A DNA stretch of 64,000 nucleotides from Datisca glomerata (taxonomy: Eukaryota > Streptophyta > Magnoliopsida > Cucurbitales > Datiscaceae): contig QANY01005876.1 of assembly GCA_003255025.1 (NCBI GenBank), forward strand, positions 882,843 through 946,842, in the 5' to 3' direction. The first letter of the stretch is position 1, and every line of letters begins with the position of its first letter. Shown here piece after piece: positions 1-64,000 of this stretch. A model generated the notes under the pieces. It worked only from the letters and a program-made list of their open reading frames with translations, was not told where the DNA came from and searched no databases. A program made the position numbers and the translations under genes.

Positions 1-1383
1 TGCAGACCACAAACTTTCCTTGAATACTCCCCCTCAACCCGAAAACCCAAAGGCGGATCCATATAAATAACCTCATCCAAAACACCATTCAAGAAGACAT
101 TCTTGACATCCATTTGATGCTAGAAGCAACCAAAGAGATAATAAGACGAACAATAGTAAGTTTTGCAACAGGAGCAAAAGTTACATTGAGACTAGACGTG
201 CCTTGTACCGATTAACAGTTCCATCCGCATTATATTTTAGATTGGTAGGAGGACCTGCAATAGGTGGCAAAGAATTGGGAGAAACAACTGGAGCATCAAT
301 ATTAAGGGGGGGGGGGGGTCAATAATAGGGATGGAACGAGGAAGATCATCAAGAGATGGGAGGCCAGTCCTAATATTAATGGAACTAAAAAAGAATGGGG
401 TATTCTCCCAAAAAATAACATCCAAATAGGAAATAAATTATCTAGATGAGGGATCGTAACATCGATACCATTTGGACTGAGATGAGTAGCCCATAAATGC
501 GCAAAGGATACACCTGTCGTCTAACTTTGTTCAAGTAGGACTCATGTTTTGAACAAAGAAAACACAGCCAAAGACACGAGGAATGATAGGGAAAAGGGGG
601 TTTTTCGAGATGAAGAATACCTAAAGGAGCTTGCCCTCTCAAGATTCGACTGGGAACTCTATTAATCAAATATGTTGCAGTGAGGACATACATGTCCTAA
701 AAATTTGAGGAACTTACATTCCCTTTAGAAGGCATCGAGAAATGCCCATTTTGCGCTCAGCTACCCCATTTTATTTAGGAGTATATGGACATAGTAAAAT
801 ACTAAAGAATCCCAAGACTGGAAAGATGAGAGACAAGATCACTCGAAATATACTCTCCCCCATTATCAGAACGAACTGATCGGACGACAATTTGATACTA
901 GGTTTTAATCATAGTAAAAAATTGTTTAAGCAAGACATCATAGTTTTTCTTAATTAAATAAACTCATGTACATCTAGAAAAGTCATCAATAAATTTAACA
1001 TAATATAGGTGCCCAAACATAGAAGTAACATTAGAGGGCCCCCAAACATCTGAGTGAATTAAATCAAACACAGCAGCAGATAGATTCATGTGAGAAATAT
1101 AAGGCTTACGGCAATGTTTCGAAAGCTCGTAAATTTCACATTTAAACTAAAAGTGTTTACATGCACTAATCAATGAAGGAAATAATGAACAAAGATATTG
1201 AAATTTGACATGTCCCAAACGAGCATGCCAGAAATGCAAGTCTTTAAAAGAAAAGGAAACAGGAAAATAAAAAATAACACAAGAGGCAACACGAATAATA
1301 GGATCTGGTGGTTGAAGGGGAGGTGGATCGCCAAAGTAGTATAGTCCATCCCGCTCATACCCCCTGCCAAAAATCCTCTTCAT
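1..1383 (-). pseudogene. copia pol fragment: pre-integrase, integrase, start of RT
   Basis: Around 1383-1147 the minus-strand translation gives a pre-integrase segment with the HARLGH signature. Around 1060-860 it gives the integrase core, with an HSDVWGP motif and, about 60 residues later, SDNGG, which carry the first two acidic catalytic residues. The integrase C-terminal part (ATYLINRVPSRIL) lies near 690-600. RT begins at about 115, with DVKNVFLNG followed by the PPLGF motif, and is cut by the window edge. Several in-frame stops and at least one frameshift separate these blocks. No intact enzyme could be made. Domain calls rest on motif recognition only. Confidence 0.85.
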
Positions 1384-1703
1384 ACAACGGATAACTCACC
1401 AGTAATATGCTCATATGCCCCAGAATCCAAGATCCATGTAGGTGACTCGGTACGAATATGGAGAGCAGTGGGAGTACTTGAGGCAATGGAGGCAGTATGA
1501 TCAGAGGTAGGAGCAGTAGCAATAGTAGGAGTCTGCTGAGACATAAGACGAAACACCTGAGCCTGTAAATCTGTTACTTGAGAGAGGACAAATGATTCGG
1601 CCTAACTAGTGGGGACAACAGAAGTACTAGCTACCGATGTCGATCTAGTAGGTATATTAATCTTCTTTTGGAACTGAGCACGCAACTCCGGATGAAGCTT
1701 CCA

Positions 1704-2487
1704 TCAAATAACCTTGATATGACCGTTGTTCCCACAATTATGGCAAAATTTTTTGCCAGGTGGAGGACGAGAACCAGAGAAACTACGAGCACCAAGGACC
1801 ATCTGATCATTATTACTAGCAGCGGCAGGGATGAGAGTCAGGACCGAGATAAAACGCCGACGCTCATCTCCATCAATCATGGCAAAAGTCTCAAGCAAGG
1901 ATGGCGCAGGAGGGGAATTAAGGATTTGGGTACGAGGTGCCTTAAATTCAGGCTTGAGCCCCATTAGAAATGCATACGTGTGTTGATGATCTAACCTCTT
2001 TACTGCTACATCAGCCATTGTCCCAAATTCACTGACTAGTTCATATTGAACCATCTCATCCCACCGAACACGTAAATATCCAAAATACTGAGCGACATTT
2101 AATCCAAATCTCTCTTAATTGGCACTAACAACCTCCTGATACAACTCAAAGTATCAGGCCTCATTCCTCGAATGAGCATACATTGCAATCAAAGCACTCC
2201 ACAAATCAGCAACCGTCTCATGATACATAAACATATTAAAAACCGAAGACTCCATAGATCCAAACATCCATCCCAATATCAAACATTTGCATCATCATTT
2301 TTAGGGCGAGGAAACCTTGAAGCCAAAGACTCTTACCCCGTCCAATAAGAAATAACCTCAACGATCGAGACCAAGCAGCAAATTTTCATACATTCAAAGG
2401 AATGCTAGTAACTCTTCCATCAGACACGAGATAAGCCAAATCTGGCTTAGCAACAACACTAATAGCAACATCTGAAAATTCAGTCAT
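1704..2487 (-). pseudogene. copia gag (UBN2-type) with damaged zinc knuckle
   Basis: The minus-strand reading starts at the ATG at 2487 (MTEFSDVAISVVAKP) and runs through a copia gag core: an AWSRSLRLFL block near 2380, then the segment 2054-1704, which ends in a CHNCGNNGH zinc knuckle. The frame breaks several times between 2400 and 2060. In the knuckle the position of the fourth zinc ligand is a TGA stop, so the knuckle is interrupted exactly at its last cysteine. In an active element gag would form the virus-like particle. Here it is a relic. Confidence 0.8.
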
Positions 2488-2856
2488 CACGAATCTAAGA
2501 AAGCAAGAAAAATTGCCAAGAACATCCGATAGAAAGATGAAAAAAGATTGAACACAACCTTCTATATCATGAAAAAGTCACCAAACGAGTGACTAAACTG
2601 TGGTCTAAGCCAAAAACAACCCGAAAAACATGAAAATTCCTAGGTCTGGTCAGCACACAGCCTAGGAAAACCCAACCACTTAAAAAAAATGAAGTTGGAA
2701 AGAGTGAAAAAAAGAACATCGACAGGGCTCCCGCGACCGGAGGTGGCAAAGGCCGACAGCGGGTGGAGGCGGTGGTGCTGTCTGGTGGTGATCGGAACTA
2801 TCTGGCTGCTGTGGTAGAGATAGGTGGCAGACTACGATTAGGTTTAGGGTTTTTTA

Positions 2857-2869
2857 GGCTCTGCTACCA
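2857..2869 (-). other. primer-binding site of the copia element
   Basis: On the minus strand this reads TGGTAGCAGAGCC. It matches the complement of the 3' end of initiator tRNA-Met (TGGTATCAGAGC) with one mismatch and starts four bases inside the LTR end. Confidence 0.8.
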
Positions 2870-2872
2870 ACT

Positions 2873-3016
2873 TGAAAAACTAAAAGAGTTATTCTCAAAT
2901 AGATTAATGAAAGAGAGAGTACATGGGGTATTCATACACAAATCAGAAAGCTAAAAATATTAAAATACCCTTAAATACTAGAAAAGTAAAGTAAAAACAA
3001 ACAATATTATCCAACA
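2873..3016 (-). repeat. 5' LTR of the copia element (144 bp)
   Basis: On the minus strand the LTR starts TGTTGGATAATATTG at 3016 and ends GTTTTTCA at 2873. It therefore has the usual TG...CA ends and lies just before the primer-binding site. It is short for a copia LTR. Its partner LTR is outside the window. Confidence 0.8.
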
Positions 3017-3067
3017 ATTACATATAAATTTTATGTTTTTAATATTAAGTGATATTTAAATTGTAAG

Positions 3068-4462
3068 TATTGGTTGATCATAAGGTGAGCTTTACTGGGT
3101 CGACAGAAGTTGGACGTGTAGTAATGCAGGCTGCTGCAACAAGTAATTTAAAGACAGTATCACTTGAATTAGGAGGCAAATCACCTCTCTTAATTTTTGA
3201 TGATGCTGATATTGATAAAGCCGTTGAACTTGCTCTACTTGGAATCCTTTTCAACAAGGTAAAATATCCTCTTCATTTACTTTCAATTTTTGGATGAGAT
3301 GAAGACAGCCTTTCTATATTACGTTGATATATTTCAGGGGGAAATTTGTGTCGCAAGCTCTCGACTTCTCGTCCAAGAAGGAATTTACGATGAACTCGTG
3401 GAGAAGCTAGTTGAAAAGGCTAAGACTTGGGTGGTCGGAGACCCTTTTGATCCTAAATCTCAACATGGACCACAGGCAAGAAATTACTAACTTCCCCAAG
3501 TTTAATATAATTCCTTAATGTCTGGTTATACTCCAAGTACAGCTTGTAATTGAGATGGTAAAAAAAATGCAGGTGGATAAGATACAGTTTGAGAAAATTC
3601 TGTCATACATAGAACATGGGAAGAGACAAGGTGCCACTTTGTTAACAGGGGGAAAGGCTATTGGTAATAAGGGTTATTACATTCAGCCTACCATTTTCAC
3701 TGATGTTAAGGTACCTTTTCATCATTCCTATGAATTTCTATGCATTTCATATTGAACATAGTAGGTAAACACAGGTTGTACGCCTCAAATTTGATTGAAA
3801 TGACGGTTTAATATATGAAATCTAGAATTAACATGACAATTAAATTGATGACGAAATATTATTAATATGTTTTGTTGTTTGTGTTAATTTATAAAATAAT
3901 TTGATTTAGGATTGCTATGTTATGTTTTGCAATTTCGTGATAAATTTTCTAAAAAGTAACTATGGAGACAATTGAATTGCCTCCTCGAGATAACTTTGAT
4001 TTGGTGATATGATGTTTATTTTTCTGCTACATTATACACACAGGAAGACATGTTGATAGCACAAGATGAAATATTTGGGCCAGTGTTGTCAGTAATGAAA
4101 TTCAAGTAAGTTAGTAATTTAGTTACATCTTTATACTGACATATTAAGGCATATGAATTAATAACACTATTATACGTTGCAAATGCAGGACAATTGAAGA
4201 GGGCATAAACATTGCAAACAATACAAGATATGGGTTAGCAGCAGGGATAGTGACAAAGAATTTGGACATAGCAAACACCGTGTCAAGATCAATCAAAGCA
4301 GGCACTATTTGGATAAATTGCTATTTTGCTTTTGACCTTAGTCTTCCTTTAGGAGGGTATAAGATGAGTGGATTTGGTAAAGATTTTGGTATGGAAGCTC
4401 TCCACAAGTATCTACATACTAAGTCTATTGTCACTCCCATTTACAATACACCTTGGCTTTGA
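3068..4462 (+). CDS. ALDH2C4: aldehyde dehydrogenase, ALDH2C4-like, C-terminal half
   Basis: Five exons encode about 266 residues, the C-terminal half of a roughly 500-residue NAD(P)-dependent aldehyde dehydrogenase: about 3068-3258, 3338-3475, 3573-3710, 4044-4105 and 4189-4462. Exon 1 carries [10 protein letters not shown] (nucleotide binding) and LELGGKSP with the general-base glutamate. Exon 2 starts GEICVASSR with the catalytic cysteine. EIFGPV spans exon 4, and the protein ends in TPIYNTPWL. These match the cytosolic ALDH2C group, which in Arabidopsis oxidises coniferaldehyde and sinapaldehyde to ferulic and sinapic acids. All acceptors are AG. Donors are GT except after exon 2, where the donor is GC. 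No stop or frameshift lies in the visible exons. The first exons are absent: the copia LTR begins 51 bp upstream of exon 1, within what looks like an intron, so they probably lie beyond the left edge. Whether the whole gene is functional cannot be judged here. Confidence 0.88.
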
Positions 4463-5198
4463 ACTTTGCATGTCAGTTGTGTCTTAGTGTCTGTTACAGT
4501 TGAATCTCAAAAAAGGAAGGAAAGAAGAAAGAAAGAAAAAGAGTCCGTCACATTTGCTTTGATTGTTCCAAGATTTACCAATGCAATGTTCGATTGATAT
4601 GATGTTCTATAAAATAACTAATGAGAAAGTAATTCCGCTTATCGTATTATAGTGCATTGTAAAGTACCATTGGGTTTTTATCATTGTATTATTATATGAA
4701 ATGAATCAACATTTTGAAATAATTTGCATTGATACGTGTTAGCAGCAGGACATTGGAAATGGAAATTGAAATAAATTCCCTTCCACTTTCTCGGCCACCA
4801 AACATAAAGAAATTTGAAAATTGACAATTGGTTGTTAAAAAAATTTAACCATACCAAATAAATCTCCAACTGTTATTAGCCTATCATCTTAGTTTATGAT
4901 CTTTTAAATATTCCTAGAAGCTGCAGAAATGGCAGATTCTTGAATATTTAACAACTCGATCTGAAATTTTAAACGCATAAACACACCAAAAGAGAAAGAA
5001 AAGAGAGATAGGCACAAAAGTAAGAACGAAAGCTTTGTGTATTTCCAGACTCTGTTTCTACGTCTTTCGACATTTGTAATTATTCACTCACATCAGTCAC
5101 AAGATCATTACATCAAACCAGAATATCAGCTACAGCGAACAACATTTACACAAGTAAGAGTACAGACGATCTAATTCTCAGTAAGACGACACTTCCAC
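4463..5198. other. convergent intergenic region between ALDH and MBF1c
   Basis: This stretch holds the 3' flanks of two genes that converge. It includes a purine-rich run at about 4508-4541 and AT-rich DNA. I see no further gene. Confidence 0.6.
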
Positions 5199-5633
5199 TC
5201 ACTTTCCTACCTTTCCCCTGAGCTTTACGCCCAAAACCCTCTCCATCTTCGATAGCACAGTCTGGTTAGGTACAGCCTTGCCGTTCTCGTACTCCTGTAC
5301 CACCTGAGGTCTCTCGTTAATCTGCTTCGCCAGCTCCGCCTGGCTCATCTTCTTCTCTAGCCGCGCCTTCTGTATAGCCAGCCTAACCTCCGTCGAGACC
5401 CGGTCCAGCGCAGCCGGTTCGGTTCCTTCGTCCAGTTTCTTGGCGTTCACGGCAGGAGCCACTTTCTTGTTGGAGGCTGCGTCGAATTTCTTGATGGTAA
5501 GGACCTGCGCGCCTGATCGGATGGCCTGGCTCACAACCTTGGGGTCGCGGAGGTCATGAGCCTTAGGCTTGGATTTGTGGATAACCACTGGCTCCCAATC
5601 CTGAGTTATGGATCCTGGATATCTGCTAGGCAT
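5199..5633 (-). CDS. MBF1C: multiprotein-bridging factor 1c (transcriptional coactivator)
   Basis: A single intronless frame of 144 residues, full length for the family. The N-terminal half starts MPSRYPG, contains ITQDWEPVV and is the MBF1 domain that contacts TBP and activators. The C-terminal half, from about residue 83, is a Cro/C1-type helix-turn-helix with KKMSQAELAKQINERPQ and YENGKAVPNQ. It ends in VKLRGKVGK. The extended linker and this ending resemble plant MBF1c, the heat- and stress-induced nuclear paralogue, rather than MBF1a/b. Lack of introns also fits MBF1c. The GC content and codon use are higher than in the surrounding DNA, as expected for an intact selected gene among decayed repeats. 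The promoter upstream carries heat-shock-like elements. The gene converges on ALDH. Confidence 0.96.
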   Translation of the reverse strand: MPSRYPGSITQDWEPVVIHKSKPKAHDLRDPKVVSQAIRSGAQVLTIKKFDAASNKKVAPAVNAKKLDEGTEPAALDRVSTEVRLAIQKARLEKKMSQAELAKQINERPQVVQEYENGKAVPNQTVLSKMERVLGVKLRGKVGK

Positions 5634-5722
5634 TGTTAGGAACTCAACAAAGAAGGATGCAAGAGGAAATGTTTAGAATGAAACATAAAAGGAGATGATT
5701 ATTGATTGGGGAAGAAAATGGG

Positions 5723-5790
5723 TATTTATATGAGTAAGAGTGAGTCTGGAAGGTTCTTGATTCTTTCATCTTCTCTCTGGAACCTTCCGA
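5723..5790 (-). promoter_or_regulatory. MBF1c promoter: TATA box and two heat-shock-like elements
   Basis: On the minus strand a TATAAATA box lies at 5730-5723, about 90 bp before the start codon. Just upstream, alternating GAA/TTC blocks occur at 5749-5760 (GAA-gg-TTC-tt-GA) and 5780-5790 (GAA-cc-TTC). GAAnnTTC repeats 20-60 bp from a TATA box are the usual arrangement of heat-shock-factor sites, and MBF1c is known as heat-inducible. The link to regulation of this copy is inferred. Confidence 0.7.
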
Positions 5791-6258
5791 GGGAAGTCAT
5801 TTCAATGGGCTGAATTCGCTTACCTGCTCCAAGAAAGAACAAGGAGTTTTCAGGTAAATATGTTGCGTGAAAAACTCTGTCATTAAAATAATTAAGAAAT
5901 ATAATTATTTTTATAAAATGTTAAAAAGTTAGAATCTACATTCAACATAAAACCCATCAACCCTATTGATAATAGGGAGAATGGCGAGAAAGGTCTTAAA
6001 ATAAAATTTATGATAAAAAATAACTCATTAATTTAATAATATGTAAAAATTGTATTTTTTAAATTATGAAATTTTAAATTAGTTATGAATTTATTATTCT
6101 AGACTCATTTTTATAATCACCAAAACTAACTTATTGTACTTTTACTCTCTTTTTCTTATGTTTGTTTATGTTATTTTTCAATTTCTCTTAAATAATTTTT
6201 TTTAAAATACATCATACAAAAAAAATCAAACTTTCATTTTTTTGTGCGTCTTCTCTCT
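5791..6258. other. AT-rich intergenic region
   Basis: Upstream flank of MBF1c up to the left end of the pararetrovirus. No gene or repeat recognised. Confidence 0.5.
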
Positions 6259-6310
6259 TGACATTGACCATGAATATTCTCAATCTAGTCCTCTATTATG
6301 GTTAACTGAT
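6259..6310 (-). repeat. terminal redundancy of the pararetrovirus, left copy
   Basis: This 52-bp stretch matches 13118-13169 at 47 of 52 positions in direct orientation, at a constant offset of 6859. Similarity stops sharply at both ends. Confidence 0.85.
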
Positions 6311-6319
6311 TTCCTACGG

Positions 6320-7160
6320 TTTGGAGAAAAAGATTGGTATAATTATTCTGTTCGGTTAAAGGTAAAATATCTTTAATTTTTACTAATTCTTGTTAAATGA
6401 GGTTTTCAAGTATTTCCACATAAGGGTTGATAACTAACGGTTTAATGTTATCATTACCTGGAGCAAGCTCTAAGGATAATGATGGATGATGAATAGATTG
6501 AGAAGTCATACCACTAGTGGTTATCCAACTTCTTTGGATTCTTGTTAACACATTCAGTTGATTGTTATCATGTAAATATAGGTGGGGCGCAAAGTCGCAA
6601 TATCATCCAGGGAAAAGTTTAAGATACTGATTTTTATTTAAATGATAATAATAATGAGTTTTTAAGGTTTGTAACTGTTATGGAGATGCTCTAAATTCAT
6701 GATATATGGGTTGCATAAAATCTTGATTAAATTGTTTTCTCAAATCACTATTTGGAGAAAAATCTATTAAATATTAAATTACATATTACTAGAAGTTGAG
6801 TTATTAGGCCTTCTGTTTTCATAAAACACCATGAGGTATTTGATTTTTGGATATATCAATACCCCTAATATATTCTTCAAGAGTAGTATCTTTGATTGAA
6901 GGATTAGAGGATTGACCAGATCCTATAGGTTCAGATATAGATTGATCTGTAAAGGAATAGCATGCAGAAATGTTTTGATGATTTTTCTACTGGTAAAATC
7001 AAAATTGCCAATTTTATAAATTATTTCTGGTTTAACTGTGGATATAATCCACTTATCCAAAGCTTCTTTAACATCCTATAAGCATGAGTTCGGTTGTTTC
7101 AGAAGATGAAAATATTGTATTAGCGACTGTAGTGATAGAATTAAAACTGATTTCAGACAT
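6320..7160 (-). pseudogene. pararetroviral movement-protein-like region, broken
   Basis: A start codon lies at 7160, 66 bases after the primer-binding site. The frame begins well, is interrupted by a stop after about 29 codons, and continues in other frames through a block typical of caulimovirid movement proteins near 7080-6960. Further stops follow before the region reaches the terminal redundancy at 6310. Such proteins line plasmodesmata. This copy cannot encode one. Confidence 0.6.
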
Positions 7161-7225
7161 GTTGTATGGCGATCATGTATGCATAATTTAAAAGAAATAT
7201 AAGCATTAATATGTCTAAAAATATT

Positions 7226-7241
7226 CGTGGCTCTGATACCA
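7226..7241 (-). other. pararetroviral primer-binding site (initiator tRNA-Met)
   Basis: On the minus strand this reads TGGTATCAGAGCCACG, a long match to the complement of the plant initiator tRNA-Met 3' end. Caulimoviridae use this site to prime minus-strand DNA. It lies about 645 bp downstream of the TATA box, in the right order for a pregenomic RNA leader. Confidence 0.85.
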
Positions 7242-7781
7242 ATAGTGAGGGTTAACTAACACGCACTCAATAAGTGAGAGAGGTAAATCATATGGATTTA
7301 GTGAGATCAAGAAGCTCACTAACATGTAGCTAGCACGTTTGTCAATGACTTGAGTGGATCAACGGTCCTAACGCACTCCCTGCTTCATGAACTTAACCAC
7401 AACGCGACTTGGGTGACGTCCCACAAGTTAGATACTATTTGCTTCATCAATCTTACCTGATACACATGAAGTACTCCTTCAATCTTATTGATTACCCATC
7501 AAGTGCTCCTACAGTTAGCATGGATCTACAAATATTAAAGGGCATATTAACATTTATATTAATTTTAAATTACTACCTACATGGTCTCATAAACTTACTA
7601 TTTTGGTGGTGGTGGTGGCCTTCCAATAATTACAAACCTAAATGCAAAAATTAATAACAAGATATTTAAAAGGACTTACAGTCATATTATAATAGGAGAT
7701 ATGTTGGTGATAAACAGGAAAAGTAGGAGAAGTGCAGGAAGAAGAAGAGCTATGCCAAAGCTTGAAATATTCTTATTCTTG

Positions 7782-7893
7782 AGAGAGAGAGAGAGAGGGA
7801 GAGAGTACATAAATTTGAGAGAGAGAGAAAGTATGTTAATTCCTGAGGAAACTTGGATCTACCCTCAACAAAGGGTGATGCTTCCCTTTTATA
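7782..7893 (-). promoter_or_regulatory. pregenomic-RNA promoter and CT-rich leader
   Basis: On the minus strand a TATAAAAGG box lies at 7893-7885. It is followed, about 50-110 bp downstream, by runs of CT dinucleotides (the GA tracts at 7782-7837 on the plus strand). The downstream order, promoter then leader then tRNA primer site at 7241, is that of a pararetroviral genomic promoter. Activity is not implied. Confidence 0.6.
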
Positions 7894-9300
7894 CTATAAA
7901 AGTAAATAGTTACAGTAGGAAGACAGATAAGGTGGTGTGTCCTTGATCGTTGGAGTCGTTTATCCTTATCTTCTTTGTTTTTTTCTGAATGGGAATCTAC
8001 TTTATGAAAAGTAGATTTGTCCTCTGATAATGGGTATCGACTTTTATAAAAGTAGATCTGGATGTATATGCTATCTTGTTCTGTAGGGTTTTGCGTGTTA
8101 TGCTGGCATAACTTTACTTTTATGGAGTGGGAGACAAGAATGAGACTTTTCCTTTTTCCTTTGACATGTTCAATTTTTTCTGATGTCATTCCTATAAGAG
8201 AATCCCAAAAATCTACAATAGTGGGATCTGCAAATTCTGGTTCCTGACTCTCGCCAACTAAGATATTGAATTTATTTTCATCTTGGTCAGATTCAGTTTC
8301 ACTGCTTACTGATTTCATGGAAGAATCTTTTGGGCTGATGGATGGAAGAAATTGTTCTTTCATGTAGTCCATAGTTTTGATAATTAATTCTGTTTCAGTG
8401 ATTGTAGGAAACTTCTTTTTTAATCCTGTTTGAGCCGTAATAAATGAATTTTCTGTTACGGAAGGAAGAGCCTTTGGCATAGCATCAAAGCAGGCATGTG
8501 TATGAGTTTGGATGGCCTTGATGAGTTATGGTATATTTGGATTCATTCTGTTGTCCCACATTTGGTGTAGAACACTCATTTTAGTCTGGGAATTTTATTC
8601 TGATAATCACATTTTAAATCCCACTTCCAGCTCCAGGGGATACTAAAACGAATGATAAAATGAACTATGGATTTGGACATAGAAATGCCCTTATTTACTA
8701 GTAACAAAGAATAGGCTGCTTGCCATTCTTTAAATATGGTTTGTACTGATTCTGATAGGGTGTCCAATGTGATACCAAATTTGTCCCACCGAACGAGGAA
8801 CCATTTTGGGAGTTCAATTTTGAGGACCTTTGGGCATATGCTGATGAACCAAGTATGGTTGTGTACTGGATTTTGATAATAAAAAATATAGGTAGATGAA
8901 TCAATGTAATCCCATTAACTATATTTAGTTTCAGTATTACGGATATACAGAGTTCTGGAAGTATGCGGGTGCATGCCCCATTGATTTATGGGCATAATAT
9001 TGCGTATTGTAGCCTTACTATAAGTCAGAGGGCTACTATTTTTTATAAGGTCATGGATAGTATGTTTAATCTCCATGGCTGAGGTTTCAAGCACAATTGC
9101 TTCATATATGTAGCGATACTAGATTTTCCATGGATCATACATCCACTTTTCATCTGCTGTTTCAATGAAGCAAATGGTCTCTTCTGTAATACTGTTAAGA
9201 ATGTACTATTCTGGTAGTAGAAATCTTTAGCTGTAGAAGGTGCTTCTGGTTTACTGTTTAAACTAGGGAATTTTATTGTGTAGAAGTTACCTTTGCCTCG
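7836..9300 (-). pseudogene. pararetroviral region downstream of RNase H, function unknown
   Basis: The longest clean minus-strand frame is 8480-7836 (about 214 codons), and its end overlaps the promoter. Fragments in other frames at 8904-8698 and 8767-8576 connect to it through frameshifts, so one longer coding region probably existed from near 9300. The 8480-7836 frame is rich in serine, acidic and lysine residues. I do not recognise a domain. By position it follows RNase H, where some caulimovirids keep a transactivator-like or extra ORF, but that identification is only a guess. Confidence 0.45.
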
Positions 9301-9309
9301 GCCTCAGCC

Positions 9310-10521
9310 TCTGCTGGTCATGAACCCTGCAAATATTCACAGGTAAAGAATTCTCTTAACCTTTGATAAATTCAATATTAAAATCAAATACGGATAAAAT
9401 ACTTTGTAAAGAAGAATATATTTGTTTAGAGGCAAAGTTCTGTATATCTTTCTTAAATATCTGTTTTGCTGCAGAGCAATGAACTATTGTTAGAAAATGC
9501 TAGTTTAAAAGATCATCCTGAAATTTTAAAACACATTTTACTATAGATAAACATTCTTATTTAATAGTAGGGTATTTTAATGCTAGTCCTTTCCAAACTC
9601 CTAAGGTAAATCTTAAGTGTTCCTCCTTTTGATTGTTTGGATTAAATTGTTTAAGAATTCTACCATATCCTTGGTTAAAGGCATTTGTCTCTACAATCTT
9701 TTTCCACTTATAATTGGTAAAGATAAATAAAATAATTGTTTAATTGTTGTTTTAATACGTTGGACTGCAAGAGTATGTTCTGGAGATCAAGGGATAGGGT
9801 TTTTGGTAAGTATGGTATAAAGAAGCAAGGCATCTTAAGATAAATGCAGATAGAAGTCTCTAATGTAATTAAGACTACCTAAAAATCTTTGTAATTAAGT
9901 TTTATCTTTAATTTCACCTGAAAATTTAGATGCAAACTCTATACTCTGTTAATTAGAATAAAGGTGCATTCGAAATGTTATGTCCTAAAAATCTTTCTAT
10001 TTGGAAAAGTTTCATTTTTGTAGCTGAAAGAACTAATCCATTTCTAATAATAACATTTTTAAATATATTTAAGTATTTAATATGCTGGTCAATTGAAGAT
10101 AAGAAATAATGAATTCTGTATAGGGATTAAAAATATCATTCATAACATGTTGAAATTCAGATGGACCATTTTTCACACCGAAGGGTAAAACGTTTCATTC
10201 ATAATGATCAAATGGTACTGTAAAGATAGTTTTATATCTATCATGTTGAGTGATATGGATTTGCCAAAATCTTGATTTAAGATCAAATTTAGAGAAAACT
10301 ACATAATCATGTAAGCTATCTAAAAGATCTTTTTTATTCGGGATATGATACATTATCCATTGTAAGGCATCATTAAGAGGTTTATAGTTGACCACCAACC
10401 TAGGTGCTCCTCTTTCTATTTCTGCATTTTTATAAACATAAAATGCGTTACAACTCCAAGGAGAGTGATTTGGTCTGATTAATCTCTTTTGTAAAAGGGA
10501 TTCGATTTTTGTTTTGCACAT
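9310..10521 (-). pseudogene. pararetroviral reverse transcriptase and RNase H, broken
   Basis: The frame 10521-10195 holds the N-terminal part of a caulimovirid-type RT, with the conserved region before the active site and the first catalytic aspartate block. A stop follows at about 10195. The next blocks can be read to about 10090, where the stretch that should carry the Y-x-D-D active-site motif is shortened and lacks it. RNase H-like blocks in shifted frames follow from about 9880 to 9310, with many stops. The enzyme would copy pregenomic RNA in an active virus. This copy lacks the catalytic centre. Confidence 0.75.
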
Positions 10522-10834
10522 TTCTAAATATTCTTTTTTTCATTTGACTAGGCTAAGACTTATTAGGAATATTTTTTTATGAAAGTCTTGATTATATGGT
10601 ATAGATATAATATGCTTTCTTCTGTCTCAAAAGGCATTAGGAATATCACTACAAATTTTTGTTTGAAATTCTTTCAAAATTACCTTAATGTTATTATGGA
10701 TATAAGATTGTTGACTTCTTTGTTCTGTTGTAAGAAATTGAATTTTCCTTTGAATATAATTTATTTATTTTTCTTTGTGCTGGACAAGGTCTTTAATCTG
10801 ATCTAATTCTTTAGTATAAGGTGCAGCTATAAAT

Positions 10835-11130
10835 TCAAATATCTTTGTTATTAATATTAGTATGGATACCTAAGATACCAATTCCAGTTATAGGCATTAA
10901 TAAGCATAAAAAAGGAGTACCTAAAATAATGCTTTGTGTCATGTTCCTAATTAAGACAAATGTAGTTGGTAGGCATACCCCCTGGTTACAGATAAGCACT
11001 TCAGGAAGCTTAAACTCTATACGCATTGGTTAAAGATTAGGTGGTTTTCTGGAATTATTTGGTAGGAACTAAAACTTATTGAATGCAGTTCATATCAACA
11101 CCACTGTCAACAAGGGTAATGGCATATTGG
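10835..11130 (-). pseudogene. pararetroviral aspartic protease, broken
   Basis: A DSG active-site motif, read on the minus strand, lies at 11107-11099 in a context typical of pararetroviral retropepsins, followed shortly by a stop. The C-terminal part continues in the frame 11026-10835 with an ILGTPF-type block. The protease would release structural proteins and RT from the polyprotein. Confidence 0.6.
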
Positions 11131-11295
11131 ATGATAAAATTTGGTTTAATAATAAAAGTGATTCGGGTATACCATTTCTGAAAAGTAACCTTATTCATTA
11201 AAAAAATATCGATTATTTTCAGAAGTTTTTACCTTAGATAACTATTGTTTAATATTATGCAGATCCTGGAAAATAATCTGGTTAGCAGTTTGTAA

Positions 11296-11870
11296 CTATT
11301 TTATTTCATTCTTAAGAATAATAACCTCTAGTTTTAAATCTAGAATGGTTATTGGTTTCTCGATCGTAGGAGTTTTCTGAATACGTTTCATAACTTCTCG
11401 TATACTATAGTTTTCTGTCGGGAGGAGAACTTCGCGTTTAGTATGATTATGATAACAAAGTTCAAAAATTTTTAATTTCATTATAGGATCAGTTATCTTG
11501 TCAGGTAAATTAAGCATAGATTGTTGAGTATCGATTAAAACATTAAGGCTAGATTGTCCAAGATCAAGACCATTCATCTCAACAATAGCCTTCTAGTAAT
11601 TGGCTTCGATTAACATGTTACAGGTTTTGGAAGAAGAACAAGGTTCAGGATTTTCAGAAGAAGAAGATTCAGAAGATGAATAAATCTCAGCTAAATCATT
11701 ATCTAAACTAGATTCTGAATTATTATCTTCATTAGAAAGAATGTTTAAAATCTTTTGTTGAGTGTCCTCATCCAGAGAAAGTTCATTTAATTTCTACTAA
11801 AGTTTGGATTTACATATATTAGCGTAATGTCCTGTTGTTCCACATTTATAACATTTTATTTGTGATTTAT
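11296..11870 (-). pseudogene. pararetroviral nucleocapsid part: zinc knuckle and acidic linker
   Basis: Reading the minus strand, a CCHC knuckle (C-x2-C-x4-H-x4-C, all four ligands present) spans 11853-11812. It is followed by a stop, a serine- and acid-rich stretch at about 11780-11620, and an open frame 11577-11296. The knuckle next to coat-protein-like sequence upstream is the usual end of a caulimovirid capsid protein. Confidence 0.65.
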
Positions 11871-11958
11871 CCTTTTTAGGATAAGATGTTCTTTTAGTGA
11901 GGCCTATCTTGATAATTAGAGTGAGGTATTTTTTTGGAAGAGTAATTCTTATAAGATT

Positions 11959-13169
11959 TTAATTTCTTATAAGGCTTATGGTTCTGGAAGTAGAAGGATA
12001 TTGGATTTTTGCGTTATAAGCAAATTGATCACAAAATTCTCCTAATTCTTTTCTATTGGTTAGAATATAGTGTTTCATCATCTGTTGTAACTTCATGTCA
12101 TTGCATAGAGACAATCCTTCTTCGATGACAATACCAATTAGATGTCCATAAGAATAATGGTTATAAGGGATATCCATTTGATCATGCCTATCCCTAAGTT
12201 TCTTTCTAACTTTTTTGGCATAAAGGTTAGGGAGTCCATCAATGAACTTTACCTTCCAATGTTCACCGTTAGCGTCAGATCTCTGCTTGACTTTCATCAG
12301 GAAAACTTCTTTATACCACCTAAAATGAGTTAAAGATGGGCATCTAAGATTCTGGAGAAGTTCTCTATGTCTATCTGTATTTATAATTCACGGTCCTACA
12401 AAATGATGTAGAATAGTTTAGGCTAAAGTATAGCAAGCGTCTTTAGTTTTGGTTTTTATTCTAGTAAGAGGGTCAACATTAATCTTAAAAGAATTTAAAA
12501 TCTCAGTTCTCTAGGTTTCAGTGAGACAACTATCCCACCATCTTTTAATAATGCATGTAAAACCATTAACAAGGAATCTAAAGATTTGATGGTCAGTATT
12601 ATCATTCTGTTTACACACAAAGGCATACATAATCATATGATGTATGGTCTTAAAGATTCGATATTCTGTTTTTCCATCTATATTCCATTCATAGATGGTC
12701 TTTCCATGGTAAGATTTTTTAGTATGAATGAAATCTTCTTCATACAAGATATCCTGAGGAGTAAGTCTAGGATAATAATATCTACATGGTCCTGTTAAGG
12801 CCATACAGGTTATAGGTTGTCTAGAATAGGAAAGTTTGTTAATAGTATCATCAAAATTTTCTGAATGTCTAAGATTTGGGAAAGAGTGATTCTCTATTTC
12901 ATCTTCATTTATAGGTGGAGGTTGATCTTGATTCATCATATTTATTTGTCCTGATGATTCTGGATGATCTGTAATCTTTAAATCTTTGATTTTATCAATG
13001 AGAGTTGTCATAAACTCTTCATCTTTTTTACTAGATTTCATTTTAAAGTAGGTGACTTCAAGAGGTGATTTTATAGTTACAGGTTGGAGATCAAGTGTTT
13101 CAGGTTTAGGAGTAACCTGACATTGATCATGAGTATTCTCAATCTGGTCCTCTATTCTGGTTGACTGAT
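11959..13169 (-). pseudogene. pararetroviral coat-protein-like region, broken
   Basis: Two open stretches, from the tract edge at 13169 to 12511 and from 12297 to 11959, are separated by stops and frameshifts. They contain conserved blocks found in caulimovirid-like coat/polyprotein sequences of plant genomes: a YYPR-type block near 12790, a YEWN-type block near 12690, and a W-K-x-K-F-I-D-G block near 12250. The open frame formally continues to 13275 through the (TA)n tract. That extension is treated as host sequence, because the terminal redundancy ends at 13169. Confidence 0.6.
13118..13169 (-). repeat. terminal redundancy of the pararetrovirus, right copy
   Basis: Partner of 6259-6310. 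It ends exactly where the (TA)n tract starts. Confidence 0.85.
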
Positions 13170-13193
13170 ATATATATATATATATATATATAT
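13169..13193. repeat. (TA)n microsatellite at the viral junction
   Basis: About twelve TA units adjoin the right end of the pararetrovirus. TA-rich integration sites have been reported for endogenous florendovirus-type sequences, so this is probably host DNA at the insertion site. Confidence 0.8.
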
Positions 13194-14630
13194 CACGAGA
13201 TCTCAATCTCTGTTTCTTTTTTTGTGAAAAAAATGGAATGGGAGATCCCCACACCATTTGCTCGTTCAATTGCATTTATCTCATCAATAGATAAACATGT
13301 AATTTACTTGTCATTAATAAATTCTTCACTTAATATTATACTACATTCTAAAGTATCATATTTTTCATTATTCTCCTATCTTTACATGACGTTGGCTGAA
13401 AGATAAACATCAAGTTAACTTTTATCGTCAATCATCTTTTTAGATGAGTATAAAAAAAATTAAAACGACCCTATACTAAGTAAACAACTCATTAACGGTG
13501 AGAAAAAAAGATATTTACATATTTCAGATTTCAAAAAATAACTTGTAAACTAAATCAAGAACATAAAAGAAGTTTTAATGATTCCTGCATATTTATTTTT
13601 TATTGCAAAAATATTTTTAAAGAAAGTTGAACAAGTTTGAGTAGAATTTGAAAATATATCATAAACAAACATAAGAAAATAAATAAATATGAGTTATGAG
13701 AAGTTACTATTGTCGGTTACAAAATAAGTGAAATAATAAAATAAGTTCATAACTAACTAAAACTTCTTAAACTTAAAAAATAACTATTTTTGTATATATA
13801 CATATTAATGGTCATTCTTGCATATAGGTTAATGAAAAAGTCATCTACTACAAGTTTTGTTGATAATGTATTTTATCCTGACAAATTTTTAAAAAAAATT
13901 AATTTTGAATTATTGGAGGAGATTTGCTAAATTTTTCAATAAGGAAAATTCAAAATTTTTTGTTATGTGAAAAAATAACGAATGGAATTTTTTATATGTT
14001 GTCAAAATTAACTCACCTTTTAGGATTTAGTAAGTATATTGAATCTTATGATATAAATATTTAGTTATGTATATATATATATATAATTATGTTTAATTTT
14101 AAATAATAAGTGCCATCTATTATTTCGTATATACTTCAATCAATTTATATAAATATTTAAAGTAAGATTAATATTAATAAGTAAATGATTATTATATAAA
14201 AACAATAAGCATTAACTACAATAATAAATATTTTCGTAATAATCTTTATATTTAGTTTAATGTAATTTATGTAAATAATTATTATTTGAATACTGATGAA
14301 TTGACTTACTAGTTTACCAAACTAATTGTTTTCTATTTTTAATAATTATGAAACTAATTACGAAAATAATTATTGTAGTCAACGTACAAAATATTTATGA
14401 TAAATAAGTTCCATAGTTTTTACTTTATATTTACCATTAATAGTTTAAAAACTTAATACAAATATAATTGATTAAGCTTAAAAAATCGTAATCAATAATA
14501 AAATGTTTAATTTCTGGTTACAGAGCAGCTCGATGGTCACTAATGAAAGGACTTGAAATATTAATGACATCAATTAAAAACATCCACAATATCATAATTT
14601 AACAAGTGAAATATATTTTTCGAAACTCAC
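13194..14630. other. AT-rich intergenic region
   Basis: No gene recognised. It contains a short (AT)n tract at about 14069-14084 and ends at the 9-bp target duplication of MULE-1. Confidence 0.5.
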
Positions 14631-14639
14631 TCATTTTAA
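14631..14639 (+). repeat. MULE-1 target-site duplication, left copy (TCATTTTAA)
   Basis: These nine bases directly precede the terminal inverted repeat. The reverse complement of 43262-43270, outside the other end, is TAATTTTAA, which matches at 8 of 9 bases. Nine bases is the usual MULE duplication length. Confidence 0.7.
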
Positions 14640-14750
14640 GGGCTATTTGCATAAATATACTCTTTCTATTTTTTGTTAGAATTTTTATACCCCTTTCTAA
14701 AAACTAAGAATTTTATACTCATAGCGCACCATTATCAACATCAAACATGA
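14640..14750 (+). repeat. MULE-1 terminal inverted repeat, left copy
   Basis: Aligns without large gaps with 43271-43385. Both begin GGG-Y-TATTTG-Y-ATAAATATA and share TTTCTATTTTT, ATTTTTATAC and TTTATACTC blocks in the same order. Confidence 0.8.
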
Positions 14751-14785
14751 CAACTTTCTATTTCCTCAACCATGATCCCCCACTT

Positions 14786-14826
14786 CTTCTTCTTCCCCCA
14801 CTTCTTCTTCTTCCCCTACTTCCCCC

Positions 14827-14857
<31 letters not shown>

Positions 14858-14934
14858 CTTCTTCTTCTTCTTCTTCTTCTTCTTCTTCTTCCACTTCTTC
14901 TTCCACTTCTTCTTCCTCTTCTTCTTCCACTTCT

Positions 14935-14993
<59 letters not shown>

Positions 14994-15065
14994 TTCTTCT
15001 TCGTCTTCTTCTTCGTCTTCTTCTTCTTCTTCGTCTTCTTCTTCGTCTTCTTCTTCTTCTTCTTT
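14786..15065 (+). repeat. (TTC)n low-complexity tract
   Basis: About 280 bp of CTT/TTC with occasional CCA and GTC interruptions, just inside the left terminal repeat. A related TTCTTG tract lies just inside the other end at 43590-43790. Long open frames here are repeat translations. Confidence 0.95.
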
Positions 15066-15286
15066 TATTCCTCTTCTACTTCTTCGAGACCTTGTGACCC
15101 ATCAATTTTTAATGAGAACCGACCATTCTTCTCCTTCTTCTTCTTCTTCAATGAGAGTAGACTGGTACTCATTCTTCTATCAAGTAATGGTTCGAGTAAT
15201 GACAGAATAAAACCAACTATTTGGACGGAACAACGACTTGAATCCTTCAATTATCCATTGATGTTTGGGTTGTTGATGCAAGAAAA

Positions 15287-15590
15287 AATAACTATTTGAA
15301 GAGTTCAAGTAGTTAGAAACTCATTCTTAACCCTTCAATTAGTCAAGTGGTCTCTGCTTTACTGCTGCTTTACTACTGTCATAATAAACTCACCTACTTG
15401 AAGGGTTCAAGTAGTTATAAACAACTACTTGAACCCTTTAAGTATTCACATGTTCTCTAGATAAGTGAGTGAGATAATAAGAATGACTACTTGAATGGTT
15501 CAAGTAGTTATAAAATACTACTTGAACCCTTCAAGTAGTCACATGCTCTCTAGATAAGTGAGTGAGTGAATTAGAATGACTACTTGAATA
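15287..15590. repeat. palindrome array 1 of MULE-1
   Basis: Several imperfect copies of the palindrome (10-bp arms around GGG) in both possible readings, between the left end and the transposase start. Confidence 0.85.
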
Positions 15591-15593
15591 GAT

Positions 15594-18117
15594 ATGTCTG
15601 AAATTCAGATATTGGTGGTACACAGTGGTGAATGGGAGAGAAACGGTGCTTCATTCATGTTTAATGGTATGGTAAGCTCACCGTTAGACATACCATCAAG
15701 CTGTACTTACTAAGAGTTATCTGGTATCATATACAATGAAATAAATATTGATCCAACAAAATATAATATTTTAATGAAGTTTTTATGCAAGACTCATGTG
15801 CCCTCCTCACCTGCTAAAATTTTAAATGATCGTCACGTGAGGTTTTTCATTGTCGAGAATAGTTTTGAAGCACTTCGTACTATTTCATATGTCACTCTCA
15901 AATCCAAATCTAGGATAATTGTTGATAATCCTACATGTTCAAGTCAAAGTCGGGTTCCTGAAATAACTTTCTCATAACAAGATCATTATACTCACATTCC
16001 TTGCTTTATGGGTGAAATAGGTCGGGTTCGTGAAACGGCTCTCTCGCTACAAGATCGTTATGGTCACATTCCATATTTTATGGGTGAAACAATGGTCGAT
16101 AGTGATGAGAACAATGATAGTCATGAGAACAATGATAGTGATGAGAACAAGGATAGTGACAATTTCCATTCAGGGGGTATTACTGTGGGAGATATGATGA
16201 TGGTGATTGTCAACAAGATGTTAATGATGATGAACTTGAAAATCTTGACAGTGATGGTGGGCTTGATATTGGTGTTGATGATGATCTTGATTGTGGTATA
16301 TATGAAGAAGCAATTCGGGATGATCCATCTACCTTACCAGATTTTAATAGAATATCAGAGGCTAATGTACATCCTTCATCAATGCCACGTATGCATATTC
16401 ATCACGACCATCTTATAATGCTCCAAGATTATCAAAACTAGAGGATTACGAGCGTGTAAGTGTCTCAGATTTGTTAGATACAGAAGAACTCTACCAAGAC
16501 AAAAAACAGCTCCAATGAATTGTTGGACTTTTGACAATCCGTCAAAATTTTGAGTTTAAAGTTTTCAAATCCACGCCGACATTGTTGGTGATGGTTTGTG
16601 CTAAGAAAACATGTTCATGGAGGCTACGAGCAAGTAAAGTGTGATTTTCAGAGTACTTTAAATAACAAAGTTCATAAATACTCATACGTGCTCTTTTCAC
16701 ATCTTACAACACTATCATCGTCAAGTAACAAGCTATTGAAAGGATTATGGCATCAATATAAGTTATGACAAATCTTGGAGGGCTAGGGAAGTTCCATTGG
16801 CTCTAGTTCGAGGTTCACCTAAAAGTCCATATACGAGGCTCTCATCCTACTGTCACATGTTAGAGGCGAAGAAAGTACTGTTACTTATATAAAGACTGGT
16901 GACAATAACCATTTCAAATACTTCTTCATGTCGATTGGAGTCTCGATTTATGGATTTTTTAATTGTATACGTCCCGTAATTGATATCGATGGAACATCAT
17001 TAAAAGTAAAGTATAGGAGAACAATGTTCATTAAAACTTATAAAGATGAGCATAACCAAGTATATCCACTTGCTTTTGGGATTGTTGACTCTGAGAATGA
17101 CATATCGTGGGAATGGTTCTTTAATAAGCTACAAGGGTTATTGGAGACTTGGAAGACTTGGTATTTTTATCGGTTATAAATGAAAGTATAGCAAAGGGTA
17201 TACAAACTGTCTTCCCACAATCATTTCATGGAGCTTGCATCTACCATATGGAATGAATATAAAATCAACATTCAAAACTAGCAGCCTCAATCCTTTATTT
17301 TTTAAAGCAGCCAAGGCCTATCGTGTATCGGACTTTGAGGCATACATGGTTATCATCAACCAAGTTCATCTTGGTATTGGAAACTATATTGAGGCGGTCG
17401 GATTTGATAGATGGGCTCGTTCTCATTGTGGTGGTAGACGTTATAACATAATGACTACCAACATTGTAGAATGCATGAATGACATACTAAAGGATGCTAA
17501 ATCCCTCTCAATAACAAGTTTAACAGAAGATCTATGTGATTTCATGCAACGGTGGAATTATCAACGTCGGACAACTACTTATGAGATGCGTACACAGATG
17601 ACCAAATGGTGTGAGAAGGAGCTTAAAAAGAATCATGATGCTTCTCGCAGACTTTCAGTGATTGTCTTAGATATTCACGAGTTTCGTGTAAGTACTGGGG
17701 ATAGAGAGCATATTGTGAGCTTGCATAAAAGCAAGCATTTGTCGTGAATTTGATCTACTAGACCAATACCTTTGTGCACATGCGTTAGCTTGTTGTCGAC
17801 AACGCAACATATCTGCTTACAACTTATGCTCGAAGTATTATAAGGCTGAGGCACTATTGGCAGCTTACGCAGAAACAATTCACCCCCTCGTAGATCCTAC
17901 AGACTAGACTATCAATGACGAGGTGAGAGAAATAATTGTCTTGCCCCCTATGATGAGGCGGTCTAGTGGGAGGCCTAGGGTAAATATAATACCATCTAGA
18001 GGCGATGATGTACAGCCAAATAAATGTACTCGTTGTGGTTTATGTGGACACAATAGACAGACATGCAAATATCCTATCCACATTCACATGCATGATGAAT
18101 CACAACCAGGCACATAA
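15594..18117 (+). pseudogene. MULE-1 transposase (MULE, SWIM and CCHC domains), broken
   Basis: The likely start is the ATG at 15594 (MSEIQILVVHSGEW), a common beginning for this transposase group. An acidic Asp/Asn/Ser-rich repeat follows at about 16090-16180. The MULE core is at 16928-17179, with VIDIDGTSLK (first catalytic Asp retained) and PLAFGIVDSENDISWEWFF. The second acidic region near 17180 is frameshifted and degraded. The frame 17235-17747 carries the RWARSHCGGRRYN segment. A SWIM-type finger (CREF...CAHALA) is readable at about 17735-17800, and a CCHC knuckle, CTRCGLCGHNRQTC, ends the protein near 18070. Many stops and frameshifts, mainly 16420-16920. The protein would cut and join transposon ends in the nucleus. 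Confidence 0.85.
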
Positions 18118-18249
18118 ACTTGTATGTATGCTATTAAAATTTTGTATGTATAATGTAAGAATTTTGTATAGATATTGTATCTATTTTTATCCACCTAAGT
18201 ATTTATTTATTTTGGTTAGTAAGCAAACTTATGTAAATTTCCATATTCG

Positions 18250-19285
18250 ATGACTACTTGAAGGGTTCAAATAGTGGTTTATAACTACTTGAACCTTTCA
18301 AGTATTACATTGTATCTGGACAAATCATTGCAGCAGAAAAAAAATGACTACTTGAGGGGTACAAGTAGAAATTTTTTTATTACTTGAAGGGTTTAAGTAG
18401 TATTTTTTTACTACTTGAACCCTTCAAGTAGTAATATTGCATGTGTCATCTTTTTATATAGAGAGCATGTAACTACTTGAAGAGTTCAAATAGTAATATT
18501 ATTTGTCGCCCTCTCTTTATACACAAGGCATGTAACTACTTGAAGGGTTCAAGTAGTAATATTGTTTGTTACCTCTTTTTATACATAGAAAATGTAACTA
18601 TTTGAAGAGTTCAAGTAGTATTTTTTTTACTACTTGAACCCTTCAAGTAGGAATATTGTTTGTTGCCCTCTTTTTATATAGAGAGCATGTAACTACCTGA
18701 AGGCTTCAAGTAGTATTTTTTTTACTACTTGAACCCTTCAAGTATTCATATTTTTTGTTGCCTTCTTTTTATACAAAGAACATGTAACTACTTGAACCCT
18801 TCAAGTAGTAATATTGTTTGTTGCCCTTTTTTTATACAGAGAGCATGTAACTACCTGAAGGGTTCAAGTAGTATTTTTTTACTACTTGAACCCTTCAAGT
18901 ATTCATATTGTTTGTTGCCCTCTTTTTATACAGAGAACATGTAACTACTTAAAGAGTTCAAGTAGTATTTTTTTAGTACTTGAACCATTCAAGTATTCAT
19001 ATTGTTTGTTGCCCTCTTTTTATACATAGAGTATGTAACTACTTGAAGGGTTCAAGTAATATTTTTTACTACTTGAACCCTTCAAGTAGTAATATTGTTT
19101 GCCGGCCCTATTTTAATATATAAAGTATGTAACTACTTGAAGGCGTCAAGTAGTATTTTTTTACTATTTGAACCTTTCAAGTAGTCATATTGTTTATTGC
19201 CCTCTTTTTATATAGAGAGCATGTAACTACTTGAATGATTCAAGTAGTATTTTTTTACTACTTAAACCCTTCAAAGTCATATTGA
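18250..19285. repeat. palindrome array 2 of MULE-1 (tandem, about twenty palindromes)
   Basis: Tandem units of two sizes alternate: about 62 bp with one palindrome and about 95 bp with two palindromes in opposite phase separated by ATTTTTTT. They are linked by a conserved spacer (TTGTTTGTTGCCCTC, then TTTTTATA, then GAGCATGTAA). The array lies between the 3' ends of the transposase and the DUF1985 gene. Confidence 0.92.
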
Positions 19286-20097
19286 ACCATTCACCAGTTT
19301 ATAATTTCTTGAATTTCAATCGACAAATATATCCAATAAAAAAATACTACTTGAACCCTAATTATACAAAGAAGTGTTTATAAGAAATTAGACATCCACA
19401 CAAAAAGCAAAGTATACATAATTCTGCAAGACCCTTAAGTGGAAATGTACGCCAAAAAAAGTCCACATCCAAATTTTTGTGAAATTGTGGCATAAGTTTC
19501 TGTTTTATAGTAGATGGGTGAATGGTCGCATTAGTGGACGGAGGTGGGCTCGTTGTGTGGCGTTTTTCATTAAATTATAGACTTTGACAGCTTGTTCATT
19601 GAGGTCCAACTCCACAGTTTTCTAGTGAGATTTGTTCACGTTCATAACAAACAAAACCTATACAATAGTATTTGAGAAAACTTTGCATAAAATAACTTCT
19701 AAATGACATATTTTAAAAACATGTAAGAGTACATACTTGATCACATGAAACCCAATCTCTCCAAAAATGTGGTCTCAGCCCAACTATGTAAGCTCGCAAA
19801 ATGTCATTATCTTCTAGTACAAATCCGAATGGATTAATATCAAATAGTTCACGTCTACCAGACATGTTAGCCTACATTGTAGGTAAGTAAATTGATCACT
19901 ATAGCATACTAAGTTTGCAATGAATTTGTGCTTTGGAAAAAACCTAAAAGCATACCTTAAAAATAATGTCAGAAATATTGATTCGTCGTTCTAGGTGGAA
20001 GTCGTGAAGATCCCTCTGAATTTTGAGCGAGTGTTCATCAATATGCTGCCAACAAAATAAGGAGAAAATCTTCTATATGTTGCAGGTGTACAAAATT

Positions 20098-20305
20098 ATT
20101 ACTTGAAGGGTTGAAGTAGTTAAAAAAAACTTGAACCCTTCAAGTAGTCTCATTAGCATTAGATAGTTTACTGCAGGACTAAAAAAATTATTACTTGAAG
20201 GGTTCAAGTACTAAAAAATACTACTTGAAAGTTTCAAGTAGTGTCTTTTAACTACTTGAACTCAAGTATTATTTTTTGACTACTTGAACCCTTTAAGTAG
20301 TCTCA
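20098..20305. repeat. palindrome array 3 of MULE-1
   Basis: About six copies, some imperfect, inside an intron of the minus-strand gene. Confidence 0.85.
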
Positions 20306-20879
20306 TGCTCACTGTGTTATCATCAGTATCATCCAACTTCTCCAATGGAGACTTTTCCAATGAAGAACCATGAATTTCATTTCCGCCCTTAGTACCATCC
20401 AATTTTCCCCCTCACTACCATCCAACTTCTCTTCATGTACAACATTCATCTTGCCAAGATTTGTATGTACATCCTTAACAGCTTGGTAAAAAGAATGTAC
20501 ATAAAATTCTTGTCCAATTAGGGATCAATATCAGAAGCCATGATGTCCAGCTTCTTTTTGGTCTCATGCATAAAAGCATGGATATCATCCTCCCCACTAT
20601 CACCAACAACCCTAAAAATAGTATACTCTAATAGTGGAACTTCTTTAGCCACAGTTCCACTTTTAAGCAAAGGACTCGGCAAGTCCACCTCTTTCTCAGC
20701 AACAGCCCCAACTTAATGAACTTCTGTAAAATTCTTCCAGAATGGTTGTTGCTCTTCTAGGTCAGTTGGGTTCAGAGTCAAAAGAATCTTCAACTATAAA
20801 TCAAAACAAAAAACATGACATTATCTGTTGAAAGATGACGACATAAAGTAAGTTTCATGATTTAGTTATGTATAAAAAA

Positions 20880-21240
20880 TCAATTGAGCCCTTGAAGTAG
20901 TCACTTGTTCTTATTTCTAGAAATAATGACTACTTGAATGGTTCAAGTAATCAGACACTACTACTTGAACCCCTCAAGTAGTGATCAAATAACTACTTAA
21001 ATAATTCAAGTAGTGAACAAATGACTATTTGAAGAGTTCATGTAGTCAGATACAACTATTCGAAGCGTTTAAGTAGTCACTTGTTCTGATTTCCAGAAAC
21101 AAATGACTACTTGAAGGATTCAAGTAGCAAGATACAACTACTGAACCCTTCAAGTAGTTACATGTTTTGACTTTCAGAGTGTAAATCACTACTTGGAGTG
21201 TTCAAGTAGTCAGATACAACTACTTAACTTGCCACTATAA
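20880..21240. repeat. palindrome array 4 of MULE-1
   Basis: About ten copies separated by a spacer resembling CACTTGTTCTGATTTCCAGA, inside an intron of the minus-strand gene. The same spacer type returns near 44160-44330. Confidence 0.85.
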
Positions 21241-22304
21241 AAAATGATAAAACAAGAAAGTCAAGTGTTCTTACCAATTTACGAGCGAAAATATCCTTCT
21301 ACACTTTTTCATGCAACACAATGGTGTTAGTCATCTAGTTAACTAATCTTGGAAAATGATTAGTAACCTTTTTCGCATACAAGTTTCCAATTTTTGGGAT
21401 GACCACATATGCCCAAACCTATATAAATCAAGAATAATTATTCTCCACTAATTTTGGAAGCATAAAAAAAGAATAGGGGAATGAAAATACTTGAAAAGCA
21501 TATGGGAAACCCCCCAAGGTGTATGTATACTCGAAAAAAAATTCCCAAGCTTATTCTTTTTCTTCTTTTGACTACCACCAGCTTCGTCATCATTGACTTC
21601 TTTGGGAAGGGCGCTCTACAATGCTCGTATGGTCCTCCCAAAACATACATCCCCCCATGGGTAGTTATTGAAATCATCCAGATTATCAACTAGCATCACT
21701 CACCTCTGATCAATCTTATTCCTCCTCTCACAAAACATGCTCCAATAAAGACAGTAGCCCCAACTTCACAACATCACCATCCTCCACACCTTCCCTGCCC
21801 ATAAATACTTCCTCCAACCACTTGTTGTTGATGATGTCGTCACGGTTGAAGTACAGATCCCTAATCCTATTAGGGGCAGCCTTGTAATATGTCCCAAGGT
21901 TAGGAGGAGTGCCACAATGAAGGACAGTTATCAAAGTAAATTCTCTCTTGGAGAACCTTATTGTTTTTCTAGCTATGAGAAAATACATCTCATCTTTAGC
22001 AGTGAAATGCTTTGGCATAGCTTCTTCGAGAAGCATGTGATTATATATGGTTCTAGAAAACTGGATACTCTGTATGTCTAGTAAATGATTGAAACATGTC
22101 TTCCTAAGCAAAATCTTCTGAGATTCTGTGAGCTTCTCATTTAGTTTTGTAATAGCATTTAGGCTAGAGAGGCAGTTCACTCTTCCAGGGATAGTTTTAT
22201 CATCATTGAAGACTAGAGTCAGCTGAGTTTTTGGAGTCATATCTGTTGAAGGATGCAGAGATATAAAGTAAGAATCATCATTTATTTATACACATAAAAG
22301 CACT

Positions 22305-22357
22305 TGATTTCTTACTGAAGGTTTAAAATAGTTATAGAAAATTACTTGAACCCTTCA
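22305..22357. repeat. palindrome array 5, cut at the inversion breakpoint
   Basis: A degenerate copy and then ACTTGAACCCTTCA, which stops four bases after the loop. The expected AGTAGT arm is replaced by gypsy sequence. Confidence 0.8.
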
Positions 22358-23547
22358 CCGAATAAAAGCGATGAGTTTGAAAGGCAAAGGAAAGGGAAGA
22401 CCAAAGAAAGCGACAATGATCATGAATTCCAAGGAGAAATGCATGGCGGCCAAGTGATAGACCCAAATATAATAAAAGGTACGGAGAAAGAAAGAGTAGT
22501 GTCTGAAGAAGAAGTACGTGAATTTTTGAAGCTCATCAAGCAAAGTGAGTATAAGGTGATAGAACAACTTAATCGCTTACCTGCTCGCATATTTTTACTC
22601 TCACTCTTTCTGAATTTTGAACCACATCGCCAAGCATTATTGAAGGTTTTAATCAAGCATATGTTTGTCATGACATTACGGTGGAGAAATTGAGTGGAAA
22701 TGTAGGAAATATTACTGCACCAAATATTATCACTTTCACAGATGATGAAATCCCTACCGATGGTACCGGAAACACCAGAGCTCTACATATATCCATGAAA
22801 TGTGGGGATTATGTTGTCGCAAAAGTATGGATTGATAATGGCTCGTCTCTAAATGTAATGCCAAGATCCACACTAGCAAAGCTCCCTGTGGACGCAACAC
22901 ATATGCAACCGAGCATGATGATAGTAAGAGCATTCGACGGTACATGAAGAGAAGTAGTCGGAGACATAGAGATAGAAATTCGAATCAGGCCATGCATATT
23001 CAATATTGTTTTCCAAGTGATGGATATAAATCCAGCATACAGTTTTCTTTTAGGTCGACCATGGATTCACTCTGCCGGGGAAGTACCGTCTTCATTACAT
23101 CAGAAGCTGAAATTTATAATTGATCATAAACTCATTGGTATATGTGGGGGAGAAGATTTATTTGTATCCAAGCCGGCTACCATGTCGTATGTTGAGGCGG
23201 CAGAAGAAGCATTGGAGTGCTCATTTCGATCATTTGAGATTGCGAACACTACATTTGTTGCTAGTGGGAAACTCACTCCAACATCAATCCTATCAAAAGC
23301 TTCTCAGATGGTGGCAAAGTTGATGATAAAAGGGGGATACAAGCGAGGCAAAGGACTCGGGGGTAAGTATCAAGGCATAAATAAGTTAATCGAGTGGAAC
23401 AAGAATGAACAAAGGTTTGGGCTTGGATATAGACTGACCAAGGCTGATAGAAGGAGAATGGAAGCTCAAAAGAAAGAAAAGAGGATTGCTAGGCTCGAAA
23501 ATAGGGAATTCGATATGGAAATGGTGATCATACCCTCATATTTCTAA
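22358..23547 (+). pseudogene. gypsy gag end, aspartic protease and G-patch
   Basis: The frame opens without a start inside the gag-protease linker (REFLKLIKQSEYKVIEQLNR). After a frameshift near 22680 comes the retropepsin: VWIDNGSSLNV with the active-site Asp followed by Asn-Gly instead of Thr/Ser-Gly, as is usual in Tat elements, and SFLLGRPWIH as the flap-distal block. A stop at 22945 splits it. The second frame (23017-23547) includes a G-patch, GGYKRGKGLGGKYQGI, near 23325-23375. The protease would mature gag-pol. The G-patch is a lineage marker of unknown use. Confidence 0.85.
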
Positions 23548-24099
23548 ATCCTTTAGAAGTGGGAGAATTTCATTCGAAGAACCGGTTATAGTAGAGCAGT
23601 ACAACCTTGGAGATGATATCACCGAGCTTTCAATATCTGCAATCTTGGGAAAATCATCAAGTGCAAGTACAGAGGACTTGGTTTCTCGATACGATTCAGA
23701 TCATGAGCTTAACAATTGGGACGTCACCGAGCTACAAGTGTTTCTCAAGAATTTTCAAGAGTAATGTGTTCATGCCAAAATTTTAATGATTCTACCAATG
23801 CCTTAGGAATTTCATTGTTGTGGGCCTATATTCTCATCTATTTCATGTCATCTCTTTGAACGAAAATCTAAAAACTCGTTTCATCTCCTTTTGCTAATGA
23901 TAATTATAATTCCAGTTCTTTATGTTCTTCCTTTAATGTCTACTTTTTCCATTTCTGAAATGTTTTTCATACTCATGCATTGTTTTTTTTTTCCTCGCCT
24001 TCTTTTCATCCAATAATCCGATTCAGGTTCGAGAACGGTGATTTTGAAACAAGAGCATAAGCAATAACTTTAACAATCTCATTCTTAGCGTAGAGTTAG

Positions 24100-25310
24100 A
24101 TGAAAGTGACGAGGATAATTTCGAACTATCTCCGGAAATGTTAAGAATGGTAGAGGAGAATGAAAAAATAACTCAACCATATCAAGAGTTAACGGATGTG
24201 GTAAATTTGGGATTGGAGGGAGAGAAGAAAGAGTTCCAAATCGGCACTTCTATGACAAGCCAAAGCCGTCGAGAATTAATTGACTTACTCAAAGAGTATA
24301 TTGAAGTCTTTGCATGGTCTTACCAAGATATGCCAGGTCTTGACACTGATATCGTGGTTCATCATTTGCCATTTATGCCCGAAAGTAAACCAGTGCGACA
24401 AAAGTTACGGAAAATGAAACCAGACATGCTGGGACAGATCAAAGAAGAAGTTAAAAAGCAAGTAGATACGGGTTTTCTAGAAGTAGCAAAATACCTCGAA
24501 TGGGTTACTAACATAGTCCCAGTGTTGAAGAAAAATGAGAAAGTAAGGATGTGCGTCGATTATAGAAACTTAAATCGGGAAAACCCTAAGGATAATTTTC
24601 CATTACCCCATATCAATGTCTTAGTAGATAACGCTGCATGTCATTCAACCTTCTATTTTATAGATGGAGTTTTGGGGTATAACCGAATCAAAATGGCTCT
24701 TGGAGACCGTAAAAAGATCACTTTTATAACTTTATGGGATACATTTTGTTATAAGGTTATTCCATTTGGTCTAAAGAATGCAGGGGTGACTTACCAACGG
24801 GCAATGGTAACACTGTTTCATGATATGATGCATAAAGAAATCGAAGTGTACGTTGATGATATGATTGCCAAATCTCGTCAAGGGGAAGATCACACTGTCA
24901 CTCTGCGAAAACTATTTGAACGGTTAAGAAAGTTCCAGTTAAAGCTTAACCTGACAAGGTTCGAGTCATTATTGATATGCCACCACTTGGTTTTGTCATG
25001 AGCAAGGAATGAATAAAAGTTGACCCTGACAAAGTTTGAGCCATCATTGATATGCCACTACCTCAAACTCAGAAGGAAGTTGGAAGTTTCTTGTGGAGAT
25101 TAAATAACATATCCCGATTCTCAGAGCTAACTACAACTTGTGAACCTATATTTAAACTTCTCCGTAAAAGTAATACAGAAGGATGAAATGATGATTGCCA
25201 ATTTGCTTTTGAGAAGTTCAAGCAATACTTGAAAAATCTGCCTATACTTGTTCCTCCAACTCCAGGGCGTCCACTCATTTTGTATCTTACAGTAACATAA
25301 AAATCCATGG
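24100..25310 (+). pseudogene. gypsy reverse transcriptase, RNase H lost
   Basis: The open frame 24138-25001 covers most of RT: DMPGLDTDIVVHHLP, KVRMCVDYRNLN, PFGLKNAGVTYQRAM and the active-site YVDDMIAKS with both aspartates present. Beyond 25000 the thumb continues with stops (IDMPLPQTQKEVGSFL) to LILYLTVT at about 25297. There, where RNase H should begin, the sequence goes within a few codons into the linker before integrase, so RNase H and any archaeal-type RNase H are deleted. Also odd is a partial local repeat at 24957-25060 (the ATTGATATGCCAC stretch occurs twice). Confidence 0.88.
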
Positions 25311-25332
25311 CACCGCAGACTTTAAGGAAGAA

Positions 25333-26655
25333 GTGCAACCCATAAAAATTGAGAAGCGAGATTTTCCTGCTCATTGTATGAGTATTGAAGAAGAGCCAGA
25401 CACAAGACCATGGTATTACGACATCAAACAGTATATAAAGAATGGAGAATATCCATCCAAAACTTTTGAGAATGATAAACGCACTATTAGAAGATTGACC
25501 ATGTGTTTCTTCTTGAATGGTGAAATACTCAATAAAAGAAACCATGATATGGTGCGCTTAAGATGTGTTGATGCAAGGGAAGTGAATCAAACCATAGAGG
25601 AAGTTCACGAAGGAATTTGTGGAGTTCACTAATGGACATATGATGGCCAAACAAATCTTGAGAGAAGGATATTATTGGTTAACTCTAGAATCTGATTGCA
25701 TCAAGTATGCCAAGAAATGTCATAAATGTCAAATTTATGCGGATAAAATTCACGTATCCGCATCTCCTTTACATGTAATGGACACGCCTTGGCCGTTATC
25801 TATGTGGGGCATAGACGTCATGGGTCCTATCAAACCCAAAGCCTCTAACGGGCATCGTTTCATTTTGGTCTCTATGGATTATTTTACCAAATGGGTGGAG
25901 GCAAATTCTTATTCGAGTGTAACCAGAAGTGCAGTTGTTAAGTTTATTAAAAAGGAGATAATTTGTCGATATGGTTTATCTGGAAGGATCATCACAGATA
26001 ATAGGATAAATTCAAATAACAAGATGATAAAAGAATTATGTGAGGAATTCAAAATTAAGCATCATAATTCATATCTTTATCGTCCGAAAATGAACAGAGC
26101 AGTGAAAGTAGCCAATAAGAACATAAAAAGGATCATAGAGAAGATGAAGGAGGTTTATAAGGATTGCATGAGATGCTCTCATTTGCATTGCATAGGTACC
26201 GCACATTAGTCCGAACATCAACTGAGGCAACGTCATTCTCTTTGGTATATGGCATGAAAGCGGTCCTTCCAATTGAGGTGGAAATACTCTCTCTTAGAGT
26301 CTTAATGGAGGTGAAATTAGAAGAAGTAGAGTGGGTACAAACACGATATAAGCAATTGAATTTCATCAAGGAAAAAAGATTTGACTGCATTATGTAGAGG
26401 ACATTTATAACAAAGAAAAATGATGCACGCATATGACAAAAAATTGCGTCCCTGATGTTTCTGAGAAGGAGACTTGGTGTTAAAAAAGATACTCTCATAT
26501 TAAAAGGATCACCGGGGGAAGTGGACCTCAAATTACGAAGGACCTTTCATTGTCAAGAAAGCTTTCTCGGGAGGATTTCTCATACTAACAAACATGGATA
26601 GAGATGATTTACCGCACACAGTTAATTCTGATACAATCAAGAAATATTTCGTTTG
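25333..26655 (+). pseudogene. gypsy integrase with lost catalytic glutamate
   Basis: Three overlapping frames (25333-25632, 25619-26209, 26164-26397) joined by frameshifts. The HHCC finger ends in CHKCQ near 25725. The core has WGIDVMGPI (first Asp) and IITDNR (second Asp, in a context changed from the usual DNG). The third catalytic position, in the block YRPKMNRAVKVANKN, is Lys where the family has Glu. The C-terminal part continues degenerate to about 26655, with a final block resembling KKYFV. Integration would not be possible with this protein. Confidence 0.87.
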
Positions 26656-27544
26656 ACCGCTATAAGTATGGGGAAAATGAAGTTAGACAAAAAAATGTTT
26701 TTTAAAAAAATAGAGTTGTCTCGAATACTGGAGAAATTCTTCCGCCATTTTTTTTTCTTTTTCCAAATCATCATTTGTAAACATTATTCATCATCAATGA
26801 AGAGCCATTTTTCTTTCTCAGTTGACAAATACATATACTTCCTCTTCTCCTTATTTCCATTATTTCATTTTCCTCTCAATTCTAAGATATCATTAATTAT
26901 GCTTGAAATAACTCAGAAGCATAAACTTGGTCAAGTGAAAGCTAATTAAAAAAGAAAAAAGAAAAGAATAGGAACTAAGAAAGATGGTCTGAGTACGAGG
27001 GGAAATCTGAAAATTCATCACGAGAAAGTTGATATGCACATAACGAAAGCTAAAGCACGATTGAAGGATTGCAATTAAAGTACAAAAAAAGAAGCAAAAT
27101 GTGGAGAAATTATTCGTTTTTCTTCATCAACGACGTGAAGCCGAATACTGGAGCACAAACCAATGACTAAGGATGCATCATTTTCTTGAAAGTATGCTCG
27201 ATACTTCATTGCGAGTTCATGACCTTAGGCCAAGTGATTGATTTGAAGGGTGAAGGATATGGCGACATTAGTCAACTTTCAAAAAAATCATCACAAATAT
27301 TTTCAATCATGCATAGCACGTATGCACTCAAAATCACTATTTTGCATTTATATTCAATAATTACAATGGATAGACATGCATCATATTGATCTGTTTTGAT
27401 GCATTTCAAGTGCATGAATAATTTAAAGATATTCTTTCAAAATCCATACATGACTTTCTAACATTTAGAGCATGCATTAGTCTAGCTCTTGCACCATATG
27501 AAACTTGTAAATATCAGATCAAATATCATCTCAACATCTTTAGT
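26656..27544 (+). other. 3' untranslated region of the gypsy element
   Basis: Non-coding, AT-rich sequence between integrase and the tandem repeats. No ORF of note. Confidence 0.6.
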
Positions 27545-28430
27545 TAAATCAAACCTGAATCGAGTTGAGGTCAAAGCCTACGTCTATCCAGGTTCGTTTC
27601 CTTCCAAATATCTCGGTTAAATCGAACCCGACTTTGTCGTGGTCGAAGCCCGGTGTCAGCGCTTGGTCCATTTCAATTAATATGGTTAAATCGAACCCAC
27701 ATCGACTCGAGGTCGAAGCCTGCGTCTATCCAGGTCAACGCACTTCCTTTATCTATGGTTAAATCGAACCTGCATCGAGTCGAGGTCGAAGCCTGCGTCT
27801 ATAAAGGTCCATTTCCTTTCAAATATCTCGGTTAAATCAAACCCGACTTTGTCGTGGTCGAAGCCCAGTGTCAGCGCTTGGTCCATTTCAATTAATATGG
27901 TTAAATCGAACCCATATCGATTTGAGGTCAAAGCCTCCATCTATCCAGGTCCACGTCCTTCCTTTATCTATGGTTAAATCGAACATGCATCGATTCGAGG
28001 TCGAAGCCTGCATCTATCCAGGTCCACATCCTTCCTTTATCTATGGTTAAATCGAACCCGCATCAAGTCGAGGTCGAAGCCTGGCTATATTCAGGTCTAT
28101 GTCGTTTCTTTATCTTTGGTTAAATCGAACCCGACTTTGTCGCGGTCGAAGTCCGGTGTCAGCGCCTGGTCCGTTTCAATTAATATTGTTAAATCGAACC
28201 CGCATCGAGTCGAGGTCGAAGCCTACGTCTATCCAGGTCCGCGTCATTTCTTTATCTTAGGTTAAATCGAACTGACTTTGTCGCTGTCGAAACTCGGTGT
28301 TAGCGCCTGGTCCATTTAAATTTATAGGGTTAAATCGAACTCGAATTGAGTCGAGGTCGAAGCTTGTGTCTATCCAGGTCTATTTCATAAGTTTCATCAT
28401 TTCATAGAACCCGAATAAGTCGAGGTTTCT
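27545..28430 (+). repeat. tandem repeat of two unit types (69 and 73 bp) in the gypsy 3' region
   Basis: About twelve units, each beginning GGTTAAATCGAACC. The 69-bp type has GACTTTGTCGTGGTCGAAG and GTGTCAGCGC. The 73-bp type has CGAGTCGAGGTCGAAGCC and TCTATCCAGGTC. Spacings between unit starts at 27615, 27684, 27757, 27830, 27899, 27972, 28045, 28118 and on are 69 or 73. Variable 3' tandem repeats are typical of Tat/Ogre elements and can seed satellites. Confidence 0.93.
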
Positions 28431-28511
28431 ATTTCCTTTATCTATATAGTTTTTCTCGATCAAAATACTTATCTACACCTTTGTACACCTTCTAAGTTTA
28501 TAAGCGTGAAC

Positions 28512-28523
28512 AAATGGGGTAGC
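28512..28523 (+). other. polypurine tract of the gypsy element
   Basis: AAATGGGGTAGC directly before the LTR start. Its last five bases (GTAGC) equal the proposed target duplication, which weakens that duplication as evidence. Confidence 0.55.
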
Positions 28524-30877
28524 TGTAGATACCGTATTTTGTCCGGTTCAATACTTTGAAAATACAAAAAAAAATTACCCATATACTAGTCTAAGGCTAG
28601 GTGTATGATTTGAAAAATAGCTCAATGCCTAAGAAATAAGAAAATTTGTCCAAAGATTAAAAATAAAAAAAGGAACAAAAATACTAAAATTAAAAAGTGA
28701 AGTCCTAAGTTTGCCTATAAATAGAGGGGATGTTTTCACTTGAAAAGGGAGATTTGGGAGGGTGGGGAAGATAAGAGATTTTAGAGAGAGAAAGAGAGAT
28801 TTTGAGAAAATAGTGAAAAATGGAAAGAATGAGAGTTTTCATTTCTATTCATCTTCCATCTTCTCATTTTTTTTATTAAGGTAGTTCAAATCTCTTACAT
28901 TTTAGCTTACAATATATTTTGTTCATTCTAATTAATCATCTCTCTTCTCCATACTCATGTATTTGATATTTCTTTGTTTCATTTTCCATATATAGGTTTG
29001 TTTGCTCATTCTTTATCATTTCTCCTACTTTTAATCTTAAGTTTTATTTTCATATATTATTTATCTCTCTACAAGTTTGATGATGAGATTTTTTGTCATC
29101 AACTCAATCAATGAAAATGAAGATAAAATTTTGAGGGGTGTAAAATTAACTCAATGTGAATCAACCATTTAATAGGTTAAAAGTGTACATTTGATGAAAA
29201 GATCTCCTATGATAATTTCTCATACATGAAAATGCATAAAATAGAGAGTAAAATCTCTATACAAGATTATGCAAATATTTAAGCGTTGATTTTTTTATGC
29301 TCTTACAGATCTTCTCTTATTTTCTTTTTTAAATTTTGACCATCATTTTTGTGATACTTGTTTGAACTAGTTACCATCCATGATCATTCCTAGCAATGAA
29401 GGAAGAAAGAAAAAATGATAATTAGTGAACTAAGTGGTCCAAAATAAAAAAATGGTATATTTATATCCCAAACAAAAATTATTTTATTTTGAAAGTTTTA
29501 TGAATTTTCTTTAGTGACACTTGTTTAAACTAGTTACAATCCATGATTATTTCTAGCAATAAAGGAAGAAAACAAAAATGGTAATTAGTGAACTAAGTAG
29601 TCCAAAAATAAAAAAATGATATATTTATATCCCAAAGAAAATTATTTATTTATTTTTACTGACACTTGTTTAAATTAATTATCATTCATGATCATTATTT
29701 TGCTATTTGATTAGCATTGGGTGAAGAAATAAAAAATAATAATTAATAGACCATGTAGTAAAAAAGCATGCTCATACTAATCATATGAAATTAAGCATTT
29801 TTTTCATAGATTAATTTATTTTATGCATAAAAAATTTATTATCAAGTTATTTACTAAACAATTATATATATATGTCTGTGTGTGTGTGTTTAAAGTGAAA
29901 AATTAAAAAAAAAAGACTGAGAGTGACGTCACCTTCTGTCACTTAACATGAGGGTGATGTCACCCTCTGTCACTTAACAGGAGGGTGACATCACCCTCTG
30001 TCACTTAACAGGAGGGTGACGTCACCCTCTGTAAAAAAAACTTTAATTTTTTTGTTGTTTATATTTTGTTTTTGTTTTTTTATGTTAATTTATTTTTCTA
30101 TTTTTAGTAGATATTATTAGTTTATTGTAATTTATTTTTAATTATTTCATTGTCTTGTTTCATTATTTTCACCCTACATATTCTTTTTTAAAATTTATCA
30201 TCTCTAACATTCATTTCCATTGTTTTTTTATATTTATAGTTTTTATCTCTTCTTATTTATTTATGTATTATTTTCATATATCACGGTTGTATGTAATTAT
30301 TATTTTATTCTTTTATCATCAAAATTGACGCTCGTAAATTAAAACCATAACAATTTGATTTAAATTTTATAAATTTTTTTATTTAGTTTTCAGTAAAAAA
30401 TCCGATGACGGACTTTAGAATTTTGGGATACCAAATTTTTCAAACTACCGAGGTGAGGAGTTATTTTTAGGATACTGAGAGTAACTCCAATAACGCTTTG
30501 ATTAAAAAAAATTATGTTTTCAATGGTCTTTATACCACCCGTTAAAGGTAATTTATTTGCTCATTTTTATGATGCAAAATATACCAAATGGGACATTCAA
30601 AATTGAATTTTTATAACATTATTTTTTGAAAAAAATAATTTGGATAGTATTTGATTAAATTTGATAACCATTTTTTATAATGGACGGTGTGGGGTGCTAA
30701 TATCTTCTCCATACGTAAATGACTCCCGACCAACTTTAAATTTTCACAGGCCAAAATATTTAATTTTAAATTTGGGTAACCAATCACGTCCTAAAATGAT
30801 TGGTGGTGACTCTGAATTTTTTTTCCTCAAAAAATGATTTTTCAATCGCCGCTCCGCGTCGTATGCACGTTGCGACA
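28524..30877 (+). repeat. 3' LTR of the gypsy element (2354 bp)
   Basis: Starts TGTAGATACCGTATTTTGTC and ends ACGTTGCGACA. A TATAAATAG box is at 28716-28724. It aligns along its length with the reverse complement of 44801-46982, the other LTR. It is followed by GTAGC (30878-30882), matching the flank of the other LTR. Confidence 0.92.
29925..30035 (+). repeat. 31-bp minisatellite with TGACGTCA palindromes inside the LTR
   Basis: Three to four units containing GAGGGTGACGTCACCCTC (variants TGATGTCA and TGACATCA), linked by TGTCACTTAACAG. Each unit is self-complementary. The array and its flank are absent from the other LTR near 45640-45670. Confidence 0.9.
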
Positions 30878-31399
30878 GTAGCCATTTGGACAGTTAGCTA
30901 TTGATATTAGTTGAAAGAAATAACTTTTTTTGTAAGACTGCAATGTGTGTTAGATTTATTTCTTTGGTAGTCTCTATATGTGGTAGTAATTAGATCAAGA
31001 ATAATTATGTGAATCTGATCTTTTTTTTACAAAATCAATCTTCATTAGGACTTTCACGTAATATAAATAGGGTAATCCAATTTGGGGGAGGATTACTCAA
31101 GGAGTAAATATGATACAACCCATTGGCATGAGAAGATCTCTTTAGCTACAAGGCTTAAATTAGGAGTTACATAGAAAATCTAATGGCAGAAAAATTAGTT
31201 AGTGTCCTCAAAATGCTTCTCAAAATAGCATCATTGATGAGATCCATGCGAACAAAATGATTCCATAATTCCTAGCATGCTAGCTCCACCTCTAAATAAA
31301 GCCAGAATTAGCTAGGCAATGGTTGATGCTTTAAAGCAGTGCCTCTAATAAGGAGGAGGAAGGTGATTCAGAATCTGCCCAAATCTACCCACCTTCTAA

Positions 31400-34300
31400 G
31401 AATTCACCGGCTGAGCCCCTGCACACCCAGCCACTGTCTTTTTTAGAGCTATAACTACCCCAAGAGAAATCAAGGTTGATTTTAACGAATGGTAACGAGG
31501 GGGCTACCAAGAAGTCCATTCCAAGCGATTGAGAACTCTGGGGAGAGCTTTGGTATCCAACTTGTAGGCCAAGACTTCAGACCTATGAGGATTAGCCTTT
31601 CCTGAGTTGGAGATTCTACCTCAATTTCATAAAATAAACAACAAGGATTAGATATGTATATATTTTCTTGATAAGGTGCTCTTGGTGGGGAAAAAATCAT
31701 GCCAAAGTCTCCAAACAAAGAATTTAACTTTAGGAACAACATTTAGATTCCAAACAGTTCGCCAGAGAGTATAGAAGAACTGGCCGCTTCACTACGTTTT
31801 TTAAGAACATCAACTTTGTATCCCAAACTTACAGAATATATACCATTTTTAGCATAGGACCACCAACCGACATCAACATTCCAACCTCCTGAGTTCAAAA
31901 GCATGAGATCTGCAACTATTTTAATGGAATCATTTTTTGGAGTATGAGGGAGAAAATCACATTTTCTAGGAAGCCAAGGGTCCATCCAAAGATAAATGTT
32001 ATTTCCAGAGCCTACCCTCCAGATGAAGCCTTCTTGGATGAGAGATCTGCCCCACAACTGCTTCTCCAAGCCCAAGACGGGTTCGCACCAAGCTTCCCTT
32101 GAAAAAACCTGAGTTGGGGAAATATTTATGTTTTAATACATAAAAAAGAATGCTAGAAGGGTTAGAAAGTAAAAATCAACAATATTTTTTGCTAATAGAG
32201 CCTTATTGAAACATTCAAAATCCTTAAACCCGAATCCCCCACAATTCTTTTCCTTAGTCAGCAAGTCACATGTTGTCCAATGTATCTTTCTCTTGCTACT
32301 AGTAGATCCCCACCAAAACTGTTAAAGGCATCTGCATATAATATTATAGTTTTTCACCGTGAGTTTGAAGCATTGCATAGTGTATACTGGAAGCCCATAA
32401 GCCACTGCTTTGATCATCATTTCCTTTCCTCCTTAGGATAAAATATGCTCAGCCCAACCATGGATACGACTTTCTAGATTCCTTCTAATGTCATCAAAGA
32501 GTCTTCTCTTTGATCTTTCAAAGGTAGAGGGTATACCCAAATACTTTTCAAAACCTCCACAATGAGATATGTTAAGTAATGAAGCCAGATAATGCTGAGT
32601 TTTAGGTAAAACGTTACGAGAGAAACATATAGAGGTTTTTTGAAAATTTACCAGTTGTCCTAATGCTGCACAATAGTCCCTAATGATGGGCTTGATGGTG
32701 GTAACCTCCTTTTTTGATGCCTTGCATAAAATGACAACATCATCTGCAAAGAATAAGTGTGAGATCGATGGGTTAAGCCTGCAAGGAGAAAAGCCATGTA
32801 TTGATTTCAATTCAACCGCTCGGGATAATTATTTTGAAAAGACTTCATCACATAAGATAAAAAGGTAGGGTGATAAAGGATCAACCTGTAAACCACGACT
32901 AAGGTAAATCCTCTCTATAAGCACACCATTGATAATTACCGAGAATGAAACTGTTGTGACACACTCCATGATCCATCTAATCCATTTGTAATGACAATTC
33001 AACCTCAACATGACAACTTCAATGAAGGACCATTCCAATCTATCATATGTCTTAGCCATCTCCAGTTTGATGATCATATTACCCTATTTGCTTTAAGACT
33101 TTACCCTTAAAGAGTGTAGAGCCTCATGGACAATAATGATGTTATCCTGAATGCACCTACCAACAAGGAATGCACACTGGGTAAGGGAATGAGATCCTTC
33201 AAAAGTGGCTTTAGTCTATTGCACAAAACCTTGGAGATGAGTTTATAAACAACATTGCAAAGGGAGATGGGCCGAAAATCCTGCATGGATTGAGGAGCAA
33301 CCATTTTAAGAATAAGACTAATGTATGTAGCATTAATCCCTTTAGGAAGCTATCCAAATGAATGAAATTCTTTTATCATAGCGATTACATCTTTGGCTAT
33401 ACTACTCCATTGACCTTGAAAGAATCATGCATTGAACCCTGAACCTTTAGAGATGCGTTTATAAATAACATTACAAATGGAGATGGGTCGAAAATCCTGT
33501 ATGGATCGAGGAGTAACCTTTTTAAGAATAAGGTTGATGTGGGTAGCATTAATCCCTTTAAGAAGCTATCTAGATGAATGAAATTATTTTATCATAGCAA
33601 TTACATCTTTGGCTACACTACTCCATTGATATTAAAATAATCTTATATTGAACCCATCATGACCTGGAGCTTTGGAAGAGTTAATCTGAAACAGAGCTGT
33701 GTCTATCTCTTCTTCCCAAAAAGGAGCTGTTAGACTTTTATTTTGGCTGTTAGTGACCCTAGCATACAGGACTTCCACTAAATCATTTACCCTTATTGGA
33801 TTTTGAGAGGTAAAAAATTTATGGAAGTACTCATTGGCAATCCTCTTAATATCATTCTGCTCCATTCTCAAAACCCCATTATCATCCTCTAGGCCTGGAA
33901 TTTAAAGTTTTCTGCTCCTTTGTTTCAATTTTGCATGGAAGAAGGTTGTGTTGCTATCTCCCAACAAAAGCCAATCTACATGAGTCGTGTCCTTCCAATA
34001 CTTTTCTTTGTCAATAACAACTTTCTCCAATTTCCCTTCCAGGTCTCTAATTGCTAGCATATGCCGACCATGTTTTAAGTAAAGGCCTTTGAGCTGGGAT
34101 GCAAGGTCCTTAATTCGGGCCTGAGAGTTGAACGGATTCTTCCTCCTTCATTAAACCAGATTTTCCCTAGTTAATTTAATTTTTCGAATCATATCCTCAC
34201 CGGCCGAGCCTTGATTTATAGAAGCCCAAGTCTGCATAATAACTTGTTTACAACTATCAACTTTAGCCCATCTAATATCAAAATGGAAACGTTGGGGCAC

Positions 34301-35003
34301 CCATCTAATTCTCAAGCTGGGTTTTGTGTCAATGAGCATCATTGAACAGGATACCTGATGTTTTGTACCATAGTTTTATCAAAATTCAGAAACCACTTAA
34401 AAAAGCTCAAGGCTCTATCTTATCTCCAGAAAATAGTCTTTGAATCTTTTCGATTACACCAAGTAAATTTAGAGTCGATAAAGCCCAAATAAATTAAATT
34501 ACAGTCTCTGATCATGCTCTTTAAATTCTCCCCATTCTGAAATAATATTGGATTCCCATAAGATTTTTCCCAATTATGAAGGACCTCGTTAAAATCCACG
34601 GCAATCAAACAGGCTCCTGGACTGAGAATTTTCTAAGTAATAATCTCAAATTAAAGCTGCCTTTCTCTCACTTCGTGACAACCATAGATTCTGATAAAAC
34701 GCCAAAATTGATTTCTCAGATTATTAACGACTTCAACTTCAATCATAAAATAGGCATTGGAAATTACTTGCACCAAATTTTGATCCTTCCATAATAGGCA
34801 TAGACCTCCTCGAGTATTGATCGGGTCAATAAAAAATCCAAAAGGGAAACTCAAACACTTCTTGACTACTCCATCCTATACTACTTATTTTTTGTCTCTT
34901 GAAGAAAAATGAGGTTGGGAGAATATTTCTTCACTACTTCGTGAAGGCTGTGAATTGCCAAGGGTCTCCCAGCTCTTTGACAGTTCCAACAAAGGATTTT
35001 CAT
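31400..35003 (-). pseudogene. LINE ORF2: endonuclease, reverse transcriptase, zf-RVT, broken
   Basis: Starts at 35003 with MKILCWNCQ, the typical first residues of the APE-type endonuclease. Then LCLLWKDQN at about 34790, the DFNE block at about 34600 (with Val in place of the usual Gly before Asp), and FTWCNR. RT blocks: SSKAPGHDGFN (33680), PISLCNVVYKLISKVLCNRL (33270), LEMAKTYDRLEWSFI with the first catalytic Asp changed in context (33060), GLQVDPLSPYLFI (32880), and FFADDVVILC (32750) with both aspartates. The zf-RVT-like tail (WRVGSGNNIYLWMDPWLP) is at 32020. Multiple frameshifts, a 216-bp internal duplication at 33241, and stops. Confidence 0.88.
33241..33672 (-). repeat. 216-bp tandem duplication within LINE RT
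   Basis: The block starting GTTTATAAACAACATTGCAA at 33241 recurs from 33457 as GTTTATAAATAACATTACAA and continues in parallel through the ATTCTTTTATCATAGC and CTTTGGCTA blocks. The copies have diverged noticeably. The period is a multiple of three. Confidence 0.85.
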
Positions 35004-36518
35004 GGCTGCCTGGAGACCCATTAAGGTTGGTCTCCACCACCTTTTTGTGACAGTAATTTTCTACATAGAGCTTCTTCGGAGTCAATCCATGTTTCTCTTG
35101 TGCAAGAAAACCTTCATTTATCAAAGCCTCCTCAATATTATTTTTGTTGGCTTGTTGACGGGTTCTCTTTAACGTTTTCTGTTTGACTACCAATTGTAGC
35201 TTGTTTGCTGATTTAGACGATCGTCTACTTCATTTGGGTTGTGCCTGTGTTTTGTTTTTTTTCCCTTTTTGTTCAACGGTGGATTTCTATCTGCCATTAT
35301 CAATGGCCCATGTAATAGCATATCCATAGACTTTCAATTTCATGAGGTATAATGGCCCTAACTGGATCAAAAAAATCCGCGGACGTCTTACTCACCTCTT
35401 CCATATTTTGGCATGTAGTGATTTGATCATTTAATGCACTCCCTTCCTTTGTTGATTATTTAAAATATTTCTAGGACATTCCTCTATGCCCCCGTCATAA
35501 TTACCCTGCCACCTAGGCTTAGGCATCATCATCCTGCCGGGTAAGTGGAGCGTGGTGGGGACAATCAACAAGTCGGAGCTTTGGTCGGAATGCAAACTTC
35601 CAGACATGGTTACTCCCCTGCATTATCTCCTGATTTTCCTTCCAAAGACTGCCGATGGAGTTCTCAGAAGTCTCTTCTGATGAAAGGGCTTAGAGTATTT
35701 GCTTTCCCATATTTGGTTTTCCTTTATGATCGGATCGTGGCTTGCATCATGTTGCTGCTCGAAGCGAGTCTATAATGGAACAAGATATCCACCCCTGCTT
35801 GTTGATCCTTCAGCAAATCCGAGCATAATTGATCATCGTGACCAATTCTTCCATAATAGGCAGAAAATGTAGGCAGCCTTTCGTACTTGTACTCGACCCA
35901 TATATGAGATTTTGCATTTCGAATAAGACTCCCTATGATGAGGGGCTGGGTTATATCAATTTCAGTCCGTACTCCAATGTAGCATCGTTTTACGGCTCCA
36001 TGCGTCACTTTCTCATTATCAATGCGGATGAACTTACCTAGTTGCTTACATAGTTTCCTAATCAAGTTTTCCCCTCTGCAATTAAGCGGAAGATTATGAA
36101 GCTACATCCAAAATCTACTCTTTTGAACTTTAAATTTATGGATATTTATGTTGGTCTCCCATGGAGTAAATGCCATTAGCTGACCGTCAACCAACCAAGG
36201 TCCACATTCATTAACAAAAGACAAATCTTCCTTTGTAGTAAAAACTACCTGAAATAGGTTGTCTCTGACTTCAATAAATCTGACTGGATTTCTAAGGTTC
36301 CATGCAGCACATAGACTTTCCTTGAGCGCGATTCGATTAACATTTTTTGTTGAAATAAGGGAACCTAGTAGACTCATATCACAATCACCCCGTCCATCCT
36401 GCTTCATTTGTTCATTCACCTAAAAAATCTTCATCTCCTTTTCAGTAAGTTTGAACTCCTGGATAAGTGCTTGCACTTCCTCTATATCTTGATCTGGTCC
36501 TTGAGAATAGCTCGCCAT
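34885..36518 (-). pseudogene. LINE ORF1 (DUF4283 and zinc knuckle), broken
   Basis: Starts at the ATG at 36518 (MASYSQGPDQDIEE). The frame 36419-36102 holds the DUF4283-type RNA-binding region (ALKESLCAAWNLR, then FTTKEDLSFVNECGPW and GQLMAFTPW). The frame 36065-35724 continues to a knuckle, SAYYGRIGHDDQLC, in which the first cysteines are lost. The basic C-terminal part (35193-34885) overlaps the start of ORF2 in another frame. Stops separate these blocks. In plant LINEs ORF1 binds the RNA. Confidence 0.8.
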
Positions 36519-36599
36519 TGCTTAGAAAGCTTAGCAAAACATAAATTTTGAAAATTTTGTAGAGGTCCAGATGCTACAAATGTAGTTGGAGCAACAAGG

Positions 36600-38620
36600 T
36601 ATATCAGCGACGATGATATCCAGATGCTTACAAATGTAGCTGTACAATACATATTAAATCACCACCAAACACCTGAAACTCATGCATATCAGTGACGATG
36701 ACCTGTAAGAAAAGACATTTCATAACATATTATACGAACTATTGTTTATTTATTTTTGCTAATTCATTAAAAATAAGAAATTTAAATTTAAACAGGCTTA
36801 CAGGCATTGCCCACGAACGTTGCATCTGCTTACGTAGACACCTTTCAACCCATTGAGTTAATGTCGTGATCATGTAACTAGATGCTACTCGACGCTTATA
36901 AAACCATCTTTGAGAAAGTTGCCTCATAAATTCAATAAAAATGTAACAGGTAAACCACAAGCATCTTTCAATACATTATTGAGGCTTTTTGATATATTTG
37001 TTGTCATGACATTATATCAATGACTAACAAAATGAGATCGAGCCCATTTCTCATACCCAACACCTTTAAGGTATGTGGGAATTAAAGGGTAAATAGATTC
37101 TACAGCACGCATATTGACCTCAAAATCTTCAACCGTATATCTTTTTGCACATCGATAGAAAATTGGGTCCACAAGTGAGTTTTTATATTTGAACTTGACA
37201 TTAAACAATAGATGTTACATACAAAGATCGTGAACAGATTTCAGAAACCATTTCGACACTTCCTTTGGAATGTTATTATGTCTATAGGATATAATTACTA
37301 GATTTTCTTTATCGCCAATTACTTCCTTCAATTTTTCAAAAAACCATCCCCAAGACAAATCATTTTCTAAATCTACCACAACAAATTTCATTGGAAAAAT
37401 TTGATTATTACCATCCAACAATGATGCAATCAAAAGCGTACTGAGGTATTTGTTCTTAAAAAATGTACCATAAACTGAAATGACAAGTCTACAATGCTGC
37501 CAGCCTTTCAAAGCAGCCTCCAAACACATGAAAATGTATTTGAATGTGCCATTCTTATCGTTCTGAATAATTGTCACAGTACCTATAAAAAAATAAAAGT
37601 AAATCAGGTATATTGAATATGTAATCAACAAATGATATACTGAAGAAATTAAATACTTAGATCTTTTTTGTTTCAAAGCATAACAATACGATGGTAGTCT
37701 TCCCTATGATTCTTCTGGAGTACCTCGAAGCAAATCCAATGCATTTTGTTTTTGCTTTCCATGCTTTGTAGTAGCTAATAGTAACCACATGCTTCAAACG
37801 CATGTGGTCAATGATATCTTTAGGTGCGGTCCGATCTCGTATGTCATTCCTATATTTACCTTTGATACATTGACCAACAATGTCTGATGTTGCTTGACAA
37901 TGATCACACTGAATAAATTCTACTGAACAATTGTGCTCATTAATATATCCCGGAACCATCTAGAGCGGACCACCTCTGTATGTTGATGCCCGAAAAAACC
38001 ACTTGCATTGGTCATTGACACACCGCGCATTAATTCTTTCCTGATTAGACTTTTCAACCCTAAACTCAAAATTTCCTTTCGACGCAAGCATATGCAACGC
38101 CTTTTTAACTCATATTTATCTTTAAACAATGACTTCTTCTTAATGTCAAAATTATTAGGGACATTTTCTAAATCAACTAGAGCAATAAAAACGTTATCAT
38201 CTTTAGCATGGTCGCATTCTATTGAGTCTGATTGACTATTCCCTCCAAGTATCAAACTTTGAAGCTGACAAGATTGATCAATAACGAAACTAGATCTGTC
38301 AACAATTAGTGGAAAGTTAATACCATTATCATTCCTAATGAGGGAAACGTACCACTCAACATCCCGATCCGATTCTATTTCAACATTGGTAGATGTGAAG
38401 CATTGCCAAATTATAATTTGATAGTAATTTCAAACTTGTCCCTCCTATCAACAGAACCTAGAACCGAAATGATTCCTTCAACCATCTCTATGAATTTCAT
38501 ATTTATATGTACCAAAAAAGTTTTTGATCGAAAGTCAACATATGATTTTGATTCATCCCATCTCCAATCATACATTAAAATCCTGAGGATCTTTGATATT
38601 CCTAAAATCAATTTTATTTA
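36600..38620 (-). pseudogene. MULE-2 transposase, broken and truncated by the LINE
   Basis: The minus strand runs from an N-terminal region at about 38611 (FLVHINMKFIEMVEGI) through the frame 38255-37920 (FFGHQHTEVVRSRWF), the frame 37959-37657 (IIDHMRLKHVVTISYYKAWKAK) and the MULE core 37600-37215 to 37208-37017 (GYEKWARSHF) and 36960-36739. The core reads VISVYGTFFK and VIISYRHNN, where the family has VDGT and SDRH, so both catalytic aspartates are Tyr. The C-terminal part (TDMHEFQVFGGD, about 36700) ends at the LINE, so SWIM and knuckle are missing. It differs clearly from the MULE-1 transposase. Confidence 0.82.
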
Positions 38621-39420
38621 TGAAATAATCAATAAAACAATTAAAAATTATGGAGTTCATTTATAAAAATAAAAAATATTCTCGATTAATAATATAATGA
38701 CGCAAAAAATTGAATACTAACCTTCCATCAAACTGAAAACAAACCCGAACACAATAGTTGCAGATTAAAAAACTCAAAAAAAAAACTTAGCCAAAACTAT
38801 GCAAATCCTTGTATACTATATACTGCCTAAATAATCTTCTGTCAACCACATTCACTCAGTGAAATGATATGTGTTTGACTAAAATATTTTGAGAAATTGT
38901 TGTTCGAGTTGTAGAGGACGAAGATATCAATGAATGTCAAAGAGAGATAACATTGATATTGCGTGAAGTGAGGAAGATGAAATTTGAATTAGGATATAAG
39001 TCGACTAAACTAATACCAGAATTAGATAAAATCAAGGAGATTTAGTTAAAATCAAGGAGATTATGGAAAATAATATTTTTCCATAACCGAAAATCAATTA
39101 TTATAGATATACATTTAAAAACGGATTCTTATTGATTGTAACTGAATAAAGAAATAATTCATAAATTATTAAATAATAAATGTGCAGCCACGTAAGATGT
39201 TATGTTGTAACAAACTATTGAGGGTAAAGTTGTTATGTTTGACTTTCCCGCTCCTTCTTCAAAAATTCAAACAATAGTTCCAGCGATACTATTGCCTATA
39301 TAATCTAGACTACGATTGTAAATTGCTTCACGATATACACCATTAATGACTAATGCAATGATTCATAAATATGATTTATATATACCCATAGACACACACT
39401 TATTACTGTATATAACATAT

Positions 39421-39513
39421 ATATGACATATATGAATATAGCAAATATATGACATATATGAATATAGCAAATATATGACATATATGAATATAGCAAATAT
39501 ATGACATATATGC
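39421..39513. repeat. 26-bp tandem repeat, 3.5 copies
   Basis: Unit ATATGACATATATGAATA plus TAGCAAAT, starting at 39421, 39447, 39473 and 39499, essentially identical. Confidence 0.95.
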
Positions 39514-39916
39514 ATAAACTAATAGAAAAATTCCATCTATCGTGACTGATTCGCCTAACATGATAACTAATATCACAGTTCAAATTATAGCAACCAATGG
39601 TATCGTATGTGTGCTTTTCTTAAGCTGTAATGGATCAATTAAATGCTTCAGATTTGTGAAATGTGATTTGAGTAGGCTTATAATAGGGAATACTCAATGG
39701 CGCGTGCACACACACACATATCATACATACATAGAGTATTCTAGCGATATATATAATATATAAAGTATATAACAATGTATATAGACTTGTATATAGACTG
39801 ATATGTCTGCGCGCGTGATATACACTTATATAAAACATATAAAAGCAATCGATTTATATCGTTATGTGTTATATATAACATATATACTACTAGAATGTTA
39901 TTGTCTATATACATAT

Positions 39917-40075
39917 ATGGAGGGAGGGGTGGGGATGTCAATGGGGTGGGGTGGGGTGAGGCGGGGCAGGATGGCTTCTCCACATCCCCATCCCACTTTA
40001 ATATGTATACCACATCCCCGCCCATTTCCCATTTACGAAAAAAAGGGGGGGATGGGGAATCCCCATTAGGATTAG
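39917..40075 (+). repeat. G-rich/C-rich tract with a G-quadruplex motif
   Basis: GGGG at 39943, 39948, 39953 and 39963, with loops of 1, 1 and 6 bases. C-rich runs at 39980-40030 (CATCCCCATCCC) and G-runs at 40044-40060 could also pair with it as a long stem. Confidence 0.75.
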
Positions 40076-40544
40076 GTTACCCGTGAGTTTTTCATTTTTA
40101 TTTAAGCATGATATTTATGTGTAGAACTTCTCAACGATGGTCTTAGACGATGACATGTGTAAAAATGACGATAATGGATAATAGCGACAAAAGAGCAATG
40201 AAGATAATTTATAAGAAAAAAAATATATGAATCATCTTATTTAATGGTTAAAATAGCTAGTGTAGTGAAGGATTAACAACAATTGTGTTAGGTTGTATAG
40301 TGACATAAAGTTATAGTTTCAATATAATACAATTTTTCTAACAAATATATGTAAAAAACAAACGGGGTGAGGATGGGGTGGGTAACAGGGTACGGAATAT
40401 TATATACATCTTCACCTCATACCCGCGTTGGTTTATTAATAATTACTCTATACTCATCTCGTCACCCATTTATTCACCAAAATTTCAACCTACGAGAGGC
40501 GGGTCCTCGCTGGTTTGGAGACCTATGGCTGATTTGACATCAGG

Positions 40545-40900
40545 GGGAGAGATGGAGAGAGAGAGAGGGAGAGAGAGGGAGAGATAGGGAGAGAGAGAGA
40601 GGGAGAGAGAGGAAGAGAGAGGGAGAGAGAGGGAGAGGGAGAGAGTCGAAGAGAGAAAAACAAATTCAAAGAGAGAGAAACAGAGCCGAAGTGAGAGAGA
40701 GAGAGAAACAAAGTCGACGAGAGAGAAATAGAGTGGAAGTGAGATAGAGAGAGAATTAAAGGATGAAGAGAGATGGAGAGTGAGGGGGCATTACTATAGC
40801 GAAAGAAGGGCTTTCAAAAATTGAAATGAACAGAGTATGAGGGGATGGGAGAGAGGGATAGAGAGAGAGGGAGAGAAAGATAGAGTCTTTAACCGAATAA
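40545..40900 (+). repeat. (GA)n-rich low-complexity tract
   Basis: Interrupted GAGAGAGGGA runs. Open frames here are repeat translations. Confidence 0.9.
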
Positions 40901-41560
40901 TCTCAAGTTTAATAAAATATCCAACGAAATTGAGAGGGGATAGAGAGTGACACAGAGAATTACAAATTATACAGAGGTAAACTACAAAATATATAAATAG
41001 TGAAAAGTATTTAATTTAATTGCAAGTGCTAAATTAATTATTATTTATAGAAAAGTGCTATATATAATGTTTATTTATAATTGTAGACATATTCGTATTT
41101 TGAATTTAATTTGTCTAAATAATAAGAGTTCCACAGTTTTTGTAGGGCTATTCTTGCAACTGGCCCAAAAACTCATATAGGCCATTGGTGACAACTTCTA
41201 GTGCCAAGATCTATATAGATTTGGGCTTTTTGATTAACCAAGCGCTTCAAAGTATTCATCTCTAAGCGTACATCTTAAAAATGAGTTCTCATCAACATTT
41301 TCTCTTAGATGAGATTCTACAACTACATTAAATATTATGAGTTGAAGGTGTATGAAATTGATTGAATAATCGGTAAATAGTTTAACTTTCATGATTTAGC
41401 TTTTTAAGTCATATTACAATAAAATTTACTTAAATTTCTACATACACTGAACAACACATTATCTCAACAAGAAATATAAAACTAATATATATATATATAN
41501 TATATCGAAACCACATCCATTCGTAGGTACAACGGAAGGACTTCGACGCGGTCATATATG

Positions 41561-41643
41561 GACGCAATGCTTTACTTGCTGACCGCAATGCTTTACTTGC
41601 TGACCGCAATGCTTTACTTGCTGACCGCAATGCTTTACTTGCT
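41561..41643. repeat. 21-bp tandem repeat, four copies
   Basis: Unit GACCGCAATGCTTTACTTGC plus T. The first copy is one base shorter (GACGCAATG). Confidence 0.95.
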
Positions 41644-42149
41644 GAGTAGTGGGGTCAATAGTTCCTCTATCCATTTAATGTACAAAGATCATTCTAGTTT
41701 ATGTTCATAACTCTTGATGAAACTTCTGGGAAAAAAAATATGGATCTGTTCAAACTCATTTTTTCTCATATATGAAACAATTGTACGTTTTATTTTTGTA
41801 GGTCATGCTCATGCTTGATATGTTTTTATTGATTAAATAGTTGGCCTGAAAAATGGTCAGTGTTTCATTGTTAGTAATTGTTTTTGTTTATATATCAATC
41901 ATAAATAATCATTTAATTTATGGGTGTTCAAGGTTTGTTTCCATATGTTAATATCTAATTCTTGTAAGTAATTTTGAGTTTGGTCGTCCTAGATTGAGTG
42001 AAATTCTTAAGCTTTGTTTGTTTGGGGGAGAGTGCCGTTAAGGGAAATAAGTTACCTAAAAACAAGATGAAAGCCTCAACAATGGCGAGGGTGGTGGCAG
42101 TGGGAGCTTCTCAGCAGGGGTAAATTGGGTAAAAAAAATTTGGTACTAA

Positions 42150-42640
42150 ATAAATTGAATTGATTCGAACCGAAAATGATCGATTCGGTCGATTCTTTAG
42201 GGATGTTCAATTTGTCAAAATTAAAGAATCGAAGTTTCAATTCGGTACAAAATTTTGGTAGTTTTCGAAATGAACCGAAGCAAAACTTTAGTTTTTTATT
42301 TTTGGTTTTTACATATAATTACATATCGAGCCGAACCGCATCGAAGTGAAACTTTAGTTTTCTATTTATTATTTTTACATATAATCACATATTTGAACTG
42401 AACCACACCGAATCAAAATAAAACTTTGGTTTTATATTATTTTTTAATAATATCCTTTGAAAATATTTAAAAAATATTATTTTTCATCACTAAAGCTTAA
42501 CTAAAGAACCGAACTGAAACTCTCAGTTCAATTTGACTCTTTCTTCATAAGCGGTACGGGTCGGTTTAGAAATTTTGCCAAACTTAAACTTCGATTTGGA
42601 TTATTTTCACCAAAAAAAAAAATTGAACCGTGAATACCCA
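42150..42640. repeat. dispersed AACCGAA-type repeat with internal tandem units
   Basis: Repeated blocks GAACCGAA..AAAACTTTAGTTTT..TTTTTACATATAATTACATAT occur about two and a half times at 42275-42445 with a period of about 70 bp. Such AACCGAACCG-rich repeats are common in plants. The class is not resolved. Confidence 0.5.
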
Positions 42641-43270
42641 TACTTCTGAGATGAGTTGGGTGGGAGAAGAGTATGGCATCGTTGTTTGGGAGATGAGGGA
42701 ATTCTTGATATTAAAAGATAGTTAAAAATATTAACATGGAAAATAACGATTGTGGGATTGTTAATCTAATATTAAAATAATGAAGTTCTATCTCATTTTT
42801 CAATATACAGATCGTTCGTCTCACTTAAGTAAAACAGAAGGGAGATTGAAGTTATTTTCCTGATATTGCAATGTTGTAAGAAAGAAAAAAAGATGTGTGA
42901 GTGTGAGAATGAATGAAATGAGTGTGTTGAAATAGTTTTGAGAATATAATAAAGTGCATTGAGAAATTTACAAGAATTTTAAACTTGATTGAAATGATTT
43001 AGAAAATGAGTATATGGAGAACTTTTAGGATATGAATGTAATTTACTTCTTTAGTATTTGTGTCATTTAACAATTCTAAAGAAGTGTTATTGTTTTATGA
43101 CCATTTACAATAATATCTAGTAAATAACCGATTCAATTTTACTGCAAGATTTTATTTCTATAATACCGTTCAACTTTTATGATAGGTTTTTCATATTTGT
43201 TTGTTATGATTTTCTCTTATTTTGATGATATAGTATGGCACAGAGATGTGTGGTTATTCCTTTAAAATTA
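42641..43270. other. AT-rich intergenic region
   Basis: No gene recognised. It ends with the presumed MULE-1 target duplication (43262-43270, TTAAAATTA). Confidence 0.5.
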
Positions 43271-43385
43271 GGGTTATTTGTATAAATATATCATTTCTAT
43301 TTTTATTAGGATTTTTATACTCCATTTTCAAAACACAAAAATTTATACTCCTAACCCACTAAATCAAAATTTATTTTCTGTTCAT
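43271..43385 (-). repeat. MULE-1 terminal inverted repeat, right copy
   Basis: Begins GGGTTATTTGTATAAATATA. Preceded by TTAAAATTA, whose reverse complement TAATTTTAA pairs with TCATTTTAA at 14631. Confidence 0.78.
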
Positions 43386-43589
43386 ACACACTGCGCAATG
43401 AGTTACCATCAAGTAGGAAAAGTTGGTAACTTGCCTCACATTCTTTTTCGTGTCTCTTCTGTTTCCATTCTCATCTGTTTCCGCTCAATTGCTCTCTTCT
43501 TCCTCTTCGTCTCCATTCTCATATGTGCTATCTCTTCTCGCGTCTCTTCTGCTTCTTCTTTGGCAAGACAGTCCCTACAAGTCGTGTTC

Positions 43590-43790
43590 TTCTTCTTCTT
43601 GTTGTTGTTGTTCTTCTTCTTCTTCTTGTTCTTCTTCTTCTTGTTCTTGTTCTTGTTCTTCTTCTTGTTCTTGTTCTTCTTGTTCTTGTTCTTGTTCTTC
43701 TTGTTCTTCTTCTTGTTCTTCTTGTTCTTCTTGTTCTTCTTGTTCTTCTTGTTCTTCTTGTTCTTCTTCTTCTTCTTCTTCGTCTGTTTC
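43590..43790. repeat. (TTCTTG)n tract
   Basis: About 200 bp of TTCTTG and TTC units. Frames on both strands are open (Leu/Phe/Val, Ser/Cys, Lys/Asn, Glu/Gln), which is a property of the repeat. Confidence 0.93.
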
Positions 43791-44039
43791 CAGAGCACTA
43801 CCACATGATACCCAAGCATGACACCCGCCTACGGACAAACTCGGGTACCATTTTTTTTGGGACGTAGAAAATGACTTAGAGATTGGAACATTTTCTTTTG
43901 TTCTTCTTACTGGACTTTTTAAGTTCTGGGATTAGGAGAAAATATTCTAGGGTTTAGGTTGTCTCTCTTGATGAATATAACCTTCCGCGTGTCTCGATTG
44001 GTTAATGTTTTTTATAGATGAATGTGATTATCATTTGAA

Positions 44040-44465
44040 TATATTGGCTACTTGAAGAGTTCAAGTAGCTATTCAGGACTACTTGAACCTTTCAAGTAGT
44101 CAATTTGAAAATAATATCTCACTACTTAAAAACTTCAAGTAGTCATTTTGATTCTGGAAGTGAAAATAAGTGACTACTTGAAGGGTTCATGTAGTGTATC
44201 TGAGTACTTGAAACCTTCAAGTAGTGATTCAGAGTCTGAAAGTCAAAACAAGCAACTACTTGAAGGGTTCAAGTAGTGTATATGACTACTTGAATGCTTC
44301 AAGTAGTGTTTTTAAATCTGAAAGTCAAAATAAATCACTACTTAAAGGGTTCAAGTAGTGTATCTGACTACTTGAACCATTCAAATAGTCAAAACAAATC
44401 AATACTTGAAGGGTTCAAGTAATTGTATATCGCTACTTGAACTCTTCAAGTAGTCATTTGTTCAC
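44040..44465. repeat. palindrome array 6 of MULE-1
   Basis: About fourteen copies of the palindrome, with spacers such as CTGAAAGTCAAAACAA. Confidence 0.88.
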
Positions 44466-44780
44466 GATTTCAATTGTTTGTTTCATAAGAATGAACTTTC
44501 GTGAGCCTGCACGGGAATCGTAGTTCCACGCAGGTATTCCACTACTCATTCGCTAATCCTAAAGGGAAAGCCCGGGTATAGGGCTAGTGCATATGTGTGA
44601 AAGTAGAAATTATGTAAAGAAATATACTTCGTAAAAAAAACATATGTACAACTACAGTCACGAATTAGAAAAAAACAATGAATCAAATAAACAAACCAAG
44701 AACCATACAAAAGGATAGCATATGATGAAATTTTGGCTTGACTCTCTATCGATCTAAATATTGTTAGACCAATTGTTTCT

Positions 44781-44797
44781 TCCCAGTAGAGTCGCCA
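44781..44797 (-). other. primer-binding site of the gypsy element
   Basis: TGGCGACTCTACTGGGA on minus, three bases after the LTR end. This motif is characteristic of Tat/Ogre elements and is usually attributed to a tRNA-Arg primer. Confidence 0.75.
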
Positions 44798-44800
44798 AGC

Positions 44801-46982
44801 TATAGCAACGTGCATGCGACGCGGAGCGGCGATTGAAAAATCATTTTTTGAAAAAAAAAAAAAGAAATTCGGAGTCGCCACCAATCATTTTAGGGCGTGA
44901 TTGGTCACCCAAATTTAAAATCAAATATTTTGGTCTGCGAAAATTTAAAGTTGGTTCGGGAGTCATTTACATGTGGGGAAGGTATCAGCACCCCACACCG
45001 CCCATTATAAAAATGGTTACCAAATTTAATCAAATACTATCCAAATTATTTTTTTCTAAAAATAATGTTATAAAATATCAATTTTGAATGTCCCATTTGG
45101 CACATTTACATCATAAAAATGAGCAAATAAATTACCTTCAACGGGTGGCATAAAGTCTATTGAAATTTTTTTTAATCAAAGCGTTATTGGAGTTACTTTT
45201 GGTATCCTAAAAATAACTCCTCACCTCGATAATTCAAGAAATTTGTATCCCAAAATTCTAAAGTCCGTCATTGGATTTTTTTTAGTGAAAACTAAATAAA
45301 GAAATTTATAAAATTTAAATCGAATTGTTATGGTTTTAATTTACGAGTGTCAATTTTGATGTTAAAAGAATAAAATAATAATCACATACAACCGTGACAT
45401 ATGAAAATAATACATAAATAAATAAGAAGAGGTAACAACTATAAATATAAAAAAATAATAATGGAAATTAATGTTAGAGATGATAAATTTTAAAAAAAAA
45501 TATGCAGAGTGAAAATAATGAAACAAGACAGTGAAATAATTAAAAATAAATATAAAAATAAATTACAACAAACTAATAATATCTACTGAAAAATAATAGA
45601 AAAATAAACAAACATAAAAAACAAAAAATATATATATAAAAACAACAAAAAATAATTTTTTGGTAAATAACTTGATAATAAATTTTGTATATGTAAAATA
45701 AATTAATCTATAAAAACAATGCTAAATTTCATATGATTAGCATGAGTATGCTTTTTTTACTACATTGTCTATTAATTACCATTTTTATTTCTTCACCCAA
45801 TGCTAATCAAATAGCAAAAGAATGATCATGAATGGTAATTAATTTAAACAAGTATCACTAAAAATAAATAAATCATTTTATTTGAGATATAAATATATCA
45901 TTTTTTAGTTTGGATTACTTAATTTACTAATTACCATTTTTCCTTTCTTCCTTCATTGCTAGAAATGATCATGGATGGTAACTAGTTAAACAAGTGTCAC
46001 TAAATAAAATCCATAAAACTTTCAAAATAAAATAATTTTTGTTTGGGATATAAATAAACCATTTTTTTTATTTTGGACCACTTAGTTCACTAATTACTAT
46101 TTTTCCTTTCTTCCTTCATTACTAGGAATGATCATGGATGTTAACTAGTTCAAACATGTGTCACAAAAATGAAGGTCAAATTAAAAAAGAAAAGAAGAGA
46201 AGATTTGTAAGAACATAGAAAAATCAAAGCTTAAATATTTGCATAATCTTGTATAGAGGTTTTACTCTCTATTTTATGCATTTTTATGTATGAGAAATTA
46301 TCATAGGAGATCTTTTCATTAAATGTACACTTTCAACACATTAAATGGTTTATTTACATTGAGTTAATTTTACTCAAAATTTTATCTATTCTCATTGATT
46401 GAGTTGATAACAAAAAAAATATCATCGTCAAACTTGTAGAGAGATAAACGAAATAAAACTTAAGATTAAAAGTAGGAGAAATGATAAAGAATGAGCAAAC
46501 AAACCTATATATGAAAAATAAAACAAAGAAATATCAAATACATGAGTATGAAGAAGAGAGATGATTAATTAGAATGAACAAAATATATTGTAAGCTAAAA
46601 TGTAAGAGATTTGAACTACTTTAATAAAAAGAAAATGAGAAGATGGAAGATGAATAGAAATAAAAACTCTCATTCTTTCCCTCTTTCACTATTTTCTCAA
46701 AACCTCTCTTTCTCTCTCTAAAATCTCTTCTCTTCCTCACTCTCCCAAATCTCCATTTTAAAGTGAAGACTTCTCCTCTATTTATAGGCAAACTTAGAGC
46801 TTCACTTTTTAATTTTAGTCTTTTTGTTCCTTTTTTTTATTTTTAGTCCTTGAACAAATTTTCTTATTTTTAGGTATTGGGCTATTTTTCAAATCATACA
46901 CCTAGTCTTAAACTAGTATATGGGCAAAAAAATAAAATTTATATTTTTAAAGTATTGGAGTGGATAAAATACGGTATCTACA
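44801..46982 (-). repeat. 5' LTR of the gypsy element (2182 bp)
   Basis: On minus, starts TGTAGATACCGTATTTTATC and ends ACGTTGCTATA (the final CA has become TA). TATAAATAG at 46786-46778. Flanked outside by GTAGC (reverse complement of 46983-46987). It is 172 bp shorter than the other LTR, mostly because it lacks the minisatellite segment. Confidence 0.92.
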
Positions 46983-46989
46983 GCTACTC

Positions 46990-47998
46990 ATCCACTTCTT
47001 GTGTTTGTGTGATTATGTGAAAATTAGGAGGTGTGAAAACTACTTGATGCAAAATGATTTTCATACTTGGTTCTTCTTTCTTCTTCTTTTGTCGGTTTCT
47101 AACCAATTTAGCTACATCAACACCCTTCCCCTAGCATTGCCTGGTCAATGGAACCCTTTTTTTGCTGGTGATTGATTGGTGGTTGATGTCTTAATAGGTG
47201 GGACACGTGTCTTAATAGTAGGTTGAACAACAAATAAAATTTTTGGTTGAACGGTTGGCGGAATAGCATCCTCAACAATTCGCTGAACAACAGTTTCAAC
47301 TTGTGTTTAAAACAATTCAGTATCATAGAAATAAAATGATAATGAAATATGTTTATACTAATCAATATGATATTTAATAATTATATCAATAAGCTATCAA
47401 TAAATTACCTCCAAGTCGTCCAAACTCAGATTCGGTAAATCACTTTCGTCTTCAGTTCCTTTCTGTGGATTTGTTCCTTCTTGTGGATCCTTTTGTTGCA
47501 CATCCACGTTCTTAGCCAATACCTTCCTTAAATGATAGTAAAATCAAATTAATAAAAGTAAATAAATTATAGAAGTATATATATATATATATATATATTC
47601 AAAACACCGTATAAAATCTTTAATCACTGCCAATAATTTATTATTACCTTAACCTTCGAAATGCTCAATAACTCGTCCAACTTCGAGTTTATCTTTCCAA
47701 TCTCCAAGAAATATCTCTTCTCTATCTTGTCCAACCTAGACTCAATCAACGATGATGATGGTATTTTTTTCCTTTTTCCGGTTCAAAATCTCTTCAAACT
47801 CATTGTCATTGCGTTGAGCCTCACCCTTCTCTGGTTGTATATCAACAACCTGTTTACCCTTTGATTGAACTGATTTCGGCTCAAAGTCTATAGACTTTAA
47901 CTCATCAACGGTAGCTTCAAACTTATTGCTCACAAGCTTCATTTAGAAAATATAAATTGAATAGTTAATAACAAATAAAGAAGTAAATATATATATAG

Positions 47999-48036
<38 letters not shown>

Positions 48037-49100
48037 GTGTGTGTGTGTGTATGTCTGTATGTATATATATGTATGTATGTATGTATGTATATTAACTATA
48101 ATACTTACATTACTATTTTCGAAAACCATGTCACTCAAATCTTGTTTAACTGTCTGTAATTGATCCTTGGCTTATAGTCTCCCACTTTTTTGGAAAATAC
48201 CATCGGGGGTGTTGTCAATAAAGATATAGTCTCAAGCGCCCAAACAATTATTGCACGTGGGAAACCGTAAAACGCATGAGCAAAACTTTCCAGAAATTGT
48301 CCAATTTTCGCATACTCGCTATCGTTATATCAAAAGATAATTTCCCCCAATGATATAAATCAAACATCTCATCATTATGAACCAGCAGTAAATGAAGGGG
48401 TCAATGAGTATTGTTCATGTTTTAGGATCAATAGGTTTTCCAAACTATACAATTTTGCCAGCTTCACGATCGTGTCATCCTCATCATTCTTTGAAATTTT
48501 ACAAGTGTCAAAATAAAAATTAAGTTTCTTCCTAGACACTGTTTTATTATTCAAAGTATTTTTCCTTCAACCTCCTTTCCCCTATTTTTGCCCTATCCAC
48601 ATGCATCGATAATGTGCATTGTAAACCCGTGATAGCACCAAAATCCCTCATTGTAAATCTAGAAACTTTCTCATTGAAATCAAAGTACATAACATATGTC
48701 CTATCATGGTGGCACTGCTTCCGAGCTATGTGTAACCATAGTTGTGCTGAAAATTTGTTAATTTTCAAATCAAGAAAGTGACCAAAACAACATGTTCGAA
48801 ATGTATCTCTTTGCTTCTCGGTTAGAGATAGGTTGACATGGTCCATGATTGTTGCTTTTGAAAACAGGTTCAGCATCTGGTTCTTGTTCCAATTCTCATC
48901 TCGAACAATCAATTTTAGTCCCTAAAAAATATATAATATTCATTAACCATCTTTCTCAAGAAATATGTTAATAATCAACCAATTATTGTCTCATACTGAC
49001 CTCATTTTGTTGATCTTGGTTATACGCAATCGTCACTTACCGGATGATTTTTCAGATGATTTTGATGCTTCCACGTCTTTTGATGAATTATTTTCCGTCA
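46990..49100 (-). pseudogene. second DUF1985 gene (MULE-2)
   Basis: On the minus strand a first exon starts at about 49100 (MTENNSSKDVEASKSSEKSSG) and ends at a GTAAG donor. The main exon 48912-48547 holds DUF1985: CCFGHFLDLKINKFSAQLW and VSRFTMRDFGAITGLQC. Downstream pieces at 47942-47742 and 47360-47000 are Lys/Glu/Pro/Thr-rich linker sequence (VQSKGKQVVDIQPEKG, PTNQ). No C48 peptidase domain is visible before the gypsy LTR at 46982. A compound microsatellite lies in an intron. It is related to, but distinct from, the MULE-1 gene. With the inversion undone it lies downstream of the MULE-2 transposase, tail to tail. Confidence 0.68.
47998..48092. repeat. compound microsatellite (AC)n(AT)n(GT)n(TATG)n
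   Basis: The AC and GT runs are complementary around an AT core, so the tract is one large inverted repeat able to form a cruciform. A (TA)n run at 47577-47599 lies nearby. Confidence 0.95.
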
Positions 49101-50500
49101 TCGTTAATGCTACTGTGAAATAACAAAAGAAGCTAATATCAACAACTTATGGTTAAATAGAATCAATAACACATTGACTCAAACATGTTAAAATACATTA
49201 TTAAATCTCAGCTATTTAACAACAAATTCTACATATATACATAATAGTCAATCAGTCATTTCAATTATTGATACCATCATTAAAATATTAAACAGAATAT
49301 CGAACTACGACTTTACATATACAAATCACCTTCGTCTATCAAAACATTGTCACACACATGCATGTCTGGAATCAAGATTTTTTTTAATGTTCATGTCATT
49401 AATCAATATTCATCAATATTTTATATTTTAAAGTTTCCACATAATTTATCAAAGAAATACTTTTCTTACATGCTTGTTGGATCAAATAGCATTAGTATGA
49501 CCATTAAATCAGTTTTGATTAGAAACTTTGAAATATTTTCATAGCTTAATCAAGAAATTGTGTTTTGTTAAATGTCAATAATATTCGGTATATAATAGTC
49601 GATAAATAAAAAGAAAAGAAAAATAATCAACAAATTACCTCTTCTTTCTTCTTCAAATACTGAACAATATTTGCTTGACGAAAGTAACCACAAGCTTCTT
49701 CGTCGACGTCAGTGGAGGAGAGAGGTTTTCAGGACTGTTCTTGAGAGTGATGGTTTGGGTTTGATTTTTTTGTTTGAACTTTTTCTTTTGTTGATGGATG
49801 GTTTTCTACCTTGGTTAGGGTTATTGATGGTAGTTAGAAGGGTTAGGTTAGTGGTAGTTACCGTATATTAGTTTAAGATTTTCTTTTTCTTTTTATTGAT
49901 TCAAATTGCTGATTTTGATAATTGCAATTAATTCGTGTTTTTTATGATTTATCTACATCCTGTTATTTACCATGTAAGTGGTGTGATTATAGGGATTGTT
50001 TAAGATTGGTTACGTTGAGATCCTATCCTTATTCGGTGATTAAGTAGTTTTCAAAAATTTAAATTATATGTAATTATGGTAAATAATTTATTAGCTATTC
50101 AGTATTTTTTAATGAACTTTTATTGGTTGTTTTCAAATTTCTGTTTTGGTTCATTAAATTCAATGTTGTTGATGATTCTAATTTCTTTTCTGGTTAATAT
50201 TTAGGCGGGATGGTGGGTACATTCAATTTTTAAATTGTAACAATATATATTTATTGATCGTTTATTTTATTTATATTTATTAACGTGATATATTTCAATT
50301 TATATATTTTATTGATAATGGATTATATATTCACTGATTTCTAGGGATTTTATTTGTGTTTGTTGTTAAATTTAAATTTCAATTGACCATTTATTGCCGG
50401 GTTGTGTTGATAATGGTATCAATATAAATTTTAAAATTATAAAATATATACTTTCCATAATTGTAGGGTATGTAGTCCAGTATATCAATAACTTATTTTA
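49101..50500. other. AT-rich flank of the second DUF1985 gene
   Basis: Probably the 5' flank of the gene and the right side of MULE-2. I could not define a terminal inverted repeat. No other gene seen. Confidence 0.4.
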
Positions 50501-53500
50501 TATTGACAGACGTTGAAAGGGAAGTTGCTTTAGATAGATTAAGGGTATTTTAGTCTAAATTTATTGAAACCTACTATTTATCTACAAGTTTTAAAAGCCG
50601 GCCATTTCTCAATATACTACTACTAATATTGAATATATTGAAAAAAATTCTTATAAAATAGCCAAGGTTTATGGGCATACTAACCAAAAATACATTTCTT
50701 TCTATTATACACATTTACTATCATTAAGTTTAAAAAAATTTGATAACTCCCATGAGTCATAAAGAAACCAATTAAAGGTCTCATTTAATGATATATTTTT
50801 TTTTAAATTTCCTTTAATTTCATCTCTCTCATTATATATTATATATTTAATATAATACAATATAATATATAGAATATATAGAATATATTGTATATAATAT
50901 GTGTGTAACTTATATNTGTATATATATATATAATGAGCCCGAGAGATGGGGAATAGAGAGAGATTACGGTTTAGATATATATAACTAATAAATGTGGTGA
51001 AAAAAACAAGACAATTTGATATGAGAGAGAAAAATGATGATTAAATATATACATTTAAAATAAAAATAGTATATTAGTAACTAATTAAATAAGAAAATTA
51101 TTAAATTTAATTCAATTTACTAGATTAATTATTTTTTCTAAAAAGGTGTATGCTTGATGTTTTTTAAAATGTGTGTACAAAAATGAATTTAGAACTGAAA
51201 ATTTATCTAAATAGTATCAATTTTATAGATTTATTATAATATGGTTAATCATGTAGAAAGCCTAAAAACTGAACTACAAATTTAGCCCTTCTATTAGATA
51301 TTTAGTAAAATGACCTTTTAGCCCATCTATTATATTTATAGCAACTAATACAAAAAAAATCCCAAAATTAATCATCTCCAGCCCCTCATTCCTCTATCCT
51401 TCTCCGACTCTCTCACCGAATCAAGTCACTCAGTCGTCGACCACAACACAACCGGCCATCGCGTAACCTTTTTTATCACAAGTTACTTTGCAATTTCTTC
51501 AACCATCCTGTGTTGGAGATAGAGCTTGAGTTTTTCATTCTCGCGACTCATTTAAGTTGATTTTTTTGCTCACTCTGAGATTTTTCTATGGTCTTTATTG
51601 TTGTGGATATTCTTGTTGGTGTTTTTTGCTGCCATTTCATGGGTGGCAGATCCTGAAAACCTTCATATGATATAAACAGCTTTTACCATGTGTAACAAAT
51701 TGTTTACCTTATAAAATCAAGCAATCAAGTTGTTTACTGAGTAGACACATTGTTTCCCTAAGTAAACAAAATGCTTACTAAGTGAACGCATTGTTTATTC
51801 GATATGAATAGTTTGTCTACTAATAAAAATGTTGTTTTCTATATGTAAAAACATATTATTACCATTCCTGAAACAGAAGAAGATAACCTGATTAATATTT
51901 ATTTAAAATGGTTATTTTTGTAGTTGAAAAGCTTAAGGGTCATTTTTGCATTCAAAATTTAAAATATGGCTATTCACTATGATTTTCGGGTAGAGCTACA
52001 AGATTGACCCTAAAATAAAACTCAATTTTAGCCCAACTATTTTATGTGAAGTAAAAATGGCCTATTATCATCATACTAAACATAAAAACAAAGTCAGGAT
52101 GTTGAATTCAATGGTGAACACTTGGTTTGAGGTAATTTTTACCATTGAATAAGCCAAGGTCTTGACTAGGTAAAGCGTTTTGGGGGCGCGGCGCTTTGGT
52201 GCATGGATTCTCAGATGATTTTCCTTCATCTTATTCAATTTGATTACGGTTAATATCTTGATACTCCTCTTAGTTGTGATCTATAATTAATTTATCCCCC
52301 ATAAGCTTCAACCCCTTCCCTATTGGTATCTAAACCCTCTCTGTAATAAAAAACCTGCATCTGTCCGAAATTTCGTGATAACGGGTGTTAAAAGGCATTT
52401 TATCCTAAAAGCACCCCTGTACTGTTACTTTGAGGGGGTAAATTGATTTTGTATTAGGATTTAAGGAGCATTAGGATATATACCCAAATATATATATATA
52501 NATATATATATATATAAAGTATTAATTCAAAATTTTATTATGCAACACACCTATTTCACAATTCTTCTACAATTTATTTCTGTTATGAATTTTGTTGAAA
52601 TTAAGCCGCAAAACTTGAATAGGTTATGGGGAATCAGATCTTACAATAAAGATGGCAAGGTATAGGTCCAACAGCAGTATAATCTTTCACGAAAAGTAAT
52701 GCCTCGATAATCAAACATGAAAAAGAATCTTCAAAATGCTTCGAGAAGCACTAATCACACTGCCAGAATGATCTCAAATAAAGCTCTATGCTCCATATCC
52801 ACCCATGTTAATTGTCTTGTTTACATTAAGTTTGAAACATCACTCGGGAGGAATAACCAAATTGGACTCGCATGCAATGCATATTTTCAAGATCTAGTAT
52901 ACATGAGTGGGGATTAAAAAATTTGATTGACCAAATAGTTCTCAAATTGAAATCTATAAAACACGATTAGCCTTTCATTTTATTTCATTCTTTAATAAAT
53001 TTTAGTGATATATTTGATTAATTTTTATATAAACCTTTTAATGACCTAAGACAAATTTATTGTTCTAATAGTCTCATTACTAATACATAACCAAAGAACA
53101 AATCCAACATAAAAAAATTGTATGTCATGAATCAAACTTATTGTTATTTGTGACCTATTCATTAAGAAAGATTAAATACTTTAAATTGAGATATTATGTT
53201 AAGAAAAAAATCAGATTGTTGAAGTTTTATATAACATTTTCACTGCTACTTTTGTCCATTTTACCTTTTTGTTCATGATATATGAGTTATATATTAATTA
53301 TTATTTCATTATTTCTTTGCAAAGAGAGGTAGCAAGATGTTTTAAATGCTACAACTTTTTTATTTTATTTTATTATTTTGAAATTAAAATTTTGAACAAA
53401 TTCTTTCCCTGTCTTATTCTTCTTACAAATTATTTGGGTTAACATATTAATATCCCTCAAATTTTGATCCAAAATCAATTTACTCTCTTAATTGTCAGGG

Positions 53501-55887
53501 AAATTTTAGGTACCAATAAAGAATGGGTTGAAGTTTAGTAGAATAAATTGATTTTGGATCAAAATTTAAATTTAAAGAGTATTCTCACGTTAACTATTTT
53601 TTAACTATTCTTGTCGAAGAACAAGTTTAGGAGATATTTTGATGTTAACCCGTTTTTTAATTATATTTTGTCAAAAGAATTTTTTATATAGATTCATCCT
53701 CATCCTCATCTACATATTCTTCCATTTATTTTCATTATTTTCACTCTATGTAAAAGCGCCGTTTACAATAACATTGAGCAGTCTGTTTACTTAGTGAACA
53801 GTCTATTTAAATAGAGTAAGCAGTCAATTTAAATAAGGCAAACGGAATTTTTATGCTATGGAACCATAATGTTTACTAGTTAAACAGACTGCTTACTCTC
53901 TTTAAACAAACTACTTACTCAATTTAAACAGTGGAGAACTATAAAAATGATAAATTTTTCAGTTCAAACTGTAAAAACGGTTAAAAAACTTTTTTTTTAT
54001 AAAAATGACCGAAGTAATGTAAATAGCTTGTTTACATCTGTGTAATTTTTGTAAATAAATTTATTACTTCATTCATTTTTTTTTTAAAAATTGATAATTT
54101 TTACGGTTTGATATCAGAAAGTTGACGTTTAGTTTGAGTCAGAGAATTAACTTTGATTATCATTTTCTATTTAAACAATTTGTTCACTAACTAAATAGAT
54201 TGCTTTCACTAACTAAATGGATTACGTAATGAAAACAACTTACTTACTATGCGTCAAGAAGAAGATTGTAACCGCGAACATCGTCGTTGCAACCAGCGAG
54301 ACCGGAATCCCAAGTACCTCTGTCGGCAACCCCCTCATCCCCTCGTCCACGAGCACCATGTTTTTAAAGCCTTTGTTTATTAAGTATGATGAGGACATAA
54401 AAGTAAAACAACCTTTCTAAATCCCGAGTACGCTGTTAACAACCACCTCTTCAAGTACCGCTGTCAACAACCACCGCGTCCCCTCCTTCACGACTCACGA
54501 GCGCTACATTTTAAAATTTTTGTTTACTAAGGACGATGAGGATATAAATGTAAAACAACATTTAAATTAATACTTCCTTAAAAATGTAGGTTATTTTTGC
54601 TGATAACACTTTAGGTGAGCTACTTTTGCAACTAAAACATAAAAAGGGACTATTTAGTATATTTTTGTTATTTTATCGTTTTAGGCAAATATGCTCAATG
54701 AAACATCATTCTGTTATATAATCGCAATAAATTAGGACTCTTCATTTTTCAAAAAGTCAACAAAATTAGAAAATTAAATTTTAAAAATCATGCTTGCCAT
54801 TCTCATTAAAGGAATTTCAAAATTCTTGAAAATTAAAAAAGTTAACGAACTGATTTTGATTTTGAAATACAAATGATACCAACAAATGACGTGTAGTAAT
54901 AAAATGTTTTACGTATATTATAATATTTTACTTAAAAAAAAGCAATAATTTTTTTTTGTACAGATTCATGTACAGAATATGTAAAAGAAAAAATGATAAA
55001 ATGGTGTTCAATGATAATATTTGTATATATATCTAGTATATTTAAAATAAAATAAGTGTCTAGTGTTATTTCTAAATGAAAAATACATTAATAGATTTAT
55101 TTAAATATTGAATAGTATGATAAAAAAAATTTACCTAGTAATCTATAAGTTTATTACACTCACTAAAAGTTTATTACACTCAAAATACAGACAGTAAGTA
55201 TTAACTTATAGTACTAAATATTTTTATTAATAGTCTATAAATTATTTTGTGTATAATTTTGTAAATATTTATTATCTGCATAATGATTATTTGTTTGAAT
55301 TTTACATAAATAATTATTATATATTAAAAATAATTACAAAAAAAGTGTGTATAATTATTATTAATAGTCTAAAACCTGTTTTTCATGTAATATACGCAAA
55401 TGGCTATTACAAGATAACGTGCAGTACAACGTAAAAAAATTTATATAAAAAACTTCTAAAATAGAGTCAAAATAAAATTAAATCTAAACGTGATATTTGA
55501 CTAAAAATCATAATTTCAAGGGATGTCACCATTCATATGTATCTATATTATATTAAAACAAGATTAAAGATGAGGAACTTTGATTTTTATTATTACCCTT
55601 CAAATTTTCTTAAGATATTATACAAGTTAGGTATATCACCTATTTTTTCATTTACTTTCTTTGAATAATTTTGTAATAGTTTATAAATTAAGTATGTTTA
55701 TCATATTGTATAATCAGGAACATGAATATCCGTAAAAGTTAATGTGAATATCTTTTATTTATAAAAAAAATATTTATATTTCGTTAATAATAATTTGTTT
55801 AGTAGTAATTTATAAAACTTATATCATGTGCTATTTATGTTATTAGCAATATAAAATTTCAAACAAATGAATTTAGAGAAAGACATT
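50501..55887. other. AT-rich intergenic region
   Basis: No gene recognised. Contains TA tracts with single undetermined bases at 50916 and 52501, clusters of a GTTTACTNAGTNAAC-like motif at 51710-51850 and 53770-54235, and the duplication at 54306-54560. The shared beginnings at 51290 and 52030 (TTTAGCCC..CTATT) may be remnants of a non-autonomous element. Confidence 0.5.
54306..54560. repeat. imperfect tandem duplication, period about 139 bp
   Basis: AAGTACCTCTGTCGGCAACC...GATGAGGACATAAAAGTAAAACAAC is followed by AAGTACCGCTGTCAACAACC...GATGAGGATATAAATGTAAAACAAC. Confidence 0.85.
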
Positions 55888-56607
55888 TGTTATGGATATT
55901 TTTCCAAGCACCAATGACAAGGCAACACACATCGCACTGTAGCAAAAAGACAACGACGAGGGAAAGTGTCGAAGGAGAAGAACTAACCTCTGTTAGTTAG
56001 CCCCAATGGAGCTCGGGTCGCACCGACTTAAGCATAAGCGAGACAACACAAATGGAATCCACAAAGAGAGCTCAGTTAACCTTGTGTAATAAGATCATCA
56101 TTACTCACCGAAAATAACATCCTAGATGGCACCTTCCTACACGCCCGAGCACCTAACATGTCCAATCACCGCGGCAGGATATCATATCAGCCTCTGATAT
56201 GTCACCTCAAAAGCACGTCAACAGTTTAATGCCCATCACTTTATGTCAAAAGGTCACCTCCCTCATGTCCAATCGAAGACAGATATTGTATCCCAGGAAA
56301 CGTCCCTAACATGCTCCCGGAGATTCTTCAACATGCTTCCGGGGATTCTTCGACATGCTTCCTCCATAAAACTTCAAGTACAAATACTCTCATCTACTAG
56401 AGAGAGGTAAGTCATTTCTCCCCTAAGAAAATTTTGTCAAAATAATATCAAGATACTAACTTATGCATCGGAGACCTTAAGGCAACCACCCCTGGTTCTC
56501 CTCACTTTGGGTTATTTGTTTGTATTTTACAGATCCTCGGCCAAGAGGACAATCGTACTTAGCAAGAAAGACAAGTATCAGTACTGTTGCAATTGTCGCC
56601 ATCAACA
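55888..56607 (+). repeat. left LTR (720 bp)
   Basis: TGTTATGGATATTTTTCCAA... to CCATCAACA. Homologous to 60130-60884. Confidence 0.92.
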
Positions 56608-56608
56608 A

Positions 56609-56627
56609 TTGGCACCGTCTGTGGGAT
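56609..56627 (+). other. primer-binding site
   Basis: TTGGCACCGTCTGTGGGAT directly after the left LTR, close to the TTGGCGCCGTCTGTGGGA site common in plant gypsy elements. Confidence 0.8.
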
Positions 56628-57889
56628 GACGATAAAAATCATTTTTATTCAAAGCACTTGAAACCTCTTCTCTCCCACAAGGAGGGGATAATTTTAGCAT
56701 CCTACACCGATGAAGTCCAAACAAGAGGGAGGATTCACCCTTCCCCCAACGGAAGAAGGACCTTCTTCCATCATAATGATTATACGACAAAGGAAGAAGG
56801 ATATGGTGGTTGTAACCTTTGAGGTAACCAGGACAGTGAGGGAAGACGTGCTAAACATCGCACAAGTCATGACAATCTCTTGCACAAAAATGGTCCTCTC
56901 CCATGACTCAAAGGCCCATTGGCGGAGTCGCAACACACTCCGAGAAAACTAGGACCAGGAAAAGGTGAGACGACACCTTAACTTAGAGATACTTCCACCC
57001 TCCGAGAAAACTAGGACCAACATGAAACCCAGCTTGGGATGGCCAAGCTCCCCCTTTGTAAGGTTCTGGTTGGGGTCATCCTAGGAAGATGACGGAGGAG
57101 ATTGAGACCGCTGAAGAAAAAATGAAGGAAGATACCCCTATAGGACCTTCTGAAGGTAATATGTGAGCAGCTGTAGAAGATGGAGGAAAATATCAGTAGG
57201 CCACCATCCGCCCAACTCGTTGGTGGCATGGATAAATGGGGCAGAGGTCATTCCCAGTTGAAATACGGAGCCTTGAATCAATCCACTACAACAGGCATTT
57301 CCCAACTCTGACGCCCTGTATCATTACGCTGGCTTGCAAGCCATGTAAAAATCTAAAGCCCCACTGAGAGGCTAAGAACAGTCATAAGACCTCTTACACT
57401 AGTTTTCAACAAGATCAGGCTTTACTAGAAAGGCATGCGAGCATGTCCCTCCCAAGCTCTCACATGAAGTGGACGAACTCATAGGTGTGAAGTAGCCTGT
57501 AGATGACACACTGCCCGGGGAATAACCCTTGGGAAGAACTTGAGGGCATGGTCAATCATCCATGAGTAGAATGTGGAGCTCATCTCACCATTACGGTAAA
57601 GTTGAAGCTTAGAAAGAAGGACGCCCTAACAAGAGACGGAGAGCGGCAGCCCGAGAAGTAAGAGGCTGAATCATCTTTGGTTCCACCTCGTCCTTCTTCC
57701 CCCAATCAGAGTAGAGGAAGTGGCCTCTTTTTTAAACGGACAACGTCAAGGTGTAACGGACAACAGAGATTGTACACAGCGGCATTTGTCAAATAAAAGG
57801 AAAACTTTGACTCCTCCACAACATCGATGAAGGATTAAAAGTGAGGACTGGTGCATCATTCTAGCCCATCATTCAGAAATAAAAAGTGA

Positions 57890-58440
57890 TAACTGGAGGG
57901 ACAATATAGCCCACCAGTCAGGATTGAAAAGTGGTCTTACAAGCACTATAGCTCGCTACACGGGATAAATTTCTAGCTAGAGCAGGCACGTCTGACTAGA
58001 TATCATGATAAAAAATGATGTATGCTGAGCACCCTAGTTCACCAAACGGGATTGAGGGTCTAGCCAAAGCAGGCACACCTAGAAAAATATCAAAGTTAAA
58101 AAAGAGATGTATGTCGAGCACTCTAGCTCGTCAGACGAGATTAAGAATCTAGCCAAAGTAGTCACGCCTGGCTATACGCCATAGGTGAGATTTTTTTGCC
58201 GAGCACTCTAGCTTTCCAGACGGAATGAGGCCCTACCAGAGTAGGAATGCGTCGCTAGAATTATGAGGAAGAAGTATCCACCAAGAGCTTTAACTCGTCG
58301 GTGGAATAAGGATTTTTCCAGAGCAGGAATGGCTAGATAGGCGTCAAAGGACAGTTCCTCTCACGAAGGACCCAAGGAAAAGAATTGGGGTCGCATTCTA
58401 AATCGCCATACCAGGAAAAAGCTAAACTAAGATAAGGTAT
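57890..58440 (+). repeat. 82-90-bp tandem repeat inside the LTR element
   Basis: About six diverged units marked by GAGCACTCTAGCTC, CAGACGGGAT, and CTAGCCAAAGCAGGCACGCCT. Marker spacings (57973, 58060, 58149, 58231, 58313) are 82-89 bp. Confidence 0.85.
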
Positions 58441-60129
58441 GCTTGACTAAACGTCAAAAGGTAAAACTCTTAATTTGAGGTAGGTTCGACCGACCAGACC
58501 TCCTAATTAGGAGCACACAAAGACTTCATAAATGTTACAATAAGTCTGTACGACCCCCGACCTCCTTCAAAGGGGGTAGCCCAAAAGGAAGGATTAAGTC
58601 CATCTTGAGGGTCACTAGAGCTCGGTGTAACCGTGACCCCGCAGCTCAGGTCAGCAAGAATTAAAACTTTGAACATTCATAATTCAGAGCAACAGAGAAG
58701 CAAGAACGAAAGAAGGATTAATGTCTCGTCTAGACCAAGCTCGACTAAGGTAAAAGTAAAATTTACCTAATTAAGGTATGTTTATTACTTAAAGCATAGC
58801 TTATTTACTTAAAAGCATAGCTTATACAGGTACAAGTTACAACAAAGGAAATAAGCAAAAGTAAAGCTAAAAGGAGTCAGAGTTACAAAATAAAAGTTCA
58901 TTCTCATTATTAAGGAAAGAGGATTACAAGTACAAGTGAAGAAAAAGGAACAAAAATCTCCTCATCAGTTGAGGGGGTGAACCTCTCCTAGGCTAACTTA
59001 AAAGGAAAAGACCCCCATGATTGAGGCAGTGGCTTCATGATTTTCATAGCTTTCTTGAACTCTTTTGAGGTCTGGAGGGCTCCTGTCACCTCTCGACCGA
59101 GGATCATTACGACTTGATTTGAGGACCCACACCAAGTCGGGATAAAAATGCATTCAAACCACAGGCGGCACCTAATTTTTTACTGAGGACAGAAAAAGCC
59201 CCAACCTTTCCCACAAGGTGTGCAAGGAAAGAAGCCATCAACCTTGGTTTGAGACGATCCCAAATGAATGTCATTGGAAAGTCCACCTTACCCAATCCTG
59301 AGGCACACTGTAATAAACACCTGGGATCTAAAAGGATTGAGGTGATAAAAAAAGGGAGTGTGTAGCAGCCGGTAAAGGTGCTTTATTACTGATCGAGGGA
59401 CAAAATCCTCGGTCAAGTTCCAAACTTTTTCTAAGGACGAGGTTTCGCGATAGAGGGGATTTGTAACTATAAGCCAGTGACCAAGGCAAACAAAGGCTTC
59501 ACATACAGGCTTATCGACGGTAAGAAAATCACCGCAAATAGGACATCAGTGTCTTTGAGGCACGCCATTTCAAATATGACAGAAAGGGAAACGACAACCA
59601 TGGAAAATAAATCAAGAAGGATCTCAAAAGAAATCCCCTAACGGAAGAGGCCCCAGAAGGGGTGGGACACTGTTCTCCTAAGGAAAGAAGAAGAAATGGG
59701 GGCAAGAATGAAAGTTTTGATTCTTTAAGGAAGTCGAGGATGAAGGCAAGAATGAAAGTTTCGTAAGAGAAGGAAATTGCTATTGATGGTGTTGATTATG
59801 TCATCAATGATGGAGACATTAAGGAAGGCCACGATGGCGATCGATGAAGCCACCTTACACCCTATGAACAACCATCAAGGAGTCAGGATCCTTTACGCAC
59901 ACCCACGCACCATTAATGCCTCCACTCCCAAAATATTGATGGCCTTAAATCATGGAAAGGTGGAATGACGTATGCGTGATGAATGAGTCACAACAAAAAT
60001 GGTCAAGTAATTAATCTCATTCGATACAGGTCTCCCAATCGAACAAAGATAGCTCAAACGAGGAGCTTAGATAAAGAAGTCTTCGTACCCAGAAGAATGA
60101 AGCCACTCAAGTCCTCGACTGGGGGCAAT

Positions 60130-60884
60130 TGTTATGCGTGTTTTCCAAAGCACCAATGACAAGACAACATGTATCGTACCGCAATAGAGAGCCGACAACG
60201 AAGGAATGTGTCAAAGGAGAAGAACCGATCTTGGCTAGTCAGCCTCAAGGGAGTTCGAGTCACACAGACCTGAGCATATGCGATATAACATAATAAAATA
60301 TGCGAAGAGAGCTCGGTTAACCTCGAGTACCAAGGTCATCATCGCCCGCCAAAAGTAACATTCTAGATGGCACCGTCCTACATGCCTAAGCACCCAACAG
60401 GTCTAATCATTACGACAGGGTGTCAGATCAGCCTCTGATATGTCACCTTGAAAGCACGTCAACAAATTTAATGCCCATCACTTTATGTCAGATGTCGCCT
60501 CCATCATGTCTAATCGTATCTTGGGAAGCTTCCCCAACACGTCTCGGGTCTTCTTTGAAACGCTTCCCCAAATCATATCCTGGGAAGCTTCCCCAACATG
60601 CTCTTAGGGCTTCTTTGACATGTCCAATCGTATCATGGGGAACTTCAGGTGCAAATACCCTAATCTAATAAAGAGAGGTAGGTCATTTATTAATTAAGGA
60701 AATTTTGTCAACATAATATCAGGATACTAACTTAGTTATGGGAGGCCCTTAGGCGAGGCAACCATCCCCCAGTTCTTTTCTCCTTCGAGATCTTTATTTG
60801 TGTTTTGTAGATCCCTGCCCAGAGGACGATCGTACTTTGCAAAAAAGATAAGTATCAGTATTGTTATGATTTTTGACATTAACA
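60130..60884 (+). repeat. right LTR (755 bp)
   Basis: Starts TGTTATGCGTGTTTTCCAAA after the polypurine tract CTGGGGGCAAT and ends GACATTAACA. Confidence 0.92.
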
Positions 60885-60889
60885 ACATT

Positions 60890-61099
60890 AATATCTTTTT
60901 TAAACGATCTTGTTATGATATAATCACTTCTCATAAAAGTGTTAAATTGATTAAATAAATTATTATTTAATATTCAAAAAGCAAAGTTGTATTGTATAAT
61001 ATCAAGCATCTAATTTTCAATTTTGACAAATATTATTTATGTACATTATGTTTGAGCACTAAAACTTCTAACACACGCAATATCTAAAACTTATATCAT
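60890..61099. other. AT-rich spacer
   Basis: Nothing recognised. Confidence 0.5.
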
Positions 61100-61849
61100 G
61101 TGATGTGTTGTTACCAAAAATCTCAATAATGGTGTGGCATGTAATCTCCTCTCCATGTAGGGGTCCTCTTAGGCGGGAGCCTGCACAACACAGACAAATG
61201 ACTCTAAGGCAAAAGAACCGGGGAGTGATTTCCTCGTCGAAGAGTCTCTAATGCTTAAATCAGTATCTTGGAAATTTTGGTAGAGTTTCCCTTAGCAGAA
61301 AATTTCTTACCTTGTACCGTTTGTAGATGGGGTATTTATACCTGAAGCCTTGATGGAGGATGCGTGTCAAATAAGCTTCGGGCGAGGTAACGATATTTCC
61401 TTGATATGACGAGTTGGGGCGGCATTTAACACATTTGTCCCCTGAGCATACGTAAATGACGGTGGATTAAATTTCAATTTACCTATAATCACGTTGTACG
61501 TGGTGGATGTAACCATTTGGTGGCGGATTTAACATTTCATCATGGCAACCGAAGTCCACCGACGGTTGCCACAAAGAAGAAAACGCCACATGAAGTGCTA
61601 CTTTTGGCGAATAATAATGAAGCCTAACATAGGGCTAGCTGACGCCCTGCGTCAAATCCTCTTCTCGAGGCTTTCTAGCTTAAGCTGGTCGATGTCGCCC
61701 GAGCTCTTTGGGGACCGACCTGGCCAGCTCCCCTCCCTTTTAAGAGCTAAGTTCTTCAATCCCTTTTCCTATAGTAGAGCAGAGACCTCTATCATGGCCT
61801 ACCATGTGGTGTCGCACCGTTGGTAGTCCGGGAATACCCATAACAGTTA
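61100..61849 (-). repeat. LTR of another retrotransposon, minus strand
   Basis: On minus it starts TGTTATGGGTATTCCCGG at 61849, preceded by a polypurine-like GAGTGGGGATAAC (61862-61850), so it reads as a 3' LTR. A TATAAATA box lies at about 61340-61333. The far end, near 61100, is not clearly defined. The interior beyond 61850 is not recognisable past about 62040, so the element is probably truncated. Confidence 0.6.
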
Positions 61850-62059
61850 TCCCCACTCGAGGATCCTTGCGAGTCCTACTAGCTCATGTCTGAAGACTTC
61901 CATGCTGTTTCATGAGCATGAGTCAAAACATAAAAACTTTTATCCTCTTCAATTGCTCATTATGATCATGATTATGACCTGATGGAGTGTCCTTATAGGT
62001 CAAGTTTGGGTGGGCTAAGTGCCCTTTTGAAGTGAAATTTCACGTGTGTGGGTTCTCGC

Positions 62060-62640
62060 GTTTGAAATTTAAAATTTTCCTGAATAGATAAATTTTCACA
62101 TGACACGTAGTAAGATCTAGACCGAAGACTTCATCGAAGAGAAGATGGAGCAAAAACTGTAGGATCAACTAGACGGTTATGAAGAACATGTCAATTAGAT
62201 GAAAGTACATGGATTGTCGACGTGACAATCTAAAGAGAAGTTAATCAAGACCGATGGATTGATCATATGGTCAAGATTTACTTTATTGTTATTGTTGATA
62301 AGCTATATCTCAGGAAATATTATGTTGATCATATTTTCAGATAGAATAAGATAAACTGTATCAGATTCTGTGTAACTGATTGAAGGCCTATAAATAGAGG
62401 CAATATGTAACTCCAAAAAAGGGACTTAAGAAGAGAACAACTCTCAACACCCATTACTCTTGTAAAGCCGTTCTCCATAATGAAATACTATCAAAATCTC
62501 CATGTGATTTTTCTTCCCTTTGAGGGTTTTCACGTAAATCATGACGTATTTATTCATTCTCTCACTTAATTATTCTCTATATTTTTATATTATGATGTAG
62601 GAAATTCACGATCGATTCTCACATACCGAGACTTTTTCTT
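62060..62640 (+). repeat. LTR-like segment with TATA box
   Basis: CCTATAAATAGAGGC (TATA at 62391) is followed by a CT-rich leader and ATAATGAAATACT, and then, at 62645, GAGTGCTTTCATTGAAAG, which resembles the sequence just inside gypsy 5' LTRs. The ends and a partner LTR were not found. Confidence 0.35.
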
Positions 62641-64000
62641 TATATTGAGTGCTTTCATTGAAAGATAAGAAAAAACTCAAGAAATCCCTTCTCAAAACGC
62701 TCAAAACCAAATAAAACGTCTAACGGATATGAAACTGGAAATGGAATTGGGAACAAGAACGGTTATGACAACAAATTGGAACCGGAAGCGAAGAACGGTA
62801 AATTCATTTATTACATATTCGATCGATTTATTTATTTTGTACGAGTAATATTAAAAGAATATTAACGCTTTCTTTGAATTGAATCTGGAAAATTCAACAA
62901 CCACCACGAGGGGCCGGCAAAACCCACGGACGGCTAGACGAAGAAAGCTCCACATGCTATAGCCACACAAAAAAGGAGCGACAAATATGAAGAACAATCA
63001 GATCTGAAGGAGGAACCCGGGAAGGAAGCAGCAACCGGCAACGCCCATGGCCTTGCCCACGACTACGTTAGACCTCATCCGAGTCAAGTACAGCCGTCAG
63101 ATTACTGGGAGAGCCGCTAGAACACCCCATTTTTATTTCAAAAAATGAACCTTAGATCTACAACAATCAAAGCATTTTTAGGCCCCAAAACCACCGTAAA
63201 AATACTCAGAAGAAAATTCCTGTCAATTTCAAGCCTTTTCCAGTCAAAAAGGTCACCGGAGATGGTGGCACACGCCCTCATGAGCCGTCACGGGCGGCTG
63301 CACCATCATCCTCACCCGTTTCTGCTTCGCAGGTTAACCTACGTGGAAGGAAGCTCCAGCCCAAGTCTAATTGATACAGCCCAACAAGGAAGTGAGCCTA
63401 GTGTGCAACCCAGAAAAGAAAGCGCGACCCGTTCATGGCCCGCGATCTGTGCTAGACCCGTGACTTGATCCATGCCCAGCATGACCCGAGTCTGGCCAAC
63501 TCCTTAGCCCGCAGACTATGGGCCAATTCCCTGCTTCCAGCAGGCCAGCCCACAGACGAGCCCAACACGCGAGTCCTAGAAGAACAGCGACCCATGCTCC
63601 GCCCGACACCAATCCACGACCCCGTGCGACCCGTTCTCGACCTGTGATCCTTGCGCGAACCAGGCCTGTCTTTTTCGGTCGCGATTCAAGGCTGAGCCCA
63701 AGCTCACCATAGGCTCCACAGATTTGATTCATGCCAAGCCCAATGTACTTCATAATTTGGCAGATTTAATCCACAAATTTGCAAAGCCATCATAGATCAT
63801 CTTATGCAAATAAATGGAGGACTTCAAATTGCAAGCTAAGTATTTGTTTTTAAATTATTGCTTTGCCTTTTAAATGCGTATTATTAGTTCAAAAAATTGA
63901 TTAAATAGTTGCTTAAGCATATCGTATAATGTCTTGAAAAATATATTTTCACAATCGTTCAAGCATATTAAATTAGTAGAAATGAATTCTATGTTAATTG
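62641..64000. other. unidentified, partly GC-rich sequence
   Basis: Possibly the interior of the element starting near 62060. From 62900 to 63720 the sequence is clearly more GC-rich than the rest, with open frames on both strands (63145-63468 on plus, 63753-63433 on minus). None shows a domain I recognise. From 63760 on it is AT-rich again with no feature. Confidence 0.4.

What the first reader, a model, noticed from the sequence alone, without database searches (positions are those of the whole stretch)
22358..44475. A 22-kb inversion that splits a MULE and a Tat/Ogre element at the same time
Seen: MULE-1 stops inside a palindrome at 22357 and gypsy sequence starts; at 44475 the reverse happens, with MULE-1 palindromes passing into gypsy leader. 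The two gypsy pieces are complementary halves (protease to 3' LTR at 22358-30877 on plus; 5' LTR, PBS and leader at 46982-44476 on minus). The two MULE ends at 14640 and 43271 are direct, not inverted. Flipping 22358-44475 makes the MULE ends inverted with matching 9-bp flanks (TCATTTTAA and TAATTTTAA), gives one minus-strand gypsy element with GTAGC on both sides, and brings the MULE-2 transposase and DUF1985 gene into the same layout as in MULE-1. Inference: a two-breakpoint inversion younger than the gypsy insertion, with loss of gag at one breakpoint. Caveats: GTAGC also ends the polypurine tract, and a misassembly between repeats could imitate this.
Basis: partly seen in the sequence, partly recalled or inferred. 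Interest (0 to 1): 0.88.

Follow-up and report, generated by a model that had tools for sequence, protein, structure and literature searches.

The report
Inversion splitting three plant transposons
A stretch of about 22,000 bases in a flowering-plant genome appears to have been cut at two places, turned round and rejoined, which split two jumping genes and separated the halves of a third; the event is well recorded in the sequence but is an ordinary kind of genome rearrangement, and an assembly error is not excluded.

Summary
At 22357/22358 and about 44475/44476 a Mutator-like element (MULE-1) meets a Ty3/gypsy element; each occurs as two complementary halves in the wrong relative orientation. 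Of 28 single inversions of seven blocks only one, 22358-44475, meets all seven criteria. Flanking duplications agree: 8 of 9 for MULE-1 (chance 0.0003) and 5 of 5 for gypsy (0.0017), the latter weakened because GTAGC also ends the polypurine tract. LTRs are 91.9% identical, so the gypsy insertion is some million years old and the inversion younger. Loss of gag at the breakpoint is not shown: the element has another deletion away from the breakpoints. A misoriented contig could mimic all this; no reads or second assembly were available. By-product: MULE-1 carries 50 copies of a private palindrome beside a DUF1985 gene, as in VANC anti-silencing transposons.

The parts
14640..22357 (+). MULE-1, larger part: end with TIR, TTC-rich tract, transposase (pieces in 16519-17744, +), palindrome arrays, DUF1985 gene (pieces in 21619-22285, -)
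   Evidence: Pfam PF10551 37.5 bits and PF09331 45.4 bits, PF03108 26.8 bits; TIR; 39 of 50 palindrome units
43271..44475 (+). MULE-1, other end: TIR, TTC-rich tract, palindrome array; now in the same direction as the end at 14640
   Evidence: TIR alignment of 103 columns, score 88; 11 of 50 palindrome units; array similarity to about 44479
14631..14639 (+). left flank of MULE-1, TCATTTTAA
   Evidence: 8 of 9 match to the flipped right flank; chance 0.00031 in 400000 random pairs
43262..43270 (-). right flank of MULE-1, TAATTTTAA when flipped
22357..22358 (.). left inversion junction, MULE-1 palindrome unit to gypsy
44475..44476 (.). right inversion junction, MULE-1 array to gypsy leader (uncertain by about 5 bases)
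22358..28523 (+). gypsy internal part: region before and around protease (by eye), G-patch frame, RT (24048-24998), deletion at about 25312, integrase (25598-26206), tandem repeats (27536-28380), polypurine tract
   Evidence: Pfam RVT_1 63.6 bits, rve 34.9 bits, G-patch 24.5 bits; deletion; tandem repeats
28524..30877 (+). gypsy 3' LTR
30878..30882 (+). GTAGC, 3' flank of the gypsy element
44801..46982 (-). gypsy 5' LTR
44476..44800 (-). PBS-like sequence and leader of the gypsy element
   Evidence: read by eye; the one frame scanned here, 44549-44884, has no Pfam match
46983..46987 (-). GTAGC on the minus strand, 5' flank of the gypsy element
30878..41173 (-). MULE-2, transposase half with a LINE remnant; end at 41173
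   Evidence: Pfam PF10551 49.7 bits, PF03108 37.5 bits; TIR 40994-41124 pairs with 51086-51216, 63.5 bits, extended
46983..51270 (-). MULE-2, DUF1985 half; end at 51270
   Evidence: Pfam PF09331 31.9 bits, below its cut-off of 35.1; BLASTP to the MULE-1 DUF1985 protein 1.1e-11; TIR
41174..43270 (.). spacer between MULE-1 and MULE-2 before the inversion
   Evidence: lies between the two mapped ends

Best explanation
The window records a two-break inversion of 22358-44475 (22,118 bases). Before it, MULE-1 was one element of about 8.9 kb; about 2.1 kb further on lay MULE-2, into which a Ty3/gypsy (Tat/Ogre-type) element had inserted on the minus strand and a LINE had also inserted. One double-strand break fell in a palindrome array of MULE-1, the other inside the gypsy element, and the piece between was rejoined the wrong way round by end joining without long homology. 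That split MULE-1 and the gypsy element, and it reversed one half of MULE-2 relative to the other. Shown: the anatomy, the orientations, the flanking duplications of MULE-1 and gypsy, and that no other single inversion of these blocks does as well. Inferred: the breaks, end joining, and that it happened in the plant rather than in the assembly.
For: Only 1 of 28 single inversions meets all 7 criteria; the present order meets 0; the best of 224 transpositions meet 5. MULE-1 TIRs and flanks. Gypsy LTRs, complementary halves and GTAGC flanks. MULE-2 TIRs direct now (63.5 bits; 0 of 2000 shuffled pair-strand comparisons, made from 100 by 10 shuffles, reach it, maximum 41.0). Transposase and DUF1985 of the two MULEs are homologous, and the flip gives them the same layout. 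The motif of MULE-1 ties 43271-44475 to MULE-1. Neither junction lies in an LTR, so LTR-LTR recombination is not the cause.
Against: No second assembly, accession or read set was seen. The gypsy TSD is weakened by GTAGC at the end of the polypurine tract. MULE-2 shows no clear TSD at the ends that I assigned (by eye). The gypsy element lacks sequence between its halves, so they do not meet exactly, and it has another deletion. Microhomology at the breaks could not be judged without intact copies. The seven criteria were chosen after the layout was known.
Confidence: 0.73

Rival explanations
1. Assembly artefact: the order in the plant is the uninverted one, and a contig of about 22 kb whose ends fell in repeats (palindrome array, gypsy gag region) was placed the wrong way round. 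The missing gag would then be an assembly gap.
For: Both junctions lie in transposon sequence, the MULE side in a repeated unit, and gag is missing between the two gypsy ends that face the junctions (no gag match in the pieces scanned). Everything else is predicted equally by this rival.
Against: No N within 2.9 kb of a junction; the only three N in the window are single bases at 41500, 50916 and 52501. Inside the window the array units nearest the junctions match other units only with mismatches; the rest of the genome could not be searched for longer identical repeats.
Confidence: 0.2
2. Separate events: two MULE-1-type elements and two related gypsy elements, each pair truncated against each other by its own deletion, with no inversion.
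For: The LTRs differ by 8% and could come from two insertions; repeats are common here.
Against: It must explain by chance the complementary halves of two elements, the 8 of 9 and 5 of 5 flank matches (frequency 0.00031 and 0.00168 for random flanks), the absence of any further MULE-1 end in 64 kb, and the MULE-2 end orientation.
Confidence: 0.05
3. The inversion was made by MULE transposase (alternative transposition) or by recombination between the inverted LTRs rather than by end joining of two breaks.
For: A citrus MULE has been reported in inverted orientation at a deletion, with dissimilar 9-bp flanks 2 Mb apart (PMC4334395, passages incl. part of the abstract); inverted LTRs of over 2 kb are present.
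Against: The junctions lie 7.7 kb and 1.2 kb inside the MULE-1 ends and outside both LTRs.
Confidence: 0.02

Closest known systems
Small inversions in transposon-rich plant DNA formed by two breaks and end joining (class recalled)
   Same: Two breakpoints, no long homology seen at the junctions, repeats cut at both
   Different: Here three elements give orientation marks, so the earlier order can be read without an outgroup. Searches (20 of 38 papers listed; 15 of 53; 1 of 1) showed no title or abstract start with this design; bodies were not read
CitMule rearrangement in clementine (PMC4334395, passages)
   Same: A MULE with 9-bp flanks found in inverted orientation at a rearrangement
   Different: There the element itself was inserted between two target sites beside a deletion; here the breaks are inside the element
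VANDAL MULEs with VANC (PMC5735166 and PMC10398659, passages)
   Same: MULE transposase, a DUF1985 protein, and a short motif repeated in noncoding parts
   Different: MULE-1 keeps TIRs of about 100 bases, the motif is a palindrome unlike YAGTATTAY or AGTTGTCC, and binding is untested
Ogre/Retand lineages of Tat (PMC6317226 and PMC11963269, passages)
   Same: RT before integrase, a gap of 286 bp before the RT frame, tandem repeats before the 3' LTR
   Different: The defining aRH region was not found, apparently deleted, and gag was not found

Membership tests
Two-breakpoint inversion | One flip restores order and orientation of all split elements | tested here: met
   1 of 28 single inversions meets 7 of 7 criteria, criteria chosen after seeing the layout
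Two-breakpoint inversion | Junctions present in genomic DNA | not testable with these tools
   no reads; search of the own genome unanswered nine times
Mutator-like element (MULE-1) | MULE transposase domain | tested here: met
   PF10551 37.5 bits, cut-off 27.6; PF03108 26.8 bits, cut-off 25
Mutator-like element (MULE-1) | Terminal inverted repeats and 8-11 bp TSD | tested here: met
   only after the flip: TIR, TSD 8 of 9; TSD range from PMC6446971 (passage)
Mutator-like element (MULE-2) | Terminal inverted repeats and 8-11 bp TSD | tested here: inconclusive
   TIR-like pair well above shuffles; no clear TSD at the ends assigned (by eye)
VANDAL/VANC-type MULE (MULE-1) | DUF1985 protein | tested here: met
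   PF09331 45.4 bits, cut-off 35.1
VANDAL/VANC-type MULE (MULE-1) | Short motif repeated in noncoding parts of the element | tested here: met
   50 palindrome units, none elsewhere in the window, none in the four homology-supported coding stretches; full gene models were not made
VANDAL/VANC-type MULE (MULE-1) | The protein binds the motif and removes DNA methylation | not testable with these tools
   needs experiment
VANDAL/VANC-type MULE (MULE-1) | Degenerate or missing TIRs | tested here: not met
   TIR alignment of 103 columns; some elements of the VANDAL group do have TIRs (PMC6446971, passages)
VANDAL/VANC-type MULE (MULE-1) | Transposase falls in the VANDAL clade | not tested
   no tree was built
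Tat/Ogre Ty3/gypsy | aRH domain between RH and integrase | tested here: inconclusive
   matches of 12 of 15 homologues stop at 25312 while those proteins run on for 45-157 residues; the region looks deleted
[quoted passage not shown]
   286 bp, 23762-24047, lie between the listed stop-to-stop frames of 70 aa or more, but the frames are broken elsewhere too; 274 bp from PMC6317226 (passage)
Tat/Ogre Ty3/gypsy | TSD of 4 or 5 bp | tested here: met
   GTAGC on both flanks, with the polypurine-tract caveat; lengths from PMC6317226 (passage)

The most novel reading that the evidence does not exclude
MULE-1 is a VANC-type self-protecting transposon in a eudicot that keeps its TIRs: its DUF1985 protein recognises the palindrome ACTACTTGAAnnnTTCAAGTAGT, 50 copies of which fill its noncoding parts, and those same palindromes, able to form hairpins, made the element a break site where the inversion began.
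Probability: 0.15. Interest if true: 0.65.

Novelty: new member of a known kind. Interest (0 to 1): 0.38.

Why it matters
It is a clean case in which neighbouring and nested transposons let one read an inversion, its two breakpoints and its relative age from a single sequence, and it suggests a way to find others: sets of elements whose ends are all put right by one flip. The MULE-1 palindrome array beside a DUF1985 gene is a testable candidate for an anti-silencing system outside the Arabidopsis VANDALs.

Tried and rejected
Own-genome search: nine identical requests to the genome search did not complete, so other copies of MULE-1 and the gypsy element could not be compared. DUF1985 piece against the protein collection: 32 candidates, none at E <= 0.001. 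RT piece in viral contigs: one stretch matched a pattern, no relative. Rfam at gathering scores and tRNA scan: nothing. LTR-LTR recombination and MULE transposase as the inverting agent: rejected from the junction positions. A TSD for MULE-2: none clear by eye. A TSD for the LINE remnant: only one exact repeat of 9 bases and three of 8 (two of them inside the first), not tested against chance. The idea that palindromes attracted the break: the left MULE side ends inside a unit and the right side starts in a degenerate one, but units fill about 13% of MULE-1 by my arithmetic (50 x 23 of 8923 bases), so this is weak. Over-represented 9-mers in MULE-2: none comparable to MULE-1, highest count 5.
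Full report
What was checked. At 22357 a MULE-1 palindrome unit stops after CCCTTCA and gypsy coding sequence begins. Near 44475 a MULE-1 palindrome array passes into the leader of a minus-strand gypsy element; the alignment to another array unit runs on to about 44479, so that junction is good to a few bases.

The gypsy halves. The plus-strand half has RT (RVT_1, 63.6 bits) and integrase (rve, 34.9 bits), tandem repeats (27536-28380) and an LTR at 28524-30877. The minus-strand half has an LTR from 46982 to about 44801, a TGG-starting PBS-like sequence and a leader (by eye; the primer tRNA was not tested). The LTRs are inverted to each other and 91.9% identical over 2144 aligned bases, K2P 0.086. 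With rates of 1.3e-8 and 7e-9 per site and year (recalled) this is 3.3 and 6.2 million years. No coding domain was found in both halves, and no gag match in the pieces scanned; of the minus-strand half only one frame, 44549-44884, was scanned.

The flanks. GTAGC follows the 3' LTR and precedes the 5' LTR on the element's strand. Random 5-base flanks match with frequency 0.00168 in this window. MULE-1's flanks agree at 8 of 9 positions when flipped; random flanks do so with frequency 0.00031.

MULE-1. Its two ends align over 103 columns (score 88). With the first 30 bases of either end as query, the other end has 25 identical bases and the next best place in the window, either strand, 21. The 9-mer CTACTTGAA, both strands, occurs 46 times in 14640-22357, 15 times in 43271-44475 and once elsewhere; dinucleotide shuffles give at most 1 (200 for each part). 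Fifty palindrome units ACTACTTGAAnnnTTCAAGTAGT (up to 4 mismatches) lie in the two parts, 39 and 11, and none elsewhere. This marks both parts as one family. That they are one element rests on the flanks, the complementary content and the shared flip.

MULE-2, the extra witness. Transposase pieces on the minus strand in 36631-38109 and a DUF1985 gene on the minus strand in 48251-48921 are homologous to those of MULE-1 (best BLASTP 1.8e-22 and 1.1e-11). In MULE-1 the two genes are on opposite strands. I searched the outer regions (38430-43270 against 48000-58000) for terminal repeats and found a direct pair, 40994-41124 and 51086-51216 (63.5 bits; next direct 34.6, best inverted 31.9). A gapped alignment reaches outward to 41173 and 51270, and none of 2000 shuffled pair-strand comparisons (100 by 10 shuffles, two strands) exceeded 41.0 bits. 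These ends also point the same way now and would be inverted after the flip. The gypsy element and a LINE remnant lie between them. No clear TSD remains.

One flip for three elements. I coded the window as seven blocks and tested every single inversion (28) and single block transpositions with or without reversal (224) against seven criteria. The present order meets none, the inversion 22358-44475 alone meets seven, the next best inversions (5) meet four, and the best transpositions (4) meet five. The two MULE-2 orientation criteria are the same test twice. The criteria were written after seeing the layout, so this shows uniqueness, not a probability.

Order of events (inferred). MULE-2 was there first; the gypsy and LINE elements inserted in it; MULE-1 stood about 2.1 kb away; then breaks in MULE-1 and in the gypsy element were rejoined with the piece reversed. 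The junctions lie in neither LTR and far inside the MULE-1 ends, which speaks against LTR recombination and against transposase. End joining is the remaining common route, but microhomology could not be judged.

The gag question. Matches to homologous RT-RNase H proteins stop at 25312 in 12 of the 15 proteins compared, and those 12 run on for 45 to 157 residues beyond. Of the other three, one stops at 25264, one itself ends at a match to 25222, and one matches the RT part only. The last 200 residues of four of them match nowhere else in the window. The window goes on with the linker to integrase (by eye). So the end of RNase H, and probably the aRH region, was lost in a deletion that is at no inversion junction, and gag may likewise have been lost before or after the inversion.

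Artefact or real. The only N in the window are three single bases, none within 2.9 kb of a junction. A misoriented contig closed without N would look the same. I put about 0.2 on this.

Host. An MBF1c gene at 5202-5633 is closest, among the named records in the 120 of 523 hits listed, to eudicot proteins, the best being Ziziphus jujuba at 87%; the species is not known.

Known context. Plant LTR elements mostly have 5-bp TSDs (93.4%) of nearly random sequence (1008 of 1024 5-mers), and Ogre elements have a gap of on average 274 bp between two ORFs (PMC6317226, passages); here 286 bp lie between the listed frames, in an element with broken frames. VANC proteins carry DUF1985 and bind short motifs repeated in noncoding parts of VANDAL MULEs, which have degenerate TIRs (PMC5735166 passages; PMC10398659 passages). 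A 2026 review says that MULEs with a captured Ulp1 domain, related to these, occur in grapevine, melon and rice (PMC13317346, passages). No Ulp1 match was found in the MULE pieces scanned. Two searches for DUF1985 with Mutator-like or transpos- listed two and five papers; no title or abstract start shown there reports this palindrome, and of these papers only passages of PMC5735166 were read.

Verdict. A well-supported inversion of an ordinary kind, with an unusually clear record; assembly error not excluded. The DUF1985 plus palindrome array deserves its own test.

Noticed in passing
14640-22357 and 43271-44475: 50 copies of the palindrome ACTACTTGAAnnnTTCAAGTAGT, private to MULE-1 in this window and outside its homology-supported coding stretches, beside a DUF1985 gene: a candidate VANC-like target array.
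   Followed up: partly
25312: Internal deletion in the gypsy element that removes the end of RNase H and probably the aRH region, away from any inversion junction.
   Followed up: yes
29866-30034: About 160-170 bases in the 3' LTR without counterpart in the 5' LTR, holding 3.7 copies of a 31-base unit with the palindrome GAGGGTGACGTCACCCTC.
   Followed up: no
10198-13275, minus strand: Remnant of a caulimovirid-like element in broken pieces: coat-protein domain PF22909 46.6 bits, DUF7746 86.4 bits, RT below its cut-off.
   Followed up: no
31485-36419, minus strand: LINE remnant inside MULE-2, several broken frames that look RT-like (one with a Pfam RVT_1 match below its cut-off); no clear target-site duplication.
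   Followed up: partly
55884-56608 and 60126-60885: Direct repeat of about 0.75 kb at 74% identity, not identified.
   Followed up: no
14790-15085 and 43580-43790: Long TTC-rich tracts just inside both MULE-1 ends; TTC repeats are linked to instability in citrus (PMC4334395, passages).
   Followed up: no
28519-28523: The polypurine tract ends in the same GTAGC as both gypsy flanks; whether this is chance or element sequence carried at the 5' end is open.
   Followed up: partly
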